Positions 1 through 64,000 of a DNA stretch of 64,000 bases are shown one piece after another. Position numbers and translations under genes: made by a program. Numbering within the stretch: the stretch's first letter is position 1; every line of letters starts with the position of its first letter. Origin of the DNA: Polytrichum commune (taxonomy: Eukaryota; Streptophyta; Polytrichopsida; Polytrichales; Polytrichaceae). The DNA is taken from positions 71,129,554 through 71,193,553 of the forward strand of contig OX485803.1 of assembly GCA_950295325.1 (NCBI GenBank), written 5' to 3'. The notes under the pieces are model-generated. The model saw nothing but the letters and a program-made list of their open reading frames with translations. It did not search any database and was not told the DNA's origin.

Positions 1-690
1 TGGGTGAGGTCCCCGGGCGTTGGGAACGCCTCCCATCCACGAAGACTAGGAGGCACAACGGTAAGGCCATGAGCTATGCGTAGCTCATGGCGTGGTGATT
101 CTAGAATGCTCAAGAACACCTCAATCGGAGGTGTGAGCTAGGAGTTATGGCCATTTGAGTGGGGCGCTGTCCCGGGACAGCGCCCTGGTACAGCAGTGCC
201 TGGGAGTGATTCCCGGGACTGCCAAGGTTCAAACAGGCATAACTTCCTCAAGACTTGCCCGAATGGGGCAAGCGAGGAGTCCATCGGCATCTACGTGAAG
301 CGTAGATGAAGATGCAGTGGTTGGTTGCTGGAATCAGACATCATACAAGAAAGTTATGATGGTCTGAAGCTGCTGGGGGCTTCTAGGCCCAGCGGCTAAG
401 GGAAAATGTCCACTTGGCCCCAACTCTTGGTAGAGAGACAAGAGGTTGGTTGACGGTGGGGTAGGGGCCCCGCGTAGAGTCCTAGAGGCTTATATGGGTG
501 AGGTGGTGTGGCCTCACCCACCCGAGGCCGAACGGTAAGGCCTCCATGGGCTTTGGCCTATTGTGAGGCCATAGTTGCCTAGTATGCTTCGGGTTGTTGT
601 AGTGTTGCTCCGGCAACGCGATGATCAACATAGGATTGGACTTCCATGGATGGAAGTCCACATTGGGGAAATGGGTTACCGATTAAGGGG
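1..690. other. Hairpin-rich non-coding flank
   Basis: No coding region was recognised. The stretch holds an unusual number of perfect inverted repeats: 66-91 (11-bp arms, 4-nt loop), 162-185 (24-bp palindrome without loop), about 255-273 (7-bp arms), 289-307 (7-bp arms) and 638-659 (10-bp arms). It lies downstream of the reverse-strand 619-aa element ORF once the solo LTR at 691-3530 is removed, so it is probably the 3' region or LTR of that element. This placement is inference. Confidence 0.5.
162..185. repeat. 24-bp perfect palindrome
   Basis: The two 12-nt halves GGGCGCTGTCCC and GGGACAGCGCCC are exact reverse complements with no loop. It is the strongest of a cluster of hairpins in this flank. 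Function unknown. Confidence 0.85.
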
Positions 691-3530
691 TGTGGTACTT
701 TTGGGCCACCCCCTTTCGAGGGAGCCTAAAAGTATCACACAAGCCCTTCGGTGAAGATGGCCTGCATTTGCAGGCGCCCAAGCCGAACCCGGATGATAGA
801 TGTATAACGTGAGTAGTTAGATTTTTAAGGGAGATTAAATATGCGTCGTAGTACCTCCGGAGGTTAGGCCTTAGTTTTTTACTAGTGTGGCTTTAAACTC
901 CACCAACCAATTTCATATCTAGTTCTAACCTTAACCTACAACCTATTCTACGCGCAGACGCACCAGCCTTGAAACCAAGGCAATCCTAATTTGTGAATTG
1001 GGATGGTTCTGATACACCCAACCGGGTGTGACTCATACCACCCTAACTCAACGAACGGAATAACGACAATTTGATGGACCATTCAATTCTTCCTATTTCT
1101 TTATTTAGTTCTATTTAGTTTTCTAAGCGGGGGAAGTTGGCCTAAGTCCCACCCTTCACACAAATTCCTTCTTAATTACTTACTTTTGTTTGCACGTCCT
1201 AACTTACTACATTAACATATTAGGCATCACCCCTTACCTCGGGTCTCTTGCCAACAAGGGTTTACGATTTATTTGGTATGTTTTGATTGTTAAATGTGTT
1301 TACACTGGATAGACCACGAAATGCAACTCAATGGGACCAGGGTGACGGGCGACCTGTAGGTTCAACCTGTTGCGCAATCTTCATAAATTGGGGCCATTAC
1401 TCCCAATCTATGGGGCCAACAACATAATAGTGGATTCGCGGGTCATTAACCCCACCTTTCCACCAACAACATTCAGAGTGGTCGTGTCGGTGATTAATCC
1501 GACTTACCACACACGAAACTTGCTAATAAATGAAGCTACTACCACAAAACATACCAAGGGCCCCGAAAACAATGGAATTGGGTACTCCCTTGGCGGTCAA
1601 GTGGTCAAGCCACTTGACCTTACGAGATAGGTGAGTGGGTTTAGAGATGCGTACCTTAGCCGTGCTCCCTCCGACCCTAAATGGAAGGCTTAAGGTTAGT
1701 TAATTTACCTCAATTTTCCTCGGTTGATTTGGGCTTGATGTAGGCCGAGCCGCTACCTCCTTCCTTGCTCCACTTTCCGAGCGTCGACCTTGCCTCCTTC
1801 TTTGTAACTAGTTTGGTAGTAAGCGTACCTTAGTTAACAATTAAAATATAAAGTGTTATTCTGCCCTGTAATTTAATCCTAAGCATAATATTTATACTTA
1901 GTGCACCAAATTATCTTTCCAATGATCTAAAAATCACTCTAATCGGATAAGAAATGCAAAAGTTATGAGGGTTGGAAGTGTGAGGTCGATTCAACCGACC
2001 CTTCCAACCCACCTATCTACCTTCTAACTTCAAAAATTCATAGCACATTCCTTACTACTTGGATCTAGGCTTTCCTTATACCATTGGAAAGCTATGAACA
2101 AGCTCTAACTAGAAAAATTATGACATCAGCAGGTTAAGCTAATAGAAATTCAGCGGACTCCTTGTAACACAGCAGTCAATCAAGAAGGCTTAAACTATGT
2201 ATCTCGCCTTCAACAATTCATATCTAATTCAAATCTTAGTCAAATCAAACGTTCTATATGACCCTGGAGAGATATTAAAAATATGTATTTGATAAAAATA
2301 TGTGATTAGAAAGGTAAGCCGAAGTGAACCCAGCAGGTCCTCTGTAATGCAGCAGTCAACCAAAAGTTCTCAAACTATGTGTCCCATCTTGCACAATTCA
2401 TATCTAATTCAAATCATGCTCAAATCAAATGTTCTAAGCCATTTTGGAAAGCTACACAAAAGTTCTACTTGGAAAAAATATAATTTCTTGGAATTAAAAT
2501 TCCTATTGGGCTCGCAGGTCTGATCCAGCAGCCGCTACCCACAAGACCACCCAGTTTTTTCTACTCCATCTTTGAAAATCCATAACTAATTGTCATCTCA
2601 ACCAAATCACAAATGGGAAACGGCTATGGATGGCTATATGAAATCTCTCTAAGAGAAAAATGATAAGTATCTTGTTCTAGCTTTTGAACTAAGCCTTCAG
2701 GGCATTGGCAGATGAGGTCTATAATGCCTCTACTCAAAACTCTACCATCCAACCTACCTCTACAAAAGAAGGAATAATTTTGTTGGTGTGTTAATAAACA
2801 CACAACCTAACTAGGAGAGAGAGAGTAGAGGAGGTTCTCAAGCCTTTCTTTTAGACCATTGAGAATACATGCTAAAGGATTTTTTCCTAACTACATTGAA
2901 GCAGGGCTTCGCCCAAAAACTAGAGAAAGAGAGAGAGCTACAAGGTGGAAGGAGGGGTTTTTAAACCCTCTCACAAAAGGGTTGGACCCCTCCTCCACCG
3001 GATCCATTTTTCAAACCCTTTCCCGAAATTTTGGCTCGGGGGTTTTCCCGGTTGAGGTTGCCACCCTCTCGCCGAGGTGGCTCCGACAAAAAACCTTTAG
3101 AAATCTTTCTAATTTTTCCGCCATCGAGTTGGCAAGGGGGCAAGTGGGCAAGTATCCCCCTTGCTCTCTTTCTTTTTTGTCTTCAAAATTCTTCACGCCG
3201 ATTTTTTCTTCTTACGTAAAACACCTCCAATAGTCTTGTGTGCCTCACACTAACTAATAAACTAACACTTGCTTAGCTAGCATTTACTAACATTTGCTTA
3301 ATAGCTAGCATCTACTAATATTTGCTTAGCTAGTTGTTTTTACTAGCTAGCATATTTTTTCTACTTTGCTATCTTCTAGCACTACTTAGTTTCATTTTGA
3401 CCTTCCTTCTTCTAGGCTAAATGCTAAATGAACTAATTTTCCCTAAATTCCCTATCAATTCTAACTTTTAATGCTAACATTCTAACTAAAAGTGATCCCG
3501 CAGAGTGGTGGACCACTCAAAGGGTTCACA
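691..3530 (+). mobile_element. Solo LTR, copy 1 (2,840 bp)
   Basis: The unit starts TGTGGTAC and ends GGTTCACA, the TG...CA ends typical of LTRs, and is flanked by a 5-bp direct repeat AGGGG at 686-690 and 3531-3535 (target-site duplication). The reverse complement of 7204-10043 has exactly the same length and is almost identical; only two substitutions were noticed by eye, near 2450-2475. No internal terminal repeats, PBS or polyprotein were seen, so a solo LTR left by recombination is the best reading; a short non-autonomous element is the alternative. Short ORFs inside (for example 2859-3233) occur in both copies simply because the copies are identical. It interrupts the 3' region of the reverse-strand element whose ORF lies at 3855-5714. 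Confidence 0.9.
3241..3360. repeat. Short GCTAGC-type repeats inside solo LTR 1
   Basis: Degenerate tandem copies of a unit resembling TAGCTAGCATTTACTAACA lie near the 3' end of the LTR; the same block lies at about 7374-7494 in copy 2. Confidence 0.6.
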
Positions 3531-3535
3531 AGGGG

Positions 3536-3854
3536 TGAGTCCCGAAAGCAAAGTAGGAGGGTTGGTTACCTCCTATGAACTATTGGTCCGGGGTAAGAGG
3601 AGCTATCCATTAGCATGGCGGAATGCGAAGGGTTAGCGCTCGTAACCTTTGCTAGAAACGAAAATTGGCAAGATTATTAAGGGACCTAGCAAGGGTTGCG
3701 ACAATATGAGTGTGTTGATCCGTGAAGAAAAGTGTTTTTCAACACTTGAATCTCTTGGTCAAATAACGCACTTGCATTATTAATGGAGAATGTGGGAGAT
3801 CCTTGCAATGACAAGGAAAAGGGAGTGAAGATTAAACGAACGAGGGGAATGTCC
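3536..3854 (-). other. 3' non-coding region of the 619-aa element
   Basis: Read on the minus strand, the sequence from about 4075 down to 3740 resembles 20780-21045 on the plus strand: both carry the GTGAGGCCAAA...CACCCTTAAGCGTCC block, then CACATTCTCCATTAA, then CAAGTGTTRAAAAA. It therefore looks like the shared 3' end of one element family, present twice in opposite orientation. Confidence 0.55.
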
Positions 3855-5714
3855 TTAAGGGCATGTGTGGCTAAATCCGCGGGTTGGACTCTTGAGAAGG
3901 CCAACTCTAGCATTAGCCAAGAGGCCAACATTAATAAAGTACAATGAGTAAGACAATACGTGTTCATTCGAACATGAAAAATTCCTTGCATATGGTTCAA
4001 TGTTGTAATAGATAATGTGATTCTCAAAGTCATCACCCGGACTAGGACGCTTAAGGGTGGTGGATTTGGCCTCACAAGGGGACTGGCCTCGTCCGGATCT
4101 AACAGACCCGGTACTCTTTCTCCTCACCTGGGAAGAACGGACCCTTTCCGGAGCTCCTCCGGAACTAGCCGGCCGAGAGCCGCCTCCCTCCTGGCTAGGT
4201 CCTGCAGACGTTGGCGGGTTCTGGACCAGAGCGACCTCGCCAACTACCTTGTAGAGGGTTCCGGTTGGTGACCTAGGCGGACCCGGATAGAATACCCGCC
4301 GGGGTATTCCGCTTGGCGGAACCACCTTCTGGATTTCCGCCAGGAGATCCTTCATCGTCCGTGAGTACTTCACGAGGATGGGAAGGGTCTGCCTGGCGGA
4401 TGCGGGTTCTCCGGACTCCATCATCCGGTCGTAGAGATGCGCCTTGTTGACGATCTCTGCCGGATGCCCCACCAGCTCCCGGATCCGGCTGAAGACCACT
4501 GCCTGCTCCGCGTGGTACTTCCGGATCTCTTCACTCTTCTGACTCAGCTCCTGAGTCATGGCCGCTACCTGCGCGGTGAGGTGAGCATTCTCCGTCTTGG
4601 CCTGCTCGAGCTCCTTCCTGTCCGCCCTCTTGGCCAACTCCCGGAGGATATTTCCGGGTCCGCAGTCGTCCAGGGCCTGGTTCGCCCCTCGGACGATGTG
4701 TTCCAGCCGGTAGTACTGGTTCTGCAGGTCCTCCATCCCCTCCTGGACCCGCTTGAAGGGATTTTCCGGAAAGTCCCAAGCGGATAGATCCACATTCCGG
4801 CACGTGGTCTCTCGGCTGGGTCCGACTTCCGGATGATGATGAGGAGGAGGAGGAGAGAGTGGCCTCGAGATGGTTGGCGGCGGGCTTCCGGGTGACGAGG
4901 GAGGTGCTTCCGGAATGATGGGGTCGCTGGAAGTCTCCGTCTCGAAGTCTCCAACTTCCGGATGGAGCTTGTAGGTGACCTCGTCCGCCGCTATCGTCAG
5001 CAGGTCCTCCTCCTCGGCCGTGAAACAGTCGAAGTGCTGAGAGAGGTGCAGAATGAAGGGGGAGAGGAAGGAGGGTTTCCGGCCTATGTGGGGGAGGGCC
5101 CGCCCTACTATCTCCTGGATTATCAGACCCTTCACCGGCCGGACTCCGGACATGGCACCAAACAGGGTGTTAGCCATGGTGAGGCTAATCCGCTTCGGCT
5201 TGTCTGGATTAAGGATGGGCAAGAGGAATTCTAACACCCTCCGCTCCCTAAGGTTCCGGCAGTTCCCGGGGTGGAAGCCGTCCTTCGGATCCGCATCCCC
5301 TCTAAACTTTCCGGCGAACAGGCCATCGCGCCGGCCGGCCCACCCCTCTGCAATTCCCCTCGGGAACCCGTAGACCCTATTCCACACATCCGGAGTCCAA
5401 TGATCCGGATCCCTCCTCTTGGTCCTTAACCACTGATTACCTCTCTCGAACTTGAATTCTCGGAGGGTATTTTCCGCTCGGAGGTTCCAAGGTTTGGCGA
5501 GCAACCCAGCACAGCCCATAACCCGGAGATCCTCTGCTAGCTCCTGCAACTTCCTATCCTCTCTTGGAATTGCAGGGACTAGGGTTTTGAGCGGAATTGG
5601 GATGGGTTCCCTCTGATCCTCTTCCCGTGTTTCCGGCATCTTCCTCTCTTCTCTCAACTTCCGTCTCAATTTACGGAAACCCTTTCCTCTCCGGGTACCC
5701 TCTCTTCCGTTCAA
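3855..5714 (-). CDS. Retroelement-type 619-aa protein with plant transposon-protein-like domain
   Basis: A single uninterrupted ORF of 619 codons. The N-terminal 35 residues are strongly basic. Residues about 40-260 form a globular part rich in W, R and F, with a stretch (about 165-235) that resembles the 'putative plant transposon protein' domain found in extra ORFs of plant Ty3/gypsy elements (EFLLPILNP...MANTLFGAMSG). It is followed by a proline/serine-rich linker (about 260-300), a helical, probably coiled-coil segment with ELAKRADRKELEQ (about 345-400), and a basic serine-rich tail. The 259-aa ORF at 20104-20883 has the same layout in shorter form and shares the 3' DNA, but in another frame at the very end. 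No protease, RT or integrase accompanies it. The domain name is from memory of the family and is tentative; an element-encoded accessory protein is the safest description. The start is the first possible codon after a CT-rich leader. Confidence 0.6.
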   Translation of the reverse strand: MNGREGTRRGKGFRKLRRKLREERKMPETREEDQREPIPIPLKTLVPAIPREDRKLQELAEDLRVMGCAGLLAKPWNLRAENTLREFKFERGNQWLRTKRRDPDHWTPDVWNRVYGFPRGIAEGWAGRRDGLFAGKFRGDADPKDGFHPGNCRNLRERRVLEFLLPILNPDKPKRISLTMANTLFGAMSGVRPVKGLIIQEIVGRALPHIGRKPSFLSPFILHLSQHFDCFTAEEEDLLTIAADEVTYKLHPEVGDFETETSSDPIIPEAPPSSPGSPPPTISRPLSPPPPHHHPEVGPSRETTCRNVDLSAWDFPENPFKRVQEGMEDLQNQYYRLEHIVRGANQALDDCGPGNILRELAKRADRKELEQAKTENAHLTAQVAAMTQELSQKSEEIRKYHAEQAVVFSRIRELVGHPAEIVNKAHLYDRMMESGEPASARQTLPILVKYSRTMKDLLAEIQKVVPPSGIPRRVFYPGPPRSPTGTLYKVVGEVALVQNPPTSAGPSQEGGGSRPASSGGAPERVRSSQVRRKSTGSVRSGRGQSPCEAKSTTLKRPSPGDDFENHIIYYNIEPYARNFSCSNEHVLSYSLYFINVGLLANARVGLLKSPTRGFSHTCP

Positions 5715-6066
5715 CTGCTATGGAGTCCCGGCAAGCCAACTGCCGGTGACTGGAAATTACGGAGTCCCAGCAATCCAACTGCTGGTGGCTCGAAAGAAAA
5801 ACAAAGTCTCACCACTCTTTCACTCAACAATTTTTCTCCTTGCAAAAAGTGGGGAGGAGAAGGAAGAGACCCTTAAATATCCTCCCCCCCTCTTCCTCCC
5901 AGTGTTACCGTTAGGGTTTAACGGAAAACGGTTACCAACCGTTTTCCGACGGTTTTCCCCCAACCGTCATAAACCCGTTGTAACCGCCACTTTCGGTCCG
6001 TTGGTTAATCTTGGCGTGGCCATTACTTGGTCCGGACCAGCGGTTCGGACCATGATTAAACGGTCC
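5715..6066 (-). promoter_or_regulatory. Possible promoter/leader of the 619-aa ORF
   Basis: On the minus strand a TATA-like ATATTTAAGG lies at 5871-5880, followed by a CT-rich leader and the ORF start about 160 nt downstream. Two similar 40-nt pieces (GGAGTCCCGGCAAGCCAACTG and GGAGTCCCAGCAATCCAACTG types) lie at about 5720-5785. No experiment supports this. Confidence 0.35.
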
Positions 6067-7203
6067 TGTGATAGCAAATTTTAGTTTACCTTTTTTGCAA
6101 ATCAGATTTCAGTGTAAAAAGGGTTAAATTCTGTATTAGAATCCTAAAACATTGTCAATGTAAATAGGCTATAGTCTTCAGATTCCGAAAAGCACAACTT
6201 TCAAGGCTATAGTCTGATATGAAAGGATGGAAGGTGGGGAGGACTCCTCACAGAGTATAAAGGGAGGAGGAGGAAAGATAGAAATAAGTTATCTTTGGGG
6301 AAGAGATTGAACTCCATAGTTATTCAAAACTTTTGTAAAAGTCTGTAATTGAATGCACTTCTGATGTGCATGGCAATTGTCTTTTTGATGTTATTGTTTA
6401 TCAATACTAATTTAATACCTTTCCAGGAGTGAGTCCTGAATTGTGAGAGTTGAAGGATTTACCCTGTTCCTTTTTGTTGTGTCTATTGGATATTATTTGC
6501 AAGTTCGGGCAATAGTCTTGATATTGGGATAGAAGACTAATTCTAAGTGAGTATCAGGGCTATAGTCTGAGATTGTGTGTCAGTACACTTTGCTGAGATT
6601 GCAAAGTGAAGAGATCACTGATGTAGAAACTGTGTTTACTATGCTACAGTAACTACAGTCTATGGCCATGTGCAGTGTGTGTAGATGATTGTAAGACCAA
6701 TTGGAATAACATGATTTGGTGAATCAATTACACAATCCGGCTACATTCCTAGTTTATCATTATACAAGGATCTGAAAGAATTGAACACGGCCAGGCAATT
6801 GTCTGTATGTAATTAGTGATATTACTTTTAATGTTATGTCAAGACTATCGCCTGGATAATCAACCTCTCATAGCAGGAGATGATGAGATTTCGTATTTGA
6901 TTACTTTGAGTGAAGTCTATAGTCTTTGTGATTGATGAGTGAATCTCCCTGAGAGATAGGAAAAATCATAAGTAAGGCAAGGCTATAGTCTTTGTAATGA
7001 AGAGGAACTTTGAGAGAGGATTGCCAATATGTAACTGAGTGTAATCCTGGGATACCAATGATGCTGAAGTAAGAGTGTGAGATCAGCAAAGGAATTGATG
7101 ACAAGATCTAATATGAGAATTGAGTGAATTCAATGAATTTACTTAAGCACCAATGATGGTGTTTGTGATCTTAATCATAATGGAACTCAATATCTTAGGA
7201 AGG
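6067..7203 (+). mobile_element. Putative 5' LTR of Ty3/gypsy element, left part
   Basis: Starts TGTGATAGC, has a TATA box at 6256-6262 (TATAAAG) and continues at 10044 after the nested solo LTR. Removing the 2,840-bp insertion and one 5-bp duplication gives an LTR of about 1.8 kb ending ...ACTACA at 10708, three bases before the PBS. It contains nine or more copies of the RGRCWATRGYC motif (for example 6166, 6203, 6507, 6557, 6913, 6978). The left border is inferred from TG and the TATA position only, since no 3' LTR was found to compare. Confidence 0.45.
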
Positions 7204-10043
7204 TGTGAACCCTTTGAGTGGTCCACCACTCTGCGGGATCACTTTTAGTTAGAATGTTAGCATTAAAAGTTAGAATTGATAGGGAATTTAGGGAAAATTA
7301 GTTCATTTAGCATTTAGCCTAGAAGAAGGAAGGTCAAAATGAAACTAAGTAGTGCTAGAAGATAGCAAAGTAGAAAAAATATGCTAGCTAGTAAAAACAA
7401 CTAGCTAAGCAAATATTAGTAGATGCTAGCTATTAAGCAAATGTTAGTAAATGCTAGCTAAGCAAGTGTTAGTTTATTAGTTAGTGTGAGGCACACAAGA
7501 CTATTGGAGGTGTTTTACGTAAGAAGAAAAAATCGGCGTGAAGAATTTTGAAGACAAAAAAGAAAGAGAGCAAGGGGGATACTTGCCCACTTGCCCCCTT
7601 GCCAACTCGATGGCGGAAAAATTAGAAAGATTTCTAAAGGTTTTTTGTCGGAGCCACCTCGGCGAGAGGGTGGCAACCTCAACCGGGAAAACCCCCGAGC
7701 CAAAATTTCGGGAAAGGGTTTGAAAAATGGATCCGGTGGAGGAGGGGTCCAACCCTTTTGTGAGAGGGTTTAAAAACCCCTCCTTCCACCTTGTAGCTCT
7801 CTCTCTTTCTCTAGTTTTTGGGCGAAGCCCTGCTTCAATGTAGTTAGGAAAAAATCCTTTAGCATGTATTCTCAATGGTCTAAAAGAAAGGCTTGAGAAC
7901 CTCCTCTACTCTCTCTCTCCTAGTTAGGTTGTGTGTTTATTAACACACCAACAAAATTATTCCTTCTTTTGTAGAGGTAGGTTGGATGGTAGAGTTTTGA
8001 GTAGAGGCATTATAGACCTCATCTGCCAATGCCCTGAAGGCTTAGTTCAAAAGCTAGAACAAGATACTTATCATTTTTCTCTTAGAGAGATTTCATATAG
8101 CCATCCATAGCCGTTTCCCATTTGTGATTTGGTTGAGATGACAATTAGTTATGGATTTTCAAAGATGGAGTAGAAAAAACTGGGTGGTCTTGTGGGTAGC
8201 GGCTGCTGGATCAGACCTGCGAGCCCAATAGGAATTTTAATTCCAAGAAATTATATTTTTCCCAAGTAGAACTTTTGTATAGCTTTCCAAAATGGCTTAG
8301 AACATTTGATTTGAGCATGATTTGAATTAGATATGAATTGTGCAAGATGGGACACATAGTTTGAGAACTTTTGGTTGACTGCTGCATTACAGAGGACCTG
8401 CTGGGTTCACTTCGGCTTACCTTTCTAATCACATATTTTTATCAAATACATATTTTTAATATCTCTCCAGGGTCATATAGAACGTTTGATTTGACTAAGA
8501 TTTGAATTAGATATGAATTGTTGAAGGCGAGATACATAGTTTAAGCCTTCTTGATTGACTGCTGTGTTACAAGGAGTCCGCTGAATTTCTATTAGCTTAA
8601 CCTGCTGATGTCATAATTTTTCTAGTTAGAGCTTGTTCATAGCTTTCCAATGGTATAAGGAAAGCCTAGATCCAAGTAGTAAGGAATGTGCTATGAATTT
8701 TTGAAGTTAGAAGGTAGATAGGTGGGTTGGAAGGGTCGGTTGAATCGACCTCACACTTCCAACCCTCATAACTTTTGCATTTCTTATCCGATTAGAGTGA
8801 TTTTTAGATCATTGGAAAGATAATTTGGTGCACTAAGTATAAATATTATGCTTAGGATTAAATTACAGGGCAGAATAACACTTTATATTTTAATTGTTAA
8901 CTAAGGTACGCTTACTACCAAACTAGTTACAAAGAAGGAGGCAAGGTCGACGCTCGGAAAGTGGAGCAAGGAAGGAGGTAGCGGCTCGGCCTACATCAAG
9001 CCCAAATCAACCGAGGAAAATTGAGGTAAATTAACTAACCTTAAGCCTTCCATTTAGGGTCGGAGGGAGCACGGCTAAGGTACGCATCTCTAAACCCACT
9101 CACCTATCTCGTAAGGTCAAGTGGCTTGACCACTTGACCGCCAAGGGAGTACCCAATTCCATTGTTTTCGGGGCCCTTGGTATGTTTTGTGGTAGTAGCT
9201 TCATTTATTAGCAAGTTTCGTGTGTGGTAAGTCGGATTAATCACCGACACGACCACTCTGAATGTTGTTGGTGGAAAGGTGGGGTTAATGACCCGCGAAT
9301 CCACTATTATGTTGTTGGCCCCATAGATTGGGAGTAATGGCCCCAATTTATGAAGATTGCGCAACAGGTTGAACCTACAGGTCGCCCGTCACCCTGGTCC
9401 CATTGAGTTGCATTTCGTGGTCTATCCAGTGTAAACACATTTAACAATCAAAACATACCAAATAAATCGTAAACCCTTGTTGGCAAGAGACCCGAGGTAA
9501 GGGGTGATGCCTAATATGTTAATGTAGTAAGTTAGGACGTGCAAACAAAAGTAAGTAATTAAGAAGGAATTTGTGTGAAGGGTGGGACTTAGGCCAACTT
9601 CCCCCGCTTAGAAAACTAAATAGAACTAAATAAAGAAATAGGAAGAATTGAATGGTCCATCAAATTGTCGTTATTCCGTTCGTTGAGTTAGGGTGGTATG
9701 AGTCACACCCGGTTGGGTGTATCAGAACCATCCCAATTCACAAATTAGGATTGCCTTGGTTTCAAGGCTGGTGCGTCTGCGCGTAGAATAGGTTGTAGGT
9801 TAAGGTTAGAACTAGATATGAAATTGGTTGGTGGAGTTTAAAGCCACACTAGTAAAAAACTAAGGCCTAACCTCCGGAGGTACTACGACGCATATTTAAT
9901 CTCCCTTAAAAATCTAACTACTCACGTTATACATCTATCATCCGGGTTCGGCTTGGGCGCCTGCAAATGCAGGCCATCTTCACCGAAGGGCTTGTGTGAT
10001 ACTTTTAGGCTCCCTCGAAAGGGGGTGGCCCAAAAGTACCACA
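7204..10043 (-). mobile_element. Solo LTR, copy 2 (2,840 bp, inverted)
   Basis: Reverse complement of 691-3530, same length to the base, with a different 5-bp target duplication GAAGG at 7199-7203 and 10044-10048. The distinct duplications show two independent insertions rather than one giant inverted-repeat transposon. It splits the putative 5' LTR of the gypsy element and lands within one of its AGGCAATAGTC motifs. The near identity of the copies suggests recent insertions or recent activity of the family. Confidence 0.9.
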
Positions 10044-10708
10044 GAAGGCAATAGTCATGTTGGGAGATGAATGGTGCTAGTGAAAAGACTATAGCCTTGA
10101 ACAGTTGCTTTGGAGGGAGGTCGAAAGGACAACACAGTCACTGGCTGGATGTTTCCTATTCCAGAGGATGGTAATTCTAACCTTTTTGGAACCATAACTT
10201 GGTAATAATCGAATTTATGTAATTCCAGTCTATGGCCTCGTTGTAATTGCGATTCCTAATGAACTAAGAATCCATTGAAGACTATAACCAGATGTGAATT
10301 ATGCTAATGTGGAACTAAAGACTATAGCAAAGATCAAAGTGCCCTTGGCTTTGACAAATAAGACTCAATGATGTTACTCTTGCAAAGACTATAGTCGATG
10401 GCTGTGCCTATGCTTGTGCACCGCACTTGGTCCGAATAAAATGAACTCACTGCCAGACAATTGCCAAGGAATTTAAAGTGAGGTGAGAGACTGTCACTTC
10501 TGCATGTACTGGAACGGAGTGATCTTTTAGATGTTTTTATCCATTGCCCGTAAATTAATTGTCATACCGAAGTTGAAGTGAAGTGTTGTACCCTTGTGTT
10601 TTCCCTAACAAAACCTTGTCTAAGACACCTAGATGATATAAGAATCACCTTTTAAGTCTTCCCTGATTTGTTCCCTGGTTTTGTTTCTAACCCAAAAAAC
10701 TAACTACA
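10044..10708 (+). mobile_element. Putative 5' LTR of Ty3/gypsy element, right part
   Basis: Continuation of the LTR interrupted by the solo LTR. It carries the motif at about 10049, 10085, 10219, 10280, 10319, 10386 and 10454, and ends CTAACTACA directly before the primer-binding site. Confidence 0.55.
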
Positions 10709-10711
10709 TTT

Positions 10712-10729
10712 TGACGCCGCTGCCGGGGA
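10712..10729 (+). promoter_or_regulatory. Primer-binding site, tRNA-Asp type
   Basis: TGACGCCGCTGCCGGGGA matches 16 of 18 bases of the complement of the plant tRNA-Asp 3' end (TGGCGCCGTTGCCGGGGA). It lies three bases after the LTR end, as expected for reverse-transcription priming. tRNA-Asp priming is known from Athila-like and some other plant Ty3/gypsy elements. Confidence 0.8.
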
Positions 10730-10954
10730 AGGCTTCGGTCGATTTAAGTCTAGGTGGATAAGCCTGTTAGGAAGCATTGTTAGGCTTGACTTTTTGAATA
10801 AGGAATTTAAATTAAGTCTTTGGGAAACTCAAGAAAGTGAAGAGATAAGTTCATAACTATTTCTGAAACTTTTACATGATCCTAAAGTCATAATTTCAAT
10901 TCATCATTATTGCAAAAAACCAAATGCCTAGATTTATAACTCAATGGTTAATTC

Positions 10955-11296
10955 ATGGATGAACCCAAAGTATGGAAATCTAGAGGTCATCGTAATTCTT
11001 TAAATTATCCTTTAAAATATACACCCTTTGGACTTTCTGAGAGTACCTTGGGAGAGCTAAACCTTGTAGGCTTCGAGGAAGCTGTTGAAAAGATTGTTAG
11101 AAGAATTTGTAAGTGCCAACTTGAAACAGTGGTTGACGCGAAACATCCCCAACTAGTGGGTCGGACTTGTAAAGGTCTAGGACACTACTCGAGGGATTGT
11201 GAAGTGAGTAAGCTTAAGTCTAAAGCTAAAATTGTGGAAAGGTGGAAGTCAAAAGTGTTAACCCGTACAATTGGGTTACAAACTGATTCTTTATGA
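10955..11296 (+). CDS. Degenerate gag-like leader ORF, 113 aa
   Basis: This short ORF between PBS and gag contains one zinc-knuckle-like motif, CKGLGHYSRDC, missing the first cysteine pair spacing of the standard CX2CX4HX4C box because the preceding region reads RT. It could be a broken duplicate of a gag end or a small leader ORF of the element. It is followed within 25 bases by another ORF in a different frame, which suggests one older reading frame now broken by a frameshift. Confidence 0.35.
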   Translation: MDEPKVWKSRGHRNSLNYPLKYTPFGLSESTLGELNLVGFEEAVEKIVRRICKCQLETVVDAKHPQLVGRTCKGLGHYSRDCEVSKLKSKAKIVERWKSKVLTRTIGLQTDSL

Positions 11297-11318
11297 GTGA
11301 ATCATCTTTAACATTAAT

Positions 11319-11882
11319 GTGTCAATTTCCAAAATGTGGCCGTGGGTACTTAGCCCACAAGGGTTGAGCACCCTTGAGAGTGAGTTATACCAAGGACCAC
11401 ATTTGTTTAATGCTTTATATCGTTTTTATAAAGCATCATTCTGGGGAGTTGGAATTCACATTGGACCAAACCACCCCATTTACCCAAAGGGATTTTTAGC
11501 CAATTTCCTTAACTTAACCATTCACATTCAAGAAAAGATATTGAATAAGATTTGGAATAATGGTGAGGGTTTTAACGAAATCATTATTAATAAGGGATAT
11601 CCTAGGTTGAGAGTTGACCTGAGATTCTTGTTTCTTATTTATAGCCAACATAAGGCTGACAACTTTCCAGTCAACAAATTTGGTTATGGTTGTTGGAATG
11701 GAGGGCTTTTTACTAGCAATGAAGCTCGTTTCTATTATGGACCTTTTGACCCTTGTGTGAGTGTCAATATCCCAGATTTTTCCGATTCTTCACTTCAAGG
11801 CAAAAACTTTGTAAATTTCACAAAATTGTTCTTGAACGAGAGAAGGCGGATTGTGAAACACGATCGGCAAAGTAGGACATAG
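11319..11882 (+). CDS. Unrecognised element ORF, 187 aa
   Basis: This ORF lies between the PBS and gag of the gypsy element. It is aromatic-rich, with FWGVGIHIGPNHP and GYGCWNGGLF segments, and resembles no family I can name. Its place fits the first ORF of elements that carry an additional coding segment before gag. The ORF ends 320 bases before the annotated gag start. A decayed exon-like piece or host-derived segment is also possible. Confidence 0.35.
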   Translation: MSISKMWPWVLSPQGLSTLESELYQGPHLFNALYRFYKASFWGVGIHIGPNHPIYPKGFLANFLNLTIHIQEKILNKIWNNGEGFNEIIINKGYPRLRVDLRFLFLIYSQHKADNFPVNKFGYGCWNGGLFTSNEARFYYGPFDPCVSVNIPDFSDSSLQGKNFVNFTKLFLNERRRIVKHDRQSRT

Positions 11883-12205
11883 AGTCTATTTACATATGAT
11901 TTCATGCACTTTCCATACTGGAAACTGCACATGAAAGATCACACGCACAAACAGCCTCGGTAAGGAAAGCAGCCAATGACAAGGCTAGAGAGGATCGTGC
12001 CATTGCTAGGGATTATCGGAAGAAGCAAGTTGAAAGAAGAAAGAGTTGGTTAAGGTCTGTCATTAAGCTGCAAAAAGAACAATCTGATACTGAAACAAAA
12101 GAAGCGAGTCCAGATCCTACAGAAAATAAAGGTCAAGAGGAAACATTATCACCTCTTAAACCTCAACAACTTTATTTTGGTTCGACTTCAAATAGTTCCC
12201 AAGTA

Positions 12206-14701
12206 GTGACAACTCAACCTCCTTTGCTTTCTTCCTATTCGACACCTCCACCGTTACCAACACCAATAGTATCACAACCTTTTATACCATTACCTTTACC
12301 ATTATCAGTACCCCAAGTTGTAATGGCTAATATACCAAGTGCCCCGAGGATCCATAACATAGTACACATCCCATATTTCCTTGGAAGACCGGGATCAGAT
12401 CTTGACACTCATGTAGCAAAGTTTGAAATTACATGCCAGGCCAATGATGTTCCGGCTGCTAAATTTCAAGAAGTTTTTGCTGCATCATTGCAAGAAGATG
12501 CCTTTGCTTGGTATCAGAGACAACCCGCCTTTGCTAACTGGAATGCATTGAAAACTGCATTCCTGACTCATTTTAGACCCTTAGGCTTTGCCACGAGTCT
12601 AAAAGAGAAGTTGCGAACTGTTAGAATGGGCATCAACGAGAGAGTTGATACTTATTATGGCAGAATGCAAGATATCTTGCAACGTATGGGAAATCACCAA
12701 ATCCCAGATGATTTCCTTATGAGCATATTCATTGGTGGATTATATCCAATGGAGTTGAGAACCTATGTTAAGGAGGGAGCCACTGCCACATATGCTCAAG
12801 CTTACGCCAGAGCAAAAACTTGGGAGGAGTGTAGATTGGAAAATGAGTTGGTCATATATACTGACAATACTTACTCCAATAATCCAATTCCTTCACATTC
12901 GGGAACTTTTCCCATCAATGAGAATAACCAATATTATGTTACTGACGCACCATACGTGCGAAACCCCACTGCACAGTTATATACACAACCTACGATTAAC
13001 AAGGCTCCTCAACAAGAACCCACGAGTGATAAATATGATAATGCTATATGGAACCTGACAAAACAATTGTCAGAATTGTCAGTTAAGGTAGCCAATAACC
13101 GACCTAAGAGACCCCAGCCCACAAAAGAGCGTAATAATGTGTGGTGTCACAATTGTAAAGGTCAGGGACACCTCGCTAATGAATGTCCTACTCCGAAAGG
13201 ATTTAGGACTAAGTGTATATATTGTGGAGGGAATCATGCTGTTCAAGAGTGTTGGAACCTTAAACAACAAAAGGTAGTTAATCAAGTGGATAGTGGTCAA
13301 TCTCGTCCTTGGCAACAAGAACGAAATGGACCGGGACCCAATTCTACTTATAATCCTAAGAGAAATTTTAATCGCCGACCGGTACCCTTGCAGTTCCCAG
13401 GGCGTTCCAATTGGAATCAACAAAATGACACCTCCAATTGGAACCGACCTCCACTTTACAATCAAAATTATTCGAGGTTTGATTCAAACCCCGATGATTC
13501 CAGAAAATATCCTATTTGTTATAGGTGCAAAGAACTTGGACATTATGCTAATAATTGTCCGAATCCTAAGAAACCACAGGATTATGTTCCTTTGTGCGGT
13601 AACTGCAAGACAGCAGGACACCCCACAGATGAATGTCCCCATCCTAAGAAAGATTACCCACCTAATGACCGGGACTGGAAGAGGGGGAAACGAGTAAGGA
13701 TACAAGATCCGGAGGATGAAGAAGGAGGTGCTAGAGATGTAAACCACATACAACACTTTTCTACCTCATTATCTAGAGCACGAAAAGTGAATGCCGTGAC
13801 CACGAGGTCTAAAGCACCCCCAGAACCTTATCCTATCCTCGATGAAAATAGTAGTGAGCCAAGTGCTGAGGAACTAAGGGATAATTTACGAGAAAATGAT
13901 CCCAGAAATAAGTTAGTGATAGAGCCTAATGCGGTACCTAGAATTGCTACCACACCTATGTCTTTACCACAGGTAGAACTGGTGCAACCAGTTCCTATCC
14001 CTCTACCAACACCACCAATACCCCCGAGGCCTTACACTATTTTGGAAAGACCAACATCATCCACTAACCCACAGAGCCGACCAATAGAAACTCGGTCCAA
14101 AATGGTACCTTATCAAATACCTCATGTAAGGAATTTCAAGTCTAGGACAAGCTCGAAACAACCCCGAACAATGGAATTAGCTAAAGGGTTGCAACAATAT
14201 GATATAATGAAAGATTTGGATAATCTACGTCCTCAAATTACCATGAGGCAACTTTTGGCAGTTGCACCTCAATGTAGTACCACACTTGGTTCGGCAATGA
14301 TACGCAAAAGATCCAAGGTTGTGGAAGTTAATGATGTAACCCTGAGTCAAGACCCTGGTGCACCGGCAGTGGATGTAATAATTGATGGAGTTCTAGTAGC
14401 GGGATTTCAAGTTGACACTGGGTCGAGTGTCAATCTCATGAGTATAGAGACAATGGAAGAATTAGGACTCACTAACATGGTTCCTACTTCTATCATCCTT
14501 AAAATGGTGGATCATACTCGTACTAGACCTCTAGGGCAATTACCTCAAGTCCCAGTTCAAATAGCAGGTCAGGAATACAAGATTGATTTTGTCATTTTCC
14601 GCACCACTGATGCCATACAACCTATACCGGGAATATTAGGCAGACCATGGTTGATAACAGCTGAAGCTAAGGAAGATTGGGTAAAGGAACACTTACCTTA
14701 G
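12206..14701 (+). CDS. Ty3/gypsy Gag-protease polyprotein
   Basis: Gag forms the RNA-packaging particle, and the attached aspartic protease cleaves the polyprotein. Visible in order: a proline-rich N-terminus; a retrotransposon gag core (about residues 90-200, AFAWYQRQP...NWNALKTAFLTHF); four zinc-knuckle-type boxes (CHNCKGQGHLANEC, CIYCGGNHAVQEC, CYRCKELGHYANNC, CGNCKTAGHPTDEC) between about 310 and 490; an unstructured P/R-rich part; and at the C-terminus a retropepsin-like active site VDTGSSVNLMS (about 750). The frame is open upstream to about 11900 without a good ATG; the first internal ATG is at about 12332, so the true start is unclear. The ORF stops at 14699-14701, where the sequence GTAAAGGAACACTTACCTTAG continues sensibly in another frame, indicating a one-base frameshift. 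Confidence 0.85.
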   Translation: MTTQPPLLSSYSTPPPLPTPIVSQPFIPLPLPLSVPQVVMANIPSAPRIHNIVHIPYFLGRPGSDLDTHVAKFEITCQANDVPAAKFQEVFAASLQEDAFAWYQRQPAFANWNALKTAFLTHFRPLGFATSLKEKLRTVRMGINERVDTYYGRMQDILQRMGNHQIPDDFLMSIFIGGLYPMELRTYVKEGATATYAQAYARAKTWEECRLENELVIYTDNTYSNNPIPSHSGTFPINENNQYYVTDAPYVRNPTAQLYTQPTINKAPQQEPTSDKYDNAIWNLTKQLSELSVKVANNRPKRPQPTKERNNVWCHNCKGQGHLANECPTPKGFRTKCIYCGGNHAVQECWNLKQQKVVNQVDSGQSRPWQQERNGPGPNSTYNPKRNFNRRPVPLQFPGRSNWNQQNDTSNWNRPPLYNQNYSRFDSNPDDSRKYPICYRCKELGHYANNCPNPKKPQDYVPLCGNCKTAGHPTDECPHPKKDYPPNDRDWKRGKRVRIQDPEDEEGGARDVNHIQHFSTSLSRARKVNAVTTRSKAPPEPYPILDENSSEPSAEELRDNLRENDPRNKLVIEPNAVPRIATTPMSLPQVELVQPVPIPLPTPPIPPRPYTILERPTSSTNPQSRPIETRSKMVPYQIPHVRNFKSRTSSKQPRTMELAKGLQQYDIMKDLDNLRPQITMRQLLAVAPQCSTTLGSAMIRKRSKVVEVNDVTLSQDPGAPAVDVIIDGVLVAGFQVDTGSSVNLMSIETMEELGLTNMVPTSIILKMVDHTRTRPLGQLPQVPVQIAGQEYKIDFVIFRTTDAIQPIPGILGRPWLITAEAKEDWVKEHLP

Positions 14702-15272
14702 GCAAAGGCAAGGAGAAAATGGTCTTACCTTTGTTTCCTACACGGTACCAAGGCGAGACTCAAGATGAGGGAACCGAATTTACTACTGATGGATATGAGA
14801 CTGAGTCTGAGGATAGTCCAATTCAATCTATTCATAACGTTGGTAACCACCAGAGATCTTATAACCCCGTAGGGATAGGAGAATATTTTATCTCTATGAG
14901 GGACGATGATTCGGATAATGCCATTCTAAGTTGGCAGAATTCTTGCCCAATTAACCACGTTACTATGGTTGAGGAATCACAACCACATGATAAAACATTA
15001 TTAACTCCTAACCCAAAGAAACGGACTACCCATTAAAACCCCTCGAAAGTAAATTGCCTTCTTTTGAGGAAGATTGGGAAGATGCCATGTTTTCTTACAA
15101 TACACCTATTAAGAGTTATGTGTCTAAAGATGTTTATAAAGAAATGAATTTGGGGACCGAGGAGGTTCCTAAAATCATTAAAATATATGAGAAATTGTCC
15201 AAGACTGAATGACAATATTGGTATAATTTCTTCAAAAGGAATATCAAAGTATTTGCATGGACATATAAGGAT
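14677..15272 (+). pseudogene. Broken link between protease and reverse transcriptase
   Basis: The pol frame goes on from about 14677 as an acidic linker (to the stop at 15034), then changes frame again and meets an in-frame TGA at about 15209 within a TGGCAATATTGG-like context where TGG (Trp) would be expected. Together with the shift at 14680 this means at least two frameshifts and one nonsense change before RT, so this copy could not make a complete polyprotein. Confidence 0.65.
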
Positions 15273-17507
15273 TTGAGAGGAGTCCCTCCTGAAGTATGCC
15301 AACATAAAATTGTACTTGAGGAAGGTACGGCCCCGGTCCGACAAAGACAGTACCGTATGAATCCAAAATATTCCTTAATGGTCAAAGAGGAGATAGATAA
15401 ACTTCTTGAGGCAGGGTTTATTTACAAAGTACCTTACAGTGAGTGGGTGTCACCCATTGTAGTAGTTCCAAAAAAGAATGGGAAATTGAGGATCTGTCAA
15501 GATTTCAGGAGACTCAATAATGTCACTAGAAAGGATTATTTTCCTTTACCTTTTACGGACACCATGTTGGATGCAGTGGCGGGGTACAAACGCTATTCAT
15601 TTATGGATGGTTTCTCCGGTTATAATCAAATTCAAATATATGAACCACACCGTTGGTATACAACATTTACTACGGATTGGGGTACTTTTGCTTACATGGT
15701 GATGTCATTTGGTTTGTGCAATGCTCCAGCCACTTTTCAGAGGGTTATGACAGAAGCCTTTCAGGAGTACCTACGTAAATTTATGGAAATATTTTTGGAT
15801 GATTTTGCTGTCTTTGGTGACGATAAAATCCATGCGGATTATCTCCAAAAATGTTTTGATAAATGTATGGAATTCAGCATTTCAATTAATGCCGCTAAGT
15901 CAGTTTTCTTAGTACCCTTTGGAAGATTGGTAGGACACATTGTCTCTGAACAAGGCATAGCTACCGACCCCGATAAAATTGCTAATATTGTATCTTTACC
16001 CATTCCTACTACCGTTACCGAGGTCAAAGGATTTATGGGACACACTGGTTATTATAGAAGATTCATATTTAGATATGCGATAATAGCAATGCCTTTGACA
16101 GAACTGCTTAAAAAAGGTGAGGATGTTCCAGTTTGGACGTCCGCATGCACACATGTTTTTAACATACTAAAGAGGAAATTAGTGTCAGCTCCAATCCTCA
16201 TACCTCCTAATTGGGAGAAAGATTTTCATGTATTTGTCGATGCGTCAAATGTAGCCATTGGATCAGTTCTAAGTCAAAAAGATGAAAATGAACATGATCA
16301 TCCTATTTATTTTGCTAGTCGTCAACTAGTACAAGCCGAGAGAAATTATACAGTCACTGAACGAGAAGCCTTAGGCATGATTTTCTCGGTCCAAAAGTTC
16401 CGTCATTATCTACTAGGAAATAAATTTGTCTTCCATGTAGATCATGATGCCTTGAAATACATGATTAATAAACCTCAATTGAGTGGACGAATTGCGAGAT
16501 GGGTATTACTTTTGCAAGAGTTTAACTTTACCATTGAAGTTCGACCAGACAAAAGTCATGCAAATGCCGATCATCTTTCAAGATTAAATGATGAATCTGG
16601 ATCGGAACCCATTGATGATTCATTTCCCGATGCCCAATTATTTTATATTGATGTGATTCCCCATGAGTATGCGGAAATTATTGAGTATTTACAAAATAAT
16701 AAATTTCCCTCAGATTTTAATGAAAAGCAAAAACGTAGATTGGTTTTTAAAGCCATGCTTTATACCATTATTGCTGATACCCTATATAAACAAGGCAAAG
16801 ATGGCATTCTACGTCGTTGTGTTACAAGTTCCGAAATCCCTTTGATTTTGAAAGAGTGTCATGACAATATGGCGGGAGGTCATTTTGCGGGCGATGTCAC
16901 GGCTAGAAAAATATTACATAGTGGATATTGGTGGCCTACCATTTTTGCTGACTGTACAACATACACTAGACAATGTGATGTGTGTCAAAGAATTGGGAAG
17001 CCCATCGACTCCTCAGCAATGCCGCTTACACCTATCCTAGCCCTTGCCCCATTTGAGAAATGGGGAATTGATTTTGTTGGACCTATTAACCCTCCTAGTC
17101 GTCATGGACGTTATCAATATATTTTGGTGGCCACAGACTATGTCACTAAGTGGGCTGAAGCCGAGGCCACTAGGAAAGATGATAAACATGTCGTAGCTAA
17201 GTTTCTACAAGAAAAAATTCTATCACGTTATGGTTGTCCAAAGGAATTGGTAAGTGATCGTGGCACTCACTTTGTAAATGATGTTATTAAAGAGCTCACA
17301 GAGAAATATAAAATTAAACACCGGCTCACTTCCCCATATCACCCGAGAGCTAATGGTCAAACTGAAAAGACTAATGGGATTTTGTGTAAAATCATAACTA
17401 AGACAGTTCAAAATTCTATGACCAATTGGGATAGCAAATTATTAGATGCATTATGGGCTTATCGTACTGCTTATAAAGTGACAACTAATTTACACCATTT
17501 CAATTAG
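15273..17507 (+). CDS. Ty3/gypsy Pol: reverse transcriptase, RNase H, integrase (3'-truncated frame)
   Basis: Copies element RNA to DNA and inserts it. RT motifs seen: SPIVVVPKKNGKLRICQDFR, FMDGFSGYNQI, MSFGLCNAPATFQ and the catalytic FLDD box (IFLDDFAVF). RNase H follows with DASNVAIGSVLSQ, TEREALGMI and ADHLSRL. Integrase has the HHCC zinc finger (H..H...CDVC) around residues 545-590 and a D,D,E core: GIDFVGPI, LVSDRGTHF and HPRANGQTEKTNG. The order RT-RH-INT is that of Ty3/gypsy. The frame ends at 17507 because of a single-base shift near 17490: the expected TPFQLVYG segment is readable in the next frame. The annotated start is only the first start codon after the upstream stop. Confidence 0.9.
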   Translation: MRGVPPEVCQHKIVLEEGTAPVRQRQYRMNPKYSLMVKEEIDKLLEAGFIYKVPYSEWVSPIVVVPKKNGKLRICQDFRRLNNVTRKDYFPLPFTDTMLDAVAGYKRYSFMDGFSGYNQIQIYEPHRWYTTFTTDWGTFAYMVMSFGLCNAPATFQRVMTEAFQEYLRKFMEIFLDDFAVFGDDKIHADYLQKCFDKCMEFSISINAAKSVFLVPFGRLVGHIVSEQGIATDPDKIANIVSLPIPTTVTEVKGFMGHTGYYRRFIFRYAIIAMPLTELLKKGEDVPVWTSACTHVFNILKRKLVSAPILIPPNWEKDFHVFVDASNVAIGSVLSQKDENEHDHPIYFASRQLVQAERNYTVTEREALGMIFSVQKFRHYLLGNKFVFHVDHDALKYMINKPQLSGRIARWVLLLQEFNFTIEVRPDKSHANADHLSRLNDESGSEPIDDSFPDAQLFYIDVIPHEYAEIIEYLQNNKFPSDFNEKQKRRLVFKAMLYTIIADTLYKQGKDGILRRCVTSSEIPLILKECHDNMAGGHFAGDVTARKILHSGYWWPTIFADCTTYTRQCDVCQRIGKPIDSSAMPLTPILALAPFEKWGIDFVGPINPPSRHGRYQYILVATDYVTKWAEAEATRKDDKHVVAKFLQEKILSRYGCPKELVSDRGTHFVNDVIKELTEKYKIKHRLTSPYHPRANGQTEKTNGILCKIITKTVQNSMTNWDSKLLDALWAYRTAYKVTTNLHHFN

Positions 17508-17914
17508 TTTACGGCCAAGAGGCTATACTGCCAGTTGAATTGGAACTCCCTTCATTACGTATCGCCATAGATGAAAGATTAAGTGATGAAAAATCCCTTC
17601 GCGAGCGCATAGCAATGTTAGAAAGGCTAGATGAAATTCGTAATCAAGCCTATCTAAACATGGCTGCCATTCAAAAATGGCGTAAGACTTACTATGATAG
17701 TAAAATGAAAAGTAAAACACTCACCGCGGATGATCTAGTTTTACTTTATGATAGTCGTTTCCAAAAATTTCCAGGAAAATTTAAACTTCACTGGATGGGC
17801 CCTTATAAAGTTAAAATTGCACACGACAATGGTTCGTTTGAATTAATTGACTTTGAAGGTACACCCTTACCTACACGGATTAATGGCTATCGTCTTAAAA
17901 AGTATCATACATAA
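17508..17914 (+). pseudogene. Integrase C-terminal part, out of frame
   Basis: This is the continuation of the integrase after the frameshift near 17490. It shows the usual tail of plant gypsy integrases: YGQEAILPVELE, a helical ERIAMLERLDEIRNQAY stretch, a DLVLLYD box and a KFKLHWMGPYKV segment, which is the GPY/F DNA-binding module. The stop is at 17912-17914, followed within 20 bases by the polypurine tract. Confidence 0.8.
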
Positions 17915-17929
17915 CTGAGGACAGTTATG

Positions 17930-17947
17930 GAAATAAAGTGAGGGGGA
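17930..17947 (+). promoter_or_regulatory. Polypurine tract candidate
   Basis: GAAATAAAGTGAGGGGGA is purine-rich and lies 16 bases after the integrase stop, the place of the plus-strand primer in Ty3/gypsy elements. No clear LTR starting with TG follows directly, so it may be an internal second tract in an element that has extra sequence before its 3' LTR. Confidence 0.5.
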
Positions 17948-20103
17948 CCCATTGAGATTATTATGGTGTATAAATTAAGTAATTATTATGTAAAATTGAA
18001 GTAATTAAAAACTTATATATTATGTATAGGGACATTTAGATAGTATCACAAATTTAAAAGTTTAAGTTATTATTAAAGTTAAGTTGTAAGTCAAATAAAA
18101 TAAATACAAAATGGCAATGGTCTCGGGAGCGGGTTAATCCCACCCATGACTCTAAACAGCTAAGACTACCTAAAATTAAATCTGATGTAGGCAATAGGCT
18201 TAGGTACTTAAGTAACGAAGTGGTTGAGAAGAAGTGACGGCAGGTGGGCTATAGGCTCAATTAGTGTACCATTAGTGACCACCTACCCATCATTACACGG
18301 TGAGCGGGAGCTGCCAAGGAGGCGGGCAATCTCAAACAGTTAAGCTCAACCAAGATGCAGGCAATAGTCTTTGGTGAAGGAACGAGGAGCTGCAGTTGAA
18401 GGGGTGGAGACAGAGGGTGAGAGCGAAGAGTCATCTCCTTGCAGAACGGCAGGTAAGAGTTGCTGCCCTTATGCAGTTGTCGTATTGAGATCATGTGTTG
18501 CTTCAAAAGTTGTCTATGTTGTTGTCAATGTGAGACTGAACCTAAAGACTATGGCCCTTTGGAGAACATATCATGGATACTTGCATCAGACTATGGACTT
18601 GTGGTAACCATGAGAAACCCAGACGGTTCAAGGCTATAGTCTGAATAAAAGAGAGGCGTGAGAAGAGAGAAACATGCGGCTCTGCAGCATGCAAAGACTA
18701 TGGCCACATTATGTTTTAGTTAGAGGACTGGAAGCTTTTGTAAGTTCTTGGTGGTGCACTGAGAGCTTGGAGTTCTCAAAGACTATAGCCTGATGTGTTG
18801 CGGCAACGCTGGTTACTTGGATCAGACAATAGCCTTCAGAAAAAGAGTTAGGAGAAGAGTCAAAGCAAGATAGAAATTTTTCACTCAGGCAATGGCCAGA
18901 AGCATGGGAGCATGAGATAGGAGTCCTTAGGTGACAAATTAGGCATGAAAGATATTTCAGCGAGACAATGGCCTTGTTCCGAGAGGCAATCAGATGTGAG
19001 GAAAGACGATAATCTGGAAAGAAACTCTGAGGAGAGAACAAGATCAGGTCTGAGTCGGAGTCCATTAAGAGTCTGGTAGGAAACTTTCTCATGCTCCGTA
19101 AGAAAAAAATGACAGAAGAAAGATGTCAGAAACTTTCATGTCGGTCCAAGAATGTCCCAAAAGTGAACAGTAAAGGTCTTTCCAGTAGCATTGTGTTTTA
19201 GATGTATCATTGGCCTTATAGGAAGTATTATTGAGAGTCCGAACAAGTTTGAAAAGATGGTCTTGATTGCAAGAAACAATGTTTAGGAAGATATGAGTTT
19301 TTTAGGCAAAGAAGTGAGGTTAACCCAAAGAAGTTAGCATGTGAAGAAAAATTGCTGTCAAGGAGAAAAGTTACTGAGTCCCAATGTAATGCTAGGAGAA
19401 AGTCAATAGTCTTGATTAAAAGCAAGCAAAGTTGATATACAATGCGAGGCAATAGTCTGTGAGGCCACCTGAAAAGAAAGTAAGAAAGATGTCCGAGAGA
19501 CAATAGCCCAGTGAGGATAACCTCCAGAAATAGTGATTCTTTCACAGGATAGAGGTAGGGCCCACTGCTGCCATGTAACTTTTCGTCATCATCTTCTTTA
19601 ACCCTTCGTCTCTGAAGAGAGAAACTTAGGAAGTCAATAGCCTGAGTGATTGTTAAGAGGTCTGTTATCCTTCTGAGAGATTATGGCCTTGCCTTATTAG
19701 CACTTGAACTTAATAGGACAACAAGATTTAACTTGATGGAAAAGTTACCAAGAAGCTGATACGGAGAAGGTGACCAGATAAAAAAAAAAAAAAAATTGTT
19801 CCAGAGGCAATCAACTTGGACTTGAAAGAGATAATTAAAGGAACCTATATTAGCTAAGATGGAGAAGAGGATATTTACAAGTGGATTGTGACTGGATTGT
19901 GCAGACTGCATGACAGCCTCTTTGGGGGAGAACAGACTATAGTCCAAGCCAAAGACTTCCGAGTGATTCAAGGCAATAGCTTTCCGCAGTAAAAACCGAG
20001 TTTACAGGGCAGACTATAGCACTGTGGGTAGAGACTTGGTAACTGAAGGCAATAGACTTTGAACAGTAAAGACTGAACTTACCATACAGACTATAGACTG
20101 CGA
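17948..20103 (+). repeat. Non-coding region with dispersed ACTATAG/CAATAG motif
   Basis: There is no convincing ORF over 2.1 kb. More than 20 copies of a degenerate motif (AGGCAATAGTC, AGACTATAGCC, GGCTATAGTC, GACTATGGCC) occur in both orientations, for example at about 18186, 18246, 18359, 18546, 18590, 18629, 18695, 18780, 18824, 18964, 19447, 19500, 19925, 20011, 20047 and 20090. The same motif fills the putative 5' LTR, linking the two regions to one element. An A-run lies at 19780-19794. Confidence 0.7.
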
Positions 20104-20883
20104 GTGAAAATGAGGCCAGTGGAGGACGAGAAGGAGGAAGAAACTCCCAGACGATGGAATGTGAAGCCCGTTGTGTTACCTGACATCCCGTTGGCATTGA
20201 AAAGAGCATGGAAGGCCAACCAAATTAAGTTGGAAATGGCAGGGGTGTTTGAATATTTGTGTTGGGTTCAGGCAATTACTAAGGTGGCCTTTGTGGGCCA
20301 TGTATTACAATTCCTGGAAACGTACTCTCTGGGTATGGAAACAGCGAAAGTTTATGGCCAAGTGATTGATTTTTCGGCCCCTGCGATAGGAAGACAATTG
20401 CGGATCCCTTCTGATGGAATAGCGGAAGGACAATTGCCTGCCTTGACGAGAAAACAACATGAAATCATTTTTGAGGGAGAATTCCCTAAAATTACCCGGA
20501 TCTGGAGGATAGAAAAGGCCAAGCAACACTGGAGGTTATGGTTCAAATTTGTGAACAATTACTTGATTTTTCGACCTCATCCCGAGACAATAGCCCAAAA
20601 ATATGTCGTGGCCGCCGTTCAGACTTGGGAAGGGAAGAGGATCAATTGGTCCCAAATAATTCAACAACAAATGCATGCTGAAATTCTGCGGGTCAAGGTG
20701 GGAGTGCCACGGACAGTGGAGTTGTACTCAGCTTTTTACATATCTTTTTTCTGCCGTGATGTCCCTACACCCCGAGGACGACAGGACGCTGTGAGGCCAA
20801 ACCCCCCACCCTTAAGCGTCCGTAGTCCGAGTAGTGGGTTTGGGCTCACATTCCTCCGCGGTATTGGATTTGGACTTGAATGA
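20104..20883 (+). CDS. Extra element ORF, 259 aa, relative of the 619-aa protein
   Basis: It follows the motif array of the gypsy element on the same strand and contains the motif itself (about 20585). The N-terminus is charged. The middle (about residues 60-210) has W-rich helical segments, IPSDGIAEGQLPALTRKQ and HWRLWFKFVNNYLIF...INWSQIIQQQM, resembling the plant transposon-protein-like domain of the 619-aa ORF at 3855-5714. The last 40 residues come from the shared 3' DNA block read in another frame (VRPNPPPLSV), so the natural end has probably shifted. Extra ORFs near the 3' end are known in several plant Ty3/gypsy lineages. Function unknown. Confidence 0.55.
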   Translation: MKMRPVEDEKEEETPRRWNVKPVVLPDIPLALKRAWKANQIKLEMAGVFEYLCWVQAITKVAFVGHVLQFLETYSLGMETAKVYGQVIDFSAPAIGRQLRIPSDGIAEGQLPALTRKQHEIIFEGEFPKITRIWRIEKAKQHWRLWFKFVNNYLIFRPHPETIAQKYVVAAVQTWEGKRINWSQIIQQQMHAEILRVKVGVPRTVELYSAFYISFFCRDVPTPRGRQDAVRPNPPPLSVRSPSSGFGLTFLRGIGFGLE

Positions 20884-21144
20884 GTCCATAGTGCAAGGTT
20901 CACCCTTCAAGTGGTCTTGGATTTAACTTTGGTCTTTGCTTCCTTTGTCTTGCCATCGCGAGAGTGCTCCACATTCTCCATTAAGTTGTGCACGTGGTTT
21001 ATTTTTAAAGAGAGGATGCAAGTGTTAAAAAAAACACTATTCTCTATAGTCAATCTCAAATACATTTACTTGTGAAAGCCACCATAACACTAACTAGCAT
21101 AATGTAACTAACTACTTGTCTATGAGCTAATTAGGTAGGCTATC
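20884..21144 (+). other. Element 3' region
   Basis: Non-coding. The first 160 bases resemble the minus strand of about 3740-3900 (CACATTCTCCATTAA, CAAGTGTTRAAAAA). No gene seen. Confidence 0.5.
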
Positions 21145-21465
21145 TACTAAGCTCCTTCATGAACCCATCTCTTTACTTTCTAATTACATAAACCTAGCTC
21201 CTTCATAAACCCAGCTCCTTCATAAACCCAGCTTCTTAGCTTCTAACTAAACAAACCCAGCTCCTTCATAAACCCAGCTCCTTCATGAACCCAGCTCCTT
21301 AGCTTCTAACTAAACAAACCCAGCTCCTTCATAAACCCAGCTGTTTACTTTCTAACTAAACAAACCCAGCTCCTTCATAAACCCAGCTCCTTCATGAACC
21401 CAGCTTCTTAGCTTCTAACTAAACAAACCCAGCTCCTTCACAAACCCAGCTCCTTCATGAACCCA
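21145..21465. repeat. Minisatellite of about 64 bp
   Basis: Tandem copies of a unit made from AACCCAGCTCCTTCATAAAC, a near copy with CATGAAC, and CTTAGCTTCTAACTAAACAA. About five units, slightly diverged. Non-coding. Confidence 0.85.
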
Positions 21466-22656
21466 CAACTTTGTAGTTGTAATCCCCAACTACCTCACTA
21501 ATTATTCAAGCCCTTAACTAATCTTCCTACCTAATTTCCCTAATTCTACTAACAACCCCTTTCTAATCACACAATTCTTCTCTAATCCTAAAATCCTAAA
21601 ATCCTAGAGAGGAGAGGGGGAGAGAGAATTTCCTAACGTCACTAAGACTAACTAATCCACACAAGTATATTTTTGCACTCATCACAACATCAAGTGCTCA
21701 ACTCTTAAACATGGAACTTGCAACCACGTGTATTCAAAACATGAACTTAAAGTACCACAAATTGGAATCATGAATTAACTTTAAAATCCTTCACGTCAAC
21801 ACTAATTCTACCAAGAGGTCAAGCCCTCTTCAAGGCTAACAAGCCTTGGCTCTCAAACTAAAAACTAAGCACACACATGTGCTCCAATATGGCTTCCCAC
21901 ACCCACACTTATAACTCGTGGGGTGCCTTGGAGCACAAAGGAAAGAGAGGATGAGTGAGGGAAGAATGAGGGATTATATAGTAAGCTTGAGGGGGTGAGC
22001 ACCCTCAAGGCTCACGATAAGCCCTTGAGATTTCCTCCTACTTAGTAGGCGCCAATCCTATCTTCTAAGCCTTCCTCCCTCAAATGATCAACAAGGATCC
22101 TAATTCGAACATTTAACTAGCCTTGGCTTTCTACCTACCACACTTTACCAAACTTGGGATGCTTCAACCCAAACTTAGCCTCCTTCGCTTTCCGCCGCCA
22201 TAACTTTCTCCCCTTACTTTCCCAAATCGTCGCTCACCACTTAATTCAAACCACGATGCTTAACTCGTGATTTGATTGGTGCTTTGAGAATTTGCTTATC
22301 CTCCACCTTGCATTCTTCCTTGGGCCTTCCCCATTAAGTGGCCATGATGAGGTGGTCCACTTGTGCGCTCCATGTGATCCTCCATTCATCCCAATTCGAA
22401 TGCACTTGCCTCTTGAGTCACTTTGGTTGTCTCCATCCATTTGTACTAGCCTACTCACTAACTACTCAATCCAAGTTCTCCTTACCTATCCTCATTCACT
22501 CAAATCCTTCCGAAGGTAAAAACACAATAACAACTCACATCCTAGCCTCTTACAACATGGTACTTCTAAGACTAACATTTCATTCTTTTTATATTTTTGT
22601 GAAGTAACATGCTACTTCAAGTGCATCAACTAACGTTTCAGGGGTCTAAGACTAAA
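21466..22656. other. Non-coding retroelement sequence
   Basis: No convincing ORF or RNA gene. Holds a GAGAG run near 21605, a possible TATA (GATTATATAG) near 21973 and a hairpin TTGAGGG/CCCTCAA at about 21988-22008. Probably internal or LTR sequence of the element ending at 23297. Confidence 0.4.
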
Positions 22657-23297
22657 TGTGGGCACCCTTTTGGGCTCACAACATGACTTGGCTAGTGATT
22701 TCTAGGCAGGAAATTAGTATCCAACCAACCGGCTCTTACCCATCCTCCTGAGCTATCCGTGTAAATATCATTCAATAAATAACGGTCATCGTCATGACCC
22801 CCTCCTCTTATTCTATTGGTTTTTCTTGGTCCTTGTAAGCATGCTTTTACTAGACTCCCCATGAAACGCTTATGCCTTATTCCCCTTTAATCCCCCTAAG
22901 GTTAAATTCTCTTCAAGCTCATAATCACCTTTTATCCTAATTTCACCGAGGTATTTAACACCTTACCTCTCCCATCCTCGCATACCGAACCCAAGTATTT
23001 GAGTAGGGCTTCGCCCTCTCCTCCTTACCTTTTCTTTTCTCGCTTGCCCGCAACCGACCTTTCCAATAATGTACTTTGACCTAGCCTTCTTGTCTTCTAG
23101 TTTAGGGGTCCACCTTGCCTACTCACCACTATTCCTTCTCCTCATTAATCCATGTGGTCACCTAGGCTAAGGTCCTAGTAGGAATGCACCAATAATTCCT
23201 TGTTTCTTCCGTAATTGCTTAAACCTTACTTAGCCTTATTAACCCCTTTTTGATTAGTTTTTCGGTATTTACATGTGAGTGAGATTTTGCGCTCACA
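22657..23297 (+). mobile_element. LTR-like terminal segment (641 bp)
   Basis: Starts TGTGGGCAC and ends GCGCTCACA, inverted ends that match in 7 of 9 positions. Its right end, 23297, is exactly where the MULE-like gene copy A breaks off compared with copy B, so an LTR element was inserted into that exon. The 5 bases on the right are TTCTT; the matching duplication and the partner LTR were not found in the window. Confidence 0.55.
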
Positions 23298-25762
23298 TTC
23301 TTCTTCTGAAAATTTCTGCGATACATATTGGAAGTAATTAGAGATTACAGAAGAGTTGTTTGAGATAAGAGCACAGTGAAAAGAATGAAAATAAAATGAA
23401 ATGTATTGGGAAAACATACCCCGGTCATGAAGCCTCCCCATTGGCGATAACGGTAGTGCCAGAATGCAAGCCAGAGCTCTAGTTTGTTTAGGGCCTTCTC
23501 TGTCACTGCCCCGGCGGATACCCACCATGCACGTAGCCCGTGGTACATACTGTCTGCTTCGTCCATGGTCCTCGCCGTCCTATACTGGTGGCACATCTTC
23601 TTGTGCTGCTCCCAGAATTCTTCGGGAATGTACTTCTCGGTATACTTAACCATAGATTGGGTCCAGTGAAATTGACAGGTTCTCTCCCGGTCATCCATGC
23701 GGTCCTCCTTCTTCCCGTTGCCATATATGACCCGAACTGCATTCCAATTGGCCTGGGCGCTGTCGGCCATGAAACCCTTGAAGTTGGTATCGACAACACC
23801 ATTCCTCTCCATCACAGCATTGAGATTCTTCCAGAAAACGATCTGGGCATCACAGTCCTCCGATTGCATGTCACATCTTGCAATGGTCATGACACGACAA
23901 TACGTGGAGTCATACACGTGGCATGACATTGTGGTCCATTGTCTAACCCGTTTCACATGGTCGAACATCATCCAAGCATTCTCCAGATCTTCGCCGGGCT
24001 GCATACGCTTGACCAAGTCTACCCCACTACCAGGCCCGACTTCCGACATCTTGAAGACAAAAATCTTATCAAGATTAGCCCCTTGACCAGGGAATTTGTT
24101 CTCCTGAACAAAAGCCCATAAACTGATTCCACGGAGTTTGGTGATAGAGTCCATGACACCATACCTTCTGAGGTATCGGAAGCTCATGACCTTGTTGCGG
24201 ATGTTTGGGGAAGCCATGTCCTTGCACCGGTCGAATACAGGAACAAGTTCCTCTAGAGACAGCTTCTTTGGTGGTGCGTCATCGGGTTGAAGAAGATAGT
24301 TGCCAATTAGAATTTTGCTAGCCTCCAACACAACTGTACTCTTGGTAGCATGAGGAGTCTTCTCGATCTGTTCTTCAATTAGGCCACTGATCTCAGCCTT
24401 AGTGTCTCTGTAGTCGCCCACCTTGACAAGGTGATCGTGAGTTCCAATGTGGATGCACGCTCTTGTGTGGTTGTTTTTGCCAGCAACATAATAAATTTTT
24501 GTCCCACATGTAGCAATACATGTTGGGGGTTCTTTACATACCTTGCAAACAAGCGTAGAGTCAGGTGGGGACGCTCGATCCACTACAAAGGCTTGGAGGG
24601 TACAACCCTCAAACTCTGTCTCGTTGACTTCGAAAATACGAGGTCGGCGGATCAAATATTCGCACTCCTTGTTGTTGCAACGCAGGTGTCCAACGCAGGC
24701 GGAAGAACGGAAGGACAAACCAAAGTCGTTTGTGATGTTGGTAGTGATGGTCTTCGTCCACACATGGCCGTCGTAACGCTTGTCCATTCCCTGCATAGAC
24801 TTGGCCTGTGACCGTGCGGCCGTGTGACCAACAGGTGGCAACTCGAAGATGACAGCACCATCGAACAGAGCATGAAGGTACTCTACCCTGTCGTGTCTAA
24901 TGACCGAGTAGTCTATTTTTTTAAGAATGTTTTTTTTTCCCGGCATTGTTGCAAGTTGTTTTAATAATGGTACTATGCTAACAGTATCTTGCGACAAAGG
25001 ATAGACTTTAGGAGCGTCCCCACCAACTTTAACCTGAGGCGGGGGCTTGGTGGGACTGACCTCGTCATCTGAAGAAAGTGTAATTACAGATTCTACTCTA
25101 GAGTTCTCTACAATAGGCGTCTCGAGACCGGGCTCGAGCTTGACCTTCACATCACGTGGCATAGGAGTTTGAATGGTGCACGTAGAGGAAGAGCGAGGAG
25201 TGAGGATCTCAGTAGAAGCAGCCATCTGAGATTCAGTGAGGCCATAGACTCGGTAACTACCTGGATGAAGAGTCCAAAACATGTTATTGTTCTCATCTCG
25301 ATGCGAAATGCGACCAAGGGTGTGTGTAAGTTCTGACGTGACAACATCAAATATATCCTCGTCAATAACAATAGTGTCCTCACTGAAACCGAACCGACTA
25401 CTCAAACGTTGGGACGTCACGTAAGCTAGTCCGCTGTCCTCCATCCAAAAGGTAAGTGGGACTCTCTCTCCATCAGCATAGAGGATTGCCATGGGCACTT
25501 CTCCGTTAGCAGGCACATGAGCCATGATGAGGGGAATGAGGACTTGCGCGATGACGGAAATGTGAAAGAGGTTTCTCAACATTGTGGGATACCTATTTAT
25601 TAGAAATGCATTGCCAAAGACAACGATGATGGACATGATCCAAATGACGGATGATCTATGAAGGAAAGCATGAATGATACTTCTAAATGTGTAACACCCT
25701 AAACCAAGGAGTCTGAAAGAGAGCGGTAAGTAGGTCACGATACTCCAAATTATATCAGCCAA
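23298..25762 (-). pseudogene. MULE-like transposase gene, copy A, 3' end lost
   Basis: Main exon 23420-25762, intron 23316-23419 (GTATGT...CGCAG), then only 18 bases of the next exon (23298-23315) before foreign sequence. The main exon is open for 780 codons. Seen: hydrophobic segments in the first 80 residues (of doubtful use, since the first ATG lies inside them), an acidic S/D-rich linker with VITLSSDDEVSP, cysteine/histidine pairs (CNNKEC, CKVC..C) that suggest a zinc-binding region, and a core with VYDSTYCRVMTIARCD, GFMADSAQANWNAV and CQFHWTQSM, which resembles the DDE region of Mutator-like transposases. The SWIM finger, present in copy B, is missing here. Mutator-type transposases excise and insert DNA; this copy lacks its C-terminus. 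Copy B (44681-48644) is nearly identical by eye and the likeness ends sharply just past the ADIIWS codons at 25765. Confidence 0.7.
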
Positions 25763-26156
25763 GTCATGGGAGACATTATACTAGACAAGATATTATTTGT
25801 TTACAAATACTAGAATTCAATAACAGGCATACATACTAAACATGATAGTAGCTCAGGAATAGAAAATGCCAAACATTATAATGCAACATTGGTATTAACG
25901 ACGAATACGCTTCTGGGGCCCAATATCTGACATGGAAGGATTCCATTACTTATAAAAGGTTTTAGCGCCGCCTTGTGTTGTGTATTAATGCATTGTGGAT
26001 TAATAGAGGAATATTTCAAGAAACTGAAGATTACTTTTCCGAATCCAAGGTGAACGTAATTATCCAAAATGTGAACATAATGATGGCGAATAGATGTTAA
26101 TTATGACATAGTTGACAATCATATATAAGAACTGGATTGCTTCATTAATGTCAAAG
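25763..26156. promoter_or_regulatory. Divergent intergenic region A
   Basis: This 394-bp region separates the transposase gene (-) from the NTRSRAR gene (+). The part next to the + gene shares GAACATAATGATGGCG(A/C)ATAGATG with the matching place in copy B (48915-48935), so a shared promoter is likely. CATATATAAG at about 26120 may be its TATA box. Confidence 0.4.
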
Positions 26157-26865
26157 ATGAACACTAGGTCGAGAGCGAGAGCAGATCGAGAAGGTAGAAG
26201 GACCATTCAGAAGCAAAGGCGTATTGAGAGAAGGGAAAGGTTAGAATCAAGAGAGATCCTAGGAACACCATACAACTTGCGGACCACAATGGGTAGAAGA
26301 GGGGTTACTTCTTCTAGGGGGACAGGTAGAGGTTCCAAAGGGGGAAAAACGTTTGATGTTGCAGATGTAGCTCCAGTAGTATTATTTCCTGTATCGGAGG
26401 AAGACAACAAAGTTGACAAAGTGGGCAGTGAGGTGATGTTTAACGGAAAACAAAATGAAAAGTTTTAATTTGCAATCATAATGTTAAATTCTAATTGGCA
26501 ATGATATCGGGTGCTTTATGTTGTGTTTTATGTTTGGTGGGCGATTGTGAATTGAATTTGGTTTGGGTATCTGGAACAGGGAATGACGCAGACACAGGTT
26601 CAACCTAAGGCAACCTCCAGTGCCTCAACATCAGATCATACTGAGGAGCAGGTTTGTAAAGAGTGTTATCAATTAGTGACTTGAGTGGTCTTGGGTTTAG
26701 GGTAAGGGTTCTTCAAATTGATAAAACTTTATAAGGCCAACTTCATAGCTAATGACCACATGACATATACAATGACAGAAGATTGGCGATTTCGAACAAG
26801 GCGCTGATATTATTGATCTTCGAGAACTAAGCATGGACAATGAAGAACAGCAATTCGGGGAAGAG
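26157..26865 (+). CDS. 5' fragment of ParB-methyltransferase-type gene (copy A), three exons
   Basis: Exons 26157-26432, 26580-26651 and 26779-26865 are all in phase 0 and join without a stop, with good GT and AG borders (CAGTGAG/GTGATG, GGAACAG/GG, GAGCAG/GTTTGT, GACAG/AAG, GAAGAG/GTAAGT). The first exon encodes the very basic start MNTRSRARADRE, shared with exon 1 of the gene at 48954, then TMGRRG and an acidic end. The next two are acidic and Q/E-rich. In the 48954 gene a similar exon 1 precedes the ParB-like part; here the following intron runs into a repeat array and then genes on the other strand, so only the 5' end seems to be left. The basic stretch could bind nucleic acid or act as a nuclear signal. 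Head to head with MULE copy A. Confidence 0.6.
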
Positions 26866-28500
26866 GTAAGTTGTCCAAAACAAAAAACCTTGAATTTTTT
26901 TTTTGGAATAGTGCTCGGAGATTACAGATCTATTACTTTAAGAAGTTAGAATCTAGGTCTCGGCCCCGAGATAGACTTTCAAAGGGTCACTGGGCGACAC
27001 CTATACATGCCGAGGGAGAAATTTCTGGTGAGGGGGAGGGATGACGGTCGAGGGAGAGGGGGAGGGTTTGGTGGCGTTCTTGGAGATTCGGCCAATGTAT
27101 GAGGTGAGGATAGTTAAGTGTGTTATGAGTGTAACCTGATATGAGGTGAGTTTGCAATGTTGGGTATAAGGGCAATCTGGATTTCTGAGATTCGAGGGCC
27201 GAGTTGAGTGTCTCGGTCCCGAGCCAGATTTTCTGGTATGCAAATCTCGGGATTTTTGGCAGAAGTGCAATATGATCTGAGGTCAATCTGGAATCTTAAG
27301 AATAAGGGTAACATGATGTAAGCTGGTATGTTTCTGCAATTTCAGGGCCGAGATGAGTGTCTCGGTCCTGAGACAGATTCGCTGGTATTCAAACTATACT
27401 GTCACAATCATAGTTGATTTTGATATCTAGATATGCTTTATACAAGTGTTATCTGATATGAGGTCATATATGTGGGTCTCAAGTGTATGATATGAGGATA
27501 TATATGTGGGTGTGAGGTGTAATCTGATATGAGGTTATATATGTGGGTCAGAAGTGTAATCTGGTTTCTGAAATTCCAGGGCCGAGATAAGCTTAGATAG
27601 TCAAATATAAGACCGAGTTGAGTGTCTCGGTCCCGAGCCAGATTTTCTGGTATGCAAATCTCGGGATTTTTGGCAGAAGTGCAATATGATCTGAGGTCAA
27701 TCTGGAATCTTAAGAATAAGGGTAACATGATGTAAGCTGGTATGTTTCTGCAATTTCAGGGCCGAGATGAGTGTCTCGGTCCCGAGACAGATTCGCTAGT
27801 ATTCAAACTATACTGTTACAATCATAGTTGATTTTGATATTTAGATATGCTTTATACGATTGTTATCTGATATAAGGTTATATATGTGGGTCTCTTATGT
27901 AATCTGATATGAGGATATATATGTGGGTGTGAAGTGTAATCTGATATGAGGTTATATATCATGTGGGTCACAAGTGTAATCTGATATAGGTTAAGTTAGG
28001 AATGTTGGGTAGTAGTGTAATCTGATCTAAGCTAAGAAAGTGAAATGTTATACAATCAGAGTTAGGGTAATGTGATATAATGTTAGATATTTCTGAAATT
28101 TCAGGGCCGAGATGAGTGTCTCGGTCCCGAGACGGTTTAGCTGGTATTCAAACTATACTGTCACAATCATAGTTGATTTTGATATCTAGATATGCTTTAT
28201 ACAAGTGTTATCTGATATGAGGTCATTTATGTGAGTCTCAAGTGTAATCTGATATGAGGTTATATATGTGGGTGTGAAGTGTAATCTGATATGAGGTTAT
28301 ATATGTGGGTATGAAGTGTAATATGATATGAGGTTATATATGTGGGTCTCTTGTGTAATCTGATATGAGGTTATATATGTGGGTCTCTTGTGTAATCTGA
28401 TATGAGGTTATATATGTGGGTCACAAGTGTAATCTGATATAGGTTAAGTTAGGAATGTTGGGTAGTAGTGTAATCTGATCTAAGCTAAGTAAATGAAATG
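26866..28500 (+). repeat. Repeat array with GTCTCGGTCCCGAGAC inverted repeat
   Basis: Two interleaved repeats: a unit of about 36 bp (CTGATATGAGGTTATATATG, then TGGGT, variable) in many copies between 27440 and 28440, and a longer unit that starts with a near-perfect inverted repeat GTCTCGGTCCCGAGAC. Copies of the latter lie at 26958-26973, 27210-27225, 27359-27374, 27623-27638, 27773-27788 and 28118-28133. The 7-bp arms are kept in most copies. Lies in the intron-like space after exon 3 of the fragment gene. Confidence 0.85.
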
Positions 28501-28812
28501 TAACACTATATTCGTTAATTGGAGACTTTTTGTTGATTTTGAGACTATTTAAGGACGTGGCTTTCACAATTGTAGGAAGGAAAACAGTACAAAGATGCTA
28601 TGTTCCCAATTTAGGATTCAGATATGAGACTCAAATGCATGGAAATACACAGACGTAAATAAGAAAACGAGATATATGAAAACATTTGCATATACAAAAT
28701 CGATATCATATTTATTGAGTAGGGTTGAAGTACAAAATACATGTGGAATATCCAATATTAAGCCAAAGTCCTAAAAATATAATCCCTCTACTAAATGTAT
28801 GTTAATAATAGC
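28501..28812. other. Shared 3' flank of the small gene family
   Basis: AACACTATATTCGTTAA followed by GAGACTTTTTG and TTTTGAGAC occurs at 28502-28550 and again at 42031-42080, both downstream of a copy of the small reverse-strand gene. No ORF. Confidence 0.5.
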
Positions 28813-29718
28813 CTACATGTTTGGATTGTGAATACAACTCGCTACTTGTATTTTTGCCTTAGCCTTTGCGGCCGTTTCTTTTTCTTTTGCTTTAATGGCA
28901 TCCATTGCTCTAAAGATCTCGGCTCCGCGGCTGTAACCTTGTTTATTGACTGATCCCGAATATGTGCCATTTGCCCATATTTGCTGAACCGCTACCGATT
29001 TGTTGGTTGTAATATTGTGAGTGAAATAAGAATGCGTTTGGGAAACCGAATGTCTTGCACTCTTCCGTAGGGCCAAACAACGATCAGACTCGCAAGAAGC
29101 TGTCTTCAGTGTTCGCCTATCCAATGACGAAGTCGATGATGCCCGGCCCACATTCGTGTACATTGGGGTCTGAACAATGACCATAAATATATATAATGAA
29201 GTGGGTTAGTATAAGTGGTTACAAGTTACGGATGGAAGTCCGAAAAATCCAAGAAGTTGAAATGCACTAATACACGGAAATCATCAAGGAAAAACTTGAG
29301 AATGCCAATAGTTGGGCACCTTCGCCTTTGGGGCGCTGGTTAGAGCTTTTGGGACATCGACGGGTGTAGATACAAGCCCGAGAGGGACGTTCGCGAACGC
29401 CGGGACATCAATTTGGGGTTCATCCATGCAAAGGCGTCTGGTCGACCGTGGGTTACGGACGTGCTTCTCACTGCGGAGGGGAGATGGAGATGGACTTGGA
29501 GCGTAATTGAGTTTTGCAACCTTTGCAGGAGGGCTATCCACGACTCCGTCTTCAAACCCGGAGTCTTTGGAGTAATCAACAGCAGAGGCAGCATCGGCGG
29601 CCGAATATTGGAATAGTGAAGGCATTGCAACGTCGCTCATACCAAGGGAAGGGGAGCCGGTTTCTGCCTGAGATGCAGACATGCCATTGACGACACTTTT
29701 GGGTGCTTGGTGAGGCAA
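28813..29718 (-). CDS. Small low-complexity protein gene, copy A
   Basis: Two coding pieces: 29284-29718 (begins after a splice-like TTGTGTCTTAG) and 28813-29184. The first holds DAASAVDYSKDSGFEDGVVD, then SPPA, then SPSPSPLRSEK and basic residues; the second ends in GYSRGAEIFRAMDAIKAKEK and an A/K-rich tail. Both pieces match a pair at 42573-43425 (DAAS.(V/I)DYSK, VVDSPP, PSPSPL, GYSRGAEIFR), which supports real coding. Conserved blocks in a disordered S/P-rich chain suggest a regulatory or nuclear protein, but no family is recognised. It lies just downstream of the long HAD-domain gene on the same strand, which ends with its own stop at 29811. The exact splice between the pieces is uncertain. 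Confidence 0.5.
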
Positions 29719-29810
29719 CTAAGACACAAAAATACATTACAAAGATAAGGGGAGAAATGTTAGACATTTACATGGAGAGTCCAAGTACAAACCCAAAATC
29801 ATCAAAGTTT

Positions 29811-30578
29811 TCATATTAATTTATTGAGTCTAGCGTAGCCGTACAATCTCCTAAATTCCTCATCTTGTGGGCCTAGAGGCCTATTGCCAATTGGGTTGGA
29901 GAGCACAAAATCCGGGACACTTCCGGGGTGATAGGCAAGCCTCCTAATGTAGGGTCCTAGTTCACTCTCTAGAAAGTTGTCATTTCTATCGCTTTCCCAA
30001 GGATCCGGGAATATGCAATTGCCCGGGGGATTGAGAATACTCTTTGCCGGGCTGTCGTCAATGAGGAGTGTGTTATCCGGGGTGGGCCAACAACCGTGGG
30101 GAACCCCCTCCAACATAGGGACGCCCACCCAGAGGTTCTTCCTCAGGACCTTTAAGAATTGAGGCCCACGACCTCCTCCGACCTTGGGTACAATATTGCC
30201 ACTATGGTCATAGAGGTCATCGCAGTGTTCTTGACCGAAAAGCAAGCATGGCATTGCGAGTTCTCGGAAAAGGAAACCGACGATGGCCTTCGTGTTGTCC
30301 ATGAGCATAGAGCTCCAGATGATGACATGGGCGAAGCCAAGGACCTCACGAAGGAAGCTCCTCAAGCCGGGGCGGGCACGTACAACCTTCTTATTTATGA
30401 GAGTATCGAACTGTCCGCCGTAATCCATGTCTTGTGGACTACGGAAGGGCCCCTTGGACGCACTATGCGAGATATGATTGGAATGACAAAACACCCCATT
30501 GAGGTCAAATATTATGAACGGTTTCATCATGGGCGCGCTTGGTTTTCCCGCGGGGTTGCGACATATCTCCGACAGACC
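29811..30578 (-). CDS. Last exon of the long ParB-HAD gene: FCP1/NIF-like HAD domain
   Basis: Begins after TTCCATCACAG at 30578 in phase with the preceding exon (ends GAAGAG/GTAATC at 30920) and runs to the TGA at 29811. It carries a HAD-type phosphatase fold of the FCP1/NIF family: motif I FDLNGVF (about 30500), ARPGLRSFLREV and the motif II serine in VIIWSSM, and the late acidic motif LLIDDSPAKS (about 30060). FCP1-type enzymes remove phosphate from protein serines, for example the RNA polymerase II tail. Here the second aspartate of the DxD motif I is asparagine, so activity may be changed or lost. About 239 residues, near the usual size of the domain. The fusion to the upstream parts rests on intron phase and is well supported by sequence only. 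Confidence 0.75.
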   Translation of the reverse strand, partial: GLSEICRNPAGKPSAPMMKPFIIFDLNGVFCHSNHISHSASKGPFRSPQDMDYGGQFDTLINKKVVRARPGLRSFLREVLGFAHVIIWSSMLMDNTKAIVGFLFRELAMPCLLFGQEHCDDLYDHSGNIVPKVGGGRGPQFLKVLRKNLWVGVPMLEGVPHGCWPTPDNTLLIDDSPAKSILNPPGNCIFPDPWESDRNDNFLESELGPYIRRLAYHPGSVPDFVLSNPIGNRPLGPQDEEFRRLYGYARLNKLI

Positions 30579-30919
30579 CTGTGATGGAACATTTTATCTA
30601 GGTAAATGGTACTACTCAAGAAAACCAATTGACAAGCATGGATAAACTCAACAAAGAATTATAAGGCCAAAAATAATCCGAACCATCCAGTTGAAAAATT
30701 GGTATTAATGTAATTGGTGATACACATTTGGTGAATAATATACATTGTCGCAAAAAATATCTGTTGAAGTTAATGGAATCTATGCTAACAAAATTGTATC
30801 CACCCGCAGGGCGAAGTCGAGGATTGAACTCGATAATATACACACGCCACGAAGGAGGCAGACAAGGAAGTTTCGGAGGCGCGTCCGTAACGTGGGAGGC
30901 ATGCTCAAAGGTTGATTAC
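30579..30919 (-). other. Intron of the ParB-HAD gene with a decayed palindrome half
   Basis: Intron GTAATC...CACAG, 341 bp. It holds one half-site CGCGTCCGTAA at 30880-30890 of the palindrome that is complete in the other introns of this gene. Confidence 0.6.
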
Positions 30920-32334
30920 CTCTTCAGGGGCGAGGTCCGCTCCAGCAGTGCCTCCCTCACCTGGCCCCGTCATGGGCACAGGATCCGGACGCGCGCCCGC
31001 AAAATTGTCCAGATCTTCGACCACCAACAAGGTGTCTCCAGCCGCTTGCGACCCTTGAGTATCCACGTAAGGCTGATCCTCATCTGTGGAGTCTTGGCTG
31101 CCCCGCATATGTACATCTTCATCGCCGATGGGGGCATTGCCTTCATTGACATCTGTCTCGGCGGCACCCGCCATGTCACGTGCCGGTATCTCCTCCACTC
31201 CTGTAGGATGAGAGGAGGGCTCCTCTGGAGTGGCGACAACAAGGGGAGAGGGCGGGACAATCAACGTGGGAGCTGGATAAGCATGCTCGGGTATATAAAC
31301 TGCATGGCTACTAGATGGAGGCCGCATGAGAGTGGTGGGCATGGACATGCCAGCCTCGGGAGTTGCATATACAACTTGGGGCCTTGCCTGCAAGCTCTGC
31401 ATCAAGCTCATGAATTGTTGGCTCTGGGCCAAGAACTGTTGATTTTGAGCCATGAGATCAGCGTGCCTTCGAGCAGACTCCAACCTAGCTTGCTCCATCT
31501 CAGCTTGGATGGCGGCCATTTTTTTGGCATGCTCCTCGTTAGCTTCTCGAAGCCGTTGGTCAAGCTCTTCCTTCATTCGCCTCTCCATCTTCTCGTCCAA
31601 TTCGGACACTGACATCGGCTCTTTCTTCACCTTGCCAGGTTCCGTAGGCAAGGCAGAGATGGCATGTGAATCCTAATCTCATCCTCGTCTTCATCGGAGA
31701 GCTCCAAGACCGCGCCTTCAGGGTATTCGTTGTATGGCGTCTTGTTCCTCTTTCGTCGACTCTCACGATATAGAGAGATATCAGGCCTCAATATCAACTC
31801 CAGCACATCCCTCCCCTCCATAGGGGGTAGATCTGAATGTTGAGATCCCCCTCCAGATGAAGCGGTGCATCCGCCTTCTGCCGCAAGGTCCACATCCTTC
31901 TCGGCCATAACACTTGGAGCACGAGATGGACCCGCAGTTGAGGGAAATCCAACTCGAGAGGTGGGAGTCCCAAAAGGTGAGAGAACAGGGGTATGAGGGA
32001 CCCTTATCGGAGTGAAGTTCACGCGTGCCTCCTGCGCATCCGTGTCGTCTGTTCCTAGCAGGAAAGCACTTGGATTAATTGGGTCGCGAACAAGGCCGTG
32101 TAAAGGCTCCTGTGTGGAGGGCTGCGCTCTTGGGGAACTGGGATCTTGGTCCTCTTCAGGGTCTGACTCCATTCCGGGCATTGCCTCTTCTCTAGAAGAG
32201 AGAGGCACAATAGGATGGGGTGTAAGGACGTCCATGATGTCTTGGATATCCATTTTGGAGGCCATTACCCTGTGAGTATGGGCGTCATCGTAGTTGGAAT
32301 CCTGCACAAAAGAATTCACCTGCAAGCCAAGCAT
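30920..32334 (-). CDS. Acidic/proline-rich and coiled-coil exon of the ParB-HAD gene
   Basis: Starts at 32334 after GGTCCAG. The first 230 residues are acidic and S/P-rich (ESDPEEDQDPSSPRAQPS) and end in LSDEDEDE. The rest (from 31651) is a strongly helical segment with ELDEKMERRMKEELDQRL to QAEMEQARLESARRHA, a likely coiled coil for self-association, then a P/A-rich acidic part. Between them the reading frame changes near 31630-31680: the 31627-32442 frame stops at 31627, while the 30905-31651 frame goes on. Either a short intron or a one-base frameshift lies there; no good donor was found, so a frameshift is slightly favoured. The exon ends GAAGAG/GTAATC at 30920. Confidence 0.6.
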
Positions 32335-32570
32335 CTGGACCATAACAAGAAAATTAGATAAGAACAATTGTGGTGATTGCATATAAATGAGGCTAGATGT
32401 CAACACATTATACGGACGCACGTTCGTAAAACCACCACTCAAAAGTTGGACAATTTTACGGACGCACGGTCGTAAAATTCACATGCACCTGATACTGGGT
32501 TTTTACGGACGCGCGTCCGTAAAATAACTATGCAAAAGATTGGTGGGTTGAAAGACAAACAAATACTCAC
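32335..32570 (-). other. Intron with three palindromes
   Basis: GTGAGT...GGTCCAG intron. Contains three copies of the ACGGACG...CGTCCGT palindrome, at about 32408-32432, 32454-32477 (one arm changed) and 32499-32524 (complete), within 236 bp. Confidence 0.75.
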
Positions 32571-33882
32571 CAGTGCTGCATACATAAACTTCGTGCCTCC
32601 GAAGACGTTGTAAACTGTCTCACTCATGACAGTTAAAGCCTTCAAGACCCCTATATAAAAGTCCATCCGGAGCTCGAACGCCGGATAGATTGCATGCATT
32701 GTCTCCTCAACAAGCTCCTTGGGATGTGGTGGCGGCAACGAATAGACTTTCTTGAACACCTCGTGTGGTTTAATGGGCAATCGTCCAGTTGGGGAAGACT
32801 TGCGTGTTAAGAAATAAAGCTGCACAGCTCCCACTTGCTTCACCCCCCTTGCCTCTTGAATGACAATGATCCCTTCTGTCTTCGCTGGGATGTAGGTGCT
32901 GTGGTACATATCGTATTCGAGGTCCATCGTTGATGTGTACAGATGGACAATGGATGTGAACCTCTCTTGCTCTACAATCCATAACCACACATGAGGCTCG
33001 AAGAGGGCAGGCGAGCGATAGCTCTTGAATGCTTTTAAAAAGGGGTCGTAGAAGGGTGCTCCCGCAACGTCTTGCTTCCAAGCTCCGGGAATTGCACGAA
33101 AATCAAAAATGGCGAAAGGGCAACCCCTGGGATCATCTCTCACAGAGGCTCTTGAAGCATGGGTGTCCCATGTGCCGAACTTCATGCCCTTTGCGACCGT
33201 GCAGAATCTTGCAAACCCTCCAAATTTCGCGTTCTTTTTCCTATCGAGAAAGTGAACGTACAACCCTGCCTCCCTCTCGTCGATGGATCCCTTCTTTTCG
33301 TTCCTTCTGGATCGTTGGGCAAGGAAGGATGATGCCCCTCTTATCAAAGCTCGCATTGAGACGCCATTGATGTGGTATTCACCCTTCAGCTTCCTCCAAT
33401 TCTCCCACACGATCTCACCATCACTATTAATGAGGTTGTGGGTGGGTAGCAATTTGCTAATCTCCCTTACAGCCATGGTCTTCTTCTTTCTGTAATCGCA
33501 CCATTCCTTAATGTGGTACGTGGATGGCTTCATGTGCTTCGGCCGCTTCAGAAAGATTTTGGGATAGGGCAGAGTTCTTCTAGGAGTTTCTAGAAGAATG
33601 TGTTCTGCTGCCCTGTAGAGCTCCGAGTCCATCAATCCTTGGAGGGGACGAAAGAACTCTCGCAAGATTGGTGGTACCTTAATCTTTGAATCGCTCTTGT
33701 ACGTGTTCTCCGTATCTGGATTCACAAGGTCCCCGTTGTTGTGGGCATCGAAGAGTCGCAACCATATTGCCCACGTCTCCTCTGTTGCAGTGATGAGCTT
33801 GAGTTCACCCTTTAATTCATGCACTGTCTTCATGCCGCTTGTCTTCATGTCTATACTCGAGAACTTTGTCAAGATGACATTG
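32571..33882 (-). CDS. Large middle exon of the ParB-HAD gene
   Basis: Joined in phase to the preceding exon when the acceptor ACATTCAG at 33883 is used; ends GCACTG/GTGAGT at 32571. Encodes about 437 residues without a recognised domain. It is rich in W, R and aromatic residues, with KFGTWDTHASRASVRDDPRG and HVWLWIVEQERFTSIVHLYT segments, and looks globular. In the paralogous methyltransferase gene the region between ParB-like part and the catalytic domain is likewise long and unrecognised. No signal peptide or membrane segment in the true exon; the hydrophobic end of the longer open frame is intron sequence. Confidence 0.65.
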
Positions 33883-34008
33883 CTGAATGTCTGCAAGAGG
33901 CATGAATTGCAAGAAATTAGTAGACATTAAATTCAAAGAATTGAAGCAGTGGGACAAGAAGGGGCAGGTTTACGGACGTGCGTCCGTAAATATATATGAG
34001 TGACATAC
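33883..34008 (-). other. Intron with one palindrome
   Basis: GTATGT...TTCAG intron of 126 bp with one copy of the palindrome at 33968-33990 (core ACGGACGTGCGTCCGT, one central change). Confidence 0.7.
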
Positions 34009-34662
34009 CTGCCATTAGGGTTCTTGACGACTGCATTGTCTCTTTCTTTTGGGGGACATTCGTGCTCCACCCACAAGGTCCTCCCAGCCACGATGTTGGC
34101 TGCCCATGAAGCCTCGAACTGCCTCACTTTATTCCCCTGGTTCATGAAGGCAGATATTGCTATGAGCTGGTTCGAGTCCTTGGAATGCACGACGAATGCC
34201 TTCCAATATCGGATTGTCTCTTTCAATGGGCTTTTTCCACTCGTCGTCTTCAAGGAGAGCTTTTGCAGCCATTACACTATGTTGGCCGTCAACAATGTAG
34301 AACTCTCCATTCTTAAGAATCGGCCAATTTTTTTCGTTGACTTCAACGATAGGATCCTTTGGTGTGACACAAATGGTCTGCCTGTCAAATTTGGGGTTGT
34401 TCATGATGTTGTTCATTTGCCACCATACCCCGCTTTCTTCTTTTGCTCTGGTATTCATACTTTCGGTGCCCTTGTGGCATTTGTAGACGTCTACCTCGAA
34501 AGTAAAATACCTGCCAAGGGGCCAGCATCCCTTCGTCTTCTCATCGAACTCTTGGAATATTTTTGTTGAGAGTTCGGCGTCAGGGCGTTGACCATTTTTG
34601 AGGAGTGGAGCGACAGTCAGTGTAGAGCTGACATACGGACCCTCTGTTAGTCCAGAGTTCAT
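34009..34662 (-). CDS. ParB/DGQHR-like domain exon of the ParB-HAD gene
   Basis: Starts after CTCGCAG at 34662. Contains NGEFYIVDGQHSVMAAKALL (about 34250-34310), the VDGxHRxxAA signature of the ParB/sulfiredoxin-like superfamily (also DGQHR proteins such as DndB); the usual arginine is serine. This family holds nucleotide-binding and DNA-nicking or partition proteins. After DDEWKK the frame must change near 34215, within a run AAAAAGCCC, to reach the clearly related continuation (ETIRYWKAFVVHSKDSNQL) which runs to the donor GGCAG/GTATGT at 34009. A one-base indel, real or an assembly error, is the simplest reading. Confidence 0.65.
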
Positions 34663-34713
34663 CTGCGAGTGAGAGCGTTTATTTGCCTGTCTGCTCCCTC
34701 TTTATGCACCACT

Positions 34714-35298
34714 CTACGAGGGCCTTGAGGATTCCGGCACTGGTTTAGGCACACGCTTGGGCCGTTCAGGAACGACTTGTTTTTTCTTATCTTTCCCCTT
34801 TCTGGCCTCTAGCAAGGCTCCATTTACTCTTGTTACATTGTTCAAGAGTCGTCCAAGCCGCTTACCCGTCCAAGGTGCATTACATGCATAGTCTTGGAAC
34901 TCCGTCTGGAGATTGAAGCAAGCCACATCTGTACTACCATTTTCACATTCATTTTTGTTGAATGGATGGTAAAATTTGTGCAAAATAAATGTTACTCGGT
35001 CTTCTTTCTTCTCAAGGTCTATTACTACATAGTCCCCTTGTGCCACTGCACACTCTACTATCCACGATTTAAGCTTTATCCACTTCTCAGCTTCATCTAT
35101 GTCTGTCTTCATTTGATATGCAAATCTAAGCACATATATTTCTTTCTCGTCCTTTTTTACCAGTACTGTCCAATTATCCACAATTTCATCTTGTGGCTTG
35201 TAATGGTCGTTGGGACTTATGTCTTTGATGGCTTCTGGTAGCGGAGGAATGAGAGCTTCTGCAAACATCTCAATTGCATGTCTCTTTTTAGATGCCAT
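34714..35298 (-). CDS. N-terminal exon of the ParB-HAD gene
   Basis: Begins at ATG 35298 directly after an acceptor (CATTTGCAG/ATG). Encodes MASKKRHAIEMFAEALIPP and about 190 residues: a charged globular part with a HKFYHPFNKNECE stretch and a basic, proline-rich tail (PKRVPKPVPESS) that could be a nuclear signal. The frame stops at 34714, only 50 bases before the next exon; a weak donor CCA/GTGCCG just upstream would keep the frame open. It is thus open whether this exon and the ParB exon form one gene or two adjacent ones. No family recognised. Confidence 0.5.
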   Translation of the reverse strand: MASKKRHAIEMFAEALIPPLPEAIKDISPNDHYKPQDEIVDNWTVLVKKDEKEIYVLRFAYQMKTDIDEAEKWIKLKSWIVECAVAQGDYVVIDLEKKEDRVTFILHKFYHPFNKNECENGSTDVACFNLQTEFQDYACNAPWTGKRLGRLLNNVTRVNGALLEARKGKDKKKQVVPERPKRVPKPVPESSRPS

Positions 35299-36441
35299 CT
35301 GCAAATGATAAGATAGATAAGTTAGAATTCTTGGCAAAAGATATAGATCATACTTTACGAACGCGCGTTCGTAAAGTTTTGCAAATTTTCTCAATTACAT
35401 TTTTTGATCCAAATGAAAAGATACATTTTTCCAAATACACATAACGCGTATATTATATACTCAAATATCTCTATAAGTTACAGACGCGCGTCCGTAAACT
35501 TCGCAAAGATAGTATGGTGTTATATATCTATGTATTCAAGTTACGGTTAATATTACTTCAAGAATGCACGAACGCGCTTCCGTAACCTCTGCACATATAT
35601 TATATATAGTTGATTCATAGGTCTTCCCAGTTTACGGACGCGCGTCCGTAAACTTTGGAAATATTTTAGATGGGAAATGTCTCTTCTATTTGCAAAATCT
35701 ATTGCATTTACGGACGTGCGTCCGTAAACTCTATACATATATTTTTTGAGAGTCTTGTTTCTCACGTACACAAAGATCCACAAAGTTTACGGACGCGCGT
35801 CCGTAAACTTTGAGTATTATAAAGGCTATTTAATAATGCCTAATATTACAATATTTGGCTTCGTTTGCGTAATATGTTGTTTGAGAGTCTTGTTTCTCAC
35901 CTATACAAAGATCCACAAAGTTTACGGACGCGCGTCCGTAAACTTTGAGGATTATAAAGGCTATTTTAATATGCCTAATATTATAATATTTGGCTTCGTT
36001 TGCGTAATATGTTGTTTGAGAGTCTTGTTTCTCACCTACACAAAGATCCACAAAGTTTACGGACGCGCGTCCGTAAACTTTGAGGATTATAAAGGCTATT
36101 GTAATGTTTGCGTATTCTAATGTTTTCATTAATGCTCCGTGTTTTTCGGGACTTTACCTTGTCGTCCAATATGGTTTTGCCCTCCAAATAAGAATGCAAT
36201 CTTACTTCACTGCAATAGCAAACACTGCACTGCAGATTGACAACATAAGGCACTTTCAGAACACTGACATGTCCAAAACTAAATGATTCTTAGAATGTAG
36301 CCATAGACAAAGTACTAAACAAATTCAGAATTCCTTGAAACTGTAATCTCACATGCTCTCATGCTAACCTTAAGCCCTAAACCACAACAATCCAAAATTG
36401 CAATCATACAAAATGCAATTGCAATGTTCTAAAAAACTTAC
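35299..36441 (-). other. 5' intron packed with eight palindromes
   Basis: An intron of 1.14 kb between the small exon 36442-36500 (donor AAAG/GTAAGT) and the ATG exon. It carries eight copies of the ACGGACG...CGTCCGT palindrome: about 35351-35374, 35477-35499, 35573-35597, 35630-35655, 35706-35730, 35781-35812, 35916-35947 and 36051-36082. It is otherwise AT-rich. Confidence 0.7.
35646..36115. repeat. 135-bp tandem repeat carrying a 32-bp perfect palindrome
   Basis: Three units with palindromes at 35781, 35916 and 36051, exactly 135 bases apart. Each palindrome is CAAAGTTTACGGACGC followed by its reverse complement. Units also share TTGAGAGTCTTGTTTCTCAC and TTTGGCTTCGTTTGCG. Confidence 0.9.
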
Positions 36442-36500
36442 CTTTCTAGAGTGTTTACTCCTAAACCACAACTAGCTGCTCCTGGTGCAGCTAATACCAA
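36442..36500 (-). other. Possible small 5' exon of the ParB-HAD gene
   Basis: 59 bases between a good acceptor (TTCATTTGCAG) and a strong donor (AAAG/GTAAGT). Open in one frame but without ATG, so probably leader. Confidence 0.4.
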
Positions 36501-36878
36501 CTGCAAATGAACAATAAAATTGAGGTCAGAAACCTCTAGTAATTCAATGTGCACATGCATGATTCAACATTGAGAACTACTAAAAAAAAGTTGCTCATAA
36601 ATCAGATTCATGCAACACAAGTGAAAGGAAACTATTCATTTGTATGCAAAAAATATAATGAACTACATGGTGAAGCTACAACTGAAACCCTAATGAGCAA
36701 CATCTGAAACACTAATTACCCTTGCAACAACTGAAATCAACCACTGAACACAACCTAATGAGCAGTACCAAACAACAATGAGCATCCTAATGATCTAATG
36801 AGCAACAAGCAAGCAAGTACCAAGCAGAACTTATTAATGAGCTAATAAGCTAATGAGCAGCAAACAAAGAGAACTTAC

Positions 36879-37250
36879 TCTAGCTCTGACGCGCGTCAGC
36901 AATTGACCAGCAAGAATGGGTTTTGAATTGTAAGGAAAGAGAAGCAATATCAGCAAGAGAAGCAAGAGAAGAGAGAGAAGAAAGTGAAGATAAGCAAGAG
37001 AAACAAGAGAGCAAAGAGAAGATAAGAGAGAAGGAAGCAAAAGCAAGAGAAGGAAACAAGAGCCGCAAGAGAAGGAAGCAAAAGCGCGAAGAGGATGGCA
37101 AAAGGGAGCTGGTGCACTTTGAAACCCTATAACCTTAAAGCAAGAGAAGCAAGAGCAAAGTAGAAGGAAAAGAAGCAAGAGAGGATAGAGAAGGAAAGGA
37201 AAGGAAAGACACGAAGAGCGATGGCGAAAGGGAGCTGGAGTACTTGGAAC
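36879..37250 (-). other. CT-rich leader exon of the ParB-HAD gene
   Basis: On the minus strand this is a pyrimidine-rich stretch (CTTCTCTTGCTT-type repeats) that ends with the strong donor AGA/GTAAGT at 36878. A 14-bp palindrome CTGACGCGCGTCAG (36894-36907), related in its core to the intron palindromes, lies 15 bases before the donor. CTTTCGCCATCG-type blocks occur twice (about 37100 and 37220). CT-rich leaders are common in plant genes. The long ORFs here on both strands are low complexity and are not called genes. Confidence 0.45.
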
Positions 37251-37335
37251 CCTAAAACAATGGCGTGCCTCCACGTGTCCCTACCCCAAACGTCACGCCC
37301 AATCGCCGGCCTATACACTTACATGGCATCACCCT
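37251..37335 (-). promoter_or_regulatory. Promoter candidate of the ParB-HAD gene with G-box
   Basis: Directly upstream of the CT-rich leader. Contains CCACGTGTCC (37271-37280), a G-box/ABRE-like site, and CGTCA (37290-37294, TGACG on the minus strand), both known plant bZIP sites. Confidence 0.4.
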
Positions 37336-40300
37336 ACTGGTCTATATTTGGTATTGAAATAGGGGTTTAATTTATACTTAGTTCGGTGATGTTATTATCA
37401 TATTATGTCATAATAACATCTTATGTTTATGCTAAGGCAAGTTAAAAGTCACACTAAATGTCACTCTAAATATAAAATGAGCCATCTCATTGCCTCTTCT
37501 CTTCACTTTTGATAATGAGTGAAATATTTATACGAGCTCTAGAAAGTATTCATTATTTTAGGAAATTATAGGGTGTGAGGTTGAGTAAATTATTATGTCA
37601 TTGTCAACAATTAAATGACATCAATAATAATAATAAAAGCATTTTGGAACTCCAAACAATGAGAGAAACTAACTACAATTTCTAGTGTGGCCTCTATGGA
37701 GAGTGGGGGAGCACCTTTCATTAAAACCTAGAATCACGTGCGTTCACTGCATACTCTAAAAACCCCCTAATATATACAAGTTATTTTTTGTGAAATGAAG
37801 TAATACACATACAATTGCAACAATAAATATACAAGCGACAATATGTATACACAAAAAAACATCCATTCATATATATTAGTCATTACTCGGGGGGGCAGTG
37901 TGTTAAAAAGATAAGGATATAGGGGGGTATTACTTTCAATTCTCTTATTTTTTTCACATGCTATCATTATATAAATTTCTACTTTGGGTTAATAGAAAAA
38001 TGGCTTGCATTACTTATAATTCCAAATTACCTATTATTCCATACCCTATACTACTTTAAAGATGTCCAGTGCCATTTTTGATACCCTATATTACTCTTAA
38101 GTCCATTTATAATTTTTTGCCCCCATGTTTTTAAAATACCCTATCATTTGTTCGCACGTATATTGCTACTCCAACCAATGACTGCCCCCCCCCCCTGAGA
38201 GTCATTAACATAAGTATACAAATGCAATTATTGTCTCTAAGTCTACCATGAAATGATCAATAAGATCATATGTCCACTTGTTGTTAGCCACTTTTGATAC
38301 CAACATAAACCAATCTCCACGTTTGATGGACAGTCCATCAAGTCAAATGGATCCCCATACTCCACCCAACGATTACCAAACTTCCTCCGCATCCTATAAA
38401 CTCTCCCAACAAACCAAACCTCATGAAAACTTATCCAATATATACACTTATGATATGTAGTATAGTAACAGTACCATACAAGTACAATTATTGTATACTT
38501 TTTAAAGGCCTTCCATATATGTACGTAACTATAAATTATAACATGTATACCATATGTATATGCAATACGGCAAGGTCCAAATCAATACCCCTCCTGTGCA
38601 CTCACGTATAACTCGTACATGTTTAATACAGTGCACCCCCCGAGCTATGGAGGGGACTCTATATTTCGAGAATAGTAATAATATTCAATAAAAGGATGTC
38701 TTGTTGATTAACTTCAGTATAAGAATTCTTTTTCTTCTCAAAGGTGGGATTCAAATGCAATTGGGGCAATATACCAATTGGCCACAAATTCTCATGAAAC
38801 TTTGCCAAGAAATACTTGTGAATCCCTCAATTATCGCAATAAGTTGTGAAACGCAATTAACAAAACCGAAACATCGAGATATGGGGTGAATTCATATGCT
38901 TGTAATACCTTAAACAACATTACGGATTAATTCAATCCCTCCACACATAGGTCTAAGCTTGTATTAAAACAAAATGCATGGGTATGTGTTGAATGTACAT
39001 CCCTCTTGTACATTAAACAACCTTTGGGATCCATCCAATCCTTCCACACATAGGCCTCAGCTTGTATTATCGCTTATAAGTAGTAGCAAACTTGTTTATA
39101 TTTGGAGTTTTCTTTCGGTGGTGAGTTGTGTTTAGGACTCGATTATAGAATACCAATATACGATCTTCAAAACCTTTCATCAAAAGTATATGTTTAAAGC
39201 AAATGGTTTAAAGCCAAAGAAAGATTTAAAAAAATGAAAGGTAAGGTTACCCCTAAATTTGCTTCACATTTGAAATGTTTATGGTTTTATTTTACAAAAT
39301 TTAAAGGTAGTCATATAGTTTTGAATTACTTCCACTTAAGGCTACACATGTATTGGGAGTTATTCAGTTAACCATGCGTACCGTATGTCGTCGTGTTTGT
39401 TCAGGAGTGGGCGGTTATAGGGTATAGGGTATAGGGTATAGGGTATAGTGTTTAGGGTTTAGGGTTTAGGGTTTAGGGTACCACGTATGAACTAATGAGA
39501 GTATCCCCCTTCTGTCACCAACTAAAAATTGCTTGCCTTTATAATATTTGGATACCCTACCCGCCCCTTCTCTCCATTATGCTTTGTTGGGCTCATAATG
39601 TTACTTAGAACAACAACTGCTATTGTTTGAGTCATTACTGTAGATAATGTACATGGGGTACTAAAAATTGTTTTTTGTCTCACGTATAGTACATTAAGAA
39701 TGCTAGTATTAGTTTTTTTGAAAAAAATGTTGATGTATTGAAGGGGGCCCTAAGGTTAAGAGAGGAAATTGAGAATATTGATTTTAAAGCAACCCATAGT
39801 ACCTATGACAATAGATGTGCTACTTTCATGGCATCTAGGCGCTCAAAGTTTGTGTACGTATTAATACAATTATGTATAGGTGTGTAAAAGTGGGTAAATT
39901 AAACGGGTTGGATGGTAGGGTGGTGGCAAATGTAATTACTAGTTTAAATGCTAGATGAGAGGAGATAACATGATATTGGAGTGAATATCATTACATCGTA
40001 TGCAAAACAATAAAATAGATGCTAGTTTAATTTTGAATGACACGTATTTTTATACTCCATGTACTATTGTTGTTGTTGTGGTTGATGTTTCACACGACAC
40101 TATAATTTTCTGTCTCCTAGTTCTACAATGACCTCTCAATATTAGGTACTTCAATATTATAAACCACACCTCAACAATGTTCAATGCTCATATATTATTA
40201 GCCAATTTTCTTTGTTGTCCACCATAAATACGTAGATGCCTTTTGCTTTGTCATTATGTGGACTCATGATCTATGCATTTTGTCCACTATGAATACACAT

Positions 40301-40660
40301 TCCATTGTAAGGCTGGCACACGGAATGTAGTAATGTTAGGTTTTTATTTATAGGACGTAGTTGGTGGCTAGTATCCTATGTTGGAAAACGGATCCAAGGG
40401 AAACGATCAGTACTTAAGGGGACACCCCTCCACCAAGGGAGTCTTTTTGCATCTCAGATGTGGGTTGCGTTGCTTGGACCCTTGTAGTGTTCTGGATGTT
40501 TATTTCGTGCAGGTACAGATCCTATTGCAATGGACCTTTTATACCTTAAACACTAAATTCCAAGCCATAAACCCATTAGTGGAGCCAATTTTTATGTGGA
40601 TTGCACTGTCTGGATCCTTATAGTGATTGATTTTTGTTTATGGCAAGTATCGTTCCTGGT
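37336..40660. other. AT-rich intergenic DNA
   Basis: No convincing gene. Holds a C-run at about 38185-38195, three CCCTATA words near 38040-38150, a diverged tandem duplication at about 38905-39075 (ACATAGGYCTNAGCTTGTATTA twice) and a telomere-like tract. Confidence 0.5.
39415..39479 (+). repeat. Interstitial telomere-like tract
   Basis: Five TATAGGG units pass into four TTTAGGG units, the plant telomere repeat. Too short for a chromosome end; an internal relic of break repair or of an old end. Confidence 0.9.
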
Positions 40661-41101
40661 GAAATGGTCCTATTATGGCGCCGCAAATTACGGAGGTTTA
40701 CGGACATGTGTCCGTAAACCTTAAACCTCTTGCTTGGTTGGATATCTATTGCTGTGAGAATTGTACTTGAGCTATTTCATGTACATTGAGGTTTACGGAC
40801 GCGCGTCCGTAAACCTTAAACCTCTTGCTTGATTGGATATGTATTGCTGTGAGAATTATACTTTAGCTATTTCATGTACATTGAGGTTTACGGACGCGCG
40901 TCCGTAAACCTTAAACCTCTTGCTTGATTGGATATCTATTGCTGTGAGAATTATACTTTAGCTATTTCATGTACATTGAGGTTTACGGACGCGCGTCCGT
41001 AAACCTTAAACCTCTTGCTTGATTGGATATCTATTGCTGTGAGAATTATACTTCAGCTATTTCATGTACATTGAGGTTTACGGACGCGCGTCCGTAAACC
41101 T
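40660..41101. repeat. 95-bp tandem repeat carrying a 28-bp palindrome
   Basis: Five palindromes at 40694, 40789, 40884, 40979 and 41074, exactly 95 bases apart; the last four are perfect (AGGTTTACGGACGC followed by its reverse complement), the first has a changed centre. Units also share TTGCTTGATTGGATAT and GCTATTTCATGTACATTG. Confidence 0.92.
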
Positions 41102-42030
41102 TAAACCTTTTTGTTCCATTGTTCGGTATTGCACCTGAGCTGACATCATGACCACTTGCCATGTATAATATACCAACGAGACTGTATTGTCATGAAAATT
41201 TTCTGACTCACGTACAGTAACCTAAATCTATTTGTGCTAGTATTGAGGTCCAGAGAGGTTTACGGACGCGCGTCTGTAAACCCACCAACCTTTGGTTCCA
41301 TAGTTTTCACCATGTGCCATGTAGAATATTACATTGAGACTGTACGGTCAATGGAGGTATAAGATCCCTAAACCCTAAACTTACATCACCCTATGTGTCA
41401 TAGTATAATATTTTGACATTGATAAAACACAGTAGGAAGCGCGTATGTTAACCTCTTCTAATTCATAATCGTCAGGCCTGGGTATACATGTCCGTGGCAC
41501 CTAGACATCTTGGTTCCCTAAACCTCTGTGTGTCTAGGACGCATTGTGTGTCTTTGACATTCGGATGTTTGCGGACGCACGTCCGTATACTAATGTTGTA
41601 TAGTTTGCGAAAACATTTGCGCATGATATTGACCTCTTTGACCACGAAGAGATTTACGGGTGCGCGCCCATAAAACTGTCATGTTTTTGTTGTCTGGACC
41701 TTTCCGCCGACTATGAACAAATAAAGACATCTGTATGCGCGTGTTTGCACTGATAATGTTGTTACATGGAGATATACGTACGCGCGTTCATATACCAATG
41801 TGTCTTTGTTTCCAGGTCATGAAATCCACTATTGTTCATATTGTGTTTCATTGACAATAAGTATTAGGACTATCCATGACATTTATTGAATGGGATATTT
41901 TGACATACTCTTCATGTGGATCACTTGTAGTGGCCATGGATTCCAACATCAATGATAGTGCATTCGAGTTCTCTTCGGAAGCGTCAAGCTATGCTAGCGA
42001 ATTTGAAGGTGTCATGGAACATGAAACTAC
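41102..42030. repeat. Scattered decayed palindromes
   Basis: One near-perfect copy at 41256-41283, and weaker ones at about 41575-41600, 41651-41676 and 41770-41797, with no tandem order. No gene recognised. Confidence 0.6.
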
Positions 42031-42169
42031 AATAACACTATATTCGTTAAATTGAGACTTTTTGGGCATTTTGAGACATTCACAGAAATAAGAACAAGGA
42101 TAAATGGAACACGTATTGGAGAAAGTTGTAAGATGCAAACACTTTGAAGCGGGTGTTTAGAACAAGAAC

Positions 42170-42460
42170 CCCATTAATAACTCATATTTGGGATTGTTTA
42201 GGGCGGGCAATCCAAACCTTAGGCCAAGTTGAAGGGGAAATCTTAAAACATTCATATTATCGCACAAAAACTTGTATGAATATGGTTTAGGTAGGGCAAT
42301 CCAAACCATAGATCATATTGAAGGGGAAATATGTGAACCAATATAATATAACATACAAAATATTCCAAACTCATATTTGTGATGGTTTAGGTAGGGCAAT
42401 CCAAACCTTAGACCATATGGAAGGGGAAATCATGTGACACTTATATTATTGCAAAAAAAA
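42170..42460. repeat. Three copies of a unit of about 95 bp
   Basis: GGTTTAGGTAGGGCAATCC, AAACCTTAGACCATATTGAA and GGGGAAAT recur near 42190, 42285 and 42380. Non-coding. Confidence 0.7.
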
Positions 42461-42572
42461 ACATATAAAGTGTGGCATGTAAAATGCATAGCATGCTAAC
42501 ACCACACATCCATTGGATAGTGCGACCCAAAATGTTCTTGCCTATGGCCCAAAACCCTACGCCTACTATGGC

Positions 42573-43425
42573 CTATCTAGCCTCGGAGACTACCTCTTTT
42601 TCTTTTGCTTCATTTTCTTTTGCTTTTTTTACTTTTGCCTCTTTTTCTTTTGCCTCTTTTTCTTTTGCTGCGGCTTCTTTTGCTCGCATTGCTTCAACAT
42701 TCCTGAAAATCTCCGCCCCGCGACTATAGCCATTCTTGGGGTGACCGCCATCAAAAACACATTTTGGATTCCGTCGGCCGCCCGAATTATACGACGAAGA
42801 ATTCGAATACGATGAAGTGGACTGTCTTGCATTTCTGGTCATGGAGTAGAAACGCTCCAACTCGACGGACGCACTAGCCCGCATAGGTTTACGGGTGGGA
42901 GCAACCTGCAACGCGTCAATGCAAGAACACATGTGTTAGTTTAGGGAGGAAGACCCAAACGTGTCACACGTTCAATTTTTAAGTGCGGGATGATTGTAAT
43001 GCGCGGTTAACCATGTTTTGGGGGGGGGGGGGGTTCACCTTGTCACCGGGGGCGTTCCCGTCGGAGTTGGCGAGGAGGGGCAAGGCGTCCCGCAAAGGGA
43101 TAGGAAGGGTGCCACTCTTCGTGGGCCGAGCGTCCATCCGCAGCCGCCGTTGAGGTGTAATACTGCCGCCGGGCCGAGAGGGGGACGTCCGGATGCATTT
43201 GCGATTTATGCCCTTGAGCGGCGACGGGGACAGAGATGGCCGGAAGATTTGCTTGGGTGGGGGGCTATCGACGACGCCGACGTTGATAGGCTCCTTGGAG
43301 TAGTCGATGGTGGACGCGGCATCGTAGACGGTCTCGTAGAAGAAGCTCCCCAAGTTTGATTCGCTGACGATCTCAATCGAGGGCTCCAAACGCTGGCGCA
43401 AAAAAGGAAACAAAACAAAACCCAA
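42573..43425 (-). CDS. Small low-complexity protein gene, copy B
   Basis: Paralogue of 28813-29718. Pieces: 42979-43425 (DAASTIDYSKEP, GVVDSPPPK, SLSPSPLKG, basic P-rich part) and 42573-about 42905, which starts after GCGTTGCAG and holds RKPMRASASVELERF, SSYNSGGRRNPK and GYSRGAEIFRNVEAMRAKE, then a KEKEAKEK repeat tail. A run of 14 G at 43020-43033 lies in the gap between the pieces. Blocks kept between copies A and B (DYSK, VVDSPP, SPSPL, GYSRGAEIFR) are the best evidence for function. No family recognised. Confidence 0.5.
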
Positions 43426-43973
43426 GGGGAGGGGGGGAGGGGGACGAGACTTGTATGCGAGCGTAGAGCGGAGAGCGGAGAGCAGAGAGCGTAGATTTGG
43501 AGAGCGGAGAGCGTAGATGAGACAAAAATAGTAAACTTGTTAGACTAAAATTAGGATTTTCAAAAACAGACAAGAATATATTTGGAATAATCTAGAATCT
43601 GCCAATAATAGTAAAAAATTTGGACCTATTTCCGTGGGATGTATAGGTCATAAAATTTAAAATATGGCCCTGAATTTGGAATGGTCTCATTAAGTTTGGA
43701 AACCGTGAGGTGGTTGAATTATTAAAACCAAGGATGATCACAAGAAAAAATCAATGAAAATGGATTTTCGGAGATTGGTATAATTGAAGAATGAGTCAAT
43801 CAAAATACAAATGAATCAAAATAATGAACTTCCTTCGTTTTCATTCATCACTTTGTTCTTTGTCTTATATGTGAGTCTACTCTATAGCTTGGACTTTAGC
43901 AGTTATCGTATGTGGCCGAATAGATAATATATTGGACTCATACCCAACATCATTGTATATACACTTGCATACA

Positions 43974-44444
43974 ATGGGTGATGAGAGAGATGTGTTTGTT
44001 GGATTAGGATGGGAGAAGGAAATTAGGAGTCTAGCAGATCCTCATATTCCGGCTAATTTATCGCCGGAATTTTTGTTTGCTGCTGGAAATCGAAGTAGTG
44101 ATGACTACGACCTGACTCCATTTTCGCAGTCTACACAAGCATGGAGGTGGAGGACGCGGGAGGAGCAAAAACAACGTGAGCAAAAAGAAAAGAGGCAGGA
44201 AGATGTCCCGGAGAAGGACGCTGATTTGGATGAAGACAAATCGAACGAAACGGAGGAGGAGGAGGTGAAGGTTGTAGGGGAATCTTCGAAGTCTCTTTCA
44301 TTTCGCGAACGGATGAGAGCCTTGCCGCCGCATCAACTGCCGTTGAAGGATCGAAAGAGAGATAAGACAGTTTCTTATATGGATTTGCTTAGACCGGGTC
44401 CACCTCCCTCGGATTCATCCAAGAAGTATGTGAAACGGAAATAG
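43974..44444 (+). CDS. Hypothetical acidic/charged protein, 156 aa
   Basis: Single-exon ORF from ATG 43974 (MGDERDVFVGLGWEKEI); an in-frame ATG 42 bases upstream is less likely. The first 60 residues look globular, followed by a charged helical part (EEQKQREQKEKRQED, ETEEEEVKVV) and a basic end KKYVKRK. It lies convergent with MULE copy B and divergent from the small gene copy B, within the gene-carrying block. Not recognised; the nearest description is a small nuclear or scaffold-like protein. Confidence 0.45.
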   Translation: MGDERDVFVGLGWEKEIRSLADPHIPANLSPEFLFAAGNRSSDDYDLTPFSQSTQAWRWRTREEQKQREQKEKRQEDVPEKDADLDEDKSNETEEEEVKVVGESSKSLSFRERMRALPPHQLPLKDRKRDKTVSYMDLLRPGPPPSDSSKKYVKRK

Positions 44445-44680
44445 AGTTGATAGACATAGGAAGCATTGTAATCATACCTTTATTATATCAATCAATTATT
44501 GCAATTGGTTTTGGCGGTGATGGTTCTTGGAAATGAGGGATTCGGAAGAGATAAGAGTACACAAAATGTAGTGAACTATGAAAGGAACATGGTTGAAAGA
44601 GGTGTGTCCAAATTCGATGACTCGAATTTTGAGTGGACACCGTCCATTGAAAAGAATCTAGGATGTTTGTAGGTTGCCTC

Positions 44681-47600
44681 CTAGTTTTTAGCCAAAGGGT
44701 GAGTCAAGAGTCCGCTTTCTAGGACTAGCTTGACCTCGTTGAAGCTAAAGGTAGGCGCGTGAATGAAAAGGTCGGCCTCGGGATCACGGTTGCAAACCCT
44801 CAAAAATATGAAATACACATGCTTGCAATAAGAGAATTGGGTCTTCCCTCGGAACTTGGTCATCGTCTTCTTGAATGCAGGGCAAGTGCAACCCACGAAA
44901 GAGCTGATGGTGACCTGATACTGTGTGATGGTAGGAGAAACACCCGAATCCAACCCGATAATGCAACCATGTCCTGGATGAGGTATCATATTGATGGAAC
45001 GGATGCAAGCTTTCAGAGAGTCGGAGGAGGCCATGGAGAGTCGTTGCGCGGGATTTGGGCGAGTGGTAGTGCGTTTCACAATCTTGCCGTCTCTCTTGCC
45101 AGGATAGCGGTCTGGTTCTGCAGGAACGGGTACCGCGCTCAAATTTGCAGGCGGCGGAGCAGAAGAGAACAAACGTCTTGGAGAGACCGGCTTCTTCAGC
45201 AGGAGCTGGAATCCAGCCGCTTCAAGGGCAAGAATTTCAGTAGGCTTGAGGTTTGTGCCTAGCTTCACCGGCCAAACGTCTGGAATCGGCGGCATTTCAT
45301 GGTATGCTGAGTGCTGAGCAATCCATTTGCGCCTTGTACCCTTCACGCACCGGTCAATGTCATCGGAGCAGAAGAAGAATTCTGTCCTCTCAGATAAATT
45401 CCTGCGTATATTAGTCCAAACTCCGGTGTAGGTAGGCGCGGCGGTGAAATTGGCGCCTCTCACAATTCTCTCAGTACACTTCTTCTTTGTGACAGCTCTC
45501 TGGGCCCAGCAGCACTTCGCCGAGGTCTTGGGAAGTCTTGATATGTGCCACTCCTTGACGTCAACCTTTGTCTCTTCGACAGCACTGACATGACGGATCC
45601 CCCCCTCGTTCGGCGGGGACGTAGGGATGCTCTCAGGCTCAGGCTCATGATGAATATCTTGGACGATCGTATCATCTTCAGTATCTTCAAGAATGATGGG
45701 CATCTGCACAGGACGAGCCCTCACAGCACGTCCTGAACCTCTTGGATGTGAGAAGTTAACCTTGTCAGGCCGATGAGACTCCTCTTCAACTCCAAGAGGC
45801 AGATCTGCCTTCCGCTTCGAGGACCCGAATACCTCTTCTCCAGCCATGCCAGGAACACGGGTACAAAATTCATCTGCTCCAGGCATGTCCAACATGGGGT
45901 CTTCAAGCACTAAAGGATTACCTGTTTGCTTCGCCCTACGCTCTGCCATCCTTAGTTTCAGCTCTTTCTTTGTAGGGCCTGTTCCGCCCACGTCACCTTT
46001 GAGGAACTGGTAGTAATTGACAACTTGTAGGAAGCCTCGAACGAAGTCGTCAACTGTAGCAACGTAGAGGTCGCCGCCATTGTTCCCAGAGGCTTGAAGC
46101 CACTTGTTGTGTATTGATTCAGCGAGATTACATGAAGGCATTTCTGCTAGTTCTTCTTCTGTAAATTTCTGCGATAACATTTCTGGAAGCAATTAGAGAT
46201 TACAGAAGAGTTGTTTGAGATAAGAGCACAGTGAAAAGAATGAAAATGAAATGAAATGTATTGGGAAAACATACCCCGGTCATGAAGCCTCCCCATTGGC
46301 GATAACGGTAGTGCCAGAATGCAAGCCAGAGCTCTAGTTTGTTTAGGGCCTTCTCTGTCACTGCCCCGGCGGATACCCACCATGCACGTAGCCCGTGGTA
46401 CATACTGTCTGCTTCGTCCATGGTCCTCGCGTCCTATACTGGTGGCACATCTTCTTGTGTTGCTCCTTGAATTCGTCGGGAATGTACTTCTCGGTATACT
46501 TAACCATAGACTGGGTCCAGTGAAATTGACAGGTTCTCTCCCGGTCATCCATGCGGTCCTCCTTCTTCCCATTGCCATATATGACCCGAACTGCATTCCA
46601 ATTGGCCTGGGCGCTGTCGGCCATGAAACCCTTGAAGTTGGTATCGACAACACCATTCCTCTCCATCACAGCATTGAGATTCTTCCAGAAAACGATCTGG
46701 GCATCACAGTCCTCCGATTGCATGTCACAGCTTGCAATGGTCATGACACGACAATACGTGGAGTCATACACGTGGCTTGCCATTGTGGTCCATTGTCTAA
46801 CCCGTTTCACATGGTCGAACATCATCCAAGCATTCTCCAGATCTTCGCCGGGCTGCATACGTTTGACCAAGTCTACCCCACTACCAGGCCCAACTTCCGA
46901 CATCTTGAAGACAAAAACCTTATCAAGATCAGCCCCTTGACCAGGGAATTTGTTCTCCTGAACAAAGGCCCATAAACTGATTCCGCGAAGTTTGGTGATA
47001 GAGTCCATGACACCATACCTTCTGAGGAAACGGAAACTCATGACCTTGTTGCGGATGTTCGGGGAAGCCATGTCCTTGCATCGGTCAAGTACAGGAACAA
47101 GTTCCTCTAGACTAAGCTTCTTTGGTGGCACATCATCAGGTTGAAGAAGATAATTGCCAATTAGAACTTTGCTAGCCTCCAGCACCACTATACTCTTGGT
47201 AGCCTGGGGAGTCTTCTCAATCTGTTCTTCAATTAGGCCACTGATCTCAGCCTTAGTGTCTCTGTAGTCGCCCACCTTGACAGGGTGATCGTGAGTTCCA
47301 ATGTGGATGCACACTCTTGTGTGAATGTTTTTGCCAGCAACATATTAAATTTTCGCCCCACATGTAGCAATACATGTTGGGGGCTCTTTACATACCTTGC
47401 AAACAAGCGTAGAGTCAGGGGGGGGGCGCTCGATCCACTACAAAGGCTTGGAGGGTACAACCTTCAAACTCTGTTTCGTTGACTTGGAAAATGCGAGGTC
47501 GGCGGATCAAATATTCGCACTCCTTGTTGTTGCAACGCAGGTGTCCAACGCATGCGGAAGAACGGAAGGACAAACCAAATTCGTTTGTGATGTTGGTGGT

Positions 47601-48644
47601 GATGGTCTTCGTCCATACATGGCCGTCGTATTGCTTGTCCATTCCCTGCATTGATTTGGCCTGTGACCGTGCGGCCGTGTGACCAGTGGGTGGCAACTCA
47701 AATATAACCGCACCATCAAACACAGCAGGAAGGTAGTCTACCCTGTCGTGTCTAATGACCGAGTAGTCTATTTTTTTAAGAATATTTTTTCTCCCAGGCA
47801 TTCCTGCAAGTTTTTTAAGTAATGGTACTATTCTAACAGTATCTTGCGACAAAGGATATACTTTAGGAGGGTCCCCACCAACTATAACCTGAGGCGGGGG
47901 CTTGGTGGGACTGACCTCGTCATCGGAAGAAAGCGTAATTACAGATTCTACTCTAGAGTTCTCTACAATAGGCGTCTCGAGACCGGGCTCGAGCTTGACC
48001 TTCACATCACGTGGCATAGGAGTTTGAATGGTGCAGGTAGAGGAAGAGCGAGGAGTGAGGATCTCAGTAGAAGCAGCCATCTGAGATTCAGTGAGGCCAT
48101 AGACTCGGTAACTACCTGGATGAAGAGTCCAAAACATGTTATTGTTCTCATCTCGATGCGAAATGTGACCAAGGGTGTGTGTAAGTTCTAACGTGAGAAC
48201 ATCAAATATATCCTCCTCAACATTAATAGTGTCCTCTCTGAAACCGAACCGACTACTCAAACGCTGGGACGTCACGTAAGCTAGACCGCTGTCCTCCATC
48301 CGAAAGGTAAGTGGGACGCTCTGTCCATCAGCATAGAGGATTGCCATGGGCACTTCTCCGTTAGCATGCACATGAGCCATGATGAGGGGAATGAGGACTT
48401 GCGCGATGACGGAAATATGAAAGAGGTTTCTCGACATAGTGGGATACCTATATATTAGGAATGCATTGCCAAAGACAACGATGATGGACAAGATCCAAAC
48501 GACGGATGATCTATGAAGGAAAGCATGAATGATAGTTCTAAATGTGTAACACCCTAAACCAAGGAGTCTGAAAGAGAGCGGCAAGTAGGTCACGATACTC
48601 CAAATTATATCAGCCAAGTACAAGTAATCGGGTATTATATACAC
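44681..48644 (-). pseudogene. MULE-like transposase gene with SWIM finger, copy B
   Basis: Exon 1 46275-about 48617, intron 46169-46274 (GTATGT...CGCAG), exon 2 44681-46168 joined in phase 0 (GFMTG then KFTEEELAEMP). Exon 2 supplies the part lost in copy A: SCNLAESIHNKW, an acidic D/E/S-rich stretch, and a SWIM zinc finger CTCPAF..15..YCKH (about 44800-44890), typical of MULE transposases and FAR1-like proteins. Exon 1 is broken three times compared with copy A: a TAT to TAA change near 47345, an extra G in the G-run near 47422, and a one-base loss near 46430. The catalytic core words (VYDSTYCRVMTIA, GFMADSAQANW) are intact. No terminal inverted repeats were identified, so whether it is a transposon or a domesticated gene family is open. 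Confidence 0.75.
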
Positions 48645-48953
48645 CTAGGGTGGACAGCAATGTCCGAATATATGATAACCCGCTAGATCAATTAATAATC
48701 AATAGTTATTTATGTAAATTCTAGACAACCAGTGTCATGTATGAATAGGATGTACTACAATAGTAGTCATCCCTTAATCACAACAATATAGCTGACACCG
48801 ATTAGGTAGAGTAGACAATAACGGCGCCTTTTTTAGTGTTTGAATGGAGTGTGCATAAACCAAGGAATAAATAAGGAAACTGCAGGTTAATTATCTAAAT
48901 CCAAGACAATAGGAACATAATGATGGCGCATAGATGCTTGAGCATGGTTAGAG
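48645..48953. promoter_or_regulatory. Divergent intergenic region B
   Basis: Counterpart of 25763-26156. The 40 bases before the + gene ATG match copy A (GAACATAATGATGGCGCATAG), while the side next to the transposase gene does not. Likely short divergent promoter. Confidence 0.4.
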
Positions 48954-49232
48954 ATGAACACTCGGTCGAGAGCGAGAGCAGATCGAGAAGAGAGGAAGAC
49001 TAATGAGAAACAGAGGCGCATTGAGAGAAAGGAGAGGTTCGCTACTATAGATAAGGTAGTGACCCCGTACAAATTGAGGTCAACCATGGGAAGAAAAGGG
49101 GATAATTCAACAAAGGCTACTCACAGTCGTTCAAAACGAAATGTTGAGTCATTTGAAAAGGCGGAGGTTGCTCCCATTAGGTTATTCTCATTAGGAGAGG
49201 AAGACACCTCCTTGGACAATGAAGAAATTAAG
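48954..49232 (+). CDS. Exon 1 of the ParB-methyltransferase gene (copy B)
   Basis: ATG 48954, donor ATTAAG/GTATGC at 49232, phase 0, 93 codons. Encodes MNTRSRARADREERK, a basic start almost the same as in copy A at 26157, then YKLRSTMGRKG and an acidic end. No known domain; a nuclear-localisation or nucleic-acid-binding tail is plausible. The next recognised exon in phase starts at 56751, beyond 7 kb of satellite; one or two small exons like those of copy A may be hidden between. Confidence 0.55.
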
Positions 49233-49629
49233 GTATGCTCTGCTTACATTACATTTAGTTTGAATTTATTTAAATTTTATGAGTCCCGTGTATAGTTGGC
49301 TTGAAAGGAAACATTATGGCATGAGAGGAAACTATCCTATGCATTCGAGTAATGATATTTTCGATGCTTTGTCGCATCATTGCAAGTTTGGCACTAGACA
49401 TTGTTAATATATATGCACTAGAAATTAGGGGTAGTAATCGTGAGGTAAACAAGGCAGCAAGTGTGGCCCTGTGGAAGCACTCACAATGCAAAGGGTGGTC
49501 ACAATGACTCGGAAGAGGAAGGGAACAAGACTGACGCAACAGTAACATACCATCGTTCCCCGCATTACAACAAACCTCAGAAATAGGGTATTCCTCCAAA
49601 TACGAGGAGTGAACACAGAGTTCAAGGTT

Positions 49630-52600
49630 GCAGCCTCAATTTGGAAAGGGGGAGGGATTCGAGGGGAGGGCAGTGGTCGCCCCGTGGAGAGGTCTGAGGT
49701 GAGGTCAAAAAAGTTTATTTTGTGGTTATATGAATTATGTAGTCATCATATGAAGTGAGGGGTGCTTGTTTGTGAGGTCTCAGGTAAGGCCTAAAGGGCA
49801 TTGTCGGATCCGACAGAGCATCCAAGACGAAGTTGAGAACCTCTAAATACTTAGAAATTTGGCTATATGAAATAGTGGGTTGACTTAGATGTGGCCTTAG
49901 TTAGTTATTGAATGAGGTGGGAGATGTTGATTTTGTGATAACTGAGTAAGGGGTTGACTTAGATGTGGCTTAGTTAGGTCTTTAATGAGGCTCAAAGTGT
50001 TCATTTTCATGCTAACTGAGTAAGGGGCAAGACTGAAATGTGGCCTTAGTTAGTACTTAGGGATTCAAATTTCTGGCCATATGGTTGAGGGGTGCTTGTT
50101 TGGGAGGTCACAGGTTAGGCCTAGAGGGCATTGTCGGATCCGACAAAGCATCCAAGACCAGCCTGAGAACCTCAGAATACTTGGAATGTGGGTAACTGAG
50201 TAGGGGCTGACATTGATGTGGCCTTAGTTAGGTTTTGAATGAGGCTGAAAGTGTTGATTTTGTGGCTAAATGAGGAGGTTATTCACTTTGATGTGGCCTT
50301 AGTTAGGTCTTGAATGAGGCTCAAATTGTTGCTTTTGTGGCTAACTGAGTAAGTTATTCACTGAGATATGGCTTTAGTTAGGTCTTGAATGAGGTCTGAG
50401 ATGTTGATTTTGTGGCTCACTGAGTAAGGGGCTGACTTTGATGTGGCTTAGTTAGGTCTTTAATGAGGCTCAAAGTGTTGATTTTGTGGCTAATTGAGGA
50501 AGGGGGCTGACTGAAATGAGCCATTAGTTCGTACTTAGGGGTTCAAATTTCTGGCCATGTGGTTGAGGGGTGCATGTTTGGGAGGTCACATGTTAGGCCT
50601 AGAGGGCATTGTCGGATCCGACAAAGCATCCAGGACCTAGTTGAGAACCTCTAAATACTTAGAAATTTGGCTATATGAAATAGTGGGTTGACTTAGATGT
50701 GGCCTTAGTTAGTTATTGAATGAGGTGGGAGATGTTGATTTTGTGATAACTGAGTAAGGGGTTGACTTAGATGTGGCTTAGTTAGGTCTTTAATGAGGCT
50801 CAAAGTGTTCATTTTCATGCTAACTGAGTAAGGGGCAAGACTGAAATGTGGCCTTAGTTAGTACTTAGGGATTCAAATTTCTGGCCATATGGTTGAGGGG
50901 TGCTTGTTTGGGAGGTCACAGGTTAGGCCTAGAGGGCATTGTCGGATCCGACAAAGCATCCAGGACCTAGTTGAGAACCTCTAAATACTTAGAAATTTGG
51001 CTATATGAAATAGTGGGTTGACTTAGATGTGGCCTTAGTTAGTTATTGAATGACGTGTGAGATGTTGATTTTGTGATAACTGAGTAAGGGGCTGACTTAG
51101 ATGTGGCTTAGTTAGGTCTTTAATGAGGCTCAAAGTGTTCATTTTCATGCTAACTGAGTAAGGGGCAAGACTGAAATGTGGCCTTAGTTAGTACTTAGGG
51201 ATTCAAATTTCTGGCCATATGGTTGACGGGTGCATGTTTGGGAGGTCACAGGTTAGGCCTAGAGGGCATTGTCGGATCCGACAAAGCATCCAAGACCAAG
51301 TTGAGAAACTCAGAATACTTGGAATGTGGGTAACAGAGTAGGGGCTGACTTTGATGTGGCCTTAGTTAGGTTTTGAATGAGGCTGAAATTATTGATTTTG
51401 TGGCTAAATGAGGAGGTTATTCACTTTGATGTGGCCTTAGTTAGGTCTTGAATGAGGCTCAAATTGTTGCTTTTGTGGCTAACTGAGTAAGTTATTCACT
51501 GAGATATGGCTTTAGTTAGGTCTTGAATGAGGTCTGAGATGTTGAATTTGTGGCTCACTGAGTAAGGGGCTGACTTTGATGTGGCTTAGTTAGGTCTTTA
51601 ATGAGGCTCAAAGTGTTGATTTTGTGGCTAATTGAGGAAGGGGGCTGACTGAAATGAGCCATTAGTTCGTACTTAGGGGTTCAAATTTCTGGCCATGTGG
51701 TTGAGGGGTGCTTGTTTGGGAGGTCACAGGTTAGGCCTAGAGGGCATTGTCGGATCCGACAAAGCATCCAGGACCTAGTTGAGAACCTCTAAATACTTAG
51801 AAATTTGGCTATATGAACTAGGGGGTTGATTTAAATGTAGCCTTAGTGTGTCAATTACTTAGGTCTCAAATGTTGATTTTGTGGCTAATTGAGTAAGGGG
51901 GTTGACTTTAATGTGTCCTTAGTGTGGTCTTTATAATCCAAATTTCTGGCCATATAGTTGATGGGTGAATGTTTGTGAGGTCTCAGGTTACGCCTAATGG
52001 GCATTGTCGGATCCGACAAAGCATCCAAGACCAAGTTGAGAACCCCTAATGTAGCTTTAGTATGGCCATTAATGAGGTGTGAAATTGTTGAATTTTTGGG
52101 TAACTGAGCAAGGGGCTGACATTAATATGGCCTTGGTTACTTCCTAGGGATTCAGATTTCTGGCCAAATGGTTGAGGGGTGGTTGTTTGTGAGGTCTCAG
52201 GTTAGGCCTTAAGGGCATTGTCGGATCCGACAAAGCATCCAGGACCTAGTTGAGAACCTCTAAATACTTAGAAATTTGGCTATATGAAATAGTGGGTTGA
52301 CTTAGATGTGGCCTTAGTTAGTTATTGAATGAGGTGGGAGATGTTGATTTTGTGATAACTGAGTAAGGGGTTGACTTAGATGTGGCTTAGTTAGGTCTTT
52401 AATGAGGCTCAAAGTGTTCATTTTCATGCTAACTGAGTAAGGGGCAAGACTGAAATGTGGCCTTAGTTAGTACTTAGGGATTCAAATTTCTGGCCATGTG
52501 GTTGAGGGGTGCTTGTTTGGGAGGTCATAGGTTAGGCCTAGAGGGCATTGTCGGATCCGACAAAGCATCCAAGACCAGCCTGAGAACCTCAGAATACTTG

Positions 52601-55600
52601 GAATGTGGGTAACTGAGTAGGGGCTGACTTTGATGTGGCCTTAGTTAGGTTTTGAATGAGGCTGAAAGTGTTGATTTTGTGGCTAAATGAGGAGGTTATT
52701 CACTTTGATGTGGCCTTAGTTAGGTCTTGAATGAGGCTCAAATTGTTGCTTTTGTGGCTAACTGAGTAAGTTATTCACTGAGATATGGCTTTAGTTAGGT
52801 CTTGAATGAGGTCTGAGATGTTGATTTTGTGGCTCACTGAGTAAGGGCTGACTTTGATGTGGCTTAGTTAGGTCTTTAATGAGGCTCAAAGTGTTGATTT
52901 TGTGGCTAATTGAGGAAGGGGGCTGACTGAAATGAGCCATTAGTTCGTACTTAGGGGTTCAAATTTCTGGCCATGTGGTTGAGGGGTGCATGTTTGGGAG
53001 GTCACAGGTTAGGCCTAGAGGGCATTGTCGGATCCGACAAAGCATCCAGGACCTAGTTGAGAACCTCTAAATACTTAGAAATTTGGCTATATGAAATAGT
53101 GGGTTGACTTAGATGTGGCCTTAGTTAGTTATTGAATGAGGTGGGAGATGTTGATTTTGTGATAACTGAGTAAGGGGTTGACTTAGATGTGGCTTAGTTA
53201 GGTCTTTAATGAGGCTCAAAGTGTTCATTTTCATGCTAACTGAGTAAGGGGCAAGACTGAAATGTGGCCTTAGTTAGTTCCTAGGGATTCAGATTTCTGG
53301 CCAAATGGTTGAGGGGTGGTTGTTTGTGAGGTCTCAGGTTAGGCCTTAAGGGCATTGTCAGATCCGACAAGACCAAGTTGAGAACCTCTGAAAACTTGGA
53401 AATTTGGCTTACTGTGGCCTTGAATGAGGTCTGAAAATTTGATTTTGTGGCTAACTCCATAAGTGAATTGACTTAAATGTGGCCTTAGTTAGGTCTTTAT
53501 AATCGAAATTTCTGGCCATATGGTTGAGGGGTGCATGTTTGTGAGGTCTCAGGTAAAGCCTATAGGGCATTGTCGGATCCGACAAAGCATCCAAGACCAA
53601 GTTGAGAACCTCTAAATACTTAGAAATTTAGCTTAGTGTGGCCTTGAATGAGGTCCGAAAAATTGATTCTGTGGCTAACTCCATAAGCGAGTTGACTTAA
53701 ATGTGGGCTTGGTTAGGTACTAAGTATTCAAATTTCTGGCCATATGGTTGAGGGTGCTTGTTTGTGAGGTCTCAGGTATGGCCTAAAGGGCATTGTCGGA
53801 TCCGACAAAGCATCCAAAACCAAATTGAGAACCTCTAAAAAGTTAAAGATTTGGCTATATGAACTAAGGGGTTGACTTAAATGTAGCCTTAGTGTGGCCA
53901 TTAATGAGGTCTGAATGTTGATTTTGTGGCTAACTGAGTAAGGGCTGAGTTTAATGTGGTCTTAGTTAGGTCTTTATAATCCAAATATCTGGCCATATTG
54001 TTGAGGGTTGCATGTTTGTGAGGTCTCAGGTTACGCCTAATGGGCATTGTCGGATCCGACAATGCCTCTAAGACCAAGTTAAGAACCTCTAATGTAGCTT
54101 TAGTATGGCCATTAATGAGGTCTGAAATTGTTGAATTTTTGGCTCACTGAGCATGGGGCTGACTTTGATTTGGCCTTGCTTAGTTCGTAGGGATTCAAAT
54201 TTCTGGCCAACTGGTTGAGGGGTGGTTGTTTGTGAGGTCTCAGGTTAGGCATTAAGGGCATTGTCGGATCCGACAAAGCATCCAAGACCAAGTTGAGAAC
54301 CTCTAAAAACTTGGAAAGTTGGCTTAGTGTGGCCTTGAATGAGGTCTGAAAAATTCATTTTGTGGCTAACTCCACAAGTGAATTGACTTAAATGTGGCCT
54401 TAGTTAGGTCTTTATAATCGAAATTTCTGGCCATATGGTTGAGGGGTGCATGTTTGTGAGGTCTCAGGTAAGGCCTATAGGGCATTGTCGGATCCGACAA
54501 AGCATCCAAGACCAAGTTGAGAACCTCTGAAAACTTGGAAATTTGGCTATATGAACTAGGGGGTTGACTTAAATGTAGCCTTAGTGTGTCAATTACTTAG
54601 GTCTAAAATTTTGATTTTGTGGCTAATTGAGTAAGGGGGCTGACTTTAATGTGGCCTTAGTTAGGTCTTTATAATCCAAATTTCTGGCCATATAGTTGAG
54701 GGGTGGTTGTTTGTGAGGTCTCAGGTTACGCCTAATGGGCATTGTCGGATCCGACAATGCATCCAAGACCAAGTTGAGAACCTCTAAAAACTTGGAAAGT
54801 TGGCTTAGTGTGGCCTTGAATGAGGTCTGAAAAATTCATTTTGTGGCTAACTCCACAAGTGAATTGACTTAAATGTGGCCTTAGTTAGGTCTTTATAATC
54901 GAAATTTCTGGCCATATGGTTGAGGGGTGCATGTTTGTGAGGTCTCAGGTAAGGCCTATAGGGCATTGTCGGATCCGACAAAGCATCCAAGACCAAGTTG
55001 AGAACCTCTGAAAACTTGGAAATTTGGCTATATGAACTAGGGGGTTGACTTAAATGTAGCCTTAGTGTGTCAATTACTTAGGTCTAAAATTTTGATTTTG
55101 TGGCTAATTGAGTAAGGGGGCCGACTTTAATGTGGCCTTAGTTAGGTCTTTATAATCCAAATTTCTGGCCATATAGTTGAGGGGTGGTTGTTTGTGAGGT
55201 CTCAGGTTAGGCCTTAAGGGCATTGTCGGATCCGACAAAGCATCCAAGACCAAGTTGAGAACCTCTGAAAACTTGGAAATTTGGCTATATGAACTAGGGG
55301 GTTGACTTAAATGTAGCCTTAGTGTGTCCATTACTTAGGTCTGAAATGTTGATTTTGTGGTTACCTGATTAAGGGGGCTAACTAAAATGTGGCCTTAGTT
55401 ATGTACTAAGTATTTAAATTTTTGGCCATATGGTTGAGGGGTGCATGTCTGTGCGGTCTGATGTTAGGCCTAAAGGGCATTGTCGGATCCGACAATGCAT
55501 CCAAGACCAAGTTGAGAACCTCTAAAAACTTAGAAAGTTGGCTATATGAACTAGTTGGTTGACTGAAATGTGGCCTTAATGTGGCATTCAATTATGCTCA

Positions 55601-56700
55601 AAATATTGATTTTGTGGCTAACTGAGTAAGGAACTGAGTTTTATGTGACCTTGGTTATGTCTTTCATGAGGCTCAAAGTTTTAATTTTGTGGCTAACTGA
55701 GTAAGGGGCAGCCTGAAATGTGGCAGTAGTTAGTTCTTGGGAATCCAAATTTCTGGCCATATGGTTGAGGGGTGGTTGTTTGTGAGGTCTCAGGTTATGC
55801 CTTAAGGGCATTGTCGGATTCGACAAAGCATCCAAGACCAAGTTGAGAACCTCTAAAAACTTAGAAAGTTGGCTTAGTGTGGCCTTGAATGAGGTCTGAA
55901 TATTTGATTTTGTGGCTAACTCCATAAGTGAATTGACTTTAATGTGGCCTTAGTTAGGTCTTTATAATCCAAATTTCTGGCCATATAGTTGAGGGGTGGT
56001 TGTTTGTGAGGTCTCAGGTTACGCCTAATGGGCATTGTCGGATCCGACAATGCATCCAAGACCAAGTTGAGAACCTCTGAAAACTTGGAAAGTTGGCTAT
56101 ATGAACTAGGGGGTTGACTTAAATGTAGCCTTAGTGTGTCAATTACTTAGGTCTGAAATGTTGATTTTGTGGCTAATTGAGTAAGGGGGCTGACTTTAAT
56201 GTGGCCTTAGTTAGGTCTTTATAATCCAAATTTCTGGCCCTATAGTTGATGGGTGCATTTTTGTGAGGTCTCGGGTTACGCCTAATGGGCATTGTCGGAT
56301 CCGACAAAGCATCCAAGACCAATTTGAGAACCTCTTAAAACTTAGAAATTTGGCTATATGAACTAGGGGGCGTCTGAGATGAGGCATTAGTGTGTCCTAA
56401 GTGAGGCTCAAAATGTTGAGTTCGTGGCTAATTTTATAAGTGGGCTCACTGAAATGTGGGCATAGTTAGGTACTAACTATTCAAATTTCTGGCCATATGG
56501 TGTAGTTGTCCATGTTTGTTTGGTCTTAGGTTAGGCTTTAAAGGCTATGTCAGATCCGACATTGCCTCTAAAACAGCTTTAAGAACTTCTAAAAGCGTAT
56601 AATTCTGGCTATCTGAACTAGGGGGTTGACTGTACTGTGGCGTGAATGAGGTTTGATTTTTTTTAGGGTTTTGGGGGGTTGATTGTAATGTGGCCTTAGT
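49630..56700. repeat. Satellite array with TTGTCGGATCCGACAA palindrome, in intron 1
   Basis: About 7 kb of tandem and higher-order repeats. The common block contains TTCAAATTTCTGGCCATATG, GTTGAGGGGTGCTTGTTTG, GGGCATTGTCGGATCCGACA and AAGTTGAGAACCTCTAAA; the spacers consist of TGTGGCCTTAGTTAGGTCTT and TTGATTTTGTGGCTAACTGA pieces. The 16-bp palindrome recurs about every 210-480 bases (49801, 50131, 50609, 50939, 51269, 51747, 52004, 52218, 52548, 53025, 53570, 53793 and on to about 56290). A few copies are mutated (53352, 55815, 56548). Reverse-strand ORFs of 60-115 codons in it are repeats, not genes. Confidence 0.93.
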
Positions 56701-56750
56701 TGGGTTCATTTGAATGCTCCTCATTTTTTCAATAAATTGGTTGTGCGCAG

Positions 56751-57487
56751 ATCGTTGAGATGGATGCTGATCGTGAGTCTGTGGATGTTGGGGGTCGTAT
56801 TGGCGCTGGGTCATCCCTTAGTGTTGAGGAGCATAGGGAGCAAGGGTCTCCCTTGTCATGTGATCAAAATACTGGGCTTACACCAGGTAGTAGCAAGGCG
56901 CCGACACCCGGGATGCCACTCTGCGGCTCACCTGCAGATTCGGATTTGGGTGTTCGTGCAATGGAATATCGAATTCGCCACAATTTAAAGAAAGATAGCT
57001 TTTTAGTTGTTGAGGGCATGAGAATCCTACCGGTAGAAAAGTCCTCCATGAGAATCCCCCTGTGCAGGTTGATTCACATGCCATTGGTTCGCCCAACCTT
57101 CCGCAGTGACGTTACAAAGCTCATGTCGGCATTTCAATTTGGATACCGAGCTGGGTCAGCCACTTTTTATGTATCTACTACAAATGAGTCCGGAGATAAT
57201 CGATTCATTTCAGCGAAAGATAGGCGTGAATGGGGAGACCTATGGAATGCAGAAAATGATAAGTTTGAGTCTCTTTTGCGCAAAGATAAGGACTTGATGA
57301 GCCTCAGTGGATGTATGTTCTTTGTGTATGATGGTAACCATCGCTTGTTAGCCTGGAAGGAGTGTATTGAAACAGATCACAAGGACGATGCACTCTGGTA
57401 CGAGAAGCATGGTTGCCCAGAATGTGTCATCTTGGACACAACGGGTGGGCGTGGGGACGTCCTTAACGCAATGCACGACATCAATAA
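56751..57487 (+). CDS. ParB-like domain exon of the ParB-methyltransferase gene
   Basis: Acceptor TTGTGCGCAG at 56750, donor AATAA/GTAAAT at 57487 (phase 2). After an unstructured start (DVGGRIGAGSSLSVEEH) comes a globular part with RIRHNLKKDSFLVVEGMRIL, a TFRSDVTKLMSAFQFGYRAG segment that resembles the first ParB box, and FFVYDGNHRLLAWKECIE (about 57318-57370), a good match to the conserved DGxHRxxAA box of the ParB-like superfamily. In bacteria and phages ParB-like domains are often fused to DNA methyltransferases, and the downstream exons here show such a domain. Confidence 0.7.
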
Positions 57488-57567
57488 GTAAATATGATAA
57501 TTTTTCATATCGTTGTTTCCTTCATTTTTTGATTTGCATTTAATGACATTTGTCTCTACCGCAACAG

Positions 57568-57760
57568 GGCTAACCAGACTGCGCACGTTAAGACTAGCCT
57601 CGTACACACTCTACACTGCATTCAAAAATACGGTTCGTATGATCTTAGCTACTACCAGCCCTTATTGACCGAGGAGCAATTCCAAGCGTGCAAGAGCAGA
57701 GGCCCCAAGAGCCCTTGGTACCCGCTGACCCAGGATCTTATGGTGTCCTTCATTTTCAAT
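57568..57760 (+). CDS. Exon of the ParB-methyltransferase gene
   Basis: Acceptor CCGCAACAG, donor CAAT/GTAAGT. The codon split over the intron (AA+G) restores the frame exactly. Encodes TAHVKTSLVHTLHCIQKYGS, YYQPLLTEEQF and SPWYPLTQDLM. No domain recognised. Confidence 0.7.
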
Positions 57761-57843
57761 GTAAGTCACTCCAAATTTCTCAACCCTCTACTTCGCATTC
57801 ATTACTCTTAGTCGTGATCTAACAATTTAGAATATATGTTCAG

Positions 57844-58038
57844 CAAGAGATAGCCGATGCGGTAGATGAGGCTACCCAAATATACAAGGAGGAAGTGTCT
57901 CCAGAGGAGCAGTCGGGGAACGGGTTGGGTGAAGTATTGGACGCTGTGATAAAGAAGACGACTGAGGAACTTGGACACAAGTTCAACAAGCAACAATCAA
58001 TCGCAAACCCGGCCCTTGGAAAAGACTTTCTGGAAGAG
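57844..58038 (+). CDS. Exon of the ParB-methyltransferase gene
   Basis: 65 complete codons between TGTTCAG and GAAGAG/GTTATT, phase 0. Acidic helical stretch (QEIADAVDEATQIYKEEVSP). Confidence 0.65.
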
Positions 58039-58162
58039 GTTATTTCCTTCTCACCAACCTTCGGAATTATACCTTCGGTATTGCTCGCATTCATTTCAGC
58101 ACTTTCTCGTAAATTCATGATTAAATTTACTCCGCCTTCTTTTTTTATGACATTTGTTTCAG

Positions 58163-58384
58163 GTTACTAGGCATTATAGCGCCCACCATTCTAAGAAGAT
58201 TGAGATGACATTGGAGAAATTGCAACTCATTGCCACAGCTGCTGTGGAGCCAGAGTATAAAGTCCGTTGGCTAAAGTGATGGAACAGTGGAAATTTCAAT
58301 CGTGAAGCTATCCGGTTCCCCAAAAGTCCTGCAAGCGAGGACACCTTGAAACCTTGGCTCAATAAAACAACGTTCTGGGCAGGG
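58163..58384 (+). CDS. Exon with in-frame TGA, ParB-methyltransferase gene
   Basis: 74 codons between TGTTTCAG and GCAGGG/GTACGT, phase 0 on both sides. Codon 39 (58277-58279) is TGA, in the context VRWLK*WNSGNFNREA. The reading on both sides is coherent, so this is a nonsense change (CGA or TGG to TGA would explain it) rather than a wrong frame. A full-length protein could come only by readthrough or from another allele. Confidence 0.65.
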
Positions 58385-58468
58385 GTACGTCTATCCTCCT
58401 TATCCTTACTTACCAATCAACTCTTCATTCTATGCCGATTCTTATCTTGGCCTTGAATTTATCCACAG

Positions 58469-58695
58469 CTTGAGGATGCAGTGGTCAAGGAGTTACCTGA
58501 TATACTTCACGCATTGGGTGGGCTTGACGGAGATGTCGAAGTTGATTCATTGCCGGACTACTTGGAGAAGTGGCGGATCTGCCTTTGGGATAAGGCGTTC
58601 ATAGGTCACTTTTCAGGTTCAGATATCTACGGAAAGGGGACGTGGTGGAAGGATGTCAAAGGCTCTGACAACATTGTCAAGCGCTTAATTTTTCG
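58469..58695 (+). CDS. Exon of the ParB-methyltransferase gene
   Basis: Acceptor ATCCACAG, donor TTTTTCG/GTACGT (phase 2), open throughout: LEDAVVKELPDILHALGGL, DYLEKWRICLWDKAFIG and GTWWKDVKGSDNIVK. Helical, W-rich, no domain recognised. The following intron holds 2.4 kb of satellite. Confidence 0.65.
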
Positions 58696-58739
58696 GTACG
58701 TTAGTTGAGACATCATTTGTTCTCCTCATTTATTTAAAA

Positions 58740-61130
58740 CCATTTAATCTATCCCTTTTAGAGCTCGTCGTGAGCTAGTTGGGTACTAAGTATACAAATT
58801 TTTGTCCATATGGTTGAGGGGTGCATGTTTGTGAGGTCTCAGGTTGGGCCTAAAGGGCATTGTCGGATCTGATAAACCATCCGAGACCAACTTCAGAACC
58901 TATAAAAACTTGGAAATTTAGCTATATGAATTAGTGGATTGACTTAAATGTAGCCTTAGTGTGGCCATTAATGAGGTCTGCAATTTTGATTTTGTGGCTA
59001 ACTGAGTAAGGGGCAGCCTCAAATGTGGCAGTAGTTAGTTCTTGGGAATCCAAAATTCTTGCCATATTGTTCAGGGGTGCATGTTTGTGAGGTCTCCGGA
59101 TGGGCCTAAAGGGCATTGTCGGATCCGACAATGCATCCAAGACCAAGTTGAGAACCTCTAAAAAACTTAGAAAGTTGGCTATATTAACTAGTTGGTTGAC
59201 TGAAATGTGGCCTTAATGTGGCATTCAATTATGCTCAAAATATTGATTTTGTGGCTAACTGAGTAAGGAACTGAGTTTTATGTGACCTTGGTTATGTCTT
59301 TCATGAGGCTCAAAGTTTTAATTTTGTGGCTAACTGAGTAAGGGGCAGCCTGAAATGTGGCAGTAGTTAGTTCTTGGGAATCCAAATTTCTGGCCATATT
59401 GTTGAGGGGTGCATGTTTGTGAGTTCTCAGGTTGGGCCTAAAGGGCATTGTCAGATCCGACAAAGCATCCGCGACCAACTTCACAACCTTTAATAACTTC
59501 GAAATTTGTCAATATGAACTAGTGGGTTGACTGAAATGTGGCCTTAATGTGGCCTTCAGTAACGGTCTAATTGTTGATTTTGTGGCTAACTGTGTAAGGG
59601 GCTGACTGAAATGTTGCCTTAGTTAGTTCTTGAATTAGGCTCACAGTGTTGTTTTCTGGCTATCTGAGTTAGGGGCTGACTTTGATGTGGCCTTGGTTAG
59701 GTCTTTAATGATGCTCAAAGTTTTGATTTTGTGGCTAACTGAGTAAGGGGCAGCCTGAAATGTGGCCTTAGTTAGGTTTTGAATGAGGCTGAAATTGTTG
59801 ATTTTGTGGCTAAATGAGGAGGTTATTCACTGAGATGTGGCCTTAGTTAGGTCTTGAATGAGGCTCAAATTGTTGCTTTTGTGGCTAACTGAGTAAGTTA
59901 TTCACTGAGATATGGCTTTAGTTAGGTCTTGAATGAGGTCTGAGATGTTGATTTTGTGGCTCACTGAGTAAGGGCTGACTTTGATGTGGCTTAGTTAGGT
60001 CTTTAATGAGGCTCAAAGTGTTGATTTTGTGGCTAATTGAGTAAGGGGGTTGACTTTAATGTGGCCTTAGTTAGGTCTTTATAATCCAAATTTCTGGCCA
60101 TATGGTTGAGGGGTGGATGTTTGTGAGGTCTCAGGTTAGGCCTAAAGGGCATTGTCGGATCCGACAAAGCATCCAAGACCAAGTTGAGAACCTCTAAAAA
60201 CTTAGAAAGTTGGCTTAGTGTGGCCTTGAATGAGGTCTGAAAATTTGATTTTGTGGCTAACTCCATAAGTGAGTTGACTTATATGTGGGCTAAGTTAGGT
60301 CCTAAGTATTCAAATTTCTGGCCACATGGTTGAGGGGTGCATGTTTGTGAGGTCTCAGGTAAGGCCTAAAGGGCATTGTCGGATCCGATACAGCATCCGA
60401 GACCAACTTCAGAACCTTTAGAAACTTAGAAATTTGGCTATATTAACTAGTGGGTTGACTGAAATGTGGCCTTATTTGGTTCTTGAATTAGGCTCACAAT
60501 GTTGATTTTGTGGCTATCTGTGTTAGTGGTTGTCTGAAATGTGGCCTTAGTTAGGCCTTCAATTATGCTCCAAGTGTTGATTCTGTGGCTAACTAAGTAA
60601 GGTGCTGACTTTAATGTTGCTTTAGTTAGTTCTTGAATTAGGCTCACAGTGTTGATTTTGTGGCTATCTGAATAAGGGGCTGACTGAAATGTGGCCTTAG
60701 TTAGGTCTTCTATGAGGCTCAAAGTTTTGATTTTGTGTCTACCTGAGTAAGGGGCAGACTGAAATGAGGCATTAATTAGTTCTTAGGGATTCAAATTTCT
60801 GGCCATATGGTTGAGGGGTGCATGTTTGTGAGGTCTCAGGTTGGGCCTACAGGGCATTGTAAGATCCGATAAACCATCTGAGACCAACTTCAGAACCTAT
60901 AAAAACTTAGAAATTTGGCTATATTAACTAGTGTGTTGACTGAAATGCGGCCTTCATGTGGCCTTTAGGTAGGGTCAAATTGTTGATTTTGTGGCTTACT
61001 GAGTAACGGGGCAGAATGAAATGTGGCTTACTTAAGTACTAAGTATTTAAATTTCTGGCCATATCATTTAGAGGTCCTAGTTTGCGAGGTCTGAGTGAGG
61101 TGTGAGGAAGTCTCAATCGCTTAATCTTTC
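58740..61130. repeat. Satellite array in a second intron of the same gene
   Basis: Same family as 49630-56700, more diverged; palindrome copies at about 58858 (mutated), 59116, 59448 (one change), 60150, 60378 (one arm changed) and 60857 (mutated). Confidence 0.9.
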
Positions 61131-61184
61131 GATACGTTAGTTCTTTTATAAGTTGTTGATTGGCCTCACTCCTTGGTTGTGAAG

Positions 61185-62436
61185 GTACATCAAGCACGAG
61201 CTTTTCAAGAAGAAGGCTTTGAAGAAGCTCCCTCCATTTCTAGACGCATGGTCAGATTCCTCTTCACCCACCTTCGTTTTTTCCCCGGCTCAAAAACGCA
61301 ACTTTTCCCTCCCGCATCTCCGCGAGTGTTGCTGGTACTTGGAATGTAAGAAGACGTGGCAACCGGATGAGGAGGCGGACTTGAAGATTCGCCTCTCCGG
61401 TGGAGAGCCGAACCTGCCTCCTGCTCAAAGCGATGAGGTTGTTCTTCTAGAGAGTGAGCTTCAGGAGGTGGATGAGGTTGTTGCGACTCTCGATGAGCCC
61501 AACACTCAGAAGTCCAAGAGGAGGAAGCGTGCGACTCAAGACGAGTCATCACTCAAGAAGCGCGCGAGGAAGCTCAAGCCTGTGGAGGATGATCCCCCTC
61601 CCCCTGCTTCACTTGAGGCGGCAGTTGCATCCACTGCAACTCTAAGTGAATTACCTACTCTATCCAGGCCGCCTCCTCCGCCCATTCTTTCATCTGTTAG
61701 GCGTCCTCCCGTTGTTTCAGAATTCATGTTGAATTCCTCCATTGTTCATCAACGTCGTCATTTTCATGAGATTTCAAACTTCATTCTTTCTCTTCCACCC
61801 TCCCATCCCAAGAGAGCTCTAGGTGTTGCGAGGTCAGATGTGGGCATGGCTGATCTTGTCATTGCCGACATCCCGGAGAACCTGCCTGTACCTAATGTCT
61901 CCCATCCTTCCTATAGTGTACCTTCGTGGAATGCATTGGAAGCGATTTTCTAGGTGAGCTCTTTGATTTTGCGGATGAGATCCTGCATGACGATGGAGCT
62001 CTCCTCCTCTTTCATCCTGATGACAATGGTGACTTTAGGGAGAGCATTGAAGACCACTTTGCTGCTTTTGGGTTCACGATCTTCAAGGAGTGGCTGGGAG
62101 TCAACCGTCTTCGCCTATCTTCAGCTAAGCATAAGGACAAGACCACCAACCTCTTCCAAGTTGTACTACTTGTTCGTGCCACCAAAACAATTGGATCCGA
62201 CCTTGATAAGCGGCCGCGGCACTCGTCATTTCGGCTTCGCGATGCCAATGAGCTCAAGGCTCTTGGCATTGAGCTCGACATGGATGATGCGATCATGAAT
62301 TATACCGCAACTCCTCTCATGGACGGCTCCAAAGCTTGGCGTGGTCCCCGTGAGAAAGATATTGCTTTCATGTCCTCCTTGATAATGGCCACTACGGACA
62401 TTGGACAGGTTGTGGTGGACGTTAATGCGGGCGTTG
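61185..62436 (+). CDS. Methyltransferase-domain exon with internal frameshift
   Basis: Acceptor GTTGTGAAG at 61184 restores the split codon CG+G. First part: LFKKKALKKLPPFLDAW, a nuclear-signal-like KSKRRKRATQDE and KKRARKLK, a proline-rich linker, then DLVIADIPENLP (61858-61890), at the place of the catalytic DPPY motif IV of N4/N6 adenine- or cytosine-type methyltransferases. The frame then stops at 61953; the obvious continuation FLGELFDFADEILHDDGALL (the strand after motif IV) lies in the next frame, so one base has been lost or gained between about 61926 and 61955. The exon ends GTTG/GTATGT at 62436 inside motif I (VVVDVNAGVG). The order motif IV then motif I is that of beta-class enzymes. 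DIPE instead of DPPY suggests no catalysis. Confidence 0.65.
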
Positions 62437-62449
62437 GTATGTCCTAATT

Positions 62450-63110
62450 CCTAGTTGAGAACCTCTAAAAACTTAGAAATTTGGCTATATGAACTAGTTG
62501 GTTGACTTAAATCTGGCCTTAGATGTTAGAGGTCTGAAATGTTGAATTTGTGGCTCACTAAGTAAGGGGCTGACTCTGATGTGGCTTAGTTAGGTCTTTA
62601 ATGAGGCTCAAATTGTTGATTTTGTGGCTAACTAAGTAAGGGGCTGACTGAAATGTGGCCTTACTTGGTTCTTGAATTAGGCTCACAGTGTTGATTTTGT
62701 GGCTATCTGTGTTAGGGGCTGACTGAAATGTGGCCTTAGTTAGGCCTTCAATTAGGTTCAAAATGTTGATTTTGTGGCTAACAGAGTAAGGGGCTGACTG
62801 GAATATGGCTTAGTTAGGTCTTTAATGAGGCTCAAATTGTTGATTTTGTGGGTAACTGAGTAAGGGGGCTGTCTGAAATGTGGCCTTAGTTAGGCCTTGA
62901 ATGAGGTCTGATGGGTTGATTTTGTGGGTAACTGAGTAAGGGGGCTGACTTACATGTGGCTTAGTTAGGTCTTGAATTAGGCTCAAAGTGTTGATTTTGT
63001 GGCTAACTGAGTAAGGGGGCTGTCTGAAATGTGGCCTTAGTTAGGCCTTGAATGAGGTATGAAATGTTGATTTTGTGGGTAATTGAGTAAGGGGGCTGAC
63101 TGAAATGTGG
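62450..63110. repeat. Satellite sequence in a third intron of the same gene
   Basis: Same spacer words (GGCCTTAGTTAGG, TTGATTTTGTGGCTAACTGA) as the larger arrays, but without the palindrome block. It splits the SAM-binding motif I of the methyltransferase-like domain. Confidence 0.85.
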
Positions 63111-63125
63111 CTTACTCCGCAACAG

Positions 63126-63333
63126 GGACTTGTATCCATGCATGCAGGCAGCTTGGGCGCCATGTCGTTGCTCTTGAGGAGGACGAGGACACCTTCAACC
63201 GTGTCCTTAAGCCACTCAAGAGTGTTCAGCCTGCAGTGAAGGCTCCATCCATTGTTGTTGCTCCCACGCAGGCTACACAAGGCACGCAGAAGAGGCAGCC
63301 GGCCTTGAAGCGATCGAGGCCAGAGCTCTCGCA
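63126..63333 (+). CDS. Exon completing the SAM-binding motif
   Basis: Acceptor CCGCAACAG, donor TCGCA/GTAAGT. Codon G+GG joins to give DVNAGVGTCIHACRQLGRHV, then VALEEDEDTFNRVL: the motif I loop and the following acidic residue that binds S-adenosylmethionine in beta-class DNA methyltransferases. Then a T/Q/P-rich linker with KRQPALKRSRPEL. If the donor is not used, the frame ends at TAA 63335. Confidence 0.7.
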
Positions 63334-63430
63334 GTAAGTGAGTATGATGACCTTCTTCGCTTATTTTCCTTGTCCATTCGGCTTTTACACTTTCCATCCT
63401 CTTTCTTACAATTTTCGTGTTTTTTTTTAG

Positions 63431-63710
63431 ACTTGGCGTTGGTGCGGATGTGTTGGGTACTCCCACCATGGGTTTCACATTGCCTATCTATGCCCATGAT
63501 ATGGCGATGGTACTAGCGGCACAACCTTCTCCTACCGAAGCTAGTACTCCGTCTCCGGGTTATGACCCCCGTGCCTTAGACTTCTTCGACCTTTCCGCGG
63601 AGGTGGATAATGAGTGCCATAGCTTAGATTCCACTTCAGATGAGGGCGGCCATGAGGGTAGTATCTTTGGAAGTAGGGAATCTAGTAGTGACGACCTCAT
63701 TGTTGAGTGA
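63431..63710 (+). CDS. Last exon of the ParB-methyltransferase gene
   Basis: Acceptor TTTTTTTTAG at 63430; the codon CA+A keeps the frame. Encodes LGVGADVLGTPTMGFTLPIY and an acidic, S/D-rich tail with SLDSTSDEGGHEG, stop TGA at 63708. The acidic tail is typical of nuclear proteins. Confidence 0.55.
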
Positions 63711-64000
63711 TTTTGGGTTTGATTGATTTGTTGGTTTGATTTATCGGTATATGGATTTATAAAGTGTGGTGTGGATTTCAATATTCCAATTATGTCATTG
63801 AATGCATCTTTTCGTTGTTCCCGCATTGCATTCTTCATTTTTGATCACCATCTATAATGTTCACCCTCAAATGTTCACCATCTATAAATGTTGAGCAATA
63901 TACAAATCTTAACATGTCCTAACTATAAGCAATTGTGAAGAGTAATTCTGAGAGAATACCATACACAAAATTGCAAACCCAATCAAAACTTTATTCAATA
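63711..64000. other. 3' flank
   Basis: No ORF or repeat recognised. A/T-rich, in keeping with a 3' untranslated region and intergenic DNA. Confidence 0.4.

Follow-up and report, generated by a model that had tools for sequence, protein, structure and literature searches.

How transposons evade silencing without the harm that global demethylation would do to the host is an open question, for which few worked cases exist, VANC among them. Bacterial ParB proteins carry a DG(N/Q)H..A motif, and their parS sites are 16-bp palindromes present in several copies near the gene. The catalytic motif of N6/N4 methyltransferases is (D/N/S)PP(Y/F/W). MULEs are marked by a long TIR, a target duplication of 8-11 bp and a MULE transposase, CACTA elements by CACTA termini, a 3-bp target duplication and a CACTA transposase. 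TnpA of Spm, an accessory protein, binds repeated subterminal motifs. According to excerpts of published work, TnpA of maize Spm activates its own element in correlation with DNA demethylation (PMC10398659), VANC target motifs form tandem repeats in the introns of VANC21 and VANB21 and upstream of VANA21 and differ between families (PMC5735166, PMC10398659), and charophyte and dinoflagellate retrotransposons carry captured C5 DNA methyltransferases (PMC5890265).

Our analysis concerned a window of 64,000 nt from Polytrichum commune (GCA_950295325.1, contig OX485803.1, positions 71,129,554-71,193,553, forward strand), to which all coordinates below refer. Genome-wide figures are based on listed places and fetched stretches of the assembly; introns, promoters and start codons were deduced from reading frames rather than transcripts. 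The palindrome arrays A, B and C are parts of large DNA transposons and not of host genes (Table 1), a context missed by the initial annotation, which had called the neighboring genes ParB-like and methyltransferase-like. Types A and C appear to be MULE-like elements in which a putative transposase gene and a gene bearing the ParB-like motif are divergently arranged. The type B element belongs to another transposon kind, its gene being likened to those of A and C by the motif only. Divergent pairs of a putative transposase gene and a separate accessory gene were found in A, C and B elements, and a repeated short motif is present in non-coding parts of the A and B elements, including inferred introns and promoters.

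Table 1. Features of the transposons and palindrome arrays in the 64,000-nt window.
Feature	Position	Strand	Basis or remark
Divergent partner gene of type C fragment, 811 aa open	23348..25780	-	95% DNA identity to the element A partner gene
Frame with first exon of type C gene, remainder absent at the site	26112..26468	+	Type C copy comparison
Type C palindrome array, six places	26957..28133	+	Pattern scan for GTCTCGGTCCCGAGAC
Type B element, 5'-truncated in the window	28502..42033	-	93-95% identical to full 17.3-kb copy
Three B palindrome places, inferred intron after NVFGGTK	32412..32520	.	Pattern scan
Type B exon with NVFGGTK motif	32442..33926	-	Alignment A2
B palindrome within inferred intron of B gene	33972..33987	.	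Pattern scan
First exons of type B gene (MASKKRHA...; FYIVDGQHSVMAAK)	34129..35394	-	Genome matches, alignment A3
Eight B palindrome places just upstream of inferred B gene start; 135-bp array and neighbors	35357..36074	.	Pattern scan
Eight B palindrome places upstream of divergent gene start; 95-bp array and neighbors	40700..41791	.	Pattern scan
Divergent gene start of B element, putative transposase, cut by terminus at 42034	41861..42035	+	Comparison with full copy
Type A element (MULE-like), ~21.9 kb	43441..64000	+	Extends ~1374 bp past the window
Putative transposase gene of element A (SWIM-like zinc finger), the divergent partner	44684..48644	-	SWIM profile match below cut-off
Open frame with first exon of type A gene (MNTRSRARAD...)	48942..49295	+	52% identity with C1 type C exon
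First type A array, 24 palindrome places at <=3 mismatches to TTGTCGGATCCGACAA	49801..56562	.	Pattern scan; hardly any CpG outside palindromes
Type A ParB-like exon (VYDGNHRLLAWKE)	56736..57488	+	Genome matches, alignment A1
Further type A exons (~57566-57763, 57823-57960, 58151-58276, 58457-58705)	57566..58705	+	Reading frames
Type A palindrome array 2, six places	58860..60872	.	Pattern scan
Methyltransferase-like frames of type A gene (61183-61950, 61917 to ~62437, ~63110-63334)	61183..63334	+	PF01555

The TIR of the type A element (GGGGA..GTATGCGAGCG..GAGAGC) covers about 58 bp at 79%, and a candidate 9-bp target duplication, GGGGGGAGG, is situated in G-rich DNA. Such inverted ends were seen in the window, in L001 and at the right end of the 56% clade. 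A second type A copy on C4 is 97-99.6% identical in its main aligned pieces and differs in array copy number. The partner gene of element A reached a SWIM match of E 0.0034 and 17.3 bits, under the cut-off of 19.6; its main protein segments are 92-98% identical in C0 and A2 and 41-67% in B1. No MULE domain was matched in the scanned pieces. The type C fragment shares 77% DNA identity over 809 bp with the type C copy found at C1:10.93 Mb, and its partner gene 95% over 2470 bp with that of element A. A full type B copy of 17.3 kb is located at about C1:27947644-27964956; its ends read AACACTATATTCG, with a likely 4-bp duplication, CACT. In the window the 3' terminus AACACTATATTCG lies at 28502 and a second terminus of the same sort at 42034. 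The NVFGGTK exon showed no significant family match and the first divergent frame of the B copy no Pfam match. A neighboring gene in L033, similar to the B divergent gene, matches DUF7869, of which no use was found among the papers listed.

The three arrays initially described were confirmed and exceed chance by far in the window, the C array starting at 26957 rather than 26958. For type C (GTCTCGGTCCCGAGAC), 12 matches on both strands at the six places compare with 0.17 expected. Type B (ACGGACGCGCGTCCGT) has 20 places at 32412-41791 with at most 3 mismatches (0.04 expected) and type A (TTGTCGGATCCGACAA) 30 places at 49801-60872 (0.19 expected). Two weak extra B places were noted at 30873 and 30985. 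The genome contains 180 exact copies of the A palindrome and 1097 of the B palindrome, and 973 forward and 868 reverse copies of the C palindrome at up to 1 mismatch; reversed-pattern controls gave 0, 0 and 2+13, respectively. Another palindrome of such families, TGGGTCGnnCGACCCA, has 10,055 genome copies. The palindromes are 16-22 bp long, contain CpG, and accompany gene clades as arrays of a clade's own type, either upstream of genes or within inferred introns. The placement of the arrays in or next to introns must be qualified for type B, since 4 of its 20 palindromes fall within inferred introns and the other 16 lie upstream of two divergently oriented genes. The C array belongs to a 5' gene fragment ending where the B element starts (~28.5 kb).

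Linkage was defined as a palindrome within 10 kb of a scored exon from its own group, the C group here comprising every exon with 40-45% identity to the A query. At least 150 genome matches were obtained both for the type A ParB-like exon (150 of 1112 candidates scored) and for the first exons of type B (150 of 957). Among the listed places, 36 of 50 A palindromes, 49 of 50 B palindromes and 80 of 100 C palindromes were linked, leaving 14, 1 and 20 without such an exon; in the complete list for the 56% clade, 58 of 64 were within 10 kb of an own-group gene. For 1 B and 5 C listed places, an exon of a different type stood at a distance of 10 kb or less. In 16 of 20 exon regions a repeated palindrome was found without a template, and the core pattern added L020, L021 and L024; L023 is without an array, and L014, L015 and L020 hold two copies only. 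Summed core counts were 86 and 48 compared with 0.3 and 0.0 in 60 resamples, with zero cores beside the genes of the other superfamily. Freely mobile palindromes are ruled out by the adjoining B genes at nearly all listed B places, and satellites unlinked to the genes by the same linkage. Linkage alone, however, is explicable by co-inheritance in one element, so that only arm symmetry and spacer turnover argue for recognition.

Within a protein superfamily the cores are constant (TCGGnnCCGA; ACGRACGnnCGTYCGT), and the motif varies between related families along with the protein when gene clades are compared. In 15 arrays chosen by core, among which A0 and L002 are close copies, 375 of 426 outer arm pairs are complementary although their bases vary between clades; L024 (26/51) and L021 (16/24) are weakly symmetric. 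Spacers were unalignable in 42 of 45 pairs from 10 arrays. The joint change of the outer bases in both arms, combined with unalignable spacers, suggests a signature of dimeric recognition. Together with the linkage counts, this symmetric divergence upholds the claim that gene clades have palindromes of their own.

The better preservation of the palindromes relative to their surroundings was strong in B, with a mean column identity of 0.93 in the core, 0.65 in the next 10 bp and 0.48 beyond. It was moderate in C (0.95, 0.82, 0.66) and only weak in A (0.97, 0.90, 0.89), because the A flanks are part of the same tandem repeat unit. Hence, arms mutating more slowly than spacers are clear in B and across the A/C clades, but hardly in the A array alone. 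Some B copies carry double changes, e.g. ACGAACGCGCGTTCGT. Ordinary satellite turnover within transposons, with functionless palindromes linked by hitchhiking, would fit the A arrays, which are tandem repeats whose flanks are conserved almost as well. Neither the symmetric arm changes with unalignable spacers nor the 15 of 20 B copies in the window that kept the palindrome in flanks less than 60% identical to one another are expected from it, and we regard this already disfavored explanation as very unlikely. A role at the RNA level, in which hairpins in introns or leaders steer splicing or small-RNA production, is most improbable: imperfect C palindromes do lie on the gene strand in 8 of 8 listed clusters having an exon, but this agreement follows from element structure, arrays were also found between divergent genes, and the symmetry of A and B reaches the center and leaves no loop.

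In the C1 copy, A0 and A2, CpG is nearly limited to the palindromes, with a spacer CpG o/e of 0.04-0.11, in favor of the anti-silencing reading given below. Palindrome CpGs, located via the flanks, were intact at 55/64, 65/70, 59/70 and 35/44 in A and C arrays. Against that reading, the B arrays of the window (0.62-0.72) lack this depletion of the spacers, which is weak in the C fragment there (0.54), in the 56% clade (0.41-0.48) and in L020 (0.70).

With a probability of about 0.52, the accessory protein recognizes its own palindromes and exerts a sequence-specific anti-silencing and self-activation, working like that of VANC or of Spm TnpA. It would bind its palindrome as a homodimer, since the two arms vary in concert at their outer bases around a constant core. 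The bound protein would keep the non-coding DNA of the element open, that is, unmethylated and transcribed, and the private palindrome would confine this to members of one family. The location of B arrays upstream of both inferred start codons would also suit an autorepressor controlling copy number through its own and the transposase promoters. This is unlikely, as dozens of intronic copies exceed the need of a repressor and the numerous families are in part young (96-98% identical copies). The palindromes could further be transposition sites at which accessory protein and transposase assemble and cut the element, in line with the divergent arrangement of the two genes and the precedent of Spm TnpA. 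The arrays are internal, however, lying about 6.4 kb (left) and 4.5 kb (right) inside the ends of the type A element, and strict-pattern palindromes of the full B copy are at least 4.35 kb and 2.3 kb from its left and right ends, so that we consider such a role quite unlikely.

After joining of the exons, type A matched PF01555 (N6/N4 methyltransferase) with E 1.6e-7 and 31.9 bits, above the cut-off of 26.7; the CcrM model gave 5.9e-8, but 32 bits against a cut-off of 830. The first two of the methyltransferase-like frames overlap in different reading frames. The 56% clade reached 22.3 bits with PF01555, under the cut-off, and B-type genes showed no significant methyltransferase homology in Pfam and profile comparisons, so that the initial methyltransferase-like label is confirmed for type A. 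Profiles of the two types compared with E 0.23-0.63, and a common origin is therefore not claimed. In type A, ADIPE replaces DPPY and a SAM-type motif, DVNAGVGT, arises across an inferred intron; for the catalytic motif, A has DIPE, the 56% clade DLPE and the relatives DIPY or DIPD. A protein that methylates its own palindromes (6mA or 4mC), labeling or protecting its family like a solitary modification enzyme, would accord with the type A match and SAM-type motif, the weaker match of the 56% clade, and a distant DIPY relative that retains a full-length domain match. The altered motif and the B genes speak against this self-marking, which seems improbable. Under the anti-silencing reading, the type A protein would combine the ParB-like motif with an N6/N4 DNA methyltransferase whose altered catalytic motif suggests that the former scaffold probably serves recognition, not catalysis.

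The sole basis of the ParB label is the DG(N/Q)H..A motif. None of the libraries searched gave a significant ParB/Srx domain match, and the A exons had no Pfam match, the best hit being phrog_1033 at E 0.19. Comparison of profiles A1 and A3 paired both DG(N/Q)H motifs at E 0.033, but with a probability of 1.6%. PDB profile searches with alignments A1, A2 and A3 yielded nothing below E 0.36, and single-sequence fold models of two window proteins were unusable (mean pLDDT 35.5 and 33.3). In viral contigs searched with alignment A1, none of 35 pattern stretches was confirmed, and Pfam scans found no VANC-related family.

It is conceivable, although doubtful, that these elements represent an undescribed class of self-recognition that occurs in two transposon kinds with private CpG palindromes and whose proteins, those of type A at least, derive from ParB and N6-methyltransferase parts of prokaryotic type. 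Divergence of protein and palindrome may then have led to mutually blind families, one of them with the 10,055 copies of TGGGTCGnnCGACCCA. By title, none of the papers listed concerned transposons of this design, although such work may already have been published. If true, self-recognition would be a second such case, involving another protein and targets of dyad symmetry, and one genome would offer at least eight gene-palindrome pairs that diverged naturally. The evolution of self-specificity would be directly testable, with a half-site code that could be read and swapped pair by pair, and the families would be a source of new palindrome-specific DNA-binding proteins.

Among known systems, bacterial ParB/parS shares the DG(N/Q)H..A motif and the presence of multiple 16-bp palindromes close to the gene, although a significant ParB domain match is missing here and no ParA partner was noticed among the reading frames seen. 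With N6/N4 methyltransferases (PF01555, CcrM) type A has the C-terminal part and the SAM-type motif in common, whereas the catalytic DPPY is altered. A captured methyltransferase also links type A to the DNMT-carrying elements, which, however, are retrotransposons with C5 enzymes. TnpA of Spm (CACTA), compared by description, is likewise an accessory protein, but its motifs are subterminal and the arrays described here internal. As in VANC of Arabidopsis VANDAL21 and VANDAL6, a transposon-encoded accessory protein is accompanied by family-specific repeats of an intronic or upstream motif that changes with the protein family. In contrast to VANC, the type A protein is ParB- and methyltransferase-like, the motif takes the form of a CpG palindrome, and a second transposon kind is also involved.

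The palindrome arrays belong to transposons. The positions of the three arrays agreed with those in the initial annotation to about one base, and palindrome counts were far above chance. The genome searched comprised 407.8 Mb in 64 contigs, the window lying in contig C1. The ParB-like exon of type A and the exon of type B each have at least 150 matches in it; the exon lists contain the best 150 of 1112 and the best 150 of 957 candidates, respectively. Among the matches listed, dispersed type A exon copies on contigs C3, C4 and C6 were 96-98% identical. The C4 copy of element A matched window 43440-64391 in pieces with 97-99.6% identity, the gaps being insertions and array length differences, and the match of the C3 copy was less complete. 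Element A has inverted ends (see table); a 9-bp repeat in G-rich DNA is a candidate target duplication, and the divergent partner gene gave a SWIM-like zinc finger match below cut-off. This partner gene shares 95% DNA identity with the gene adjoining the type C fragment, which is a 5' end stopping at ~28.5 kb, at the boundary with a B element. At L004:2696 and L010, the C4 copy also holds a CACTACAAAAAA-ended insertion and two insertions of ~975 bp with 5-6 bp overlaps.

Type B is an element of a different kind from A. One full copy measures 17.3 kb; it has the ends AACACTATATTCG, is flanked by what is probably a 4-bp duplication, and carries a divergent gene which we infer to encode a transposase. 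Pfam gave nothing for the first frame of this gene; a gene very much like it, adjacent to the copy, matched DUF7869 (1.5e-18). A third B-type gene, which lies just past the downstream end of the window and has 24-38% identity to the window B exons, carries eight copies of TGGGTCGnnCGACCCA, a word occurring 10,055 times in the genome versus once for the control. Of 100 listed places, often spaced by 32-79 bp, 44 were at most 10 kb from one of 84 scored genes (the best 84 of 2185 candidates).

Palindrome words and coordinates of features (clades named by identity to the query exon; L038-L040, fetched loci)
Feature	Position	Strand	Sequence or remark
Palindrome words, A (80-88%)			TTGTCGGATCCGACAG/CTGTCGGATCCGACAG
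Palindrome word, 56% and 51% clades			TGGTCGGGTCCGACCA
Palindrome words, other sampled regions			CTCTCGGCTCCGAGAG, GTTTCGGGACCGAAAC, CTCGGAACCGAG, TCTCGGCCCCGA, GTCTCGGTCCCGAGAC
Palindrome word, B 81% and 60% clades			ACGGACGCGCGTCCGT
Palindrome word, B 48% clade			ACGAACGnnCGTTCGT
Inverted ends of element A	window 43441 and ~1374 bp beyond window		
577-aa open frame, type A methyltransferase-related	L038:2727-4457		DIPY, full-length N6_N4_Mtase match
577-aa open frame, type A methyltransferase-related	L039:2489-4219	reverse	DIPD, partial match
PF00145 motif in gypsy-type retrotransposon with reverse transcriptase	L040:1-1986 and 2961-3923	reverse	one copy read
NLI/FCP1-like phosphatase frame inside type B element	window 29811-30593	-	PF03031, 5e-13; also in full copy
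Tandem repeat of AAACCCAGCTCCTTCAT-like units	window 21150-21465		unrelated
Fourteen chlorophyll a/b-binding matches	G000:C5:1751760-1846160		equal scores, inside 95 kb

The genes beside the arrays had been called methyltransferase-like and ParB-like. The first label holds for type A, whose gene, joined over the last inferred intron, matched PF01555 above cut-off (1.6e-7); its match to the CcrM model (5.9e-8) was far below that model's cut-off, and the PF01555 match of the 56% clade (1.4e-4) was also below cut-off. The type A gene keeps a SAM-type motif, DVNAGVGT, but its catalytic motif is DIPE, and that of the 56% clade DLPE. A distant relative with a full-length domain match has DIPY, and its paralogue, matched at positions 164-216 only, DIPD; around these two frames no repeated 16-bp palindrome was noticed in 8 kb. 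The B gene shows the same motif order as A (IVDGQHS, then NVFGGTK), but had no significant match in any family library searched or to the A profile. The ParB-like part of the type A protein is so named from motif and position, not from a significant family match. Close to where contigs C10 and C12 begin, there are stop-free PF01555 matches, possibly bacterial DNA in the assembly. C5 cytosine methyltransferases (PF00145) are abundant in the genome (at least 123 matches, the best 123 of 353 candidates), and the L040 retrotransposon resembles the DNMT retrotransposons of charophytes described in excerpts of PMC5890265. In addition, 58 chlorophyll a/b-binding family matches suggest a photosynthetic host, perhaps a moss with seven chromosomes.

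We fetched 5 kb around 20 exons picked across the gene tree. Searched without any template, 16 of the 20 regions yielded a repeated palindrome, and a core pattern search added L020, L021 and L024; none was found at L023, and two copies each at L014, L015 and L020. Core counts totalled 86 and 48 for the two superfamilies, versus 0.3 and 0.0 in 60 resamples. In the exon regions sampled, the core of one superfamily never occurred beside genes of the other, and cores were absent from window 1-23000 and from L038-L040.

That each gene clade has one palindrome type was borne out for most places listed, namely the first ones, on contigs C1 and C2 only. Within 10 kb of an exon of their own group were 36/50 type A places (none near a B or C exon), 49/50 type B places (one also near a C exon) and 80/100 type C places (5 near a B exon), but 14, 1 and 20 places, respectively, lacked a scored one. 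Per cluster, linkage among these places was 4/7, 6/7 and 8/14 for A, B and C. The C group takes in every exon with 40-45% identity to the A query, including subclades with other palindromes. In 8/8 listed C clusters with an exon, the imperfect C palindrome lay on the same strand as the gene. For the 56% clade, whose place list is complete, 58/64 places lay within 10 kb of an exon of that clade, with strand agreement at 6/6 loci.

Since arrays within one element are co-inherited, linkage alone proves little. The case for recognition beyond linkage comes from symmetric arm change, spacer turnover and B copies in dissimilar flanks. Across 15 arrays selected solely by their core, 375/426 outer arm pairs adjoining the core were complementary (L019 omitted; A0 and L002 are close copies), the weak rows being L024 (26/51) and L021 (16/24). 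The outer bases differ between clades, with joint change of both arms. With palindromes masked, spacers were alignable in 3/45 pairs of 10 arrays, and the core was common to all. The palindromes had been described as better kept than their surroundings. This applies to the window B copies, 15/20 of which kept the palindrome at a mutual flank identity below 60%, mostly with TTT/AAA flanks and some with matched changes of both arms, whereas in the A array, considered by itself, the palindrome hardly stands out from its repeat unit.

In many A/C arrays CpG is depleted in the spacers (o/e 0.04-0.31 in 14 of the 18 stretches counted; the 56% clade has 0.41-0.48 and L020 0.70; palindromes included only with intact core), compared with 0.72-0.76 in exons. 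In four copies whose palindromes were identified by flanks alone, the palindrome CpGs were intact in 55/64, 65/70, 59/70 and 35/44 cases. Depletion was slight or absent in the window C fragment (0.54) and the B arrays (0.62-0.72). The A/C pattern would follow from protection of bound sites against methylation, and would also follow from selection for the palindrome word alone.

In the full B copy, with start codons placed by hand, strict-pattern palindromes lie ~0.6-1.2 kb upstream of the inferred start of the divergent gene and 0.2-0.8 kb upstream of that of the accessory gene, others further in; the terminal 4.3 kb on the left and 2.3 kb on the right are free of them. In element A they fill the inferred introns. 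Co-divergence of gene and palindrome suggests that the accessory protein binds its own palindrome, and binding may lead to loss of silencing. Literature searches on such elements found no description of them. According to excerpts of PMC5735166 and PMC10398659, the targets of VANC, the anti-silencing protein of Arabidopsis VANDAL transposons, have the same layout as the A introns and the B positions upstream of genes. Anti-silencing and self-activation are the most likely function of palindromes and accessory protein. The accessory proteins would work like VANC, a comparison of function and not of protein family; apparently new are the kind of accessory protein, the dyad symmetry of its palindromes, the presence in two kinds of transposon and the scale.
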